A stretch of DNA of 53,148 nt, taken from the NCBI GenBank assembly GCA_017744795.1, contig JAGIAQ010000004.1:1-53148 (forward strand), given 5' to 3'. Made by a program: the position numbers and the translations under genes. The notes below the pieces were generated by a model that was given only the letters and a program-made list of their open reading frames with translations, was not told where the DNA came from and made no database searches. Shown here in pieces: positions 1 through 53,148 of the stretch. The DNA comes from Niabella sp. Lineage in GTDB: Bacteria > Bacteroidota > Bacteroidia > Chitinophagales > Chitinophagaceae. Numbering within the stretch: position 1 is the stretch's first letter; the number at the start of each line of letters is the position of its first letter.

Positions 1-255
1 GGCACCGGTTTCATCCGTTACGGCAGCCGTCTGTGCGCCTTTCACCTGAACGGTTACTCCGGGCAACGGCTCTCCTTTTTCATTCGTGACTTTACCTTTT
101 ACAGTCACTTGCTTTTGCTGAAATAAAATCCCGGGAGCTGCATGTGCTTTTATGCCCGGAACAAGGCAAAGTTCGATGGCCGCTGCCATGAAGCAATACT
201 TCAATGGCGACCAAATCCCTTTCCCAGACTTTGGAAGGTGGATTGTACTTCTCAT
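1..255 (-). CDS. SusC/RagA TonB-linked outer membrane receptor, N-terminal fragment
   Basis: The minus-strand frame opens with ATG at 255 and runs off the left edge, giving 85 codons. Residues 1-42 look like a signal peptide with a long basic start and a hydrophobic stretch ending near KAHAAPG. From about residue 49 it reads VTVKGKVTNEKGEPLPGVTV, the start of the carboxypeptidase-regulatory-like domain that opens SusC proteins, and then TDETGA. In this family the protein imports oligosaccharides or other ligands across the outer membrane with TonB energy. No SusD partner or regulator is visible because the rest lies outside the window. It is a separate locus from the PUL on the right. Family call is firm; substrate unknown. 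Confidence 0.88.
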   Translation of the reverse strand, partial: MRSTIHLPKSGKGIWSPLKYCFMAAAIELCLVPGIKAHAAPGILFQQKQVTVKGKVTNEKGEPLPGVTVQVKGAQTAAVTDETGA

Positions 256-800
256 ATTGTTCAAAGTTGATTTTACGCTTTAGAAGGCGTTAGAATATAG
301 CGCAAGGGATCACGTTACCTCATGTATGTAAACATTATGACTACAGCATATACCTTTGTAAACGGCAAACGAATCCCTAACTCGTTTGAGTCAACACTTG
401 TATCACAATATGAACGGCGCTACACAAAAATGCACAGCACTTACCGTTAGATTTTTTTACGCTGTAGCTGACTGTTGTTCACTACTTCAATAAACAAGCC
501 GCTATATACAAACCCCATGTATATTTTTAGTTTAATGAGCACTTTAGCCTAAGTATAGCTCTTAATAGTTATCGGGCGGTCATCGAGGCCAGAGCACATA
601 CTTCAGGATAAAGCCTGTTAAAACGATCTTACAAAAGCAATGGAATCAGGGAATATTATTTTTCATTCGACAGTACCCTGCAAAATCGTTATTGCCTAAC
701 AATGTTACCATCATTTTTTAAACTAAAAAAATAAATTTCTTCAGGCAATGAGTGCGTAACCCATGTTTTATTCGATAAAGCAGGCGTAGCAAACGGAGGA
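256..800. other. 545-nt intergenic region upstream of the left SusC gene
   Basis: This stretch separates the 5' end of the SusC fragment from the 3' end of nth. It is AT-rich and should hold the SusC promoter, but I found no minus-strand TAnnTTTG box in it. A plus-strand TACCTTTG at 351-358 has no correctly spaced TTG upstream. The only open frame of note is 42 codons (322-450, plus), with no recognisable motif. No tRNA, hairpin terminator or mobile element is seen. Confidence 0.6.
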
Positions 801-1466
801 TCAATTAATAGAAAGATCTTCCTTTTTTAATGCTTTCTGAAAATAGAGGCAAGCCTGTTGCAACCCGCATTCCGCGCATTTTGGTGCCCTTGCCGTACAT
901 ACATATCTACCGTGCAGGATCAGCCAGTGATGTGCAATATGAATGAGCTCAGGGTTTATATTTTTTATGAGTTCCTTTTCCACCGCCAACGGTGTGGTTA
1001 GTTTCTGGGGCACCAGGCCGATGCGTTTACTCACTCTGAAAACATGGGTATCAACCGCCATATTGGGCTGCTGATCCACAACAGAAGTAATGACATTTGC
1101 CGTTTTTCTGCCAACACCCGGCAGGGTTATCAATTCAGACACCGTCATAGGAATCTGACCGTTAAAATCGGTTAGTACTTTTTGCGCCATCCCTATAAGG
1201 TGCCGGGTTTTATTATTTGGGTAGGAAATACTTTTTATCAACGGGAACAATTCATCAAATGAAGCGTTGCTCAAAGCAGAAATATCCGGGTATTTTTTAA
1301 AAATAAAAGGTGTCGTCAGATTCACCCGTTTATCGGTGCATTGGGCAGAAAGAATTACCGCTACCAGCAACTGGTAAGGACTATCGTATACCAGCTCTGT
1401 TTCGGCGTCCGGCATATGCCCCTGAAAATAGTGCAGCACAAAATCGTATCGTTCCTTCTTTGTCAT
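801..1466 (-). CDS. nth: Endonuclease III (DNA glycosylase/AP lyase)
   Basis: This 221-aa protein is a base-excision repair enzyme that removes oxidised pyrimidines and nicks the abasic site. The helix-hairpin-helix motif LPGVGRKTANVI is at 115-126, with the catalytic lysine at K121. The catalytic aspartate is D139 in AVDTHVFRV. The 4Fe-4S cluster ligands C190, C197, C200 and C206 have the canonical C-X6-C-X2-C-X5-C spacing. Length matches the bacterial family. It is divergent from the metalloprotease gene, and the two promoters overlap in a 91-nt gap. The minus-strand box TAGGTTTG ends only 4 nt before the ATG, so the transcript may be leaderless. Confidence 0.97.
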   Translation of the reverse strand: MTKKERYDFVLHYFQGHMPDAETELVYDSPYQLLVAVILSAQCTDKRVNLTTPFIFKKYPDISALSNASFDELFPLIKSISYPNNKTRHLIGMAQKVLTDFNGQIPMTVSELITLPGVGRKTANVITSVVDQQPNMAVDTHVFRVSKRIGLVPQKLTTPLAVEKELIKNINPELIHIAHHWLILHGRYVCTARAPKCAECGLQQACLYFQKALKKEDLSIN

Positions 1467-1488
1467 AAAACAAACCTACGTAATTTTG
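1459..1488 (+). promoter_or_regulatory. Bacteroidota-type promoter of the metalloprotease gene
   Basis: TTTG at 1459-1462 is followed after 18 nt by TAATTTTG at 1481-1488, matching the -33 TTG and -7 TAnnTTTG elements of the Bacteroidota primary sigma factor. Transcription would start near 1495, upstream of the ATG at 1558. It overlaps the divergent nth promoter and the first nth codons. Confidence 0.55.
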
Positions 1489-1503
1489 GGTTACAGGTTT
1501 CAA
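1471..1503 (-). promoter_or_regulatory. Bacteroidota-type promoter of nth
   Basis: On the minus strand TTG (1503-1501) is followed after 22 nt by TAGGTTTG (1478-1471). This fits the -33/-7 consensus at the long end of the spacing range. The -7 box lies 4 nt from the nth ATG at 1466, so the mRNA would begin at or very near the start codon. Confidence 0.5.
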
Positions 1504-1550
1504 GTTACAGGGATCAACCTGAAACTTGTAACTTGTAACTTGAAACAAAT
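1489..1550. repeat. Keyword repeat (GTTACAGGTTTCAAGTTACAG / CTTGTAACTTG type)
   Basis: The spacer holds tandem and inverted copies of the words TTTCAAGTTACAG and CTGAAACTTGTAACTTG, so the two halves can pair into an imperfect hairpin. Related words recur at 2328-2348 and 4464-4480. The repeat extends the upstream open frame of the metalloprotease, which is why the longer start at 1486 is not used. Confidence 0.6.
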
Positions 1551-1557
1551 AGCCAAC

Positions 1558-2232
1558 ATGGGAACAATAGAATTCTATAACAACCAGCTCGTCATCGCCT
1601 CGCATATCATCACTTATGGTAATGCGGCAACGGAAGCGCTTACCGAACAGATACGGGACGAGATTGAAACGATGTGGAATGAGCCTAATGGAACGGCTTT
1701 TATAAAAAATGCAGCCTATAGGGTTCGTTTTAAAATAACCGCTGCTTTTGCGCCCGGCATTGACCCGGTGGAAATATTATCTAATGACAACCCTCTGAAT
1801 AATTATTTCCGGATTGAAGAATATGTAATGGGTAATATCTCATTTGTAGACGGGCTGGGTTGCAATACCGGCTATTTTAAACTGGAAAATTTATATAAAG
1901 GCTCTACAACTGCGGCCCATGAATACGGTCATACCCTGGGACTGGAACACCCGGCAGACCTGGACTACAGGGGAAAGGGCGTTCCGGGTATTATGTATCC
2001 AAGAGGCACGCTTGTAGACGCGATGTACCAGTATGAACCGGATCAGCCCGCTGGCGCCAAAGGAGGCACCCTTCATCCCATGTACCGGAAAGTAAGAACA
2101 GAAGATATCCATTTATTAAAAATAGAGCACCTTGATTTTAAAAGCGCCGTTACCGTAATCGGCGACTTCAGCAGTGTATGGCATCCGGAGCATCAGCAGG
2201 CGGCAAGTAGTCAACAGGTAAATAGTGAATAA
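1558..2232 (+). CDS. Metzincin-type zinc metalloprotease without a signal peptide
   Basis: The protein has 224 aa from the ATG at 1558. The zinc-binding motif HEYGHTLGLEH (121-131) matches HExxHxxGxxH, with zinc ligands H121, H125, H131 and catalytic E122. A GIMYP stretch with M146 sits where the metzincin Met-turn is expected. This places it in the metzincin clan, probably near matrixin-like (M10-type) peptidases, but the subfamily is uncertain. Neither a signal peptide nor a pro-domain cysteine switch is seen, so it looks cytoplasmic, which is odd for the clan. An upstream ATG at 1486 would add 24 residues encoded by a noncoding-type repeat and is rejected. The last residues (QQVNSE) and stop also lie in repeat-like sequence. 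Substrate unknown. Confidence 0.8.
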   Translation: MGTIEFYNNQLVIASHIITYGNAATEALTEQIRDEIETMWNEPNGTAFIKNAAYRVRFKITAAFAPGIDPVEILSNDNPLNNYFRIEEYVMGNISFVDGLGCNTGYFKLENLYKGSTTAAHEYGHTLGLEHPADLDYRGKGVPGIMYPRGTLVDAMYQYEPDQPAGAKGGTLHPMYRKVRTEDIHLLKIEHLDFKSAVTVIGDFSSVWHPEHQQAASSQQVNSE

Positions 2233-2255
2233 TCAATGGATCGGTAAACGTGAGG

Positions 2256-2348
2256 CGTGAAGCAGTTGGGCAATGTAAATGCTGAACGCAGACCGCCAAA
2301 CGCGCAATGCGGAACGCAAATCAACCTTGAAACCTGCAACCTGGAACC
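2256..2348. repeat. Intergenic keyword repeats between convergent genes
   Basis: The spacer contains words such as AATGCTGAACGC, CGCGCAATGCGGAACGC and CCTTGAAACCTGCAACCTGG. The first two recur at 3801-3899 and 10164-10244, and the last belongs to the CAGGTTTCAAG family. The block ends 1 nt before the stop codon of the histidine kinase gene. No terminator-like stem with a T-run was found. Confidence 0.55.
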
Positions 2349-2349
2349 A

Positions 2350-3702
2350 TTATCCTTCCCCCGATGTATCCAGCGGAAACTCAAGGATAAAGGTGCTCCC
2401 TTTGCCCAGGGTGCTTTCAATTTTTACGGTGCCACCATGCGATTGAGTTACTGATTTTACATAATTCAACCCCAGTCCAAACCCTTTTACGTTATGTAGA
2501 TTACCCGTATGTGCTCGATAGAATTTTTCAAAGACCCTTTTCTGAGTTTCCTTGCTCATCCCGATACCATTATCTTCAAAACGCAATACGAGCTTGCCCC
2601 CGGCGTTCTGTGAGGCTATTTTAAGGAGAACGGGCACATTATCCTTCGAGTATTTCACGGCATTGTCTACCAGGTTATTGACCAGGTTGGTGAAATGCAC
2701 TTCATCTGCCTTTATCAGGTCGTTAGAAGCATGCAGGTTCAATTCTGCCCTTCCGCTTTTTTCCTGCAGTTGGAGTAAAAATTTATCGGCGATCAACTGG
2801 ATCACCTCATGCACGTGCAGCGGCTCCTTATCCAGCTCCACTTCCTGTTTTTCAAACTGGGAAGCCTTCAGGATGGCTTCCACCTGTTTATTCATCCGTT
2901 GGTTCTCTTCTTTTATAATACCACTGAAATAGGACATTTTTGTTTTATCGGACAACACTTTTTCATTCTTCAACGCATCAACAGCCAATGAGATCGTAGC
3001 AATAGGTGTTTTAAATTCATGCGTCATATTATTGATGAAGTCATTCTTTATTTCACCCAGTTTCTTTTGACGCAGCATCGTGTACACCGTTACAAAGAAA
3101 GCCGCGATGATCACCAACGTAAATAAGATCGCAAGTATGATGCTCCCGGTAAGGGATTTCATCACGATCTTTTTGTAATTAAGCACTATGATATATAAAA
3201 ACTCATCGGGAGGACTTTCAAACGACGATCCGTTGTTGGCAATAATAGCCGCCATGGGCGGCCGGTAATTGCTGACGGTATCCATGCTGGCTTTTTCAAA
3301 ATTTAACGATTGCTTTTCAACCTGGTCAAACGGGCCGGGCGTTTTCGCCAGCAATGCAAATTCATATTTTACATCGTTTAACTGTACCCGGTTCAGCGCT
3401 TTCTGAATCCGGTCGCTCAATTCCGCCTGATTCAGACGTGCGTGTATGGTATTTCGCTTCGACAGTTCATTGGCCATGCGCAACGGCGGTATTATGCCGA
3501 GCGCATCGTTCGCCGGCGGCAGGAACTGCATTTTATATTGCGTTAACTCATCGCGCAAAATATTCGACACATTATCGATCTTTTGACGCACCTGGTCTTC
3601 CCTTAAAATAACATTATTCTTCAGCCAGGAAACCTGCAGCAAAATAATGCCCAAAAGGGACAGGCTGATTAAAACGATGATAAGTACAAATAGTTTTCTC
3701 AC
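2350..3702 (-). CDS. Membrane sensor histidine kinase (HisKA-HATPase)
   Basis: This 450-aa protein is the sensor half of a two-component system. TM1 is at about 5-27, an extracytoplasmic sensing region at 28-182, and TM2 at about 186-210. The dimerisation and phosphoacceptor domain has H228 in NNMTHEFKTPIA. The ATPase domain shows the N-box (NNLVDNAVKY, N347), G1 (DNGIG, 377-381) and G2 (GFGLGL, 407-412). No HAMP domain is evident. No response regulator gene is adjacent on either side, so it is an orphan and its partner and signal cannot be told. The periplasmic domain has no family I recognise. Confidence 0.93.
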   Translation of the reverse strand: MRKLFVLIIVLISLSLLGIILLQVSWLKNNVILREDQVRQKIDNVSNILRDELTQYKMQFLPPANDALGIIPPLRMANELSKRNTIHARLNQAELSDRIQKALNRVQLNDVKYEFALLAKTPGPFDQVEKQSLNFEKASMDTVSNYRPPMAAIIANNGSSFESPPDEFLYIIVLNYKKIVMKSLTGSIILAILFTLVIIAAFFVTVYTMLRQKKLGEIKNDFINNMTHEFKTPIATISLAVDALKNEKVLSDKTKMSYFSGIIKEENQRMNKQVEAILKASQFEKQEVELDKEPLHVHEVIQLIADKFLLQLQEKSGRAELNLHASNDLIKADEVHFTNLVNNLVDNAVKYSKDNVPVLLKIASQNAGGKLVLRFEDNGIGMSKETQKRVFEKFYRAHTGNLHNVKGFGLGLNYVKSVTQSHGGTVKIESTLGKGSTFILEFPLDTSGEG

Positions 3703-3722
3703 AAAATTTTAGCTAAACACAG

Positions 3723-3730
3723 CAAATATA
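3723..3730 (-). promoter_or_regulatory. Candidate -7 box of the histidine kinase gene
   Basis: The minus strand reads TATATTTG, a match to TAnnTTTG, 20 nt upstream of the kinase ATG at 3702. The nearest upstream TTG (3745-3743) is 12 nt away, shorter than the usual spacing, so only the -7 element is supported. Confidence 0.4.
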
Positions 3731-3800
3731 ATCATAGCAGCCCAACTGTAACAGGGCAGCGCTTCCCAGCGGTAATATTTAACGTGTTGTTGTAGGAACG

Positions 3801-3899
3801 AACGCTTAATGTGTAATGCCCAATGCTGAACGCCTGTTACGGTCATTAACCAGCGTTTGGCGTTGTGCGTTACGCGTTAAGCATTTAGCGTTTATTTTA
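3801..3899. repeat. Keyword repeats rich in GCGTT / AACGC words
   Basis: Words such as AACGCTTAATG, AATGCTGAACGCC, GCGTTTGGCGTT and GCGTTACGCGTTAAGC occur in both orientations, allowing an imperfect hairpin. Related words appear at 2264-2326 and 10164-10205. There is no open frame of note. Confidence 0.5.
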
Positions 3900-3902
3900 T
3901 CC

Positions 3903-3910
3903 TATATTTG
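3903..3910 (+). promoter_or_regulatory. Candidate -7 box directly in front of yqgE
   Basis: TATATTTG matches TAnnTTTG and ends 4 nt before the ATG at 3915, which implies a leaderless or nearly leaderless mRNA. No TTG is found 17-23 nt upstream, so the call rests on the -7 box alone. Confidence 0.4.
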
Positions 3911-3914
3911 AAAA

Positions 3915-4463
3915 ATGGAACCTGCAAACGGAACTTTTTTAATTGCAAACCCGCACCTGAACGATCCGAATTTTGTGCGGACCGTTGTTTTTTTATGCGA
4001 GCACGATGCGGAGGGCAGCGTTGGTTTTGTAATGAACCGGAAAACAGATCAAACGATCGGCGACCTGATACCGGAAATGGAGGGCCAGCGTTTTCCCATT
4101 TACGAAGGCGGGCCGGTAGGACTGGACAGTATTCATTTTTTGCACCAGTACCCCGACCAGATTCCCGGAGGCAAAGAGGTTACGGATGGTATTTATTGGG
4201 GCGGCGATTTTGAAACATTGGCCTCCCTGATGACAACCGGAAAAATTGAGGCGGCAAAAGTGCGCTTTTTCCTCGGATACAGCGGCTGGGGCGCGGCACA
4301 GCTTGACATGGAAATGGAAGAAAAAACCTGGATCGTAGCCAAAGCCAGAAAAGATTTTGTTTTTTGTCGCGATGAGCGGGAACTGTGGAAGGATATTCTA
4401 AAACATCTGGGTGGCGATTACGAACTGATCATTAATGCGCCCATCGACCCAAGACTGAATTAG
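3915..4463 (+). CDS. yqgE: YqgE/AlgH family protein (UPF0301)
   Basis: This 182-aa protein matches the UPF0301/DUF179 family over its whole length. The N-terminus has GTFLIANPHLNDPNFVRTVV (6-25) followed by EHDAEGSVGFVMNR, the family signature, and the C-terminal half has FFLGYSGWGAAQLDMEM. No signal peptide is present, so it is cytoplasmic. The biochemical role is not established; in Pseudomonas the homologue AlgH was linked to alginate expression. The start is set by the conserved N-terminus and lies 4 nt after a promoter box. The DUF4197 gene follows in the same direction after 66 nt. Confidence 0.93.
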   Translation: MEPANGTFLIANPHLNDPNFVRTVVFLCEHDAEGSVGFVMNRKTDQTIGDLIPEMEGQRFPIYEGGPVGLDSIHFLHQYPDQIPGGKEVTDGIYWGGDFETLASLMTTGKIEAAKVRFFLGYSGWGAAQLDMEMEEKTWIVAKARKDFVFCRDERELWKDILKHLGGDYELIINAPIDPRLN

Positions 4464-4529
4464 GTTCCAGGTTTCTGGTCTCAGGGACAATTTCACACAT
4501 TTTCAAATCTTCAAATTTTCAAATCTTCT
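4464..4529. repeat. Short keyword repeats (GGTTCCAGGTTTC and TTTTCAAATCTTC)
   Basis: The spacer begins with GGTTCCAGGTTTCTGG, related to the repeat at 2328-2348, and ends with three tandem CAAAT(C/T)TTC-like units just before the next ATG. The same TTTTCAAA unit recurs between atpD and atpC at 6624-6704. Confidence 0.5.
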
Positions 4530-5261
4530 ATGAAACGTTTACTTTTTTCGGCAGCCGTGGCATTGTCCTTATTTTTCTCCGGTTGCGGCAGTTTGCAGTC
4601 GGTTACCAATGGATTATCGCAATTACAAATGGCCGCAGGCTTACGGGAAGCGTTGACTCAGGGGCTTTTCAGTGGTTTTAATGCCTTTGCCAGCCCCAAC
4701 CAGGGCAATCCGCTGGTACGCTTTGCTTTTCCCGGCGATGCCGCTAAAATAGAAAATACGCTGCGGGACCTGGGATTATCGTCTGTCGTAAACAAAATGA
4801 CAGCAAAATTTACAAATGCCATGGGGCAGGCAGTTGTTGCCGCCAAACCGGTTTTCCTCAGCGCGGTAAAAAATATGAGCATCACGGATGCAGCTTCTCT
4901 CCTGCTGACCAATAACCGGCATGCAGCGACGGAATATTTCAAGGCGCAAATGAGCCCTGAGCTGATGAGCCAGTTCCGGCCGATCGTGGATAATACCGTA
5001 CGCACCAGTGGCGCTGATGCCGACTATCAAACGCTGGCCCGGGCCTATAACGCCATCCCATTCCTGAGCAAAAAGCTGGAGCCCAACCTGAACGAGTTTA
5101 TTGCCGGACGGGCCATCGACGCCCTGTTCCTGTCTGTGGCCAGCGAAGAAGAAAAGATACGCACCAACCTTGCCTTTAGAAAAACAGCTTTATTGCAAAC
5201 CGTTTTTGGTTATGCTGACCAGCAAATGAGAACAGGGAATGGTGGGTTCCAGCCCCGGTAA
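4530..5261 (+). CDS. DUF4197 lipoprotein
   Basis: The protein has 243 aa with a lipoprotein signal: a basic MKR start, a hydrophobic core and the lipobox FSGC with C19 as the lipidation site. The mature part is helical and matches the DUF4197 family, with typical segments such as GLREALTQGL (37-46), FAFPGDAAK, and the C-terminal LNEFIAGRAIDALFLSVASE. Family function is unknown. It would be anchored in a membrane facing the periplasm. It may be cotranscribed with yqgE (66-nt gap), but that gap is repeat sequence, so the link is weak. Confidence 0.85.
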   Translation: MKRLLFSAAVALSLFFSGCGSLQSVTNGLSQLQMAAGLREALTQGLFSGFNAFASPNQGNPLVRFAFPGDAAKIENTLRDLGLSSVVNKMTAKFTNAMGQAVVAAKPVFLSAVKNMSITDAASLLLTNNRHAATEYFKAQMSPELMSQFRPIVDNTVRTSGADADYQTLARAYNAIPFLSKKLEPNLNEFIAGRAIDALFLSVASEEEKIRTNLAFRKTALLQTVFGYADQQMRTGNGGFQPR

Positions 5262-5633
5262 AAGGGTTCATGTCTTCGCGGTTAATATTTCTCGCGGTGA
5301 CGCAAAGGAGCAACGGCGCAGCAGAAGATTCGATTAAATCTGTGCAAGTCTGCGAAATCCGTGAGAAAAAGTATGAATTAGGCGCCCTCTCACAAACGCC
5401 TGCGGCGGTTAATGTTTCACGCAAGGACGCAAAGGAGCAACGACGCGGTGAGTTGCTTCCAAAAGCTCTAAAAGGGGGCTCACAGATTCCACGCATTTTC
5501 ACAGAAGGTTTGATTGAATCTGTGTAAATCTGCCGAATCTGTGAGAAACAAAAACAGTATACGTTCCCGCGTGTGCAACTATTTTTATATCTTTAAAAGT
5601 GGTATCATATTTTAATACTCAAACTGTAAACTT
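5262..5633. repeat. 372-nt intergenic region with a diverged direct repeat
   Basis: Two related blocks are present, one at 5279-5370 and one at 5406-5548. Both start with GTTAAT(A/G)TTTC, continue with GACGCAAAGGAGCAAC and end with AATCTGTG-AA-TCTGC-GAAT-C-GTGAGAAA. The second copy carries about 50 extra nucleotides in the middle. Open frames here (for example 5270-5527) only read through the repeat and resemble no protein. No promoter for the RDD gene was identified. Confidence 0.65.
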
Positions 5634-6134
5634 ATGACTGATCCAAACTATGGCGCTTCGGGGCAGACCGAATCCAACCTGTTTAACGATTTAGTGCCGG
5701 TGCAATATGGCAGCTTCTGGGAACGCCTTGCAGCCGCACTTATAGACGGCCTTATCATTGGCATTGCCTGGTCTATTATCGCTTCGCTGCTGGGGATTGA
5801 TCTTTTGGACAGAACTGTTATAGCCTCTGATTCCGGTATAAGCATGTACCACTGGTCATGGGGATCCCGGGGCGTACCTATGGTAATTTACTGGTTATAT
5901 TTTGCCTTTATGGAATCAGGGCCAAAACAGGCCACGCTCGGAAAGATGGCGCTTGGTTTAAAAGTAACGAACACCCACGGACAACCTATAAGCTTCTTAA
6001 ATGCCACCGGTCGCTTTTTTGCAAAATACCTTTCTGCTATCATCCTGTTTATCGGGTACCTGATGGTATTATGGGATGACAAACGCCAGGGCTTGCACGA
6101 TAAGCTGGCGGGAACGCTGGTGGTGAAGAAATAA
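5634..6134 (+). CDS. RDD family membrane protein
   Basis: This 166-aa protein fits the RDD family. It has GSFWERLAAALIDGLI (26-41), carrying the conserved R31 and D38, and a C-terminal DDKRQGLHDKLAGTLVV (148-164). Three hydrophobic segments are predicted at about 33-54, 80-95 and 128-147. The N-terminal 25 residues are polar. RDD proteins are inner-membrane proteins of mostly unknown role; some have been linked to ion exchange. It stands alone, convergent with the atpDC genes, and its 3' side holds the 146-bp repeat and a strong hairpin. Confidence 0.88.
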   Translation: MTDPNYGASGQTESNLFNDLVPVQYGSFWERLAAALIDGLIIGIAWSIIASLLGIDLLDRTVIASDSGISMYHWSWGSRGVPMVIYWLYFAFMESGPKQATLGKMALGLKVTNTHGQPISFLNATGRFFAKYLSAIILFIGYLMVLWDDKRQGLHDKLAGTLVVKK

Positions 6135-6165
6135 ATATTGAAGTTGTTTACACTTTCAGTATCCT

Positions 6166-6311
6166 TTGCATTTCCCGCAGATAACGCCGATTTTTTGCGC
6201 AGATGTCAGCAGAAAATCAATCTGCGGATATCAGCGGTGTATTAGATCTGCTTAAAATCAGCCGGAAAGCCAGATGCAATATTGCTTCTATAAAAAGTTT
6301 AAACAACTTCA
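6166..6311. repeat. 146-bp dispersed repeat, copy 1
   Basis: This segment aligns without gaps to 21719-21864, with only about a dozen mismatches over 146 nt by eye. Inside, GCGCAGAT and ATCTGCGG words form an imperfect inverted repeat near the left side, followed by TTAGATCTGCTTAAAATCAG and TATAAAAAGTTTAAACAACT. There is no coding capacity. It lies between the RDD stop codon and the atp terminator, and ends 8 nt before that stem. Confidence 0.85.
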
Positions 6312-6318
6312 GTAAAAA

Positions 6319-6352
6319 ATTAAAGCCGGCTGAAAATTCAACCGGCTTTAAT
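6319..6352 (-). terminator. Rho-independent terminator of atpDC, possibly bidirectional
   Basis: A perfect 11-bp stem, ATTAAAGCCGG with CCGGCTTTAAT, encloses a 12-nt loop. Read on the minus strand, the stem is followed at once by a run of T residues, the canonical intrinsic terminator layout, 20 nt past the atpC stop. On the plus strand it may also stop RDD transcripts, though no T-run follows there. Confidence 0.85.
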
Positions 6353-6371
6353 ACAATATTATTAAAGAGCG

Positions 6372-6623
6372 TTATACTGCTGCTGCGCCCTCAATCAAGA
6401 CCATCACTTTATTATTCAGCACTTCCACAAAACCGCTCTGGATCTGGAAAAAACCGGGCTCTCCTTTTTGATTAAGGATCTTCAGTCTCCCTTCCTTCAA
6501 CGCCGCGATCATTGGCGCATGCTTATCCAGCACCTCAAAAGAACCGGAAATACCGGGCAGCTGCACGCCATCCACATTGCCGGTAAACACTTTTTTCTCG
6601 GGAGTTAATATTTCTAATGTCAT
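6372..6623 (-). CDS. atpC: F1 ATP synthase epsilon subunit
   Basis: The 83-aa product covers the N-terminal beta-sandwich domain of the epsilon subunit: MTLEILTPEKKVFTG at the start, the conserved LPGISGSFEVLDKHAPMIAAL (29-49) and GFVEVLNNKVMVLIEGA near the end. The C-terminal helical hairpin found in many homologues is absent, as is usual in this phylum. Epsilon is part of the central rotor stalk of the F1 motor. An in-frame ATG at 6656 would add 11 residues encoded by TTTGAAAA repeats, so the internal ATG at 6623 is chosen. It follows atpD and ends in a strong terminator. Confidence 0.92.
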   Translation of the reverse strand: MTLEILTPEKKVFTGNVDGVQLPGISGSFEVLDKHAPMIAALKEGRLKILNQKGEPGFFQIQSGFVEVLNNKVMVLIEGAAAV

Positions 6624-6704
6624 ATAATTTGAAAATTTGAAAATTTGAAAATTCATAATGCAAAATGTGCTCTTTTCAAATTAGCACATTTCCTAATTTT
6701 CAAA
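6624..6704. repeat. TTTGAAAA / CAAATT keyword repeat between atpD and atpC
   Basis: Tandem TTTGAAAA units next to atpC and CAAATTAG/CAAATTAA words near atpD fill the 81-nt spacer in both orientations. The same unit is seen at 4497-4527. It lies within the presumed atpDC transcript and could form a weak AT-rich hairpin. Confidence 0.5.
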
Positions 6705-8255
<1,551 letters not shown>

Positions 8256-8345
8256 TTATTCGTTTAAAACCCAAGAATTATTAAGAACAAATTAATAATT
8301 ATTAATAAGCTGTGGAAAAAATATCAAATATCTGTTCCGCTCACT

Positions 8346-8353
8346 TATTTTTG
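8346..8353 (+). promoter_or_regulatory. Candidate -7 box of the L,D-transpeptidase gene
   Basis: TATTTTTG matches TAnnTTTG and ends 43 nt before the ATG at 8397. No TTG lies at the right distance upstream, so only the -7 element is called. Confidence 0.38.
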
Positions 8354-8396
8354 TATAAATATTCTGCTAACCAATTAAAAATAATCTCTTTATCCT

Positions 8397-10163
8397 ATGG
8401 TTGTTCGACGCGTACTGACCGCAATTTTTGTTTTATCCCTTTTTGCTGTTGTTTCCTGTAAACACGAAGAAAAAAAAGTAAAAGAAAAAGTGATCCGGAT
8501 CGAAAAACCGGTAACCAAGGTGGACGTCACCATTGACACCGCTAATGCCTTTAACCAGTTATTTATCGACAGTTCATTGGTTAACAGTTATTTATCTGGT
8601 GCAAAACTGAGTGACACCCTGGTAAACCGGATCAAAAGTTTTTACAACAGCCGCAACTATCAATACGCCTGGTTTTCCCCGGAGGGCGTTCCCGAGCATA
8701 CGGTTTCCTTCTGGAATATGCTGAAAAACTACCTTAATTATTCAAAAGACTCCACTGTTTACAATAAGGCGCTGGCAGCTAAAATGGAGTCGATTATTAA
8801 TACAGACAGCCTGCGGATCCGGAATGATTCTGTTTACCAGCACCTGGAGCTTTCGCTCACCAAATATTTTTACCTGTTTGCCGATCATGCATATGCCTAT
8901 GATCCCGGTTTTGATATGAAAACGCTGGAATGGTATATCCCCAAGAAGAAATTAACGCTTCAAGGTATGCTGGATTCGGCTATTGCAGGAAAGGGACAGT
9001 TCTCTGAAGCCTACGCCCCTACAAACCCGCAGTATAAAAAACTGCGCCAGCAATTGCAGAAATACAAGGCCATAAAAGATGCCGGGGGCTGGCCAAGGGT
9101 AAACAGCCCTGTAGAAGTGATGAAAACCGGATTTAAGGATCCCTCTGTTAAAGCCCTTAAAAAACGCCTTAAAATAGAAGGTTTCCTGGAAGGAGAAGAC
9201 AGCACGTTTACGAACACTTATGATGCCGAACTGGCGGATGCCGTAAACGCTATTAAAAAAGTATATGGTTATAAGGAAGACGGCACCGCGGGAAAAACAT
9301 TTTTAAAGGATGTGAACGTTTCCATCGATGAACGGATCCAGCAGATCCTGATCAATATGGAGCGGATGCGCTGGATCCCCACAGAAACCAGGGACTCCGG
9401 CCGCGCCATCATGGTAAATATCCCGGAGTATAAAATGCACGTGTATGAGAACGGCCGCCCCGCATGGGATATGAATGTGGTGGTGGGTAAGGAAAGTAAT
9501 AATACCACGGTATTCACCGGCGTTCTAAAAACGGTGGTCTTCAGCCCGTACTGGAACGTACCTACCAGCATTGTAAAAAAAGAAATGCACGGGCATCCCA
9601 GCGCCGCCTATCTCGACAAGAACCATATGGAGATCCTGAACGGACAGGTACGCCAGAAACCCGGCCCCTGGAACTCTTTGGGCCTGGTGAAGTTCCTGTT
9701 CCCGAACAGTTATAATATTTATTTTCATGACTCCCCGGCAAAAAGCTTATTCAATAAGGATAAACGCAGCTTTAGCCACGGGTGCATCCGGCTGCAGGAA
9801 CCGGCAAAATTTGCGGCTTATGTACTGGATGACTCCACTCATTGGGATGAATACAAAATAGATTCAGCCATGCACAGCTACAAAGAGAAATACGTGCGCG
9901 TAAGAAAACCAATACCCGTGCTGATCACGTATTTTACGGCTTGGGTAGACGATGAAGATGCCTTAAATTTCAGGGAGGATATTTACGGGCATGATGCGGT
10001 AATAGCAAAGAAGATGTTCCTTAACAGTGTGGGCACTACCTACACCCGTCAAAAGGCGATCCGGGATAGTTTGCAGCAGATCAAAGATTCTATCAAAGCA
10101 AAGGAACTGGAACTAAAGCTTAAAAGAAAAGCGGATAGTCTACGGAGGGCGACCGGAGGCTAA
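8397..10163 (+). CDS. L,D-transpeptidase lipoprotein (YcbB-like)
   Basis: This 588-aa protein is predicted to crosslink peptidoglycan stem peptides through L,D-bonds. It has a lipoprotein signal with C21 (AVVSC), so it is membrane-anchored facing the periplasm. An all-helical scaffold region occupies about 50-220. A putative peptidoglycan-binding segment follows near 235-300 (VKALKKRLKIEGFL and a later VNAIKKVYGY). The YkuD catalytic domain starts near 310 and has SHGCIRL at 460-466, with C463 as nucleophile. The size and domain order fit the YcbB-type, not the short ErfK-type, enzymes. The C-terminal tail is charged (KAKELELKLKRKADSLRR) and may be coiled coil. It stands alone between repeat-filled spacers. 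Confidence 0.92.
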   Translation: MVVRRVLTAIFVLSLFAVVSCKHEEKKVKEKVIRIEKPVTKVDVTIDTANAFNQLFIDSSLVNSYLSGAKLSDTLVNRIKSFYNSRNYQYAWFSPEGVPEHTVSFWNMLKNYLNYSKDSTVYNKALAAKMESIINTDSLRIRNDSVYQHLELSLTKYFYLFADHAYAYDPGFDMKTLEWYIPKKKLTLQGMLDSAIAGKGQFSEAYAPTNPQYKKLRQQLQKYKAIKDAGGWPRVNSPVEVMKTGFKDPSVKALKKRLKIEGFLEGEDSTFTNTYDAELADAVNAIKKVYGYKEDGTAGKTFLKDVNVSIDERIQQILINMERMRWIPTETRDSGRAIMVNIPEYKMHVYENGRPAWDMNVVVGKESNNTTVFTGVLKTVVFSPYWNVPTSIVKKEMHGHPSAAYLDKNHMEILNGQVRQKPGPWNSLGLVKFLFPNSYNIYFHDSPAKSLFNKDKRSFSHGCIRLQEPAKFAAYVLDDSTHWDEYKIDSAMHSYKEKYVRVRKPIPVLITYFTAWVDDEDALNFREDIYGHDAVIAKKMFLNSVGTTYTRQKAIRDSLQQIKDSIKAKELELKLKRKADSLRRATGG

Positions 10164-10244
10164 ATGCCAGACGCGCAATGCTGAAGGCAAAACGCTATCC
10201 GGCAAACATCAGACATCAAACGTCAAACATCCGACATTTGTAGC
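10164..10244. repeat. Keyword repeats (GCGCAATGCTGAAGGC; ACATCAGACATCAAACGTC)
   Basis: The spacer opens with words shared with 2264-2326 and 3801-3899 and then holds four degenerate 10-mers of the type AACATC(A/C)GAC / CATCAAACGT in tandem, ending just before the next ATG. No promoter box with correct spacing was seen. Confidence 0.5.
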
Positions 10245-11441
10245 ATGAATATTATTGAGGTAACCACGCCGGGGCTGGCGAAATCATTTTTACAGGTTAA
10301 CGTTATGATCAACCGGGGGGATCCTAATTATATTCGCCCGTTGGATAAAGATGTGGCTGCCGTATTTGATCCTGCAAAAAATAAAGCCTTCCGGTTTGGG
10401 GAAGCGATCCGCTGGATACTCAAAGATGCCGGCGGCAACCTGATCGGCCGTATTGCTGCTTTTGTCAACAAAAAATACAAAACCAAGGGTGATGACGGCC
10501 CCGTGGGCGGGATCGGCTTTTTTGATTGTATTAACGATCAATCCGCCGCCGATTTTTTGCTCGATACCGCTAAAACCTGGCTGCAGGAAAGGGGAATGAC
10601 GGCCATGGACGGTCCCATTAATTTCGGGGAACGTGATAAATGGTGGGGCCTGCTGGTAGAAGGTTTTGAGCCGCCGTTGTACTGCATGAATTATAACGCG
10701 CCTTATTACAAAGACCTGCTGGAGCACTATGGTTTTAAGCCGTTTTTCTACCAGGCCTGTTTTAGTCTCAATGCAAAGAATCTTTTACAGGATAAGTTTT
10801 ATGCGCGGCATGATGCGCTTGCAAAGGACCCCAATTTTTCAGCTGTCACCATTCAAAAGAATAATCTGAAAAAATACGCCAGGGATTTTACGATCGTCTA
10901 TAATAAAGCCTGGGCGGGGCATGGTGGCTTAAAACAAATGGAAGAGCGCACCGTTCTGAAACTGTTCCAAAGCATGAAAGCGGTTATGGACGAGCGGATC
11001 TGCTGGTTCCTCTATTATAAAGAAGAACCGATCGGGATCTGGCTCAACCTGCCCGATCTCAACCAATGGTTCAAATACCTCGACGGTAAATTCGGGTTGA
11101 TCGACAAACTAAAATTCCTCTGGTATAAAAGAACGCGACCCAATAAAAAATTCGTAGGCATTGTTTTCGGCCTGGTGCCGGAATTTCAGGCCAAGGGGGC
11201 CGATGCCTATTTTATCGTGGAGGGTGGCAAGGTGATCCAGGATTACCGGGTTGGCCCGGACGGGTACAAAGTGGGCAATACCCTTTATGATCAGAACGAA
11301 CTGCAATGGATCGGAGAGTTTAATCCAAAAATGATCAACGTTGCAAAATCATTGGGAACCTATCTCAGCCGCAGGCTGTGTACCTACCGATATAATTTTG
11401 ACCGGGAAAAAGAATTTAAAATGCACCCGGTGCTGCAATAG
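10245..11441 (+). CDS. GNAT-fold acetyltransferase-like protein
   Basis: The 398-aa protein has no signal peptide and is likely cytoplasmic. It resembles the YghO/BcerS-like group of two-domain GNAT-superfamily proteins: an N-terminal part with GRIAAFVNKKYK and GPVGGIGFFDCINDQ (acetyl-CoA-fold beta strands), DGPINFGERDKWWGLLVEGF (about 121-140), a linker with Y-F-P residues, then a C-terminal acyltransferase-like half with AWAGHGGLKQM and VFGLVPEFQAKGADAYFIVE. The substrate is unknown. It stands as a single gene flanked by repeat-filled gaps. The superfamily assignment is moderate; a true enzymatic role is inference. Confidence 0.68.
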   Translation: MNIIEVTTPGLAKSFLQVNVMINRGDPNYIRPLDKDVAAVFDPAKNKAFRFGEAIRWILKDAGGNLIGRIAAFVNKKYKTKGDDGPVGGIGFFDCINDQSAADFLLDTAKTWLQERGMTAMDGPINFGERDKWWGLLVEGFEPPLYCMNYNAPYYKDLLEHYGFKPFFYQACFSLNAKNLLQDKFYARHDALAKDPNFSAVTIQKNNLKKYARDFTIVYNKAWAGHGGLKQMEERTVLKLFQSMKAVMDERICWFLYYKEEPIGIWLNLPDLNQWFKYLDGKFGLIDKLKFLWYKRTRPNKKFVGIVFGLVPEFQAKGADAYFIVEGGKVIQDYRVGPDGYKVGNTLYDQNELQWIGEFNPKMINVAKSLGTYLSRRLCTYRYNFDREKEFKMHPVLQ

Positions 11442-11932
11442 GATGTGGAAAGCCACAGAGGCTCAGCAACACAGAGTCTTTCAGTGTTTCTGTGGCAACA
11501 GTGAATGGAGAATAGTGAATCAATGTCGTTTACTTAAGGATTACACTTACATCCTCTGCGCATTCTGCGAGAAACTTATGTTGAACCGTCAATACATCAG
11601 TGCAGACGCATAAATTTAAAGATACAACGAAATGTAAAGGTAAACCACAGAGAATAATGCAGAGAAGACACAGAGATTACAGAGGCAGCCCATTGACTAG
11701 CAGGGCGCTGTGTTCTCTGTGTCAAAGCTCTGTTTCCCCTGTGGATAAAACAATTTAGTTGTACAGAATACACGAATGCCATGCGCCGCCGGCGCTATTT
11801 GTGTTCATTGTTTTACGAATAGATTAATCATTTTATTCGTGCATTCGTGGCTTAGCCAATTTATGCGTTCGCCCTGGGCATCACAGTAATACCCATTTTT
11901 ATTTTCTTAGCTTTGCTTAAAATAGCACAGCA
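11442..11932. repeat. 491-nt noncoding region with CACAGAG and GTGAAT keyword repeats
   Basis: The first part has AAGCCACAGAGGCTCAGCAACACAGAG, then a GTGAATGGAGAATAGTGAAT word also seen at 39936-40000. A second cluster at 11643-11755 contains ACCACAGAGAAT, ACACAGAGATTACAGAGG and, inverted, TGTTCTCTGTGTCAAAGCTCTG, so the two sides can pair in a long imperfect hairpin. Further down, ATTCGTG words occur in both orientations (11770-11850). Frames here show no protein similarity. A TAnnTTTG box sits at the right end. Confidence 0.6.
11908..11915 (+). promoter_or_regulatory. Candidate -7 box of the UPF0173 gene
   Basis: TAGCTTTG matches TAnnTTTG and ends 17 nt before the ATG at 11933. A TTG at the expected -33 distance is missing. 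Confidence 0.4.
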
Positions 11933-12610
11933 ATGAAATTTACTTTTTACGGCCAGTCCTGTTTCCTGATCGAACTAAGTGGTAAGAAATTTTTATTCGA
12001 CCCATTCATCACCGGGAATGAACTAGCAAAAAACATAGACAGTAACAGCATTGCAGCAGATTACATCCTGGTAAGCCACGGCCATGGCGATCATGCGGCC
12101 GACCTGGTAGCCATTGCTAAGAGAACCGGCGCCCTGGTGATCAGCAATTTTGAGATCGTCACCTGGTTGCAGCTACAGGGCGTTACGAATGTGCACCCGA
12201 TGAACTTCGGTTCCTACGATTTTGATTTTGGTACGCTTACCTTAATGCAGGCACAGCACAGCAGCAGCTTTATGGACGGCAGCTATGCAGGTGCGGCCGG
12301 CGGATTTATCCTTACTGCTCCCGGCGGCAGTTTTTATTACAGCGGTGATACCAGTTTAATGCTGGACATGCAATTAGTTCCTCATTATGCCAAACCAGAT
12401 GTGGCCATTCTTCCCATTGGGGGCAATTTTACGATGAATGCACGGGACGCTGTAAAAGCCAGTGATTTCATTCAGTGTAATAATATTATAGGCGTTCATT
12501 TCGACACATTTGGATATATCAAAATCGATCATGAAAAAGCCCGGAAATTATTTGAAGACGCCGGAAAGCAACTGTTAATTCCGGAGATCGGGGCCACTTA
12601 TAATCTGTAA
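11933..12610 (+). CDS. UPF0173 metal-dependent hydrolase (metallo-beta-lactamase fold)
   Basis: This 225-aa protein has the metallo-beta-lactamase fold. It opens with MKFTFYGQSCFLIEL, followed by FDPFITGN and the metal-binding motif SHGHGDH (48-54) with H49, H51, D53 and H54. YYSGDTSLM supplies the bridging aspartate and GVHFDTF a later histidine. The length and the C-terminal LIPEIGATY fit the YtkL-like UPF0173 family. No signal peptide, so cytoplasmic. The physiological substrate is not known. It stands alone with a repeat region on each side. Confidence 0.92.
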   Translation: MKFTFYGQSCFLIELSGKKFLFDPFITGNELAKNIDSNSIAADYILVSHGHGDHAADLVAIAKRTGALVISNFEIVTWLQLQGVTNVHPMNFGSYDFDFGTLTLMQAQHSSSFMDGSYAGAAGGFILTAPGGSFYYSGDTSLMLDMQLVPHYAKPDVAILPIGGNFTMNARDAVKASDFIQCNNIIGVHFDTFGYIKIDHEKARKLFEDAGKQLLIPEIGATYNL

Positions 12611-12960
12611 CCGGCTGCTCTTTTTTGTTGCCGGGAAGCCGGAAATGCGGTAAGAAATTGTCTTTTAACCTATTATCACCATTGCCTACCAACCGGGCTA
12701 TGCGGGGCTTGCAGCCGCGCATCTTTATTCTATCGCCTCCGGCGTTATTTTAAACATTAAGATTCTGTGTTAAGAAAAGGCTTAATGCCGCTTAACTCCT
12801 TACTATTTTTTATTTTGAAACCTCTTAATTTTCGAAGAAACGTCGATCCCGGCGGTCTTTTAACGATAGTTTTTGCCCACAGACAGTTTTCCTTCCTTTT
12901 AGCGTCCTATAAATGTAGAAATTTACGGCCCTACAATAATTAAACTACCTATTAAACAAT
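12611..12960. other. 350-nt leader region of the RND efflux operon, with a 24-bp repeat
   Basis: The left end carries GTTGCCGGGAAGCCGGAAAT and four more bases (12627-12650), an exact copy of 18780-18803. A GC-rich inverted stretch follows around 12700-12722. Closer to the operon, TGTAG (12914-12918) and CTACA (12931-12935) make a 5-bp inverted repeat with a 12-nt centre, a possible operator. No TAnnTTTG box was found. No regulator gene is adjacent to the efflux operon, so any repressor would act from elsewhere. Confidence 0.45.
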
Positions 12961-14124
12961 ATGAAAGGTATTCGTATCGTCATTTTGACCAGTGCATTAT
13001 TCGCTTCCTGCACCCAGGGTAAAAATAAAGACAATAAGAAAGATGACGCGCCCAAGCCCTATCCCGTGCTGACCCTTGCGCCCCGGCCGGCCACCACGTA
13101 TCATGATTATCCCGCTACCATTCAGGGGCAACAGGTGGTAGAGATCCGCCCCATGGTGGATGGCTATTTAGAAAAAATTTATGTTCCGGAGGGAGCCGCA
13201 GTAAAAAAAGGACAATTGCTTTTCCAGATCAGCAATCCCCAATATGAACAACAGGTGGTTACAGCCAAAGCCGCTATCAAAAGTGCCGAAGCCGATGTAA
13301 GCGCGGCACAAATGAACGTGGAAAAAACAAAACCACTGGTGCAGCAGGACATTATCAGCAAATATGAATTAGAATCAGCACAATACACCTTAAAAGCCAA
13401 AGAGGCGGCTCTGGCGCAGGCTAAGGCAACGCTGGCCAATGCCCTTACCAATATCGGCTATACTACTATCCGCAGCCCGCAATCGGGCGTTATTGGCCTG
13501 ATCCCCTATAAGATCGGCGCGCTGGTAAGCAGCACTACTTCCAATCCCCTTACCACCTTATCAAACAACTCCAACATATATGCCTATTTTTCATTGAATG
13601 AAAAACAGCTATTGGGGTTCGCCAGCCGGCACCCGGGCGGTACCATGCAGGAAAAACTAACAAGCCTTCCACCGGTGAACCTTGTTCTTGCCGACGGAAC
13701 GCTTTACAGTGAACCCGGCAAGATTGAAACCGCCAGCGGCTCTATTACCACCGCCACGGGAACCATCACTTTTAAAGGTACCTTCCCCAATCCCGGTGGC
13801 GTTATACAAAACGGCGCCAGCGCCACCGTACGCATCCCGCGGAGCGAAACCGCGGCGCTGCTGATCCCGCAAAGCGCCAGTTTTGAATTGCAGGACAAGC
13901 GCCTGGTATATAAACTCACTTCTGATAATAAGGTGATCGGTACAGCTATTACATCCACTGCCACTCCGGACGGTCAATACCTGATTGTTCAAAACGGGTT
14001 GAACAAAGGCGATCGCATTGTGTTGAACGGTTTCAATCTCAAAGATGGCACCGTTGTAATTCCCAAACCTGTAAATACAGATAGTCTTTATAATTTAAAA
14101 GCCACCCTGCAAAATAATCTCTGA
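12961..14124 (+). CDS. RND efflux periplasmic adaptor (membrane fusion protein), lipoprotein
   Basis: This 387-aa protein links the RND pump to the outer-membrane channel. The lipobox is FASC with C17, so it is lipid-anchored. The mature chain follows the AcrA/MexA order: a barrel-sandwich half (VEIRPMVDGYLEKIYVPEGAAVKKGQLLF, split lipoyl motif), a helical hairpin rich in Ala and Lys (about 95-160), the second lipoyl half (TIRSPQSGVIG), then beta-barrel and membrane-proximal domains. The stop overlaps the pump start in TGATG, showing translational coupling. It is the first gene of a three-gene efflux operon. Confidence 0.95.
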   Translation: MKGIRIVILTSALFASCTQGKNKDNKKDDAPKPYPVLTLAPRPATTYHDYPATIQGQQVVEIRPMVDGYLEKIYVPEGAAVKKGQLLFQISNPQYEQQVVTAKAAIKSAEADVSAAQMNVEKTKPLVQQDIISKYELESAQYTLKAKEAALAQAKATLANALTNIGYTTIRSPQSGVIGLIPYKIGALVSSTTSNPLTTLSNNSNIYAYFSLNEKQLLGFASRHPGGTMQEKLTSLPPVNLVLADGTLYSEPGKIETASGSITTATGTITFKGTFPNPGGVIQNGASATVRIPRSETAALLIPQSASFELQDKRLVYKLTSDNKVIGTAITSTATPDGQYLIVQNGLNKGDRIVLNGFNLKDGTVVIPKPVNTDSLYNLKATLQNNL

Positions 14125-17100
14125 TGTTAAAGCGATTTATAGAACGACCTGTATTGAGTACAGTAATATCAGTGCTCATCGTATTATTGGGTGTCTTAGG
14201 AGTACTAAAACTTCCTATTGAACAATACCCTTACATTTCGCCACCCACGGTGCAGGTAAACGCTACCTACAGCGGCGCCAATACCGATGCGGTTTTAAAA
14301 AGCGTTATCATTCCGCTGGAACAGCAGATAAATGGCGTGGAAGGCATGACCTACATGACCTCTACCGCTACCAATGAAGGATCTGCCAACATCAGCATTT
14401 TTTTTGATGTAGGCCGTGATCCCGATCAGGCCGCAGTAGACGTACAAAACCGGATCTCCGCCGCCACCGGTAAATTGCCGCAATCCGTTATACAAAACGG
14501 GATTACTGTACGGAAACAGCAAACCAGTAACGTATTGATCATTTCGGTTTACTCGGATAAAAAAGATTATGATCAAACCTTTTTACAGAACTACTCCGCT
14601 ATCAATCTTATTCCGCAGCTGCAGCGGGTAAACGGTGTGGGCGGCGCCAACGTTTTTGGAAATGTAATGACCTATGCCATGCGCATCTGGTTAAAGCCGG
14701 ATGTGATGTCGGTTTACGGCGTTACCCCTGCGGATGTGTCCACTGCTCTTGCAGAACAAAATGTGAATGCGGCCCCGGGCGTGTTCGGACAAAACTCCAA
14801 CCAGCCTTTTCAGTATGTAATCACCTATACCGGCACGCTGGTTACCACTGATGATTTCGGCAATATCATTATTAAATCGATGGGCAACGGCCAATACCTG
14901 CGCCTGAAAGATATTGCCCGGGTGGAACTGGGTGCGCAGACCTATACCGGATCTACTGCCACCAATGGCAAACCTTCATTGGGTATTGCGATCAGTCAGA
15001 CCCCCGGATCCAATGCACGCGATGTGATCATTAATTGTAAAACCGTGGTGGAGCAGGCCGCCAAAGCCTTTCCGGATGGTGTTAAGTTTATTTACCTGGT
15101 AGATATCAACACCTTCCTCAGCGCTTCCATCACCAAAGTTGTGCATACCCTGGTGGAGTGTTTTCTGCTGGTATTTCTGGTGATCCTTATTTTCCTGCAG
15201 GACGTTCGTTCTACTATTATCCACGGTATTTCCGTTCCGGTTTCTATCATCGGCACTTTCTTTTTTCTTTACCTGTTCGGGTTCAGTGTAAACCTGTTGA
15301 CCCTGTTTGCGCTGGTACTGGCCATTGGTATCGTAGTGGATGATGCCATTGTGGTGGTAGAAGCCGTGCACGCCAAACTGGAACATGGCTACACCTCGCC
15401 GCGAAAGGCGGCCATCGACGCAATGCACGAAATTGCACCGGCCATTATTTCTATCACCCTGGTAATGGCATCGGTATTTTTGCCGGTTACATTTGTTACG
15501 GGGTCGGCAGGCGTTTTTTATCGCCAGTTTGGTATTACGCTGGCCATCGCCATTATGATCTCCGCACTAAACGCCTTAACGCTTTGTCCGGCCCTGGCCG
15601 CGATGTTCTTAAAGCCTCCGGCCCATATACAGGATACCCCGGAGGGGGAAAAGATGAGCTGGGGAAAACGCTTTGGAACCGCCTTTAATGCCGGCTATGG
15701 CGCGCTGGTAGGCAAGTACACCAAAGGCGTGCACTACCTGGCAAAAAGAACCGGGCTTGTTTTTGGAATCATTTTAATTTTTGCAGCGGCCTTTTTCCTG
15801 CTGATGAAAAGTACGCCTACCAGTTTTGTGCCCAGTGAGGATATGGGAACCATTTTTGTAAACGTAACCCTTCCTCCGAGTTCTACCATGGAGCGCGTGC
15901 GGGAAGTGGATGCACAAGTAGACAGCGTGGTGCATAAACTGCCGCAAGTGGCGGCTACCATGCGTATGATGGGTCGTAACTTTATTGCCGGCAGCGGCAG
16001 CTCCTACGGCATGGTGATCATTCGTCTGAAACCCTGGGATGAAAGACCGGGTGTTTCGGACAAGGACCTGATCAAAAAATTAATTCAGTCCACAGCATTT
16101 ATTACCGGCGCCAAGATCACCTTTATGCAGCAGCCTACTATTTCCGGCTTCGGAACCAGCGGGGGCTTCACTTTTCAGCTGCAGGACCGCGCTGCACATT
16201 CCACGGCTGAATTTTATAAGGTGGGACAAAACTTCTTAAACGAATTGAGCAAGCGACCAGAGATCCAATATGCCGCCACTTCGTTCAACCCCAATTTCCC
16301 CCAATACCTTTTATCCGTAAACGTCGCCAAATGTAAAGATGCCGGCATTCCCGTTACCACTATACTAAGCACTATGGGCGTGTTTTACGGCAGTGCTTAT
16401 GTCAGCAACTTTAATGAGTTTGGTCAGCAATACCAGGTGATCCTGCAGGCAGCGCCCAGTTATACCGCCAGCACACAAGGACTTAATAATATTATGGTGC
16501 GTGCCGCAGACGGCTCCATGAACCCCATTGCAGAATACATTACGCTGAAAAGAATTTACGGACCTGAATCTGTAACCCGATTCAATATGTATAATTCCAT
16601 GTCAGTAAACGGCTCACCCAATAGCGGCTACAGCACGGGGCAATCCTTACAGGCTATTTCGGAAGAAGCGGCAAAAACACTGCCGCCCGGTTATAGTTTT
16701 GAATATTCCGGTATCAGCCGCGAAGAGCAAAATAGCGGATCCCAGACCATTTATGTTTTTATTTTAAGTCTGGTTTTTGTGTACCTGTTGTTAAGCGCTT
16801 TATATGAAAGCTACCTGTTGCCCTTTGCCGTGTTGCTTTCCTTACCGGTGGGATTAACGGGGGTTTTTGTATTTGCAAAATTGTTTGGGCTCGACAATAA
16901 TATCTATATGCAGATCTCCATGATCATGCTGATCGGCCTGTTGGCAAAGAATGCCATCCTTATTGTGGAGTTTGCACTGGAACGCCGTTTGAACGGAATG
17001 GGCCTGCTCGAATCGGCTCTTGAAGGCGCAAAAGCAAGGCTGCGGCCTATTTTAATGACTTCGTTCGCATTCATCCTGGGATTAATGCCTTTAATTTTTG

Positions 17101-17297
17101 CATCCGGCGTAGGCGCTTATGGCAACCGCTCTATTGGCACAGGAGCCATCGGCGGTATGTTGTTTGGTACCGTATTGGGGGTATTTGTAATCCCGGCGCT
17201 TTACATTGTTTTCCAGGGCCTGCAGGAAAAAATAAAAACAAATAAATATGATGCCCACGGGGAATTGATTATCGATCCTGAAAATAACAGTAAGTAA
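14124..17297 (+). CDS. RND multidrug efflux pump, HAE1 family
   Basis: The 1057-aa inner-membrane pump matches AcrB/MexB in length and layout: MLKRFIERPVLSTVISVLIVLLG as TM1, two large periplasmic loops (about 35-335 and 560-870) and twelve membrane segments. In TM4 the sequence VLAIGIVVDDAIVVVEAV holds D406 and D407, equivalent to the proton-relay pair of AcrB. Motifs such as PIEQYPYISPPTVQV and GLLAKNAILIVEFA are also typical. It should expel drugs or other amphiphiles using the proton gradient; the substrate range cannot be told. It is translationally coupled to the adaptor. Confidence 0.97.
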   Translation: MLKRFIERPVLSTVISVLIVLLGVLGVLKLPIEQYPYISPPTVQVNATYSGANTDAVLKSVIIPLEQQINGVEGMTYMTSTATNEGSANISIFFDVGRDPDQAAVDVQNRISAATGKLPQSVIQNGITVRKQQTSNVLIISVYSDKKDYDQTFLQNYSAINLIPQLQRVNGVGGANVFGNVMTYAMRIWLKPDVMSVYGVTPADVSTALAEQNVNAAPGVFGQNSNQPFQYVITYTGTLVTTDDFGNIIIKSMGNGQYLRLKDIARVELGAQTYTGSTATNGKPSLGIAISQTPGSNARDVIINCKTVVEQAAKAFPDGVKFIYLVDINTFLSASITKVVHTLVECFLLVFLVILIFLQDVRSTIIHGISVPVSIIGTFFFLYLFGFSVNLLTLFALVLAIGIVVDDAIVVVEAVHAKLEHGYTSPRKAAIDAMHEIAPAIISITLVMASVFLPVTFVTGSAGVFYRQFGITLAIAIMISALNALTLCPALAAMFLKPPAHIQDTPEGEKMSWGKRFGTAFNAGYGALVGKYTKGVHYLAKRTGLVFGIILIFAAAFFLLMKSTPTSFVPSEDMGTIFVNVTLPPSSTMERVREVDAQVDSVVHKLPQVAATMRMMGRNFIAGSGSSYGMVIIRLKPWDERPGVSDKDLIKKLIQSTAFITGAKITFMQQPTISGFGTSGGFTFQLQDRAAHSTAEFYKVGQNFLNELSKRPEIQYAATSFNPNFPQYLLSVNVAKCKDAGIPVTTILSTMGVFYGSAYVSNFNEFGQQYQVILQAAPSYTASTQGLNNIMVRAADGSMNPIAEYITLKRIYGPESVTRFNMYNSMSVNGSPNSGYSTGQSLQAISEEAAKTLPPGYSFEYSGISREEQNSGSQTIYVFILSLVFVYLLLSALYESYLLPFAVLLSLPVGLTGVFVFAKLFGLDNNIYMQISMIMLIGLLAKNAILIVEFALERRLNGMGLLESALEGAKARLRPILMTSFAFILGLMPLIFASGVGAYGNRSIGTGAIGGMLFGTVLGVFVIPALYIVFQGLQEKIKTNKYDAHGELIIDPENNSK

Positions 17298-17391
17298 TAT
17301 TTTTTAGCCGGCAGTAATGCTACTATCAGCTTCCTTGTGTCACTCACTTCAGCTTTAGTGCATAACCGAGCAATACAAAATAAATCAAGGA

Positions 17392-18777
17392 ATGAAACCT
17401 GCAACCGCAATATATAAACTCACAGGAATTATTTTAGCAATGGCCTTGCTTCCCGCTTGTAAGGTTACCCAGCCCTACAACTCCTCAAAAAATATAAGCG
17501 ACCAGTTGTACCGGAGTCCGGCAACCAACGACACCGCCACCATTGCAACGCTTCCCTGGAAGCAGTTGTTCACTGACACCAAACTTCAGGTGCTGATTGA
17601 AGAAGGGTTAAATAATAACCTGGACCTAAAAGTAGCCGAAGCAAGAATGGATGCAGCTCGGGCCAATTTAACGCAGGCCAACCTGGCCTACCTGCCTTCG
17701 CTGCAAGGCAATGCCAGCGCGGGGTTTTACAAACCTTCCGGCGTTCAGAATATCGCCAAACAAATAGATCAGCTTTACCTCAGCTCCTCCTGGCAGGTAG
17801 ATATCTGGGGTAAATTAAAGAGTCTGAAACGTGCGGCACTCGCTGCCTTCTTACAAAGTGATGCGTACAAAAGAGCCGTACAAACGCAGCTGGTAGCCAA
17901 TATCGCTTCCAGCTACTACGCATTGATGGCCTATGACGCGGAACTAAGTATGACCCAGGCCACGCTTCAAAACCGGAAAGAAGATGTAAAGACGATGCAG
18001 CTTTTAAAAGACGGGGATGTGGTTACCGGCGCCGCCGTAGTGCAAAGCGCCGCCAACCAATATTCAGTAGAAGTAACCATCCCGGATATCAAACAAAACA
18101 TCCGGCAAACAGAGAACCTCATCTCTAACCTTATCGGTCGCAACCCCGGACCAGTGGAGCGGGATAGTTTATCGAACGAACCCATTCCTAACAACCTGGC
18201 TACGGGTGTACCGGCGCAACTGTTGGCCAACCGCCCCGATGTGCAGCAGGCGGAGTACCAGTTACGCAATGCTTTTGAAATGGTAAATGTGGCGCGTACT
18301 TATTTCTACCCTTCCCTTACCATTACAGGTCAGGCAGGACTTTATAATACCAGTATCAACAATTTTTTTAATGGGTCTTCTTTTTTGGCCAATATTATCG
18401 GGGGGTTGGTACAGCCCATTTTCAGCAACGGGCAAAACAAGCAGCGAATAGCCGTAGCCAAAGCGCAGCAGAAGGAATACGCCGCTGATTTTCAGAAAAC
18501 CATGTTAGCGGCCGGCATGGAAGTATCTAATGCATTGTATCAATACCAGGCAGCGGCCGATAAAAAAGCCGCACGCACACAACAACTGGAGAATCTTGAA
18601 AAAGCCGTTTCCTTTACCAAGCAATTATTAAAGTATTCCAACAAGGCAAATTATACTGATGTGCTCACCTCCGAGCAAAGCCTGCTGGCGGCGCAGTTAA
18701 GCAGCATCAACGATAAGCTGGAACAATTACAGGCTATTGTGGCACTTTACTCAAGTTTGGGGGGTGGTTGGAAATGA
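17392..18777 (+). CDS. TolC-like outer-membrane efflux channel (NodT family)
   Basis: This 461-aa lipoprotein (lipobox LPAC, C23) is the outer-membrane channel of the RND system. Two outer-membrane-efflux repeats are visible: the first from about 60 with LEEGLNNNLDLKVAEARMDAA-type helices, and the second from about 260 with LLANRPDVQQAEYQLRNAFEMV. Beta-strand segments such as YPSLTITGQAGLY lie between. NodT-type channels are lipidated like this one. It follows the pump after 94 nt in the same direction, so it completes a tripartite efflux operon. A dispersed repeat with inverted ends lies right after the stop. Confidence 0.95.
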   Translation: MKPATAIYKLTGIILAMALLPACKVTQPYNSSKNISDQLYRSPATNDTATIATLPWKQLFTDTKLQVLIEEGLNNNLDLKVAEARMDAARANLTQANLAYLPSLQGNASAGFYKPSGVQNIAKQIDQLYLSSSWQVDIWGKLKSLKRAALAAFLQSDAYKRAVQTQLVANIASSYYALMAYDAELSMTQATLQNRKEDVKTMQLLKDGDVVTGAAVVQSAANQYSVEVTIPDIKQNIRQTENLISNLIGRNPGPVERDSLSNEPIPNNLATGVPAQLLANRPDVQQAEYQLRNAFEMVNVARTYFYPSLTITGQAGLYNTSINNFFNGSSFLANIIGGLVQPIFSNGQNKQRIAVAKAQQKEYAADFQKTMLAAGMEVSNALYQYQAAADKKAARTQQLENLEKAVSFTKQLLKYSNKANYTDVLTSEQSLLAAQLSSINDKLEQLQAIVALYSSLGGGWK

Positions 18778-18779
18778 CG

Positions 18780-18845
18780 GTTGCCGGGAAGCCGGAAATG
18801 CGGGAAGATGTTGTTTCCAACTTACCGCCTTTGCGTCTTTCCGGC
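18780..18845. repeat. Dispersed repeat after the efflux operon, with terminal inverted arms
   Basis: The first 24 nt are identical to 12627-12650. GCCGGAAA (18791-18798) pairs with TTTCCGGC (18838-18845) across a 39-nt loop. A related GCCGGGAAGGCGG...CCGGCTTTCCGGC arrangement occurs at 30455-30525. It sits 2 nt past the tolC-like stop and could double as a weak terminator, but no T-run follows. Confidence 0.6.
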
Positions 18846-18972
18846 GACATTACTTCTAACCGGATCTTGCGGATAGCTATAGGTCATAATAGCCAACTAC
18901 TAAGCTATTTTATCCCATCCATATAAAATATGCTGATTTTTTTCGAATATTATCTTCTGAAAAAAATCATTT

Positions 18973-20478
18973 ATGCGTATCCTGTCTTTTACCGCTACAG
19001 TACTGGTTCTGGCTGTTACAATTGTTGCCTTTATTCATACCAAACAATGGCAATCAAAATTTGTGCAAGTCAACCCCGACGGCAGTCTGCACTACACTCC
19101 TGATGAGCGCGGCAATACCCTGCCCGATTTCAGCCGCGTAGGATACAAAACAGGAAATGTTCCCATCCCGGATGTTCGGGTCGTTCAAACGATCGCACCC
19201 GGACCCGATGCAGCAACCGCAATACAAAATGCTATTGATGCACTGTCAAAAAAACCGGTGGGACCGGATGCCTTTCGCGGAGCCATTTTATTAAAAAAAG
19301 GAACCTACCCCATCCCGGACAATATTAAGATCCGCGCCAGCGGAATTGTATTGCGTGGTGAAGGCGATGAAACCATATTAGTAGCAGAAGGAAATGACAA
19401 AAGGGCCCTGATCAACGTTTCAGGTACGGGCGATGCCAAGGAAGTAAAAGATACCCGCACAGTTGTTACTGACGATTATGTACCGGTAGGTGCCAAATCC
19501 TTTACAGTGGCCAATGCTGCCGGCTACAAACCAGGCGATGCTATCATTATTCACTGGGCGGCCAAACAGCAATGGATCGAAGACCTGAAGATGAACCAAA
19601 TCGAAACGCGGCCCGGGACCAAACAATGGCAGGCATCCGAATATGATTTTAAATTTCAACGGATCGTTACAAAAGTATCCGGCAACACCGTGTTCACAGA
19701 CAATCCGGTGGTAATGGCAATGGAATCAAAATATAATACTGCTGAAATTTATAAATATGGTTTTGATGGCCGGATAGCAAATGTAGGTGTGGAAAATCTG
19801 TATTGTGCTTCTGCTTATACTTCCGATACTTCCGAAGAGCATTCCTGGGATGCGGTGTTGTTTAATAAAATTGAAAACGGGTGGGTTCGTAAAGTAACTG
19901 CACGCTACTTTGCCTATTCCTGTGTAAACCTGGGCGGACTGGCTAAAAACATAACCGTAACAGATTGTTATTGCTTTGATCACAAATCGATCATTACCGG
20001 GGGCCGCCGTTACTCTTTTAACAACAGTGGCCAGCAAAACCTTTTCATGAATTGTAAAGCAAAAGACGGGCGGCATGATTATGTAACCGGTGCAAAAGTT
20101 TGTGGGCCCAATGTTTTTTATAATTGTACCGCATCTGTTACCCATGCCGACATTGGTCCGCACCACCGCTGGGCGATGGGGACTTTATATGACAACATAG
20201 TTACGGATGGAGAAATCAATATCCAGGACCGGGGCAATTGGGGCAGCGGGCACGGATGGTCGGGCGTCAACCAGATCCTTTGGAATTGTTCGGCAAAAAA
20301 GGCTACTGTACAAAGTCCCTGGGTATCCGGAACAAACTATTGTATCGGTCTTAAGGGGCAAAAAGCCCCCGGAAGGCTGGCAGGAAGACCCGACGGTGTA
20401 TGGGAAGGGCAAAATCAGGATGGATTGGAACCAAAATCGTTATATGCCGCACAGCTTAAAGCAAGAAAAGACCTATAA
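18973..20478 (+). CDS. Secreted right-handed beta-helix protein (pectate-lyase-3-like)
   Basis: The 501-aa protein starts with a hydrophobic stretch (about 5-22) that is a signal peptide or N-terminal anchor. From about 70 (PGPDAATAIQNAIDALSKK) it follows the N-terminal pattern of pectate-lyase-superfamily beta-helix proteins, then GAILLKKGTYPI and the repeating NGWVRKVTARYF / NITVTDCYCFD / QNLFMNCKAKDG turns of a right-handed parallel beta-helix up to about 420. Cysteine-rich coils and DIGPHHRWAMG are conserved-looking but I cannot name a CAZy family or catalytic residues. It is the only plus-strand gene facing the minus-strand PUL and probably contributes to it. Lyase, hydrolase or binding role are all open. 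Confidence 0.7.
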   Translation: MRILSFTATVLVLAVTIVAFIHTKQWQSKFVQVNPDGSLHYTPDERGNTLPDFSRVGYKTGNVPIPDVRVVQTIAPGPDAATAIQNAIDALSKKPVGPDAFRGAILLKKGTYPIPDNIKIRASGIVLRGEGDETILVAEGNDKRALINVSGTGDAKEVKDTRTVVTDDYVPVGAKSFTVANAAGYKPGDAIIIHWAAKQQWIEDLKMNQIETRPGTKQWQASEYDFKFQRIVTKVSGNTVFTDNPVVMAMESKYNTAEIYKYGFDGRIANVGVENLYCASAYTSDTSEEHSWDAVLFNKIENGWVRKVTARYFAYSCVNLGGLAKNITVTDCYCFDHKSIITGGRRYSFNNSGQQNLFMNCKAKDGRHDYVTGAKVCGPNVFYNCTASVTHADIGPHHRWAMGTLYDNIVTDGEINIQDRGNWGSGHGWSGVNQILWNCSAKKATVQSPWVSGTNYCIGLKGQKAPGRLAGRPDGVWEGQNQDGLEPKSLYAAQLKARKDL

Positions 20479-20502
20479 GATCTTAAAAACCTTATAGGTC
20501 TT
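20468..20502. terminator. Bidirectional hairpin between convergent genes, overlapping a stop codon
   Basis: A perfect 12-bp stem, AAGACCTATAAG with CTTATAGGTCTT, encloses 11 nt. The left arm begins inside the last codons of the beta-helix gene and includes its TAA stop; the right arm ends 5 nt before the stop codon of the GH105 gene. It is AT-rich and lacks a clear T-run on either side, so terminator function is likely but not certain. Confidence 0.6.
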
Positions 20503-20507
20503 GATGC

Positions 20508-21647
20508 CTAGCGCAGCAAGGCTGTCGCGCTCCACAGCAACGGGGCCTGACCATGCAGGTCGCCGGTATTACGTTTGCGATCCAGGTAATATTGATGATC
20601 ATTTTTCTTGTTGGTCCCCTCGCATACATCCGTAATATCATTATCGGCATTGATATATTTGACCAGGGAAAGCCAGGCTTTGCATGCCGCTGGTGCATAT
20701 ACTTTTTGATCCAGCCAACCTTCTTTTACCCCCGTTATAAAAGCGCAGGTAAACATGCCTGTGGCAGAAGTTTCTTTCCATGAATTTGGGTCATCGATCA
20801 GCTGCCGCCACATGCCGTCTTCAGCCTGGTACTTCAATAAAGTAGCCATCATTTTTTTATACCCTGCCAGGATCCGTTCCCGGTTCGGGTTGTTCTTAGG
20901 CAGTGAGCGCAACAATTCACTCATTCCTACGGCCATCCAGCCATCTCCACGGCCCCAGTAATAGGGTACATCCGGTGCATGATAAAATAAACCATTAGGC
21001 TGTTGCAGCGAGTCAAGATAAAAGACCATTTCCTTAGCGGCACGGTCAATATATTTTTGATCACCGGTAGCACGGTAGGCCTGCGCCTGAACCGCGGTGA
21101 TCATAAACATATCATCGATCCACAAACGGGTTTGCCAGGTCAACCCCTTATCATAAAAACGACGCGAGTCAGCCGTAACGCGTTTTCCTTCGGGCGGTCC
21201 CCATTGTTTATCTGCTATTGATTTTCCAATTTTCAAATAACGGGGGTCTTTTGTTTGCATATATAATTCCAAAGGCACCGCGCCAAACACGGTATAGTCC
21301 ACGTGATCCGGTACAGGGATCAATGTATCCTGACTGCCGAATAACGGTTCAAAACGTTCTGCTAATTGTTTTGTCAGCATTTTATTGCCGGTCTGTTTTG
21401 CGAAGATCAGGGCGCCATACCAGGTGCAGGTTTCGGGATAAATGATCACTTTTGGCGGACGCACCGTATTAAAACCGGCATGTGGCGATGCTACAAACCG
21501 GGCAGCAATCCGGTCTCCGATCTCTTTCGGCGAAGTTCCCTGTGGCCAGTTTTTAAATGCTTCGATTTTTGAAGATTGCGCATAAACCGGGGCGCTGCCG
21601 GATAAAGCGGCAACAGCGGTTGCGAGCAAAATGTGAACTACTTTCAT
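20508..21647 (-). CDS. GH105 unsaturated uronyl hydrolase
   Basis: The 379-aa secreted protein (signal peptide 1-23, ending VYAQ) has the (alpha/alpha)6-barrel of the PF07470 GH88/GH105 group. Typical motifs are WQTRLWIDDMFM (171-182) with the candidate catalytic aspartate at 178-179, GRGDGWM (232-238), and ETSATGMFTCAFI in the second half. GH105 enzymes hydrate the 4,5-unsaturated uronyl residue left by lyases on rhamnogalacturonan, ulvan or related products. It is the last gene of the minus-strand PUL array, separated from the esterase gene by 257 nt that holds a 146-bp repeat. It is placed in GH105 and not GH88 because HDxGF and HQGYSD signatures are absent. Confidence 0.9.
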   Translation of the reverse strand: MKVVHILLATAVAALSGSAPVYAQSSKIEAFKNWPQGTSPKEIGDRIAARFVASPHAGFNTVRPPKVIIYPETCTWYGALIFAKQTGNKMLTKQLAERFEPLFGSQDTLIPVPDHVDYTVFGAVPLELYMQTKDPRYLKIGKSIADKQWGPPEGKRVTADSRRFYDKGLTWQTRLWIDDMFMITAVQAQAYRATGDQKYIDRAAKEMVFYLDSLQQPNGLFYHAPDVPYYWGRGDGWMAVGMSELLRSLPKNNPNRERILAGYKKMMATLLKYQAEDGMWRQLIDDPNSWKETSATGMFTCAFITGVKEGWLDQKVYAPAACKAWLSLVKYINADNDITDVCEGTNKKNDHQYYLDRKRNTGDLHGQAPLLWSATALLR

Positions 21648-21718
21648 ATATTATTTTTAAATTGTTTTTAACCACATAGACAGATAGAATTTAATCTCGT
21701 TGAGGCTTTCAAATTTCA

Positions 21719-21864
21719 TTGCATCTCCCGCAGATAACGCCGATTTTTTGCGCAGATTTTCGCAGAAAATCAATCTGCGGATATCAGCGGTGCATTAGAT
21801 CTGCTTAAAATCAGCGGGAAAGCCAGGTTCAACATTCTTTCTATAAAAAGTTTAAACAACTTCA
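21719..21864. repeat. 146-bp dispersed repeat, copy 2
   Basis: This is the second copy of the element at 6166-6311, same length and same orientation, about 90% identical by eye. It fills most of the gap between the SASA-type esterase gene and GH105, so it lies inside the presumed PUL transcript. It encodes nothing recognisable. Confidence 0.85.
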
Positions 21865-21904
21865 CTATATTCATATCTATGTGTTCATATTTAAATGCCG
21901 ATTT

Positions 21905-23425
21905 TTATTTCTGATTAATAGTCGCACCCGGCCAGTCGTCTGTTCGAAAGGGAGAAGCCGGCAACCCGTTTTTATTATACAAAGTTGCATGCGGAAAATT
22001 GACCCAGCCAAAACGAACGGCCATGGGCTCCTTCACGTTGTTGCTCCAGACCACTACCGTATTTCCCTCAATATGCGCTTCGGCAGGAACAAAGTTCCGG
22101 TCGTTACCGGCAACAGTAAAACCGGTAAGCCCCTCCTTTCCAGCCACCAGTCCATCACCTGCAAATGAAAAGTAAACTTTAACTCTATTCCCATCCCGCT
22201 TCATCAACTGATACATCGGACCCGAATAGACTACCTGCTTCCCGTAATCCTTTGCCAATGCCCATAAGGCCAGGCGTTGGCCCACTATTTCTTTATTGCG
22301 CGGATGAATATTCAGTGAATCCCCGGCATCTGTAATTACGGCCATTCCTGTTTTGGGAACTTTTTGATAGGTGAGCAACTGCGCTTCCCGTATCTCGGGA
22401 TTTTGCTTATACTGTGGTGCGATCTGTACAAAATAAAACGGAAAATCGGATCCCCATTCTTTGCGCCAGCTGTTAATTAATGCAGGAAATAATTCACGGT
22501 ACTGGTAAGCCCTGTCGGCATTAGATTCGCCCTGGTACCAGATCACCCCTTTAATTGAAAAAGGGATCAGCGGGTGTATCATGGCGTTATATAATTTGGT
22601 AGGGGACTTTGAGTTCTTCAGTGGATCTATTGGCTTTACAGGTTTTTTGTTTCCGGCAGAATCCTGTTTCCAATGCTCCAGCGCTGTTTCATATTGCTTC
22701 AGCTCATTGGGATAGTTTTTAAGATTGGATTCATACCGTTCCAAAATCGGTGCTAAATCTTTGCCGGCAGCAAGTACATCCTTTCTCACCCATGATTCTG
22801 CAGGTGTACCGCCCCAGGAAGCATGAATTAAACCCACGGGAAAACCCGTTGCCTTCCGCAGTTCACGTCCGAAATAATAGGCCACTGCGGAGAAACCCGC
22901 CACGCTTTGCGGTGTGCAGGCATCCCAGCTGCCGGTTACATCCTGCAACGGCGCTCCGGCTATTTCCTGTTTCACTGTAAACAAGCGTAACATCGGATCG
23001 GTAACTTTTATCACTTCCTGTTCGTAGTTGAAAACACCTGTTCGCCAGCCGGCTCCCTTTGCTAAGGGAAACTCCATGTTCGACTGACCCGAGCACAACC
23101 AAACTTCTCCCAGCAAAACATTCTGAACCGTGAGCTGATTTTGTCCTTTAAAAGTAATGGTATAAGGGCCGCCTGCTGCACTTGTTTTAACGGCGGCTTT
23201 CCAATTTCCTTCCTTATCCGCTGTAACACTTACCGGTTGCATATTCCAGCTGCAGGTGATCTGCACTTTTTCACCCGCATCGGCCCAACCCCAGAGCGTA
23301 ACCGTGCTGCGTTGTTCCAGAACCATATTATCGGCGATGATGGCCGGGAGTTTTACAGCGCCTTGGGTCTCGCTGCAAACAAACAGCAACAGTGCATAAA
23401 AAATATTCTTCCATTTCATTTTCAT
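21905..23425 (-). CDS. Sialate O-acetylesterase-type carbohydrate esterase (SASA/SGNH)
   Basis: The 506-aa secreted protein has a signal peptide of about 22 residues. A beta-sandwich region leads into the SGNH hydrolase with WLCSGQSNMEFPLAKG (109-124), where S115 is the nucleophile, then HASWGGTPAESWV and IWYQGESNADRAYQYR. The catalytic histidine should lie near ITDAGDSLNIHPRNKEIVGQRLA. Members of this family remove O-acetyl groups from sialic acids, xylan or pectic sugars, so the name is only a family label. In this PUL no sialidase is present, hence it more likely deacetylates backbone uronates or side chains. It follows the third GH29 gene after 65 nt. Confidence 0.88.
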   Translation of the reverse strand: MKMKWKNIFYALLLFVCSETQGAVKLPAIIADNMVLEQRSTVTLWGWADAGEKVQITCSWNMQPVSVTADKEGNWKAAVKTSAAGGPYTITFKGQNQLTVQNVLLGEVWLCSGQSNMEFPLAKGAGWRTGVFNYEQEVIKVTDPMLRLFTVKQEIAGAPLQDVTGSWDACTPQSVAGFSAVAYYFGRELRKATGFPVGLIHASWGGTPAESWVRKDVLAAGKDLAPILERYESNLKNYPNELKQYETALEHWKQDSAGNKKPVKPIDPLKNSKSPTKLYNAMIHPLIPFSIKGVIWYQGESNADRAYQYRELFPALINSWRKEWGSDFPFYFVQIAPQYKQNPEIREAQLLTYQKVPKTGMAVITDAGDSLNIHPRNKEIVGQRLALWALAKDYGKQVVYSGPMYQLMKRDGNRVKVYFSFAGDGLVAGKEGLTGFTVAGNDRNFVPAEAHIEGNTVVVWSNNVKEPMAVRFGWVNFPHATLYNKNGLPASPFRTDDWPGATINQK

Positions 23426-23490
23426 AACTTTTTAAATATCTACGCACACGAACAAAATAACAATATTCCTTTTAACGTGCTCACCCGTTT

Positions 23491-25275
23491 TTATTTTATC
23501 GGTTCGACAATAATTGATTTCAGTTTGAATAATTCTTTTCCCTGCTTAAAAGGCTTTACCACAATACGATAGATCCCCGGCTTTGCAACAGTAAAAATAG
23601 CAACCGGGTGTTTTATAAACAGGAGCGGTGCTTTATGGTCATATTCTGATGTACGCAGCGTGCGGAACAAAAAGGTTTTATCCCCTATTTCCAAGCTGCC
23701 TTCCTGGTTGGCGCTCTCCTGCGGGCAGGCATATTCCAGTAACAGTTTGTAATCACCCGGATCGGTAATACGCACAGCAAATCCGGCAGCATCTCCGGGA
23801 TCTAGCATATCTGTTACACAGGTAGTGTGTTTCCAATCACCAAAATAATGACTGTAGGTAAGCGATTGCACTTTTGCATTGCCATTTGTCTTTGCAAAAA
23901 TGGCGTCAATCATATTATTTTCGAACGCGGCCGAAACCGTTACCGGGGCCGTAGCATTATACGCAGACGCAGCGCCCTTGTATTCCACCACCAGCACGGT
24001 GCTGGGGCAATGCACATTTTTAACAGTCGCCATATTTACATAAAGATCCGTTCCCTTTTTTACAAACGGAAGCCTCATTTTCCCATCCAAAGCATACACC
24101 TTTGATACCGTATTTATAAAGCCCGGCACTAATACCGTGTCATTCGCCGGGCGATTCAGCACCTGCAAAAACAACCTGCCCGGCTTTGCTGTGGTAACGC
24201 CCCAAGGCTGCGCCGGGATAAACCCGGCAGTAGAAGCATAAATACTTTCCCCGTTTCTTTTCAGCCATTCACCCGTTGCTTTCAGATACTTTACTGAATA
24301 ATACGGTATATTGCCAAGACCATCAGGCCCCACATTCAGCATCAGGTTTCCCCCTTTTGAAGCTACATTGGCAAGGAGTTTAATGATCTCATCCGACGAT
24401 TTAAAATTCATATCATGCGCGATATAGCCCCAGGAATCATTATGCGTATAGATCGACTCCCAGGCACCGGCAATGGGCACGGGTGGAACTTCCGAATCAC
24501 CGAAATCTTTATAATCACCCAGCCCCTGCCCCACCCGGCTGCTGAATAAACTTTTGGGCTGCAGCTTCCGCAGTTCATTTATAAAGCGCTGCGTTTGTTC
24601 TTTCGTCATGCCCCCGGGCGTATCGAACCATACAATGCCCAATGGACCGTAATTCGTCAGTAGTTCTTTCAATTGCGGAATGGCTTTTTCCCGATAATAC
24701 TGCTGATAGTCTTTTTTTGATTCATCAAAATCCCAGGTATTTCTGCCGCCGTTGGGCTCATGCCAGTCCTGGAACTGTGAGTAATAAAAACCGAATTGTA
24801 TCCCCCGTTTCCGCGCAGCTTCAGACAATGCTTTCATGGGATCTTTTTTATAGGGCGTGGCGTCTACAATATCAAAATGGGTCACTTTAGAATCAAACAT
24901 CGAAAAGCCTTCATGATGTTTGGCGGTTATGACCATATATTTTACACCTGCGTCTTTGGCCAGTTGCGCCCATTCATCTGCGTTAAAGTTTACGGGATTA
25001 AAAGTTGCCGCTACCTGCTCATATTCACGCACGGGTATTTTTGCCTGGTTCATGATCCATTCACCGCTGCCATAATAATTCTTTCCCTGCCAGGTTCCCG
25101 CCAACTTAGAGTAGAGCCCCCAATGGATAAACAATCCAAACTTCGCATCCTTAAACCATTGAATATCCGGGTGCTCTTTTTTTGATGCGGTACTGTCCCA
25201 CATTTCCTCCATACCCTGTGCTCCTGTTGCAAAACAGGTAACAGCAAAGCATACTATAAATAAAATTCGCTTCAT
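23491..25275 (-). CDS. GH29 alpha-L-fucosidase (594 aa) with C-terminal beta-sandwich
   Basis: A signal peptide (about 1-19) precedes the GH29 barrel. Motifs are FGLFIHWGLYSKLAG (46-60), ITAKHHEGFSMFDS (116-129), GFYYSQFQDW (162-171) and GIVWFDTPGG, where D218 is the nucleophile of this retaining family. GNLMLNVGPDGLG follows at the barrel end. The last 160 residues (DPGDYKLLLEY, GIYRIVVKPF) form an extra beta-sandwich, possibly carbohydrate-binding. The enzyme should cleave terminal alpha-L-fucose in the periplasm or outside the cell. It is one of three GH29 paralogues in the locus; the substrate linkage is not predictable from sequence. Confidence 0.94.
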   Translation of the reverse strand: MKRILFIVCFAVTCFATGAQGMEEMWDSTASKKEHPDIQWFKDAKFGLFIHWGLYSKLAGTWQGKNYYGSGEWIMNQAKIPVREYEQVAATFNPVNFNADEWAQLAKDAGVKYMVITAKHHEGFSMFDSKVTHFDIVDATPYKKDPMKALSEAARKRGIQFGFYYSQFQDWHEPNGGRNTWDFDESKKDYQQYYREKAIPQLKELLTNYGPLGIVWFDTPGGMTKEQTQRFINELRKLQPKSLFSSRVGQGLGDYKDFGDSEVPPVPIAGAWESIYTHNDSWGYIAHDMNFKSSDEIIKLLANVASKGGNLMLNVGPDGLGNIPYYSVKYLKATGEWLKRNGESIYASTAGFIPAQPWGVTTAKPGRLFLQVLNRPANDTVLVPGFINTVSKVYALDGKMRLPFVKKGTDLYVNMATVKNVHCPSTVLVVEYKGAASAYNATAPVTVSAAFENNMIDAIFAKTNGNAKVQSLTYSHYFGDWKHTTCVTDMLDPGDAAGFAVRITDPGDYKLLLEYACPQESANQEGSLEIGDKTFLFRTLRTSEYDHKAPLLFIKHPVAIFTVAKPGIYRIVVKPFKQGKELFKLKSIIVEPIK

Positions 25276-25314
25276 ATCTTTTTTTAATTGTCTCCTAAGG
25301 CGACAGAATAATTA

Positions 25315-25335
25315 TGCGAGGCGAGACGCCTCGCA
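25315..25335. repeat. Perfect 9-bp palindromic hairpin
   Basis: TGCGAGGCG and CGCCTCGCA flank the 3-nt loop AGA, giving a very stable stem in the 81-nt gap between the dual-esterase and GH29 genes. On the minus strand no T-run follows, so it looks less like a terminator and more like a repetitive palindrome or an mRNA-stabilising or attenuating hairpin within the PUL transcript. Confidence 0.6.
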
Positions 25336-25356
25336 TAGCTAAGTTTTATTTTTCTT

Positions 25357-27321
25357 TTAACGGCTTACCAAAAAATGAACGATCCGAACCGCGTTCCCTT
25401 TTGAACGAGTATTCTTTTCGTCAGCAATAGTGATGCTTAACCGATGGGGGCCTTTTGATAAGCCATCTTCCAGCAATACATACCAGGGCAGGTGCAGGCC
25501 GCTGCTCCATTGCGTATACAAATCGATCGTCCCGGGCTCTTTTCCATCTATGGAATACCGGATCGTGCCCGCATCGGGCCCGGAAACAACAGCAATGCCA
25601 ATAGCTGTTCCGCTAAAACTGAGCTCCAGCGCTGCTCCCGGCGCCACGCCTTCCAGCACAGGCCGATTTACAAAACCCGGCCGTGTAGACACCCCATCTT
25701 TAGGCGTCCAGGCGGCATTCAATATGAATCCCTTCTTTAAAACCGCTTTTTCTACGGGTAAATAGAAGCCATCGACATAACTTTTTGTGTCCAGCATTTT
25801 GGGCAACACCGTTTTTGCCGGAGCCGGAGTTTCGTTTTTGTTAAAGGATTTATCTAATAAAGTTTCAATCGCATTCGCATACAAGGCCTGCCCAAAAGGA
25901 GCCGGGTGCAGGTTTTTAAAATCGCCTTCCCAGGAGAACTCTTTATTTTGAATGCGCTCATACACTTCCTTTGCCAGATTGATAAAGGGAAGCTGGTAAT
26001 AACGCGCCAGGCGCTCGTGCAGCTGAATTTCTGCTGGTATTTTTCCGGCCGCATAATCTGCCAGTTTAAATTCATCAGCAAAGCCCATCATAATAATATT
26101 CATATAAGGATTAACTGTCAACGCATGCCGGATGATCCCTTCCAATGCCCGCTGCTGTGTAAGAGCAGGAGTAGCATTCACATAATCATTTACGGCCGAT
26201 TCAATAAATAACAGATCCACCGGGCCTTTATCCAACACATCCTGCTGCAACCGGAATACATGCGGCAGGCTGCCCAAGGAAGGAATGCCCGCATTAATAA
26301 AGTTAAAATGAACAGCAGGATAACACTGGGCCAGCCAGGTACATACCCGGTCGCGCCAGCCCGTCATATTGGTAATAGAGCCGCCCAAAAAAGCTACTGT
26401 AACGGTTTGTTTTTTCCGGATCCGATCCAGTACATTGTTTAAACTTCCGAAGGACTGAATGAACCGCTCCTCTGGCAGGGCGACTTTTACGGGCACACAG
26501 TTAGCATAAATAAAATCAGCTAATTTTTCCGGTTGCTCAATTGTAAAATGATGTCCGTTCAATTCCTGTGCGCCCCTTGTCATGGGAACTACAGCAGCCG
26601 GGCCGCCGGCATTAATATAGTTTTGAACCAGGAGCGCTGTATTCTCAGCATAAGGAACAATACTGTCTTTTAATCCGATCACATGCAGGATAGGCACCTT
26701 GTATGCCGCTAACGTTTCCAGGTTATCCTTCGGCTGATCTTTATATTCCAGAGCCTGCGCTTCCGTGAGGCCGAATACTTTCAGTAATTTTTCCCAATCA
26801 GCTTTTGATCCTTTACCTTTCCCCCTGCCCCCCGGCCAACTGGTAAAATCGCATACAGGTGCTTCGGCATAGATACAACTTACTTTGGATGGATTTCTTT
26901 TAGCCCAGGCGTAAGCATACAGTCCGCCCCGGCTAACCGCCTCCAGCGCGGGTTTCGTCGCAAACTGTTTTTGAGCGGTGAGGTATTTATAAAGATCATC
27001 CCAGATGTTCATAGCAGTATAGTGACCAAACCGATCGGGCGCTTTTACATAAGCAATATAAAAACCACGCTCCAGTAATATGCTGTCCATATCGGTATGC
27101 CAGTCCGGGAAATAAGCCCGCCACACCCAGGGGTTACCTGCAGCTGGTTTTAAAGGAGATACATACCAGGCGTCAAAACCGTTTATTGTAAAACTGTGTT
27201 TTCTGAATTTTTTCCAGGTGGTATCTTTCTCAATTGTAATTGTTTGTGCCCGGCAAATGAATGCGGCTAACATCACCAGGGAAAGCAATATCCAACTCTT
27301 TATTTTAATTTGATCTTTCAT
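25357..27321 (-). CDS. Two-domain esterase: alpha/beta hydrolase fused to SGNH hydrolase
   Basis: The 654-aa protein (start at the second ATG, in front of the signal peptide MKDQIKIKSWILLSL) carries two esterase domains. The first (about 35-275) is an alpha/beta hydrolase with EAVSRGGLY, nucleophile S130, an aspartate in IGLKDS (D219) and histidine H257/H258 in NGHHFTIEQ. The second (about 305-490) is an SGNH hydrolase with FLGGSIT (S315), NAGIPSLGS, ESAVND (N378) and FKNLHPAPFG (H472). The usual aspartate three residues before that histidine is a lysine; D467 may replace it. A C-terminal beta-sandwich (about 520-654) follows. It could remove two kinds of ester, for example acetyl and methyl, but substrates are unknown. 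An ATG at 27339 would add six residues. Confidence 0.82.
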   Translation of the reverse strand: MKDQIKIKSWILLSLVMLAAFICRAQTITIEKDTTWKKFRKHSFTINGFDAWYVSPLKPAAGNPWVWRAYFPDWHTDMDSILLERGFYIAYVKAPDRFGHYTAMNIWDDLYKYLTAQKQFATKPALEAVSRGGLYAYAWAKRNPSKVSCIYAEAPVCDFTSWPGGRGKGKGSKADWEKLLKVFGLTEAQALEYKDQPKDNLETLAAYKVPILHVIGLKDSIVPYAENTALLVQNYINAGGPAAVVPMTRGAQELNGHHFTIEQPEKLADFIYANCVPVKVALPEERFIQSFGSLNNVLDRIRKKQTVTVAFLGGSITNMTGWRDRVCTWLAQCYPAVHFNFINAGIPSLGSLPHVFRLQQDVLDKGPVDLLFIESAVNDYVNATPALTQQRALEGIIRHALTVNPYMNIIMMGFADEFKLADYAAGKIPAEIQLHERLARYYQLPFINLAKEVYERIQNKEFSWEGDFKNLHPAPFGQALYANAIETLLDKSFNKNETPAPAKTVLPKMLDTKSYVDGFYLPVEKAVLKKGFILNAAWTPKDGVSTRPGFVNRPVLEGVAPGAALELSFSGTAIGIAVVSGPDAGTIRYSIDGKEPGTIDLYTQWSSGLHLPWYVLLEDGLSKGPHRLSITIADEKNTRSKGNAVRIVHFLVSR

Positions 27322-27396
27322 TATTATAATTCTAGTCAACTAAAATACAGAAATACTATTAAGACAGATATTACCGCTCAATGCTTCTTCAATCCG

Positions 27397-28944
27397 TTAT
27401 ATTTTTTTCATCCCGGAAGGAAGCTGGTTTTCTTTTAAGCTGATGTTCCTTTTGCTTTGCGCATCTGTTCTTATAAAAACTTCCGCACCGGCCCCAACCT
27501 TTGATCTTTCAATCACCACAGCGCCCGATGTTTTTATTTCAAAAACAGAAGCGGCATTCTTTGTTGCCGGGAACCCACCCGCCTCCATCCGCAGCCCGGA
27601 CACATCCTGCATCCATACAGCCGGACGTGCATCACTGTTGCGCAACAGGAAGGACAGATTCTTTATATTAATATTACCTGCATGTCGCGCCCAGAGACCA
27701 TAGGCCGGTATTACAGGGCCAAAAGTTTTTACTTCGGGATACTTATCAATGGCTTCAGGCACTTCCGCAACTGCCTCATCAGCAGTGCCGCCACCCGGTA
27801 ATTCGATCCGGATATTTTCTAATGTAACCCCGGATAATTTATGTCCGGGTATACCTGTAATTAGAATACCTGTGGCAGCTTTCAGCTGCGTAGTGTCGGC
27901 AGATACGGCGTTTATATTTTTCAATACCAGCTTTTCAAACAATCCTGTTTTTTGCTGTATATCCTGTCCCTTACGGAATACACTTAAGCGGGCGCCCAGG
28001 CGTAATAGTATAGGCGTACGGATGTTATCCATTTTAATATCCGAAATAGTAACATTCCGGATTTGCGCTCCATCAACAGACAATAATTTAATACCCCCAT
28101 TCTTTGTGTCATAAATATAGCAATTGGCGATGCTGATATTTTCAAAACCTGCCATTGATTCCGTTCCCATCTTTATGCCTGCCTGGTTACTTTTCAGCTT
28201 TATATCGCTAACAGTGATATTATTGCACTTCATTTTGCTGGAGGTTGTTTTAAAACACAAAGCATCATCGCCACTTACAATATCGCAATTACGGATCCGT
28301 ACCTCCTGGCAACCATCAATATCTATCCCGTCATTATGCGCCACGCCGGTGCTCCTTATCTTCAGGTCCTCTAATTGCAGGTTGCGGCTTTGAAAATAAT
28401 GCGTTGTCCAGGCCGCTGAATAGTTCAATGAAACGCCTTTAATCAGTACCTCATCACATCGCACTATGCGCAACAGAAAAGGGCGGCGGCCCCAGCGCTG
28501 ACTTTCCGGGCGTGTGTCGGTTAGAATCTGGCGCTCCTTTAATTTCGATCCCTGTCCGTCGATGCCGCCCTGACCAGTAATCCCGATATTTTTTACGTCA
28601 ACGGCTGCAACCAGGGCCCAGCCTACATCTACACCCAATCCGTCTTTAAAAGGATCGGGATTGGTATAATCATTTATATCTGTACTCCCGACAATCCAGG
28701 CACCCTTCTCTAACAGAAGCGTCACATTATTTTTTAACAAGATGGTACCGGATACATAATGCCCTGCAGGAAAAATAACACGCCCGCCTCCTTTTGCATT
28801 ACACGCATCAATGGATTGCTGGATCGTAACGGTATTTAAAGTAATGCCATCACCTGCAGCACCATAGTCGGTCACTTTTATATCGGCGGCAGCTACCGCA
28901 AAACCGACGAATAGCAGCGACAGCAAAAAACAATTTCTTTTCAT
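27397..28944 (-). CDS. GH28-like polygalacturonase-family protein with a divergent active site
   Basis: The 515-aa protein has a signal peptide (1-20) and a GH28-type right-handed beta-helix: ITDYGAAGDGITLNT-like N-terminus, GGGRVIFPAGHYVSGTILLKNN, then HNDGIDIDGC (203-212) and SGDDALCFKTT (224-234), corresponding to the family NTD and DD motifs. The family GHG segment is replaced by SNQAGIKMGTES (252-263), so the conserved histidine is missing. GH28 enzymes cleave alpha-linked galacturonate by inversion. Here the substrate may be another uronate or a branched linkage. It is 18 nt downstream of a GH29 gene, so the two are probably translated from one message. Confidence 0.84.
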   Translation of the reverse strand: MKRNCFLLSLLFVGFAVAAADIKVTDYGAAGDGITLNTVTIQQSIDACNAKGGGRVIFPAGHYVSGTILLKNNVTLLLEKGAWIVGSTDINDYTNPDPFKDGLGVDVGWALVAAVDVKNIGITGQGGIDGQGSKLKERQILTDTRPESQRWGRRPFLLRIVRCDEVLIKGVSLNYSAAWTTHYFQSRNLQLEDLKIRSTGVAHNDGIDIDGCQEVRIRNCDIVSGDDALCFKTTSSKMKCNNITVSDIKLKSNQAGIKMGTESMAGFENISIANCYIYDTKNGGIKLLSVDGAQIRNVTISDIKMDNIRTPILLRLGARLSVFRKGQDIQQKTGLFEKLVLKNINAVSADTTQLKAATGILITGIPGHKLSGVTLENIRIELPGGGTADEAVAEVPEAIDKYPEVKTFGPVIPAYGLWARHAGNINIKNLSFLLRNSDARPAVWMQDVSGLRMEAGGFPATKNAASVFEIKTSGAVVIERSKVGAGAEVFIRTDAQSKRNISLKENQLPSGMKKI

Positions 28945-28962
28945 ATAAACAGACAGCCAGGC

Positions 28963-30387
28963 TTAATCCAATGCCCCGGTCTTCATTTTTTGTGAATGTT
29001 TGCCGTTTACGTTCGCCACAGGGCCTGCAACTACCAGCTGTACTGCTGTAGCGATCTTATCCGGCGCTGTTGCAGGCAGCGCTATTGTTATAGCTCCATT
29101 TTCATTTTTCGCTTTTAACGCTTTTCCGTTCACCAGCAGCGTTGCATTGATCACCTTATTTTGCAGCGCCGGCACCACCAGCTTGCCATCCGCCGGCCAA
29201 TCAAAAACAAATAAATTCAGCTGCGTATTGGCCCCTGCCTCTTTCATGGTGCAGCGTCCCCAGGATAAATCCGGCAACGGGCTGGCATGTGTGGCATAGA
29301 TCGCCTTGCTGTTCACCTGCATCCATTTGCCAATGGCCGCCAGGCGCTCAACGCTTTCTTCCGGAACCGTTCCATCGTCTTTGGGCCCGATATTCAGCAA
29401 ATAGTTACCGCCTTTGGATGCAATATCTACTAAGTTATGAATAAGTGTTTCTGTCGACTTCCAGTTGTGGTCCCCGCTCTTATAGCCCCAGCTGCCATTC
29501 ATGGTCATGCAGGTTTCCCAATCGGTTCCGTCCAGTTCCGCCTGGGTTGGAATCTTTTGTTCGGGTGTCTTTGTATCTCCAGGAAAATTGGGTCGCTTCA
29601 AACGGTCATTGGTAATGATATTAGGCTGCAATTTCAACGCATCTTTTAACTTTTGGGCCGCGGCGTCTGTCATGTTAGTAGGCGTATCCCACCACAAAAC
29701 AGCAATATCGCCATAGTTGCTTAAAATTTCCTTTACCTGCGGCACGGATACATCATTAATGTATTGATCAAATGTTTTTGTTTCCTGAGCCGGGTCCCAG
29801 TGGCCATTATGCGCTTTTGTATACGCGTCTATTTTTGCCGAATCGGGGTTGGGCCAGCCTTCGCGCATTTCCTTACGGGCAACGGCTCCTCCCGGGTTAT
29901 TCCAGTCCTGGGCCTGCGAATAATAAAACCCGAGCTTTATTCCGTATTTCTTGCAAGCTTCGGCCAACGGCTTCAACAGGTCTTTGCCATACGCAGTAGC
30001 ATCTGCAATATTCCATTTGCTGGCATTGGATTTAAATAATGCAAATCCATCGTGATGCTTGGCGGTGATAATAATGTATTTCATTCCCGCATCTTTCGCC
30101 ATTTTTACAATCGCATCGGGGTTATAATTAACCGGATTAAAAGATTTAGCACGCTCCTGATATTCAGCCACAGGTATCTTACAGCGGTTCATGATCCACT
30201 CTGCGCCGCCGCGCGCCTGCTGATGCCCATGATAAACACCGGCCCATTGCGAATAAACGCCCCAATGGATGAACATGCCAAAACGCGCTTCCCGCCACCA
30301 TTTCATGCGGGCATCCTTATCTGCTGTCTGGCTTTTTGCTGCCAGCACCAACAGGCCTGCCAGCATAAATAATGCAATTCTTTTCAT
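28963..30387 (-). CDS. GH29 alpha-L-fucosidase (474 aa)
   Basis: A signal peptide (1-19) is followed by the GH29 barrel with FGMFIHWGVYSQWAG (36-50), ITAKHHDGFALFKS (107-120), LGFYYSQAQDW (152-162) and VLWWDTPTN, which places the nucleophile at D234. GNYLLNIGPKDDG follows. There is a short C-terminal beta domain (about 380-460) but no extra module, so this is the most compact of the three GH29 proteins. It should remove terminal alpha-L-fucose; the WWD context and insert after 160 (NNPGGAVARKEMREGW) differ from the other two, suggesting a different linkage. It is followed after 18 nt by the GH28-like gene. Confidence 0.94.
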   Translation of the reverse strand: MKRIALFMLAGLLVLAAKSQTADKDARMKWWREARFGMFIHWGVYSQWAGVYHGHQQARGGAEWIMNRCKIPVAEYQERAKSFNPVNYNPDAIVKMAKDAGMKYIIITAKHHDGFALFKSNASKWNIADATAYGKDLLKPLAEACKKYGIKLGFYYSQAQDWNNPGGAVARKEMREGWPNPDSAKIDAYTKAHNGHWDPAQETKTFDQYINDVSVPQVKEILSNYGDIAVLWWDTPTNMTDAAAQKLKDALKLQPNIITNDRLKRPNFPGDTKTPEQKIPTQAELDGTDWETCMTMNGSWGYKSGDHNWKSTETLIHNLVDIASKGGNYLLNIGPKDDGTVPEESVERLAAIGKWMQVNSKAIYATHASPLPDLSWGRCTMKEAGANTQLNLFVFDWPADGKLVVPALQNKVINATLLVNGKALKAKNENGAITIALPATAPDKIATAVQLVVAGPVANVNGKHSQKMKTGALD

Positions 30388-30537
30388 TTGTATATTTTTT
30401 TATAGATATTACCGTTCCTAGCGGAGCTATATGACTGGCCGCTGAGTGGTTTTAGGCCGGGAAGGCGGTAAAACGCCAAACTACGAAACCAATGAAAAAC
30501 AAAATCGTTCCGGCTTTCCGGCTATTCTTTACAAAAT
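30388..30537. repeat. 150-nt intra-PUL spacer with two repeat families
   Basis: At 30402-30430 a word of the type ATAGATATTACCGTTCCTAGCGGAGCTAT is a diverged copy of the palindromic repeat at 37731-37781. At 30452-30525 GCCGGGAAGGCGG and CCGGCTTTCCGGC form the arms of an element related to 12627-12650 and 18780-18845. No promoter box is visible. The spacer is the second longest gap inside the downstream enzyme array, so a transcript end or internal start is possible. Confidence 0.55.
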
Positions 30538-31911
30538 TTATTTAACCGTAGCTCCCACTTCTGTTGCATTTAAAACATGCACCACTATTTTTTCATTACT
30601 ATATTGATCCGCGCCGATATCCCATTTTCCATTGCGCGGCTGTCCATCCATATCAACGGTGACTACCGGAAAATCAGCATCACCTTTGCCAATAGCAGGG
30701 CTTCCTTTTGCCAACCGGTAAATTCCCGCGGCATCTTTAACCAGCATAGGATCTTTTAGTTGATAACCCGGGGCCGGAATATCGCCTGCTTCTTTTACCT
30801 GGAAGAACAGGTTGTTTTTCCATACCGGGTCTTTTAAATCCCCCAGGAGGGAAACAGCCTTTGGCCCGCCCTGAACAATGTTATCAGCAACAGTAATAGC
30901 CGTGGCGCCCATTCCGTTTTTCCGGGCCTGTAATATAATGTTCTCGCCATTATTCACAAGTGTATTAAAAGCGATCAATACGCGATCCGGTCGGTCATGC
31001 GCTGTCAGTTGTGCACCGTCAGCTACTTCCCCATCGCCATTGCCAATGGTGATGGCCGGTTTACAGTTTTCAAAATAGTTACTAAAGATAGCATGATCAT
31101 CGCCATAAATCCGCAATCCAGGAGTATTAAAGAAATAGTTACCATAGACCTGGCACTTGTTGCCATGGCGGAGGGTAAATTGTGCCGGGCAGTCGCGGAT
31201 CGTATTATAACGTAATGTTACACCTGACGCTTTTACAGAGATGAGCTCATTTTCCCCTGCGCACTTTTCAAAAAGATTATACTCAACAACGCTGTTGCTG
31301 GTAGAAAGGCTGAAGCCGCTTAATCCGAACTGCAGGGTTTCGGCACCATTTGCACCGCCCTGATCCGGGAAGTTATAAAAATAATTGTGATGAATATGCA
31401 GCCGTTCTGCTATCTGTTTTCCTTCTCCGCGTATAGCCAATATCCGCCCCATGGAGTTCTTGTTCTGAAAGGTATTGTAATCAATCTCATGATCATTACC
31501 GGCAATGGTCAGATATTCTCCCTTGCCCGGCGTTTCAAAAACATTGTGCGTCCAGCGGCAAAAGGAAGTACCGGGAGTGCTGCGCGCTTTGGAAGCGGCA
31601 TGCGTAAATTTAAATCCGCTAATGACCACATAGGTCGCGGGTTTTACCAGTTCAAACCCTCCTATCCCGGCGATCTCAGCTTTACCAATGGTCTCTGCCT
31701 TTATAAGGATCGGCTTTGCTTTTGTTCCGGTGCAGGCAATCGTAATATTTGCGCCGGCGGCATACACACCATTCTTAAGCACGATCTCATCGCCAGCCCT
31801 TGCCCGGTTAATGGCCTGCTGCAATTCATCAATAGAAGCAACGGTTATGGAACCGGCAAACAACTGCAATGAAAACTGCAAGAATAAAATAACTGTTATA
31901 TATTTTTTCAT
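30538..31911 (-). CDS. PL6 family polysaccharide lyase
   Basis: The 457-aa protein has a signal peptide (1-20) and the PL6 right-handed beta-helix seen in alginate lyases and chondroitinase B. Family landmarks are NGAETLQFG (188-196), GENELISVKASG (219-230), with catalytic K227, and TLRHG (246-250), with catalytic R248. Acidic residues E220 and E222 fit the calcium-binding set near the active site. PL6 enzymes cleave uronic acid linkages by beta-elimination, leaving an unsaturated uronyl end. The gene lies 33 nt downstream of a second lyase-like gene. Whether it prefers mannuronate, guluronate, iduronate or another uronate cannot be told; typical alginate PUL partners (PL7, PL17) are absent. 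Confidence 0.9.
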   Translation of the reverse strand: MKKYITVILFLQFSLQLFAGSITVASIDELQQAINRARAGDEIVLKNGVYAAGANITIACTGTKAKPILIKAETIGKAEIAGIGGFELVKPATYVVISGFKFTHAASKARSTPGTSFCRWTHNVFETPGKGEYLTIAGNDHEIDYNTFQNKNSMGRILAIRGEGKQIAERLHIHHNYFYNFPDQGGANGAETLQFGLSGFSLSTSNSVVEYNLFEKCAGENELISVKASGVTLRYNTIRDCPAQFTLRHGNKCQVYGNYFFNTPGLRIYGDDHAIFSNYFENCKPAITIGNGDGEVADGAQLTAHDRPDRVLIAFNTLVNNGENIILQARKNGMGATAITVADNIVQGGPKAVSLLGDLKDPVWKNNLFFQVKEAGDIPAPGYQLKDPMLVKDAAGIYRLAKGSPAIGKGDADFPVVTVDMDGQPRNGKWDIGADQYSNEKIVVHVLNATEVGATVK

Positions 31912-31944
31912 CCGAATGATTTTAATACCATTGGCTCCCGATAA

Positions 31945-33342
31945 TTAATCATGCACCGTTGTTGGGCTGGAATTTGGACTCTTTTCATACACTTTGAAAT
32001 CCGTCAGCCACAGCGATTCATTTTTCAATAACGGACTTTGTCCTACCGGGTTCTGATTGAGCTTTCCTCCGGCAAGGCTTCGATAAATGCCGTACTTGTT
32101 GCGAATATAGGAGCTGCCCTTTCTCCACATATCAATATTATCATCTTTAAAATCAAGTAATACCTTACCGTCACGTACCCTTACTATTTTACAGGAATAC
32201 GAACCGTTGTGGGTATAATGAATTTCTTCTTTTACCTGTACCCATTCTCCTTCAAAATCAGCTAAAGGAATATTATCCACAATTGTTCCTTTACCAGTGC
32301 TGGCGCCGTCAACGGAATGAATGATCTGGATGCGTTTATTGGATCCATTGCTGTTTGAACGGGGAGTGATGGTGATTAACGGACTACCGTTATTAGGACC
32401 ATCCTGTGCCTTTAGCTGGTGAATATGACAGAAACTGGAAGTGGGCTGAAAGCCAGGTGCCAGTTTGAATTTCCACTCCAATATCTGCCATTCATCCCAG
32501 TTCCCCTGCACTTTCGCCCAGGTGGTATTATTGGTGGCGGACTTCATTTCATTACGCTGCCGGTCAACAGTAGCGGCATTGCAGCGGTCTCCGTCTATAA
32601 TGGGGTCGATATGAATATTAAACCGGAAAACATATTTATTGAAATAAGGATCCTGTACGGCTTCACAGTGCACACCATCCGGATGGCCTCCGTAACCGCC
32701 TGAACAGTGAGGATTTTCTGTATAGTCGAATCCAAAGCTCTTCATGTACGTATTAATGTCATTGTACAATTTGCCCTCCAGGGAAGCATTCGATTCCATA
32801 GCTGAAGTTAGCTGATATCCGCGATAACCCGGCCCGTCCATAACCTGTTGTGTACAGGAGGTTCCGGATTTGATCCAGCCGGTGGTTGGTACGCGGGAAT
32901 AAATAGTATCCAGCTTCAGTTCAATTATATATTGATCCGCTGCACCCAGCCCATCAACTTTGACAAAATTCTCAGAGGCAATAGTGCAGGCCGTGTTCCC
33001 GTTGGTGTTAGTTACCTTATCCCTCCAATCTACTCCATTCACTTTAGCCGACACAACATTTGCAAAAGTTGGTCCGTCGGCCCCCAGGTTCCCAAGGTCC
33101 AATATAAAATACCCAATATTCTTCGCCTGATCACTTTTTGTAATTGTATAAGTCCACACCGTATTATCTGCAACCGTTGGTGCCGCCAGGCTTACCTTAT
33201 AGATGCCGGTGTTCACCGATCCCGATTGAGCAACAGGGTTAAGGCCCGTTAATTCCTTGCTGAGCGGGCTTTTGGTGCCACAGGCAAATACGAGCAGGGC
33301 AAGGGAAGCAACCGTTGTACCTGTTTTTTTAAAACTTTTCAT
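31945..33342 (-). CDS. Jelly-roll polysaccharide-lyase-like lipoprotein
   Basis: The 465-aa protein has a lipobox VFAC with C21, so it is likely anchored to the outer membrane. Residues about 40-150 form a beta-sandwich-like N-terminal domain (YTITKSDQAKNIGYFILDLG, VNGVDWRDKV) of no family I can name. From about 190 the chain resembles beta-jelly-roll lyases of the heparin-lyase-like fold, with DRQRNEMK (260-267), WQILEWKFKL and FCHIHQLKAQDGPNNGSPLITI (304-325) lining a groove with H306, H308 and R261/R263. Cysteines are unusually many for a periplasmic protein. It is followed by PL6 after 33 nt, so the two may act on the same chain. Function as a lyase is inference; a binding role is possible. 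Confidence 0.7.
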   Translation of the reverse strand: MKSFKKTGTTVASLALLVFACGTKSPLSKELTGLNPVAQSGSVNTGIYKVSLAAPTVADNTVWTYTITKSDQAKNIGYFILDLGNLGADGPTFANVVSAKVNGVDWRDKVTNTNGNTACTIASENFVKVDGLGAADQYIIELKLDTIYSRVPTTGWIKSGTSCTQQVMDGPGYRGYQLTSAMESNASLEGKLYNDINTYMKSFGFDYTENPHCSGGYGGHPDGVHCEAVQDPYFNKYVFRFNIHIDPIIDGDRCNAATVDRQRNEMKSATNNTTWAKVQGNWDEWQILEWKFKLAPGFQPTSSFCHIHQLKAQDGPNNGSPLITITPRSNSNGSNKRIQIIHSVDGASTGKGTIVDNIPLADFEGEWVQVKEEIHYTHNGSYSCKIVRVRDGKVLLDFKDDNIDMWRKGSSYIRNKYGIYRSLAGGKLNQNPVGQSPLLKNESLWLTDFKVYEKSPNSSPTTVHD

Positions 33343-33455
33343 ATGACTGTTTATTATTAGTAAGAAGGCAGCGGCTTTCCGCTAATTACACAAATAACTT
33401 ATTTATTTCGGATGAAAAGCTGTCGAAAATTTGCTTTGTGTTCAATAATTTTAGC

Positions 33456-34616
33456 CTAGAATATTTTTTTCCCCTCCCGAAGGCTATTCAACCGCAGCAG
33501 CGCTTCCAGATAATAGTAATCAGCATAACTCAATGGTACATCCACTTCACTGTTCGATGGTTTGGAACCGGTACTATGTAACAAGATGAAACCAAAATCT
33601 TTCCCCACAGGCGCCCGGTATTTATTGGTAACGTTCGTCAGTATTTTTTCCGCAAGTCCCCTGTAATAACTGCCTTTTTTACTATAGGTGCTCAGTTCCA
33701 GCAATCCGGAAGCTATAACTACTGCGGCCGAAACATCCCGCGGTTCATTGGGTATGCCCGGCGCGTTAAAATCCCAATAGGGAACCAGGTCTTTTGGCAG
33801 GTTGGGATGATTGAAAATGAAAGATGCAATATGCTCAGCGTGATCCAGATATTTCGAATCCTTTGTTTCGCGGTAGCACATCGTATAACCGTATAAGCCC
33901 CAGGCCTGGCCCCGCGCCCATGCAGAGGCATCTGAATAGCCCTGGTGGGTGGTTTTTTTAATTACCTTCCCTGTTGTAGAATCATAATCGACCACATGAT
34001 AAGAACTATAATCCGGACGAAAATGATTCTGCATCGTCTTATCTCCTGTAAGTTTTGAGGCTTCAAATAGCAACTCCAGGTTAAGCATATTGTCAATGAT
34101 CACTGGGTAATCCCATTTTTGTTTACTATGATCCCATGAACGGATAACGCCGGTCGTTTTGTTAAACCGGGTACTTAATGATTTAGCGGCCTGAATCAAT
34201 ACTTCTTTATAATGCGCATCTTTTGTAAGCCAGAAACCATTGCCCACACTGCAATACACTTTAAAGCCCATATCGTGTGTACCGCCATTCCATTGTTCTT
34301 TTTCAATGTTTGCCGTAAAGCTTTCCGCCTGTTTTTTCCATTCCGGGTTTTTGGAATACTTATATAAATACCATAATTCTCCCGGGAAAAAACCAGAGGT
34401 CCAGTCGCCGGATTTCACCAGCCGCAATTGATCCTTTTCGATGGTCCGTGGCGACACCAGCTCCTTTGATCCATTTTTGGCTTTATCTATTTCAGCCAGC
34501 ATTACTTTGGTCTGCTGTTCCGCGTCCCGGAATGTTGCCGAAATATTGAGTTGTTGCGCTTGTGCTGCACCGGTAAATAAAAATGCGGCTGTTATTATAA
34601 AGATCTTGTTTTTCAT
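33456..34616 (-). CDS. GH88 unsaturated glucuronyl hydrolase
   Basis: This 386-aa secreted protein (signal peptide 1-20) is an (alpha/alpha)6 barrel with the GH88 signatures GTHDMGFK (112-119, D115), IIDNMLNLELL (173-183, D175) and HQGYSDASAWARGQAWGLYG (224-243). The two aspartates match the catalytic pair of characterised unsaturated glucuronyl hydrolases. The enzyme removes 4,5-unsaturated glucuronate from the non-reducing end of lyase products. Its start is 4 nt after the stop of the GH29 gene, indicating tight coupling. Together with GH105 it implies two types of unsaturated ends. Confidence 0.94.
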   Translation of the reverse strand: MKNKIFIITAAFLFTGAAQAQQLNISATFRDAEQQTKVMLAEIDKAKNGSKELVSPRTIEKDQLRLVKSGDWTSGFFPGELWYLYKYSKNPEWKKQAESFTANIEKEQWNGGTHDMGFKVYCSVGNGFWLTKDAHYKEVLIQAAKSLSTRFNKTTGVIRSWDHSKQKWDYPVIIDNMLNLELLFEASKLTGDKTMQNHFRPDYSSYHVVDYDSTTGKVIKKTTHQGYSDASAWARGQAWGLYGYTMCYRETKDSKYLDHAEHIASFIFNHPNLPKDLVPYWDFNAPGIPNEPRDVSAAVVIASGLLELSTYSKKGSYYRGLAEKILTNVTNKYRAPVGKDFGFILLHSTGSKPSNSEVDVPLSYADYYYLEALLRLNSLREGKKIF

Positions 34617-34620
34617 CTTC

Positions 34621-36495
34621 TTATTTTTTTATCAGTTGCAGTTCCAGCGGGCGCATCAGCTCCTGCTTCGTAATAACCTCCGGCTGCATCATGATCCGAT
34701 GCACACCGGGCTTTAATTTAATATTGCCTAATTCCCGGTCTTCAATCTCCTCTCCTTTCGTCGTTGGCTCAATCATTTCTTTGGCCAGTGGCTTTCCGTC
34801 CACCAGAATATTGCAGGTACCGCCGGTATTCGTGCCACGGATTCGTTTTAGTACCACGTGGTAGTCGGCATCTGCTTCATTTCTAAACTCCCAGCTGATG
34901 GTTTGTGTTGCCGACTTCCATCCATCTACATAATACCGATCTGTTTTCCCGTCACCAAACCCAAACCCTTTGCCTGTCAGTGTTGCATCAAATGCCAACA
35001 GCCGCGTCAACGGAATGTTGGGCGCCAGGTATCGCACCGAATCAAATTGTTCGGGGACTGTCAACTCCAATACGACCACCGTATTTATCGTATCCGGTGC
35101 TGTTTTTGGAAGTTCAATAACTATATCTTTTTTATTGACCCGATTTATTTTTAAAGACCTGGCTTTATCAGTTAACAGGTACGCATTTTTATAAGCAGAT
35201 AGTAATCCACCTACGTACAGTTTTCCATCGGCAGGATAATTAAATACATGCAGGTATAACCTTCCAGGCTTTGCTGTACTAACGCCCCAGCTCTGCATAG
35301 GCAATGGAGTGGCTTGCGTTCCATAAATGCTTTCACCGTTTTTCTGCATCCAGCTGCCAATGCCTTTTAAGATCACCTGGTCTTCCGGTGCTATTTCACC
35401 ATCACCCATCGGGCCCACGTTCATCAGCAAATTGCCGCCTTTCGCTGCCGCACTTGCCAGCAACCGGATAAAGTGACCAACAGGTTTATGCGAATGATCA
35501 AATTTGCTATACCCGTAACTTTCATTGGTGGTGGGAATCGCTTCCCAGTCGCCGGCTACCGGATAAAATTCTGCCGGCCGGTCGGCGGTATTCTTATAGT
35601 CGCCAAAATTATTTTCAGAACTTCTCACCAGGCGCCCATTCACCACAACATTCGGATCGGTTTTACGAATAGCCTCCAGGATGCGGATATTTTCAGACAG
35701 CGGTAATTTATGCGGCGTGTCGAACCATAAAATATCCGGGTGGTATTTATGGATCAATTCCAGTATTTGAGGAATCGCTTTTTCATCCACATATTTTTGA
35801 GCTTTCTTTAATAAGTCAGGATGCAGGTTATACCAGTTCGTGCCCCCTTCCAATTGCAGATCACCTCCGGGGTTCTTATACTCCCAATCATTTCCCGGCG
35901 CATCAGGATGTTCCCAGTCGAAGGCATGTGAATAATAAAATCCGAATTTCAATCCCTGCTTTTTGCAGGCAGCGCTTAACGCGGCCATTGGATCGGTTTT
36001 GAACGGTGTTTGTTTTGCTATATTAAAATCAGAAACTGCTGAGGGATACATAGCAAAGCCATCATGATGCTTGGCCGTAATAATAAAATAGCGCATGCCG
36101 GCATTTTTGGCATCAGCGATCCACTCATCGGCATTAAATTTTACCGGGTTAAACTGATGCGCCAGCCCCAGGTATTCCTTACGCGTAATTTTTTCCTTAC
36201 GCATCAGGTGCTCTGCATAGCCGCTTACTTTTTTTCCTTTCCATTCGCCACCGGCGAGTGAATAAATACCCCAATGCACAAACATGCCAAACTTAGCATC
36301 GCGCCACCATTGAATGCGCTGCTCATGATTTTTCATGGAGGCCGTCCACCAGCCGTTCAACGCATCATTCACCGCTTTGGCATCGCGGGCGTTGCCTTCC
36401 TTATTAAACATATCCTTGTCCTCATCACCCTTAACCTGCGCAACACCGGAAAGGAATGAAGACAGGCATAAAATAAAAATTGCTATTTCTTTCAT
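34621..36495 (-). CDS. GH29 alpha-L-fucosidase (624 aa) with N-terminal extension and C-terminal module
   Basis: A signal peptide (1-19) is followed by about 35 polar residues not found in the other two paralogues. GH29 motifs are FGMFVHWGIYSLAGG (69-83), ITAKHHDGFAMYPS (139-152), GFYYSHAFDWEHP (185-197) and DILWFDTPHK, with D259 as nucleophile. GNLLMNVGPMGDG follows. The C-terminal region from about 510 (TQTISWEFRNEADADYHVVL) is a beta-sandwich, possibly carbohydrate-binding. It cleaves terminal alpha-L-fucose or a related sugar. The gene ends 4 nt before GH88. Confidence 0.94.
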   Translation of the reverse strand: MKEIAIFILCLSSFLSGVAQVKGDEDKDMFNKEGNARDAKAVNDALNGWWTASMKNHEQRIQWWRDAKFGMFVHWGIYSLAGGEWKGKKVSGYAEHLMRKEKITRKEYLGLAHQFNPVKFNADEWIADAKNAGMRYFIITAKHHDGFAMYPSAVSDFNIAKQTPFKTDPMAALSAACKKQGLKFGFYYSHAFDWEHPDAPGNDWEYKNPGGDLQLEGGTNWYNLHPDLLKKAQKYVDEKAIPQILELIHKYHPDILWFDTPHKLPLSENIRILEAIRKTDPNVVVNGRLVRSSENNFGDYKNTADRPAEFYPVAGDWEAIPTTNESYGYSKFDHSHKPVGHFIRLLASAAAKGGNLLMNVGPMGDGEIAPEDQVILKGIGSWMQKNGESIYGTQATPLPMQSWGVSTAKPGRLYLHVFNYPADGKLYVGGLLSAYKNAYLLTDKARSLKINRVNKKDIVIELPKTAPDTINTVVVLELTVPEQFDSVRYLAPNIPLTRLLAFDATLTGKGFGFGDGKTDRYYVDGWKSATQTISWEFRNEADADYHVVLKRIRGTNTGGTCNILVDGKPLAKEMIEPTTKGEEIEDRELGNIKLKPGVHRIMMQPEVITKQELMRPLELQLIKK

Positions 36496-36551
36496 AACTA
36501 TATCGATTTCGACGGCTACCGACCAGCCGCCTCTACGAGGCTGATTTTACA

Positions 36552-37724
36552 TCACCGTTCCATCCATATCAGCGGATTACGTACCGGCAGGTTGCGGATC
36601 ACTTCTTCCACTTCAGGAAAATGGTTCAATCTTGTCCAGGTGCCCATCCATTGCTGGTTGTCAAATGCCGCGGCGCCAAACACCAGTGCGGGCTGGGCTA
36701 CGGGCCAATCGTTCCAGTACATGACATCCTGTTTAAAGGGCCATTTTGTTTTATCATTGATATAGGGATATAAATAAGCGATCCCTTTTTTAATAGACCG
36801 TCCATCAGTGGTTTGATACGTCCACAGGTCATCCTGTTTTGTGGAAAGGATCTGGCAGAGCGTCACCATCGCATCCAGGTTAAATAGGGAATACCCATAA
36901 GGTTTGGTCCTTGCCAGCTCCTTAGGAAAACTGCCGTCCGCCGCCATCTGGTTGGGGAGCAATACCGTTTTATACCGGTTACTGCAAAAGTCCATCCATT
37001 TTTTATCACCAGTGAACTTTGCAAAACAGGCCACCTGCATCGTCCAGCAGGTACCATGATTATTAGCCGCATTCATTTCATCAATACCATATTTATGCGT
37101 GGTAACCCATTGCAGGTATTGCGTAAACCAGTCTTTAATTTTTTGCAACGCCGGCAGGTCCATACCCGGCGCATCCTGCATGATATACAGGCTTTGTGCC
37201 ACTTCCATTAACTGAATGGCATCAATAATACCAATACCCCGGCCCGTAGCTCTTCCTTTGATCGCCTGCGAATACAACAGGTTTGGATTCATTAAAGTAG
37301 CCGTATCCACAAACCAGGCCCTGCAATGTTCCATTGCCTTTTTTAAATAGATCTCTTTTTGGCTAATACGCCATGCCGAAGCCAGCACCCCAACAATGCG
37401 ACTAAAACGGATCATCGCCAGGCGATGGGCTACAAAATTATCCGGGTTAGTCATCCCGTCTTTTTGAATATACGGACTATCCACACTCATGGGGTTCGGC
37501 CACCAATAATCGCCCTCGCTAAAAAAATCATGCCGGCCGCCGGCACTTCGTGTGCTGGTTTGAGCGGTTACTGTTATGGGCGGTTCTTTCAATGCCTGAT
37601 CGGCGGCTGCTAACACTTTATTGCGTAAAACCTGCGCGGCCTGATCGTAAAAACGGGCCATTTTTGGTTGCGCCGCGGTGGGCAAAACCAACAACGTAAA
37701 TATGACCGTTAAAATCTGTTTCAT
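36552..37724 (-). CDS. Alginate-lyase-fold enzyme (PF05426, PL38-type)
   Basis: The 390-aa secreted protein (signal peptide 1-19) has the all-helical toroid of the PF05426 alginate-lyase superfamily. Visible motifs are FSEGDYWWPNP (68-78), MNAANNHGTCW (217-227) with the N-N-H-G catalytic segment (N222, H223), and YGYSLFNLDAM later on. The length and motifs fit the PL38 family, which includes glucuronan and alginate lyases, better than PL5. It should cleave a glucuronate- or mannuronate-containing backbone by beta-elimination. It sits between GH31 (47-nt gap) and GH29 (56-nt gap). Confidence 0.78.
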   Translation of the reverse strand: MKQILTVIFTLLVLPTAAQPKMARFYDQAAQVLRNKVLAAADQALKEPPITVTAQTSTRSAGGRHDFFSEGDYWWPNPMSVDSPYIQKDGMTNPDNFVAHRLAMIRFSRIVGVLASAWRISQKEIYLKKAMEHCRAWFVDTATLMNPNLLYSQAIKGRATGRGIGIIDAIQLMEVAQSLYIMQDAPGMDLPALQKIKDWFTQYLQWVTTHKYGIDEMNAANNHGTCWTMQVACFAKFTGDKKWMDFCSNRYKTVLLPNQMAADGSFPKELARTKPYGYSLFNLDAMVTLCQILSTKQDDLWTYQTTDGRSIKKGIAYLYPYINDKTKWPFKQDVMYWNDWPVAQPALVFGAAAFDNQQWMGTWTRLNHFPEVEEVIRNLPVRNPLIWMER

Positions 37725-37730
37725 GTTTCT

Positions 37731-37781
37731 ATAGATATTGCGCTCCTATGGAGCTACTAAATATTACGCTCCTACGGAGCG
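37731..37781. repeat. Tandem palindromic repeat ATATT(G/A)CGCTCCTA(T/C)GGAGC
   Basis: Two units lie side by side: GCTCCTATGGAGC (37742-37754) and CGCTCCTACGGAGCG (37767-37781), each a perfect palindrome around three central bases and each preceded by (G/A)ATATT. A diverged third copy lies at 30402-30430. The second unit overlaps the 3' end of the GH31 gene and supplies its last codon and TAG stop. Confidence 0.75.
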
Positions 37782-39913
37782 GTCATAAAACGGAATGTTA
37801 TTTTGTTATAAGACTGGACCGCTTTATTATGAGCCGCTTCTACCGAGCCTTTTAATTTCCTCCGGGCATCTTTGCTGATGGTGATGGTACGCCAGTCAAA
37901 TGCGCCTTTTTCATAATCCATTGTAACGCCATCATCATCGTACAATTTATAGGCACCGGGTTTATTTCCATACACCCTCACCTCCAGATCCACCTGTTGT
38001 CCTTTTTCAGGAGCGTGCAATAGCGGCGGCATCATCGGTATGATACCTCCATCTTTTACGTATACGGGAATCTTATCCAAGCCGGGTGTAACCGTAATGA
38101 TCTCCCCATCCCCGGCATAGGCTCCAGTGTAGAAATCGTACCATTTTCCTTTGGGCAAGATCACTTTTCTTGATTGCTGCCCGGTAAACAGAGGCGCTAC
38201 CAGCAGATATTCCCCCGCCATATACTGATCCTTTACTTCTTTGGAAACGGCTTCCAGGTAGGGATTATCTTCCAGGTTCTTTTTTACCGTAGCACTTGCT
38301 TTGTTCTCAAACCCCGGCTCCAGGCTCATCCCGCGGAACACAGGTGTTCCCTCATAATGGTATTTAGCAAACTCCGAATACCAATAAGGCATCATGCGCA
38401 TCCGTAGCAGGGCCAATTCCTTTATGGGTGCTGCAACATCTGCATATGACCAGGGTTTGGTGCCGCTGGACCATGCATTGATCATCGCCATGGGCGAAAA
38501 GATCACCGTTTGAAAACGGCGGATCCACTCCTCCGAAGTTTTGGAAGCACGCGCTTCCGGTGTCCATAACACGCCAATATAACCGCTGTTGATCAGCGCT
38601 GTAATAAAATCTTCATGATTATAATAATCATTATAAATAACATAAGGATAGGTGTTGGCACCCGCATTAGAAGCGCGTACCAATCCGTAAGTACGCTCAT
38701 TTTTTTCTTTGAATAGATCCAAGCTGTACCGCATGGCCAGCACCCCATAGGTTTGCCGCATTTGCTCGCCGCTCAGTCCACCGGGGAAGCGCGCCACATC
38801 CGGCCACAGGTAGTAATCATAGCCATCCACTTCATCGATCTTATAGCCGCTTACACCAATATCCACCTGGTCTTTTTTTAACTGGCCAAAGAAGATCTTT
38901 CTCGCTTCGGGAATGGTAAAGTCCGGCACTTCGCCAGTCCATACCGTATGCGATCCCGTATAGGGAGCGATCTGCTTATAAAAAGAAGCCTGTTTGGAAA
39001 CATAAGGATTGATCCAGAGATTGAGCCGAATATCTTTCTTCAACATTTCCTTTACAAAACCGGCAGGATCCGGATAACGTTTTTTATCCCATTCAAAGGT
39101 GCCGGGATAAGCGCGGCTTTGCCAGCCGGGTTCCAATCCCACAAAATCCAGCGGGTAACCTTTTAAACGAAACGAATCCACTTCTGCTTTTACTTCATCG
39201 GAAGTGAACAATGATTTAACACGTTGCGTGAAACCCAGTCCCCACCGGGGTGGCAGGGCTCCGCCACCATTAAACAGGTTGTAGCGCCGTACCGCATCCA
39301 AAGCAGTAGGGCCGGCAAATACATAAATTTCAGTACCAGCAGCAGGTACCAGTATTTCAACCGCATCCGAGTACGGACGTGAACTCCAGCTTTTATCCTC
39401 ATTGCGGTTTTTTTCCACTGGTGGATGTTCGCTGTTTTTCCTTACGGCAGTACCGGCATATACAGTAATGTATCGCGCCGTATTAATAAATACGCCGTAC
39501 CCCGCGCTGGACACATAAAAAGGAACCGGCGCATGGGTTCTTCCATTGTCTTTTCCGCCATAATGGTCCATGTGTAATTGCAGGATCTTGCCGCGCTGGT
39601 ATACGGTTTGAAAATTTAAACCCAGGCCAAATAATTGCTCCTTTTCCGTAAGGGGAAACCGCAAATACGTTTTTCCGTCGGTAAGCGTAGCCTGTATTTC
39701 CTCTTGTTTTAAAGGAAAGGATGCCTCTCCCATTTTTTGTAAAGCAGTAAGGGAAGGAGTGGCCCCGGAGGCCTTAACTAAATCATACTTTTCCGGCTGT
39801 CCGGCCACCCCCTTCCACACACCCGGCGCCACCTGTTGCCAGGTCAACTGCTGGGCGTCTGCTTTACTTAACACAACGAGTAGAAAAAACGTTAGAACTT
39901 TTTTATAGATCAT
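37772..39913 (-). CDS. GH31 family alpha-glycosidase
   Basis: The 713-aa secreted protein (signal peptide 1-20) has a GH31 N-terminal beta-sandwich, a catalytic barrel starting near 215 (LPPRWGLGFTQR) and C-terminal beta domains. The nucleophile segment is GYKIDEVDGYD, with D360, where xylosidase and glucosidase branches usually have KTDFGE or WxDMNE. A candidate acid/base region is RASNAGANTYPYVIYNDYYNHEDF. GH31 includes alpha-glucosidases, alpha-xylosidases and, in Pedobacter, alpha-galactosidases, so here an alpha-galactosidase-like role is plausible but unproven. The last codons lie within a palindromic repeat. It follows GH95 after 89 nt. Confidence 0.9.
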   Translation of the reverse strand: MIYKKVLTFFLLVVLSKADAQQLTWQQVAPGVWKGVAGQPEKYDLVKASGATPSLTALQKMGEASFPLKQEEIQATLTDGKTYLRFPLTEKEQLFGLGLNFQTVYQRGKILQLHMDHYGGKDNGRTHAPVPFYVSSAGYGVFINTARYITVYAGTAVRKNSEHPPVEKNRNEDKSWSSRPYSDAVEILVPAAGTEIYVFAGPTALDAVRRYNLFNGGGALPPRWGLGFTQRVKSLFTSDEVKAEVDSFRLKGYPLDFVGLEPGWQSRAYPGTFEWDKKRYPDPAGFVKEMLKKDIRLNLWINPYVSKQASFYKQIAPYTGSHTVWTGEVPDFTIPEARKIFFGQLKKDQVDIGVSGYKIDEVDGYDYYLWPDVARFPGGLSGEQMRQTYGVLAMRYSLDLFKEKNERTYGLVRASNAGANTYPYVIYNDYYNHEDFITALINSGYIGVLWTPEARASKTSEEWIRRFQTVIFSPMAMINAWSSGTKPWSYADVAAPIKELALLRMRMMPYWYSEFAKYHYEGTPVFRGMSLEPGFENKASATVKKNLEDNPYLEAVSKEVKDQYMAGEYLLVAPLFTGQQSRKVILPKGKWYDFYTGAYAGDGEIITVTPGLDKIPVYVKDGGIIPMMPPLLHAPEKGQQVDLEVRVYGNKPGAYKLYDDDGVTMDYEKGAFDWRTITISKDARRKLKGSVEAAHNKAVQSYNKITFRFMTAP

Positions 39914-39935
39914 AATAAAATTTCATTGTTTGCAA

Positions 39936-40000
39936 GTGAATTGTGAATGGTCAATGGTGAATGTTTCCTGCCTATTGACTATTCACTATTGCCTATTCAC
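39936..40000. repeat. Keyword repeat GTGAAT / ATTCAC between GH95 and GH31
   Basis: GTGAATTGTGAATGG, TCAATGGTGAATG and then CTATTGACTATTCACTATT, CCTATTCAC form an imperfect inverted repeat with tandem units. The same word occurs at 2213-2240 and 11503-11524. Confidence 0.55.
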
Positions 40001-40002
40001 TT

Positions 40003-42567
40003 CTACAAGGGCACGATCGTATACCGTTTTCCTTTTTCCGTTTTAAAATCGATCGTATATCCTTTCGTCTGATTCACTTCCACCAGTCCCTTCCGGGTAT
40101 TATTATCATAGAAGGTTTTACCATAATGGGTCAGCAGTGTATTGTCTACAACACCTGATGCATCTGCAGATTTAACTTCCAGCACTTTTACCGGTTGCAG
40201 TGTGTGCAGCCGGCAAACACCTCCTTTTTCAGCATAAATAATCGCTTTGCTTAACCTGTTGTTGCTCCAATCGATGGATACGTTGAAATCGCCCCGGGCC
40301 TTTATACCACTGATATTTCCTTTCTTCCATACAGAGGGCAATGCTGGTAACAGGAACAAATACCCCTCATGACTTTGCAATAGCATTTCCGTCATGCCCG
40401 CGGCAGCGCCAAAATTCCCATCGATCTGAAAGGGCGGATGCGCATCAAACAAGTTAGGATAGGCACCCCCGCCGCCCATTACCGCCCGTTTTTCGCGCGG
40501 GTCAATATAGTTAAAGGCATCACTCAGAATTTTATAAGCATGTTCGCCATCGTGCAAACGTGCCCACCAGTTTATTTTCCAGGCCATCGACCAGCCGGTA
40601 CTTACATCACCCCGAAAGATCAATGATTGTTTGGCCGCAGCGGCCAGTTCCGGCGTCTCGCTTAGCGTAATCTGGCTCCCCGGATATAACCCAAATAAAT
40701 GGGATAAATGCCGGTGCTGGTCTTTGGGATCATCCCAATCTTTAAACCACTCCTGTAACTGGCCATACTGACCGATGTGAAAGGGATACAATTTTTCTTT
40801 CATCGCGGAAAGCGTTGCCGCAAAAGTTGCATCGGTTTTTAAAACAGCCGCTGCTTTGATCACATCCGTAAATAACTCCCGGATAATCGACATATCCATT
40901 GTGCTGGCCATGGCTATTTCATACTCCTTACCATTTACCTTCATCGTATTTTCGGGTGAAGAGGAAGGGTTGGTTACCCAATAGCCGGTAGCCGGATCCT
41001 TTACCAGCCAATGCTGTAAAAATTGCGCCGCGCCTTTCATTAAAGGATAAGCGGTATTCCTGAGAAATGCTTCATCCCCGGTATATAAATAATGTTCCCA
41101 TAAATGTGTGCTGAACCAGCCACCGGCCATAGGCCAGCAGGACCAGCGCGGTTTTGCAGAGGGGTCGATCCACCCCTGCCCCCCCGGTGGTGATGTTTTT
41201 GCCCATATATCAGAATTGTGGTGCGCCGTCCAGCCTTCTGTGATACCATAATTTGTTTTAGCCGTGATCGCACCGTTCACTGCAAGCTCTTTCATAAAAT
41301 CGAACAGGGGCTGATGACACTCAGAAAGATTGGTATTTTCCGCAGGCCAGTAATTCATTTCCGTATTGATATTAACGGTATAATTACTGCCCCAGGGCGG
41401 TTGTACCTGATCGTTCCAGATCCCCTGCAAATTGGTAGGCTGTGATCCCGGGCGGGAGGCAGCGATCATTAAATAACGGCCAAACTGGTAATACAAAGTC
41501 TGCAGCCCAAAATCATCGGGAGCTTTGGCAAATGCTTTCAGCCGCTCGTTGGTGGGCAGCTTCGCATTCGCCGATCTGTTGTCAATTGTAAAAGATACCC
41601 GGTCAAATAAACGCCGGTAATCGGTTATATGATTTTGCCAAAGCCGTTCAAAAGGGATCACCTGAACCTGTTGCATCCTTGCGGTAGCCTCCACATGCGG
41701 ATCTTTTCCTTCCTTACCGGGTGATTTATCAAAGCCGTTAAAACTGGTGGCATCGGTCAGGTAAATAGTAACAGCGTTCGCCCCCGAAACGGTTAGTTGA
41801 TCATCAGCCCCACTTATAGTTCCCCCTTGCGCTGCAACTTTAACCTGCACTTCAAAATTGGTCCCTTCCCCGTTCCAGTCATCGTATACCACCTGTTCTT
41901 TTTCATAGGCCCGGTTGGCTACAAACTTTGGCGCCTTGCCTTTCAGCAGCAGTCCGTTTGTTCCATTCAGGGCCACTTTGTATTTGAGCTTACTACTAAG
42001 AGAAGCGGTAAAGCTGATCGCATTTTTTTTATCAGCTGTAATGCGGATCACCATGGCTTTATCCGGGAAGCTGATAAACGTCTGACGTGTATAGCGCACT
42101 CCGTTCAATGTAAAGTTTACCGTAGCGGTTGCGTTATGCAAATCCAGTTCACGATAGTAATCGCTGGCAGCGGTATCCGCGCCTTTATGCTTCAGCCACA
42201 GATCGGCCATTGGCAGGTACTTTGCCGAATAAGGCCCGTGCATACCTTTCCATACAGCTGCTGCGCTATCATACTGCCCCGCAAAAACCAATTTGCGAAC
42301 AGCAGCCAGTATTGCCGGGCCGCCCGGAGTATTGCCGGGGTCAGGCGCACCCGACCAAAGGGTATTATCATTCAGCTGAAAACGCTCTGTGCCCACGCCT
42401 CCGAATACCATTGCTCCCGTTTTCCCATTGCCCAGCGGCAGTGCTTCCTCCCATATTGAAGCGGGTTTTGTATACCACAACTTCATGTCCTGTGATGATT
42501 GCGATCGCTGTGCAGCTACCGCAACACCCGCAAAAGAAAATACCGCCAGTAATATTTTTTTGATCAT
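40003..42567 (-). CDS. GH95 alpha-L-fucosidase / alpha-L-galactosidase
   Basis: The 854-aa secreted protein (signal peptide 1-19) has the GH95 order: an N-terminal beta-sandwich starting [19 protein letters not shown], a linker, an (alpha/alpha)6 catalytic barrel and a C-terminal beta domain. Catalytic positions match the family: [12 protein letters not shown] with N399 and N401, TNPSSSPEN with E539, and PFQIDGNFG with D716. GH95 enzymes invert alpha-1,2-fucosyl bonds, and some release L-galactose. It starts 4 nt after the GH2 stop, so the two are cotranslated. It adds a fourth fucose-type exo-enzyme to the locus. Confidence 0.95.
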
Positions 42568-42571
42568 TGCT

Positions 42572-45028
42572 TTATAAATTTAGAAATGCCACCGGAAGCT
42601 GTTCTACTTTAGCGCTGGCAACCGATTTACCACCATTGGTTTTGATACGGATAATGGCGCGTCCGTTATACAACTGCACCAGCCTCGATCCGGAAGAAGT
42701 ACCCAAATCATCTAACAAAGTACCATCGCCTGTTAAACCAAACCGGATCCAGTTGGCCCCATCCAGACATTGATTATCCTGAACATCATACAACTTCGCC
42801 TCCAGGGTAATAGTTCCGCCTTCTTCTTTAACCTTTTCAAGCTTTACTTTTGCAGGCTTCCCCCATTGTTCCGTTTGGTACACAAAACTAATGGTATCTC
42901 TTACAACCTGACTTCCCTTTCTTGCAATTACATAAGCGATATTGGCCCCCTTTTTCAGCCCCACATTCCAGCGCAAACCGGCTGCGGGAAAATCCTGGCT
43001 GTTGCGTTTTTTAACGCCACAGGATTTTCCGTTTACAAATAATTCTGCTTCCTCACAATTGGAGTACACTTTGATCATCTTTTCTTCTCCTTCTTTCCCC
43101 CATCGCACTGGCCAGCTATGCCCGTAGATATGCGCCATTGGCTTGCTGGTCCAATAGGATTGGAAGACATAATAAGCTTCTTTCTTTGTAAGGTCCCGTT
43201 CCACTATGCCTTTCTGGTTCATATAGGGGACCGGATTATCGGGCCGTATAGGCGTAGAAAAATCTTTAAACACCCACTGTGCGGTGCCGGTGAGCCAGGG
43301 CATGGTTTCCTGCTCTTTTAAATGCCAATCGATCAGATTGCAAATATAGGTTTCGCTCCAATCACCATCTTTTGACGCACGCGCCGCGCCGCCATACAAT
43401 GACGCATCGCCCGAACGTTCGTCGGCAGCGCCGGTAGCCTTAATATTTTGCAGTGCTTTATCGGGGTTTTCGGAATGACGACCAGCATGACTATCGCCTC
43501 CCCACTCCACATGTAAAAAATGATCTACCTCGTCGAATTCCTTTTTTGTCACCTCTTTATATTCGGTGTAAATGCCCCGGTACCAGCCGGCCCAGATGGA
43601 AGGAGAATACACATCCACAATGTCTTTACAAAAATCGCAACGCCGTATGGCGGTTTTACGGGAAGCATCCAGGGTATGCGCCAGGGTGTTCAGCTCCTTC
43701 ATATACCTGCGGATCTTTTCTTTATCAAACTCAGGAAAATCACCCGGCCAATCGTTCTCATTTCCCAACCCCCAGATGATCACCGAGGGATGGTTATAAT
43801 GTTGTTCGATCATGTTTGTTAACATCCGTTTCCCCTGGGCCTGGTATACCGCGCCTCCCAGTCCACCCCGGCACCAGGGGATCTCCTCCCATACCAGGAT
43901 GCCCAGACTGTCGCATAAGTTTAAAATGATGCGGGATTGCTGGTAATGTCCCAGGCGGATAAAGTTCACGCCCATCTCCTTCATTTCGATCATTTCCTGT
44001 CGCATCAGGTCTTCTGTCATAGCAGCGGCTACTCCCGCATGGTCTTCATGACGATGGGTTCCTCTTAACAACAATCGCTTCCCATTCAATAAAAACGGGC
44101 CATGTTTTACAAACTCAAAATTACGAAACCCAACAGGCGTAACGGTTGTATGCGTGCCGGCGCTGGTACTAAGTGTCACTTCCAGCTTATACAAAGAAGG
44201 TGTTTCCGGCGCCCACAGCTGCGGATTTTTAACCGAAAGATCTCCGATTGTGAAAGTGCCGTCAAAGGTCTCCAGTTTTTTTTCTGTTTTTTGAAGCGCT
44301 TTACCCTGCGGATCCAACAACCTTAACTGCACAATGCCGTTCTTTAATTGATCAGGGTTGGTTATGTTTAATTTTACATTCAGATTCCCGGTTTTATTGC
44401 TAACCGTCGGCAACGCAAAAACCTTATCCACATAAACCGCCGGCTCATATACAAGATTCACGTAACGATACAATCCTCCGTACACATTAAAATCAGAAAG
44501 ATCAGAAGGCAGCATTTCGAGGTCGCGCGAATTATCGCAGCGAATGGAAACAGGGACCTTCCCTTTAAATTGTTTTACCAGGCTGTCCTGTTTTTCAAAA
44601 GCCTCTACCGCATCCGTAATATCAACTGTCCACTCATCATACCCGCCTACATGCGCACCCACTTTTGTGGTGTACACATACACTTCCGTTTTTTGTCCCG
44701 TACCTTCAAAATGCAGCAACGTTCTGCCTTTAGCATAAGGGTTCTTAACGGTCAGTTGTGTTTTATACCACATTGGCCCCTCGTAATAATTTACATCGGG
44801 ATCTACCGCATCTCTTTCGTTCGCACAGTGCGGAAGCGACACCTTTGTCCATAAGGGTACCGACTCGGGATTGCCTTCTTTTACCGGTCGCACCGCTTCC
44901 CAGACACCCCCCAGGTCCTGCTTCAAAAACTGCCAGTTGCTGATTAACCGGGTAGCCTGTTGGGCAGAAGACCTGAGCACAATGCCGCTCAAAAACAATA
45001 CCGTGATAAAATAGAGTCTCTTTTTCAA
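42572..45028 (-). CDS. GH2 family beta-glycosidase
   Basis: The 818-aa secreted protein (signal peptide 1-22) has the GH2 layout: sugar-binding jelly roll (about 40-200), immunoglobulin-like sandwich, TIM barrel from about 310 and C-terminal beta domains. The acid/base is E424 in WGLGNENDW; the nucleophile is E508 in [11 protein letters not shown]2 covers beta-galactosidases, beta-glucuronidases and beta-mannosidases, so the exact sugar is open. The barrel start [13 protein letters not shown] resembles beta-galactosidase-like members. It precedes GH95 by 4 nt and follows a 127-nt gap after the fasciclin-like gene. Confidence 0.93.
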
Positions 45029-45155
45029 TTTTAATATTTAACCACTTTAACTTTTCTATTAAGAAGAATACTTCACCGTAGCATTCACTATTAAATGCCA
45101 CGATGAAGTTATATATCTCATACCCGACCTTCTTGCTACTCCTGATCTGTGTAAC

Positions 45156-45953
45156 TTACTTTGACGGATACAATGCTAATCCATATACATGCACCACCCC
45201 GTTGGTAGCTACGTATCCGATAGACCGGCTGTTAGTGTGATCATTAAATACGATAGGTGCGATATCGGCATTGTTCTGAATGCGCAGCGTAAACATCCCC
45301 TGGGGGTCGAATCCATTTCCACCAGCCGGATTAAAGGCCGACTGAGAGGGATCCCAATAGCCCAGCAGAGATTCTTTTGTTGCAACGGTATTGGCCGGCA
45401 ATAAGGATTGCACTGACTTGTTCACAGCACTCAGATCGTAATAATTATACACGGAGGTTCCGATCAGGTACAAAAAGAAATTCTTCACGGTTTCTTTAGA
45501 ATAATCTTCCCAACGGGTAGCCGGGCGGGTTTGTGGCAGGCCGGTTGTAGCATTGATGAGCGGGTTGCCATTTGCATCTGTAACCACAATCGGAAAGGTA
45601 AAAAACAACCCCTTGTCCATCACCCCTGAGGTGTTGAAGCCGCGCACGGCATCATTGTGCAGGAATATAAAAGTCCGTCCGGGCTTTTCGTATTCTGAAA
45701 GATCGAATCCGCAATAATCGAGTCCTTTTTTCATCCACCGGAACACAGTGTCAGTAGGCGCCGCAGGTGTTCCATCGGCCCGGTTCAGCAAAAATTGTTT
45801 GGCCGTCATGTTGATGTTCGGATCAAGCGTTTGCTTATGATAATCATAATTCTGCTGCAGGCTTAACCCCAACATTTTTTTACAGCCGGGCAAAAATGTT
45901 GCAATTACAGCAAGTAGGAGAAAACTATTGATAAAGCGTTTAACTATTTTCAT
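45156..45953 (-). CDS. Fasciclin-like lipoprotein, candidate surface glycan-binding protein
   Basis: The 265-aa protein starts at the second ATG, in front of a clean lipoprotein signal ending LPGC (C24). The mature chain has a fasciclin-like pattern: TFIFLHNDAV in the middle, MFTLRIQNN followed by SRSIGYVATNGVVHVYGLALYP at the end. It lies directly after susD (39-nt gap), the position usually held by SusE/SusF-type glycan-binding lipoproteins. I infer that it sits on the cell surface next to the SusC/D complex and helps bind the substrate. No catalytic residues are seen. An ATG at 45977 would add eight residues before the signal. Confidence 0.72.
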   Translation of the reverse strand: MKIVKRFINSFLLLAVIATFLPGCKKMLGLSLQQNYDYHKQTLDPNINMTAKQFLLNRADGTPAAPTDTVFRWMKKGLDYCGFDLSEYEKPGRTFIFLHNDAVRGFNTSGVMDKGLFFTFPIVVTDANGNPLINATTGLPQTRPATRWEDYSKETVKNFFLYLIGTSVYNYYDLSAVNKSVQSLLPANTVATKESLLGYWDPSQSAFNPAGGNGFDPQGMFTLRIQNNADIAPIVFNDHTNSRSIGYVATNGVVHVYGLALYPSK

Positions 45954-45992
45954 CTGTTGATATTTTATTATTTGCAATAGACGGGATATTAC

Positions 45993-47567
45993 TTATCCGC
46001 CATAGCCGGAATTCTGCACCAGTTTGCTGTTGGCATTCAGCACGCTCCGGTTAATTGGCCAAAATATTCTTCTTGGATCGCCAAAGCCCGTAGCGTCCGC
46101 GGAAGCCGCTCCCGCCGAAATTTGTCTTCTTTTCAGGATAGGATCCATTATTCTGGCCACATTTCCGGTCCGCACCAGATCGAACCATCTTTTACCTTCC
46201 CCTACCAGCTCCATCTGACGTTCTTTCAGGATCGCATCCGCCATTGAAGCCTGATCAAGGATCGGCGCAGTACCCAGCACATAAGCCGGAAGCCCTGCCC
46301 TTACCCGAACATAATTCAGATACTTTAACGCATTAGCCTGGTCGTTGGTGGCATTGAGCGCCTCTGCATATAACAGATAAATGTCCGCTAAACGATAGAC
46401 GGGCAAATACACCGGCGCTTCTTTATAATAATAGAGCGCCAGATCCGTGGCCGAGGCTGCTTTGGTTGGATTCGCCGGAGAAGCATACCACTTGATAAAC
46501 CGGTCGCGGTTCGACTTTGTGGCGTCATTATTTGCCGAATAAGGATCGATGGTTTGCTTGGGGCGAATATCAACGGCTGTGGGGGAGGCCACTGTTTGTG
46601 GTATTACCCAGCTATTATACAAATCGATATCCATAGCCATCGGCTTGTTATTGGCCGTCCATGAGGTCACCATACAAGCACAATCATTTTTTGCAAAGTC
46701 CCAATGAATGCTCCAGATCGTTTCAATACTGGCACTGGGCGCTGTGAATATATTTTTCCAGCTTGCCTGCGGCTGAAGATTGGTACCGCTGGCACCTGCG
46801 TATGCCACACCCGTGGGGCCTTTGGCCTTAAACAGATTTTTGATCCATACAATAGCATTGGCATAGTCATGTTTCCACATATACACATCTGCTAACATGG
46901 CACAAATAGACCCTTCACTAATGGTCCATGCAGATCCGGTTTGATTTTTTGTGATCATACTATACGCCTGGGTCAGATCGGGTATAATTCGCTGATCAAT
47001 TATTGTAGTAGCAGGGATACGGGGTTTTTCCAAAGTATCTGTTAAACTTTCCATAGGCGTGGTCCAAACAGGAGCGTCGCCCCATACCCGCACAATATAG
47101 AAATAACATAGTGCCCGCATGGCATAACTTTCCAGCAATGCCTTATTAATAATATCGGGAGTTATCCGGCTGTCATAAGTAGCAGCAGCCGGTATGTGTT
47201 TAATATTAGCGTTCGCCCTTCCGATAACCGTATATAGACCGGACCAGTCGGAAAACTCGTTGTCTGTGGTCAATGCATTCATGGCTATTTCTGTGGTTGC
47301 AATAGTAGTATAGCTTAAAAAACGATCGAAATTGTCGGAGCGATAATCGCCCCAGTACAAGGCTCTTTCCTTGTATTGCGCTTCACCGATCATTTCCTGC
47401 TGAAACCCGGAATACATACCGGCCACAGCAGCGTTCACTTCGTAAAGTGTTTTATAAAATTCATTTTGAGGCACCTGCGACTGCGGTTTCTGATCCAAAA
47501 ATTTACTGCAGCTGTTGCACAGGATCAGTACACTGCACATTAGGATTATATAATTCAGTTTTTTCAT
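45993..47567 (-). CDS. SusD/RagB outer-membrane glycan-binding lipoprotein
   Basis: The 524-aa protein (start at the internal ATG at 47567) has the lipobox CNSC (C20) followed by SKFLDQKPQS, the usual SusD N-terminus. TPR-like helices and the C-terminal motif with ILKERQMELVGEGKRWFDLVRTG are characteristic of RagB/SusD. It would form the lid of the SusC transporter and capture oligosaccharides on the cell surface. The susC stop is 10 nt upstream of this start; the alternative start at 47591 would overlap susC and has no signal logic. Confidence 0.95.
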   Translation of the reverse strand: MKKLNYIILMCSVLILCNSCSKFLDQKPQSQVPQNEFYKTLYEVNAAVAGMYSGFQQEMIGEAQYKERALYWGDYRSDNFDRFLSYTTIATTEIAMNALTTDNEFSDWSGLYTVIGRANANIKHIPAAATYDSRITPDIINKALLESYAMRALCYFYIVRVWGDAPVWTTPMESLTDTLEKPRIPATTIIDQRIIPDLTQAYSMITKNQTGSAWTISEGSICAMLADVYMWKHDYANAIVWIKNLFKAKGPTGVAYAGASGTNLQPQASWKNIFTAPSASIETIWSIHWDFAKNDCACMVTSWTANNKPMAMDIDLYNSWVIPQTVASPTAVDIRPKQTIDPYSANNDATKSNRDRFIKWYASPANPTKAASATDLALYYYKEAPVYLPVYRLADIYLLYAEALNATNDQANALKYLNYVRVRAGLPAYVLGTAPILDQASMADAILKERQMELVGEGKRWFDLVRTGNVARIMDPILKRRQISAGAASADATGFGDPRRIFWPINRSVLNANSKLVQNSGYGG

Positions 47568-47577
47568 TTTACTCTTT

Positions 47578-50500
47578 TTAAAAGTTAACATTTACTCCAA
47601 ATCCATACTCCCTTCTTTTAGGATACTTCCCATTATCATAACCGGGCTGTAACACGTTGCTGGCGCTGAACTCCGGATCATAGCCCCGGTAATTCGTCCA
47701 GGTAAGCAGGTTGCTTCCGTACACATAAATGGTAGCGCCCCTCATGAATACTTTCTTTGCAATCTGGGGCAGCAACAGGTAGGAAAGCCGCAGGCTGGAC
47801 AATCTTATAAAAGAGCCATCCTCGATAAATAAACTATTGGCATCCGTTTTTTGATTACCCCTGTTCTTTGCTTCCGGATAATAGGGATATTTGGCTATAT
47901 CGCCCGGTTTCCGCCATACATTGTAAACCATTTCAGGGCTTCCGGCTCCTGTATTGGAGGGATAACTTTGGTTAAACAGCAAGGCATTGTATACGTGAGA
48001 ACCAAACGATGCATTCACAAGGAAAAACAGCGAGAACCTCCGGTAGGTAAGGTTGTTGGTGATCCCGAGGTAAAACTTGGGTTGTGCATTTGCCAGTATC
48101 TGCCGGTCCCGGTCATCAATAAGACTGTCTCCATTTATATTCTGCCAGATGGCATCTCCGCCACGCAGCTTACCCCCAGGATCATACATGCTATGCACAT
48201 AGCCGGTGTAGCGTTGCCCGTTAAAATTATAAACAGGTGCGCCATTTTCATACAAGGGCTTTCCGTCTGCCCCCAATACCAGTGTCAGTTGCTGCCAGCT
48301 ATCATTATATGCGTTGGATTCGTTCCATGCGTAAACGCCCAGATTTCTCCAGCCAAAGAAATTACCAATTTTGCCGCCTTCTTCTATATACCATTTGTTA
48401 GCCAGGATAAAAGGTTTTCCATCGCCCAGCTTTTTAATGATACTTCTCTCAAAAGATATATTCCCACCTATTTCCCAGGTTACGCCTTTGTCACTTTTTG
48501 CGAGAAACGGAGTACCCCTTACGGAGAACTCAAGCCCGCGATTCTCCAGTGTGCCCAGGTTGATCTTTACCGTATCGAACCCGGTTTCTGCCGGAAGATT
48601 TTTCGGATACAGCAGGTCCTTTGTAGTTTTAATATAGTAATCTGTAGTGAACGTTAACCGGCCATTAAAAAAGGTCAGATCCAAGCCAGCGTTTTTCTGT
48701 ATGGTTGTTTCCCAATGCACTTTTTCATTTCCAAAAGTAGGCGTAGTGTACGCACCGCCAACCCCCGCATAACTTCCGGCAAATGTTATTTTGTTCATGA
48801 AGTCGCTTGATCCGATGCGATCATTACCCACTTGTCCGATCCCAAACCGGAAACGGCCATCCGACAATGCACCTTTGGCCCATTTCATAAATGACTCATC
48901 GGAAAAGCGCCATCCGCCGGAAGCAGAATAGAAATTACCATACCTCGAATCACTGCCAAACCGGGAAGACCCATCCCGACGGAAAATACCCGCCAGCGTG
49001 TACTTTCCTTTATAGCTATAGTTGGCTCTTGCAAACATGCTGGCGCCCGCGTTGCCATTGGCATCCGTATAGGTTTTAGAAGAGGTGATATAAGCCGGTG
49101 GTGTAACAAATATATCATCACTTACCACATTGGCGTATTCGGAATGCGCCCGGTCGGCACGATCCTTATCCGCACTAATCCCTAACACTGTTTGTAAATT
49201 GTGCACACCGCCAAAGGTTTTATTATAGTTAAGAAAAGACTGATATTCCCACGAGAATACTTTTTGCATATCGTTGGACCCGTTATTCTGATCTTTATTG
49301 GCTGAAACATAACGCGGAGAGAAAGAGGTGTTCTGGCTGTTGTTCAGCATCGCATTAAACGTATTCGTAAACAACAGGTCCTTGGTAATACGGAACTGCA
49401 GGGAATTACTGAACTGCACCGCAAACCGGTCTGTTTTATTGGTTTCGTAAATGGCATTTGCCACCGGGTTCCGCTTGGAACCAATATAACTCGTCAACGA
49501 CCCATCTGGATAGTAGATCAGTGAATAGGCCGGCCGGTCAAAAGCAATTGCGACGGTTCTGGAAAGCGGCACTTCATTACCCGTTTGGTACATCAGCGAA
49601 ATATTGCTCACATATTTCAATTTGGGCGAAGCCTGGTATTCTATATTGCTTCTTACCTGTACCCTTTTTACATAACTGTTCAATATAATCGACTTGTCAT
49701 TGAGATAATTGATCCCCGTGTAATAGCTCAGCCCTTTTTGTCCGCCGCTTACGCCCAGGTTTACCTGCTGCCGGTCGCCCAGATTGCCCAGCAGCAGTTG
49801 CTGCAGATCATTATCGGAGTTAAAACCAGGGTTCAGCGAATCTACGTTCCCTCCGGTTCCCCCGTTCGGGTTAGCGGATTGTATTCTTCTGAACTCACGA
49901 ACTTCAGCCGAATTATTCTGCGGCAGTTTGTGCGCCAACTTTCCAAAAACGCGGGAATAATTCAGGTCGATCCTTGGCTTGCCTTCTCTCCCTTTTTTTG
50001 TAGTAATAATGATTACACCATTAGCCGCCCGGGCACCGTAGATGGCCGCCGAAGCCGCATCTTTCAACACTTCGATCTTGTCAATATCCATCGGATTGAT
50101 GCTGGATCCATCAGGAGTGATCACACCATCCACGAGGTACAGGGGGCCGTTGCCACTATTAAGCGTAGAGGCGCCACGGATCTGGATCGATCCTTCTGCT
50201 CCGGGGGCACCACCACCGTCGTTGGTTACCAAAACACCCGCTGCCTGCCCCTGCAAGGCATCAAATAAATTGACAGGCTGCCGCTCTTCAATTTGCTTGG
50301 AACTGATAGAAGATATAGCACCCGTAACATCCCGCTTTCGCTGGGTTCCATATCCGATAACCACCACATCATCTAAATCAGAAAGCGTTTCTTTTAACGT
50401 TATCGTTATTTGGCGGTCCTGGCCCACCGGGCGTTCCTGAGGTGTAAAGCCTACAGCGGAAAAGGTTAATACACTTTGAGCATCAGGTACCTGAATACTA

Positions 50501-50709
50501 AAACGTCCTGCCGAATCGGAGCTAACCCCCACACTGCTGCCTTTTACCAGAACAGTGGCGCCGGCAACAGGGTTGCCTTTTTCCCCTTTTACGATACCTT
50601 TGATCCGGATACTCTGCGCATGCAGCACCCCGGAAAAACAAAACAGGAACAGGCAAAAAGCAATAATCTTGGTCAAGGTTTCCCTTGTTTTTTTTAAATA
50701 ATCTGTCAT
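47578..50709 (-). CDS. SusC/RagA TonB-dependent outer-membrane transporter
   Basis: The 1043-aa protein has a signal peptide (1-32), a carboxypeptidase-regulatory-like domain (33-105, IRIKGIVKGEKGNPVAGATV), the plug start VVIGYGTQRKRDVTGAIS (116-133) typical of SusC, the PLYLVDGVI and ALKDAASAAIYGARA-like plug motifs, and a long C-terminal beta barrel ending in GFGVNVNF with terminal aromatic F. It imports oligosaccharides with the SusD that follows. It is separated from the upstream SusD by 336 nt, suggesting its own transcript. The substrate is unknown but probably the fucosylated glycan of the enzymes downstream. Confidence 0.97.
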   Translation of the reverse strand: MTDYLKKTRETLTKIIAFCLFLFCFSGVLHAQSIRIKGIVKGEKGNPVAGATVLVKGSSVGVSSDSAGRFSIQVPDAQSVLTFSAVGFTPQERPVGQDRQITITLKETLSDLDDVVVIGYGTQRKRDVTGAISSISSKQIEERQPVNLFDALQGQAAGVLVTNDGGGAPGAEGSIQIRGASTLNSGNGPLYLVDGVITPDGSSINPMDIDKIEVLKDAASAAIYGARAANGVIIITTKKGREGKPRIDLNYSRVFGKLAHKLPQNNSAEVREFRRIQSANPNGGTGGNVDSLNPGFNSDNDLQQLLLGNLGDRQQVNLGVSGGQKGLSYYTGINYLNDKSIILNSYVKRVQVRSNIEYQASPKLKYVSNISLMYQTGNEVPLSRTVAIAFDRPAYSLIYYPDGSLTSYIGSKRNPVANAIYETNKTDRFAVQFSNSLQFRITKDLLFTNTFNAMLNNSQNTSFSPRYVSANKDQNNGSNDMQKVFSWEYQSFLNYNKTFGGVHNLQTVLGISADKDRADRAHSEYANVVSDDIFVTPPAYITSSKTYTDANGNAGASMFARANYSYKGKYTLAGIFRRDGSSRFGSDSRYGNFYSASGGWRFSDESFMKWAKGALSDGRFRFGIGQVGNDRIGSSDFMNKITFAGSYAGVGGAYTTPTFGNEKVHWETTIQKNAGLDLTFFNGRLTFTTDYYIKTTKDLLYPKNLPAETGFDTVKINLGTLENRGLEFSVRGTPFLAKSDKGVTWEIGGNISFERSIIKKLGDGKPFILANKWYIEEGGKIGNFFGWRNLGVYAWNESNAYNDSWQQLTLVLGADGKPLYENGAPVYNFNGQRYTGYVHSMYDPGGKLRGGDAIWQNINGDSLIDDRDRQILANAQPKFYLGITNNLTYRRFSLFFLVNASFGSHVYNALLFNQSYPSNTGAGSPEMVYNVWRKPGDIAKYPYYPEAKNRGNQKTDANSLFIEDGSFIRLSSLRLSYLLLPQIAKKVFMRGATIYVYGSNLLTWTNYRGYDPEFSASNVLQPGYDNGKYPKRREYGFGVNVNF

Positions 50710-51045
50710 AAAAGCAATTTAAAATTCAACCGTTTGCACAAGCTGCAATAATAGCGTCATCTCTCCCCCTGGAATACCCGGCTTTTGGCTCAGAATTAAA
50801 TAATTTTGGCATGTTACGATAACGTTTTCATAGTGGCGTCAGAGGCGAAATGAGATCATTTTTTTTTGCGGGCAGGAATAATGCGAGAGCAGAACAGGCG
50901 GGGCTATTGCCCCGCCTGTTCTGCTAAATAAAGTTCCGGATCGCTTCGCTCCCCTATTTTACGTGCGTTTTATTGACATAAAAATGGTCCGAAAAACAAC
51001 GAATCAGGTTTGTATATGCACCATTATCCGAACCATTCACTACAA
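50710..51045. other. 336-nt region between two SusCD pairs, probable start of the downstream operon
   Basis: Near the susC start the DNA is AT-rich. At 50811-50830 the sequence ATGTTACGATAACGTTTTCA contains the small dyad GTTA-CGA-TAAC, a possible operator. No minus-strand TAnnTTTG box was found; a plus-strand TAATTTTG at 50801-50808 points the wrong way. A very strong hairpin lies at 50888-50925. No regulator gene is present. Confidence 0.5.
50888..50925. terminator. Perfect 17-bp hairpin between the two SusCD operons
   Basis: AGCAGAACAGGCGGGGC and GCCCCGCCTGTTCTGCT are exact reverse complements around a TATT loop. It lies about 120 nt past the stop of the upstream susD, between it and the next susC. 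Neither side has an immediate T-run, so it may be a terminator without U-tract, an attenuator or a repetitive palindrome. Confidence 0.6.
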
Positions 51046-52749
51046 TCAATACTGCGGGTTCTGCGTCAATACCGCTCCCGTATTCTGGGTGATCTCAACT
51101 GCCGGTATGGGCCACAGGTTATGAAACGGTTCGATCGTAAGCCCGGACTTTGGATTATAACGTTGGGTGCGATCATACAATTTCCCCAGCCGTGTAAGCG
51201 TTACCGCCCGGAACTCTTCCAGATATAGTTCACGTAACCGTTCGTCCAGAATATAATCAATATTCATATCCGCTGCTGACGCGGGTGCCGCATGTGCCCT
51301 GTTCCGCAATACATTGATATCATCCGCCGCCTGCTGGGTTGCTCCTTTGTCCAGATAAGCCTCTGCTCTTAATAAATACGTTTCCGCCAGACGCGCCATA
51401 TATTTTTGCAAGAACAGCCGGGAGGCGCCATTGAGCAGGATCCCGCCAAACGGATTGGTCGCATTGCTTAATATAGCCGGACCGGCAACCGCTACAAAAT
51501 CACCTGCCGATGGCGAGGTCTTGCGTATGATCGGATAAAAATTACGGATCGTATCTCTGAAATCTGCGGGAAGCACTTTGGCTTTATACCCATCTTTTAC
51601 ATACCATTTTCCATAGTCCGGCGATGTGGCGGGCACACCTGAGATACGGATATCCCGGACAATATTATAGGACGAATTACGGATATCACCCGGCGACCAT
51701 ATCTCATAAAAGAAATGGGAAGTAGGGCGGATCCAGCCCACACCATTTGAAGAAATACTGTCAACAAATTTAGAATTGAACAATACCGGCATTTTGGTTT
51801 TACTGGTCGTTTCTGCAATGCGCACACCGGTCAAACTGGGAACGATTGCCCATGCGGTTTGATCACCAACTGACGCCGAATTATTTAGCGTAGATTGTAT
51901 CACCAGCAACCCTTCATGATTCCCCTTACTATAGTTTTGATTATCGTATTCAAACAGATCCCGGTATACATCACCGGGTTGATTGGCTCTGTTCCCAAAC
52001 CGGTTCGTCATCAGCGATAATCCTGGAAAACTGATCACATTGGTTGCCATCGCTATGGCTCCGTCATAATCTTTTAAAGAGATCAGCACTTCTGTAAGCA
52101 AATGCTGGGCAATTTGTTTATTGACTGTACCATCTGCCACCTTATTAATATCAGATAATAACCCGATGGCCTGCAGCAAGTCTTTTTTACATTGCTGATA
52201 AACAGAATCCCGGCTGGCACGCACATAATCATATTTGGGTTGCGACAATTCATTTAACTCAATGGGCACGCCACCAAACAGGTTGGCCAGCACATTGTAG
52301 GAATAAGCCCTGAAGAATAATGCCTGTCCCAGAAAGCTATTCTTATCTGCATCGGCCAGCTGTGTAGCTTGCGGCACCCGGCTAATGATCAGGTTCGCAT
52401 TGGTTATGATCTTATAATAAGCCGTCCAGATATTCTGCGGAATAAAATAGGTAGGCACCATTGTAGCCTTGTAGGCATTCAGCTTTGCAGCGGGATCGTA
52501 GTCCGTAGCGTTAAAAGCGAAGTCGGTGGCGTAGTACAATCCAAAATAAGTATCGAGGTTTATATTGCCCATATAGATATTCCGCACGCCATTATAAACG
52601 TTATTGGTGGCTTGCTGAAACTGCGTAGCCGTTTGCAGCGAATTATCCGGTGTGTAAACAGCTAAAAGCGTCTCATCCAAAAAACTCTTTTTACACCCGG
52701 GCAGAATAATACCGATACAAAGAAGATTTATAATTAGTACTTTTTTCAT
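51046..52749 (-). CDS. SusD/RagB outer-membrane glycan-binding lipoprotein (second pair)
   Basis: The 567-aa protein has lipobox LPGC (C19) and then KKSFLDETLLAVYTPDN, a typical SusD start. Helical repeats with FLGQALFFRAYSYNVLANLFGGVPI and the C-terminal DINVLRNRAHAAP...LDERLRELYLEEFRAVTLTRLGKLY match RagB/SusD. It differs clearly from the other SusD in the window, so the two pairs may recognise different parts of the glycan. It follows its SusC after 24 nt. Confidence 0.95.
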   Translation of the reverse strand: MKKVLIINLLCIGIILPGCKKSFLDETLLAVYTPDNSLQTATQFQQATNNVYNGVRNIYMGNINLDTYFGLYYATDFAFNATDYDPAAKLNAYKATMVPTYFIPQNIWTAYYKIITNANLIISRVPQATQLADADKNSFLGQALFFRAYSYNVLANLFGGVPIELNELSQPKYDYVRASRDSVYQQCKKDLLQAIGLLSDINKVADGTVNKQIAQHLLTEVLISLKDYDGAIAMATNVISFPGLSLMTNRFGNRANQPGDVYRDLFEYDNQNYSKGNHEGLLVIQSTLNNSASVGDQTAWAIVPSLTGVRIAETTSKTKMPVLFNSKFVDSISSNGVGWIRPTSHFFYEIWSPGDIRNSSYNIVRDIRISGVPATSPDYGKWYVKDGYKAKVLPADFRDTIRNFYPIIRKTSPSAGDFVAVAGPAILSNATNPFGGILLNGASRLFLQKYMARLAETYLLRAEAYLDKGATQQAADDINVLRNRAHAAPASAADMNIDYILDERLRELYLEEFRAVTLTRLGKLYDRTQRYNPKSGLTIEPFHNLWPIPAVEITQNTGAVLTQNPQY

Positions 52750-52773
52750 TTTTTAAAATTTACTGTTGCTGCA

Positions 52774-53148
52774 TTAAAAGGTTACATTAATTCCCAGGGA
52801 ATAATTTTTCATTACCGGGTATCCGTTTTGATCTAGTCCCAAACCTCCCGGTATCCGCCACCCAAGGGAGGAGCGCTGACCAGATGATGGATTCGACTCC
52901 GGATCCCATCCGTCCCATTTGGTAATCGTAAACAGGTTTTGGGCATTTGCGTATACGCTTAATGCCTTTACCAATTTTAAGCGCTGCAGCAGCACGGTGG
53001 GTAAATTATAGGTAAGGGTCAGGTCCTGCAGCCGTATAAAATTACGCTGCATATAAGGCCCGAAATTTTCACCCAAGGTAGCCACATAAGCCGCAATGCT
53101 TCTGTAACGCGCGTTGGGATTATTAGGTGTCCAGTAATCATATACAAA
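52774..53148 (-). CDS. SusC/RagA transporter, C-terminal fragment (second pair)
   Basis: The frame is open to the right edge, so only the last 124 codons are present. It reads FVYDYWTPNNPNARYRSIAA at the edge, then FIRLQDLTLTYNLP and YANAQNLFTITKWDGWDPE, all hallmarks of the C-terminal barrel of SusC proteins, and ends in YSLGINVTF with the terminal aromatic residue needed for barrel assembly. The start codon lies outside the window. It pairs with the SusD that follows after 24 nt. Confidence 0.93.
   Translation of the reverse strand, partial: FVYDYWTPNNPNARYRSIAAYVATLGENFGPYMQRNFIRLQDLTLTYNLPTVLLQRLKLVKALSVYANAQNLFTITKWDGWDPESNPSSGQRSSLGWRIPGGLGLDQNGYPVMKNYSLGINVTF

What the first reader, a model, noticed from the sequence alone, without database searches (positions are those of the whole stretch)
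20508..53148. PUL for a fucosylated, acetylated, uronic-acid polysaccharide of unknown identity
A co-directional array of about 19 genes combines four fucose-type exo-enzymes (three GH29, one GH95), GH2, GH31, GH28-like, GH88, GH105, three lyase or lyase-like proteins, two esterase genes and two SusCD pairs. The families are recognisable one by one, but I know of no described PUL with this set. Alginate PULs lack fucosidases, fucoidan PULs need sulfatases, and RG-I or RG-II loci need rhamnosidases; none of these fit. A bacterial exopolysaccharide of the colanic-acid or fucogel kind, or a plant mucilage, is a possible substrate (inference).
Basis: partly seen in the sequence, partly recalled or inferred. 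Interest (0 to 1): 0.78.

Follow-up and report, generated by a model that had tools for sequence, protein, structure and literature searches.

The report
Gene cluster for eating fucosylated glucuronan
A genome of the bacterial genus Niabella carries a run of 19 same-direction genes for sugar-chain uptake and digestion, with a core shared by related genomes, that is predicted to dismantle an acetylated glucuronic-acid polysaccharide carrying fucose and galactose, possibly the acidic glycuronan of Mucor-like fungi.

Summary
No sulfatase or rhamnosidase domain was found. The genus is Niabella. The core order recurs in other Niabella and in another genus of its family.
(1) The GH2 is closest to solved beta-glucuronidases, and a homologue lies within 10 kb of PL38 in 15 of 15 other genomes that have both. 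This points to glucuronate, not alginate uronates, as backbone sugar.
(2) The GH31 matches the alpha-galactosidase PsGal31A, captured with fucose in its +1 subsite.
(3) The family-less 465-aa protein is predicted to fold as a jelly-roll lyase.
(4) A beta-helix gene just outside the given coordinates (18973-20478, + strand) is linked: within 25 kb of PL38 in 10 of 13 genomes.
I read it as a lyase-based PUL for an acetylated, fucose- and galactose-decorated (predicted) 1,4-linked glucuronan. Mucoromycote glycuronan is the best composition match found, but it is untested and no mannosidase is present. The system kind is known; the variant is new.

The parts
52774..53148 (-). SusC-type TonB-dependent transporter, second pair, C-terminal end only (contig ends)
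   Evidence: NCBIfam TIGR04056 4.6e-22 over profile 875-981, below its curated cut-off because cut
51046..52749 (-). SusD, second pair
   Evidence: PF14322, PF07980; lipobox-like Cys read from the sequence
47578..50709 (-). SusC, first pair
   Evidence: PF07715, PF13715, PF00593
45993..47591 (-). SusD, first pair; overlaps SusC by 14 bases
   Evidence: PF07980 2.7e-35; spacing
45156..45977 (-). 273-aa lipoprotein in SusE position, likely glycan-binding
   Evidence: no Pfam hit; homologues (25-81%) in the same place in G008, G012, G016, G006, G011, G308, G020
42572..45028 (-). GH2, predicted beta-glucuronidase; NQKG at residue 604 (NxKG glucuronidase motif, motif recalled)
   Evidence: PF02836; 6d7j (named beta-glucuronidase) 1164 bits and 6d1p 1047 bits, next hit 254; motif position
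40003..42567 (-). GH95, predicted alpha-L-fucosidase
   Evidence: PF22124 2e-182; aligned to 2rdy and 8zbv (named alpha-L-fucosidase); motif positions
37772..39913 (-). GH31, predicted PsGal31A-type alpha-galactosidase
   Evidence: 4xpo 1156 bits, next other protein 130 bits; Y269, E361, R413, W481 fall on PsGal31A Y274, E366, R418, W486 at a constant offset of 5
36552..37724 (-). PL38 uronate lyase
   Evidence: PF05426 8.8e-91; 3nfv 216 bits, 8bdq 154 bits; H223 and Y278 = BoPL38 H243 and Y298
34621..36495 (-). GH29 alpha-L-fucosidase (c)
   Evidence: PF01120 2.5e-82
33456..34616 (-). GH88 unsaturated glucuronyl hydrolase
   Evidence: 3wiw 357 bits; Pfam GH88 only 22.8 bits, below cut-off 26.6
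31945..33342 (-). 465-aa protein with lipobox-like Cys21, jelly-roll lyase-like, likely the surface endo-lyase
30538..31911 (-). PL6-type beta-helix lyase; Lys and Arg of the PL6 active site at K227 and R248 (motif recalled)
   Evidence: PF14592 1.1e-43; 7o84 111 bits; positions
28963..30387 (-). GH29 alpha-L-fucosidase (b)
   Evidence: PF01120 3.7e-88
27397..28944 (-). GH28-like hydrolase, nearest curated model BT4146 rhamnogalacturonidase but far below its cut-off
   Evidence: PF00295 9.4e-24; NF049898 274 bits against cut-off 500
25357..27339 (-). GDSL-domain esterase; the N-terminal half looks like an alpha/beta hydrolase by eye only (no Pfam hit)
   Evidence: PF13472 9.9e-13 over residues 317-485
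23491..25275 (-). GH29 alpha-L-fucosidase (a)
   Evidence: PF01120 6.7e-89
21905..23425 (-). SASA-type acetylesterase
   Evidence: PF03629 1.5e-19
20508..21647 (-). GH105 unsaturated uronyl hydrolase
   Evidence: PF07470 2.6e-58; GH105 rather than GH88 is my assignment (Pfam has one model for both)
20468..20502 (-). terminator-like 16-pair hairpin between convergent GH105 and beta-helix genes
   Evidence: 2 found in the stretch, 1.9 expected in shuffles, so weak as a count
18973..20478 (+). beta-helix protein, predicted lyase or epimerase, outside the given coordinates but linked

Best explanation
This is a polysaccharide utilisation locus, its core seen in 9 of 17 Niabella genomes, that likely digests an acetylated 1,4-linked glucuronic-acid polysaccharide carrying alpha-fucose and alpha-galactose. 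Mechanism, all inferred unless marked. (1) A surface lipoprotein lyase (465 aa, jelly roll) cuts the polymer, and SusC/D with the SusE-position protein import the pieces. (2) In the periplasm GDSL and SASA esterases remove acetyl groups. (3) GH31 removes alpha-galactose, likely from fucose, then three GH29 and one GH95 remove fucose. (4) The bared chain is cut by PL38 and the PL6-type lyase, possibly helped by the beta-helix protein. (5) GH88 and GH105 remove the unsaturated uronate ends left by the lyases, and GH2 removes saturated beta-glucuronate. (6) Fucose isomerase and KduI, shown to be encoded elsewhere in this genome, would feed both sugars into metabolism. Shown: gene content, order, conservation, the PL38 catalytic residues, the linkage of GH2 and of the beta-helix family to PL38. 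The best composition match found for the substrate is the fucose-, galactose- and mannose-bearing glycuronan of Mucoromycote fungi. That identity is a guess (about one in three).
For: Gene content. GH2 close to 6d7j, named beta-glucuronidase, with the NxKG motif (motif recalled). PL38 keeps H243 and Y298 of BoPL38. Characterised PL38 members cut alginate, beta-1,4-glucuronan, or hyaluronan and chondroitin (passages of PMC13027841). Linkage: leaving out the window's own genome, of 394 Bacteroidota genomes 18 have PL38 (E<=1e-60), 23 have the GH2 (E<=1e-140), 15 have both against 1.05 expected (Fisher p 7.5e-19). In 14 of those 15 the distance was computed and is 84 to 9911 bases; the 15th, G440, is about 3.5 kb by the coordinates. 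A Hymenobacter plasmid shows SusCD-PL38-GH2-PL38-GH88 with no window-like fucosidase in 41 kb, and of 17 PL38 neighbourhoods only G020 and G308 show window-like GH29 or GH95 at E 1e-6. So backbone and decoration layers separate in evolution. GH31 keeps the PsGal31A residues, and that enzyme was captured with fucose in the +1 subsite (passages of PMC9491548). Mucorales glycuronan Fuc:Man:Gal:GlcA 5:1:1:6, and EPS essentially of beta-1,4-GlcA with 9-25% fucose and 4-13% galactose (passages of PMC6433966). N. soli, which is G008 (chromosome of 4,697,343 bases), is positive for alpha-galactosidase, beta-glucuronidase and alpha-fucosidase among eight glycosidases listed (passages of PMC3569382); weak support, as it has many glycosidases.
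Against: No mannosidase domain in the cluster, though Mucorales glycuronan contains mannose. Mucoran was described with alpha-GlcA-(1->3)-Man (PMC6433966), which a beta-glucuronidase would not cut. GH28 is unexplained. Solid-state NMR of Mucorales walls showed no GlcA signal (passages of PMC11437000). In the linkage test only 4 of the 15 GH2 are 70-73% identical to the window's, the other 11 are 39-43%, and PL38 identities are 36-69%, so specificities may differ. 8 of 23 genomes with the GH2 lack PL38, 7 of them in one genus. A relative of the 465-aa lyase in G026 (L044) sits with a PL17-like protein and a PL6, an alginate-like setting. N. beijingensis is reported beta-glucuronidase negative in API ZYM (PMC9558575); its genome appears to be G016, which has the GH2, matched only by near-equal contig length. 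G034 keeps fucosidases, GH95 and lyases but shows no GH2, GH31 or PL38 in the 60 kb fetched, and has a sulfatase next to its SusD2 homologue. Foldseek TM-scores for the 465-aa protein are low (0.37 of the query at best in the 50 rows shown).
Confidence: 0.6

Rival explanations
1. The substrate is a plant or root mucilage, or a bacterial, algal or cyanobacterial exopolysaccharide that also has fucose, galactose, glucuronate and acetyl groups. The mechanism is the same but the glycan is not fungal.
For: Described Niabella come from soil and wetland. Maize aerial-root mucilage is described as fucosylated and xylosylated with arabinan and mannoglucuronan branches (passage of PMC9583020). Klebsiella K1 capsule lyase is among the best fold matches of the beta-helix protein, and that capsule contains GlcA and Fuc (recalled).
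Against: No arabinofuranosidase, xylosidase or beta-glucosidase domain in the 19 genes, which mucilage and many bacterial EPS would need. Colanic acid has no alpha-galactose (recalled), while GH31 is an alpha-galactosidase type.
Confidence: 0.25
2. It is an alginate, or mixed brown-algal wall, locus: PL38, PL6 and the jelly-roll protein are alginate lyases and the fucosidases act on fucoidan fragments.
For: Solved PL38 and PL6 relatives are called alginate lyases. The jelly-roll fold is shared with PL7, PL14 and PL36 alginate lyases. L044 pairs a relative with a PL17-like protein and a PL6.
Against: GH88, GH105 and a beta-glucuronidase have no role in alginate breakdown (recalled). GH2 with PL38 linkage. 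No sulfatase in the window.
Confidence: 0.08
3. The stretch is two neighbouring PULs: a core for one glycan (SusCD-GH2...GH28) and a second for another (a second SusCD with GDSL, GH29a, SASA, GH105).
For: Two SusCD pairs. In G016, G006 and G012 GDSL-GH29a-SASA-GH105 follow a separate block: two genes of sigma and anti-sigma size (not profiled there), SusC, a SusD-sized gene, a DUF5696-sized and a GH95-like-sized protein (profiled as such in G016 and G012).
Against: In the window the two sets are one co-directional run, largest gap among the enzymes 257 bases, and they run together in G008 as well. Both sets stand in one neighbourhood in 4 of the 5 fetched Niabella (G008, G016, G012, G006; in G011 the fetched 40 kb ends before the second set), and members of both in G308 and G034.
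Confidence: 0.2
4. Pectin-type glycan (RG-I or RG-II): GH28, GH105 and GH2 act on galacturonate chains.
For: GH28 is nearest to the rhamnogalacturonidase BT4146 model. GH105, GH95 and GH2 occur in RG-II loci (recalled).
Against: No rhamnosidase, pectate lyase or pectin methylesterase domain. GH28 scores 274 against a cut-off of 500. The GH2 is closest to beta-glucuronidases. No window-type GH28 in the homologous run of G308 or G020 (G020 has a 31% one about 15 kb off).
Confidence: 0.07

Closest known systems
PL38 glucuronan, alginate and GAG lyases (CUL-I, TpPL38A, BoPL38, Aly38A, RiPL38; list from PMC13027841)
   Same: Family, and the catalytic His and Tyr of BoPL38
   Different: Here partnered with a beta-glucuronidase-type GH2, GH88 and four fucosidases; 154 bits to 8bdq and 216 bits to 3nfv, so not close
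PsGal31A alpha-galactosidase (Pedobacter saltans, GH31)
   Same: 1156 bits; named active-site and +1 residues kept at a constant offset
   Different: Here inside a lyase-based PUL; the neighbourhood of PsGal31A itself could not be read
GH2 beta-glucuronidases 6d7j and 6d1p (Parabacteroides merdae and Bacteroides uniformis, sources recalled)
   Same: 1164 and 1047 bits, next best 254; NxKG motif (recalled)
   Different: Gut enzymes studied mainly on glucuronides (recalled); here fixed near PL38
Heparin lyase I (PL13) and other jelly-roll lyases (PL7, PL14, PL36)
   Different: No sequence match to any solved chain even as a profile at E<=10; GH131 scores 17.2, so fold alone does not fix the chemistry
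Mucoromycote glycuronan (mucoran, mucoric acid) as a substrate
   Same: GlcA, fucose and galactose, with beta-1,4-GlcA in EPS
   Different: Mannose and alpha-GlcA reported, with no mannosidase here

Membership tests
Polysaccharide utilisation locus | SusC/SusD pair with co-directional CAZyme genes | tested here: met
Polysaccharide utilisation locus | Conserved as a unit in related genomes | tested here: met
   9 of 17 Niabella genomes (own included) show the core, some in part or with frameshifts, plus G308
Polysaccharide utilisation locus | Co-induction by a defined glycan | not testable with these tools
   needs growth and RNA-seq
PL38 | PF05426 domain and BoPL38 catalytic H243/Y298 | tested here: met
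   H223 and Y278
Glucuronan-specific system | PL38 genetically tied to a beta-glucuronidase-type GH2 and GH88 | tested here: met
   GH2 15 of 15 genomes that have both; GH88 in 8 of 17 PL38 neighbourhoods at 170 bits or more, some neighbourhoods cut by contig ends
Glucuronan-specific system | Lyase activity on beta-1,4-glucuronan | not testable with these tools
   needs purified enzyme
GH31 alpha-galactosidase of PsGal31A type | Y274, E366, R418, W486 of PsGal31A | tested here: met
   Y269, E361, R413, W481 by constant offset 5; no residue-level alignment was printed
GH2 beta-glucuronidase | NxKG motif and similarity to solved enzymes | tested here: met
   NQKG at 604 (motif recalled); 1164 bits to 6d7j
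PL13 (for the 465-aa protein) | Sequence similarity to solved heparin lyase I | tested here: not met
   profile of 23 sequences, no PDB chain at E<=10
PL13 (for the 465-aa protein) | Jelly-roll lyase fold | tested here: met
Alginate utilisation locus | Exo-acting PL17 or PL15 lyase in the locus (feature recalled) | tested here: not met
   no Hepar_II_III_C domain in the 19 genes
Fucoidan PUL | Sulfatases (feature recalled) | tested here: not met
   no PF00884 in the 19 genes; the relative G034 has one
RG-I or RG-II PUL | Rhamnosidases and pectate lyases (feature recalled) | tested here: not met

The most novel reading that the evidence does not exclude
A bacterial locus dedicated to the fucosylated glucuronan of Mucoromycote fungi, built by adding a defucosylation and degalactosylation layer to a widespread PL38-GH2-GH88 glucuronan module, and carrying two uncatalogued lyase families (the 465-aa jelly-roll lipoprotein and the 501-aa beta-helix protein).
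Probability: 0.25. Interest if true: 0.75.

Novelty: new variant of a known kind. Interest (0 to 1): 0.5.

Why it matters
If right, it names a carbon source for Niabella and its kin, a fucosylated glucuronan, whose breakdown by a bacterial locus I did not find in the listings of my paper searches. It would supply enzymes to dissect Mucoromycote walls and EPS, whose precise structure is still unknown (PMC6433966). It also gives a testable rule: this GH2 beside PL38 marks glucuronate chains, which would help sort PL38 genes annotated only as 'alginate lyase'.

Tried and rejected
Searching the 465-aa protein in Pfam, NCBIfam and the PDB by sequence gave nothing useful; viral contigs hold no match to its patterns. 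PL20 glucuronan lyases did not appear among the 50 rows shown, which excludes nothing. A match of its conserved residues to heparin lyase I was considered, but no residue-level superposition was available, so it is not claimed. GH31 as a general partner was rejected: at E<=1e-150 it occurs in 7 of 395 genomes, own included; of the six others only G308 has PL38 beside it, G282 has GH95 and GH29 genes near it, and G245, G181, G249 and G217 show no window-like GH29, GH95 or PL38 in the stretch fetched around it. It is an accessory. Alginate, GAG, pectin and fucoidan were considered and ranked low for the reasons under the rivals; for GAG, no hexosaminidase or sulfatase domain is present. The papers on TpPL38A, BoPL38 and the Bacteroides uniformis glucuronidases are not held, so their details are recalled or come from citing papers. 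The beta-helix protein is placed by fold only: alginate epimerase/lyase, capsule lyases and GH28 score about 20 to 27, so lyase, epimerase or hydrolase cannot be told apart. Uniform placement as the null ignores that PULs cluster, and the 394 genomes include related species. G193, G121 and G117 neighbourhoods were cut short by contig ends.

Full report
What is there. The window is a complete contig of a genome of 4.57 Mb in 241 contigs. The genus is Niabella: G008, listed as same genus, has the 4,697,343-base chromosome of N. soli, and the named hits of the 465-aa lyase include Niabella species at up to 82% with 87% to the N. soli protein. Gaps inside the enzyme run are 4 to 257 bases. G+C of the locus (46.3%) is close to that of its flank (46.1%), so base composition gives no hint of foreign origin.

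It is a real unit. In five Niabella genomes whose surroundings were fetched (G008, G016, G012, G006, G011) the core GH2-GH95-GH31-PL38-GH29c-GH88-lyase-PL6-GH29b is kept in order, with a nuclease-like insertion in G012. The named loci L018, L021 and L023 agree as far as they reach, with frameshifts in L018 and L023; L022 is G011 again. PL38 is found in 12 of 17 Niabella genomes and the 465-aa lyase in 10 of the same 17, own genome included in both. G010 and G005 have loci with the lyase beside GH28 but not the rest of the core in the 21 kb held (L014, L019). In G308, another genus of the family, the order SusC-SusD-SusE-GH2-GH95-GH31-PL38-GH29c-GH88 is kept, the enzymes at 62 to 72% identity, with a 35% relative of the 465-aa lyase further on. 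G020 and G034 keep parts. In G034 no GH2, GH31 or PL38 was seen in the 60 kb, and a sulfatase adjoins its SusD2 homologue.

Which sugar is the backbone? PL38 enzymes are known on alginate, beta-1,4-glucuronan, hyaluronan and chondroitin (passages of PMC13027841). The window's PL38 keeps both residues named as bases in BoPL38 (passages of PMC13169297; numbering). The partner enzyme settles the sugar better. The GH2 is closest to 6d7j, labelled beta-glucuronidase, and carries NQKG at residue 604 (motif recalled). Leaving the window's own genome out, 18 of 394 Bacteroidota genomes have PL38, 23 have this GH2 and 15 have both, against 1.05 expected. In all 15 the two genes lie within 10 kb: 14, the 15th (G440, about 3.5 kb) by the coordinates. 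Only 4 of these 15 GH2 are 70% or more identical to the window's; 11 are 39 to 43%, so identical specificity is not assured. GH88 is in 8 of 17 PL38 neighbourhoods at 170 bits or more. A Hymenobacter volaticus plasmid has SusCD-PL38-GH2-PL38-GH88 and no window-like fucosidase in 41 kb. This is the evidence for a glucuronate chain as the shared substrate, with fucosidases, GH31, esterases and GH28 as a decoration layer in Niabella and its kin (inference).

The decorations. GH31 matches PsGal31A at 1156 bits, the next other protein at 130. The residues named for PsGal31A in PMC9491548 (passages) fall on identical residues at a constant offset of 5. The same passages say PsGal31A was captured with fucose in the +1 subsite, so a terminal alpha-galactose on fucose is a reasonable inference. 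Four fucosidase genes and two esterases then imply a heavily fucosylated, acetylated chain.

What glycan? Passages of PMC6433966 give Mucor glycuronan as Fuc:Man:Gal:GlcA 5:1:1:6, Mucorales EPS as essentially beta-1,4-linked GlcA with 9-25% fucose and 4-13% galactose, and mucoric acid as an acceptor of fucose; they also give mucoran as alpha-GlcA on mannose. Passages of PMC11437000 report alpha-fucose in the mobile wall phase but no GlcA signal. Maize aerial-root mucilage with fucose and mannoglucuronan branches (passage of PMC9583020) is the main alternative, but arabinose- and xylose-releasing enzymes were not found here. N. soli shows alpha-galactosidase, beta-glucuronidase, alpha-fucosidase and also alpha-mannosidase activity among eight listed (passages of PMC3569382), so mannose could be handled by enzymes elsewhere in the genome. 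N. beijingensis is reported beta-glucuronidase negative (passages of PMC9558575). I put the fungal reading at about one in three, and the whole bold case with two new lyase families at one in four.

Downstream metabolism. Fucose isomerase is encoded in 5 of 7 genomes searched, the window's own included, not in G308 or G020; KduI in 7 of 7.

Verdict. The kind of system is known and the variant is new. What remains is biochemical.

Noticed in passing
window 18973-20478 (+): Unannotated beta-helix family (no NCBIfam match above cut-off, no Pfam hit; 3545 homologues at E<=0.001 among 7994 scored) linked to PL38 across Bacteroidota; weak NCBIfam match to the BT3328 hyaluronan lyase model.
   Followed up: yes
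L034:7382-12066 and L035:13564-18166: In other Niabella a DUF5696 protein and a GH95-like DUF5703_N protein sit next to the GDSL-GH29a-SASA-GH105 set; possible further uncharacterised glycosidases.
   Followed up: partly
L044 (G026): A distant relative of the 465-aa lyase lies with a PL17-like protein, a PL6, an MFS transporter and SusCD, an alginate-like set.
   Followed up: partly
L121 11522-22378 (Hymenobacter volaticus plasmid): Small SusCD-PL38-GH2-PL38-GH88 locus on a plasmid; the GH2 matches in two pieces and is not listed among the annotated genes.
   Followed up: partly
L030:17761-19257 (G034): Sulfatase next to a 78% SusD2 homologue, with a FecR gene a few kb on, so the second SusCD pair may serve a sulfated variant in that genome.
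   Followed up: no
window 10245-11441 (+): 398-aa open reading frame with no Pfam or NCBIfam match.
   Followed up: no
window 12961-18777 (+): Complete RND efflux set (HlyD-like, AcrB-like, OEP) upstream of the beta-helix gene; genes of similar size (403, 1057, 486 aa) stand in the same place in G008 (not compared by sequence).
   Followed up: no
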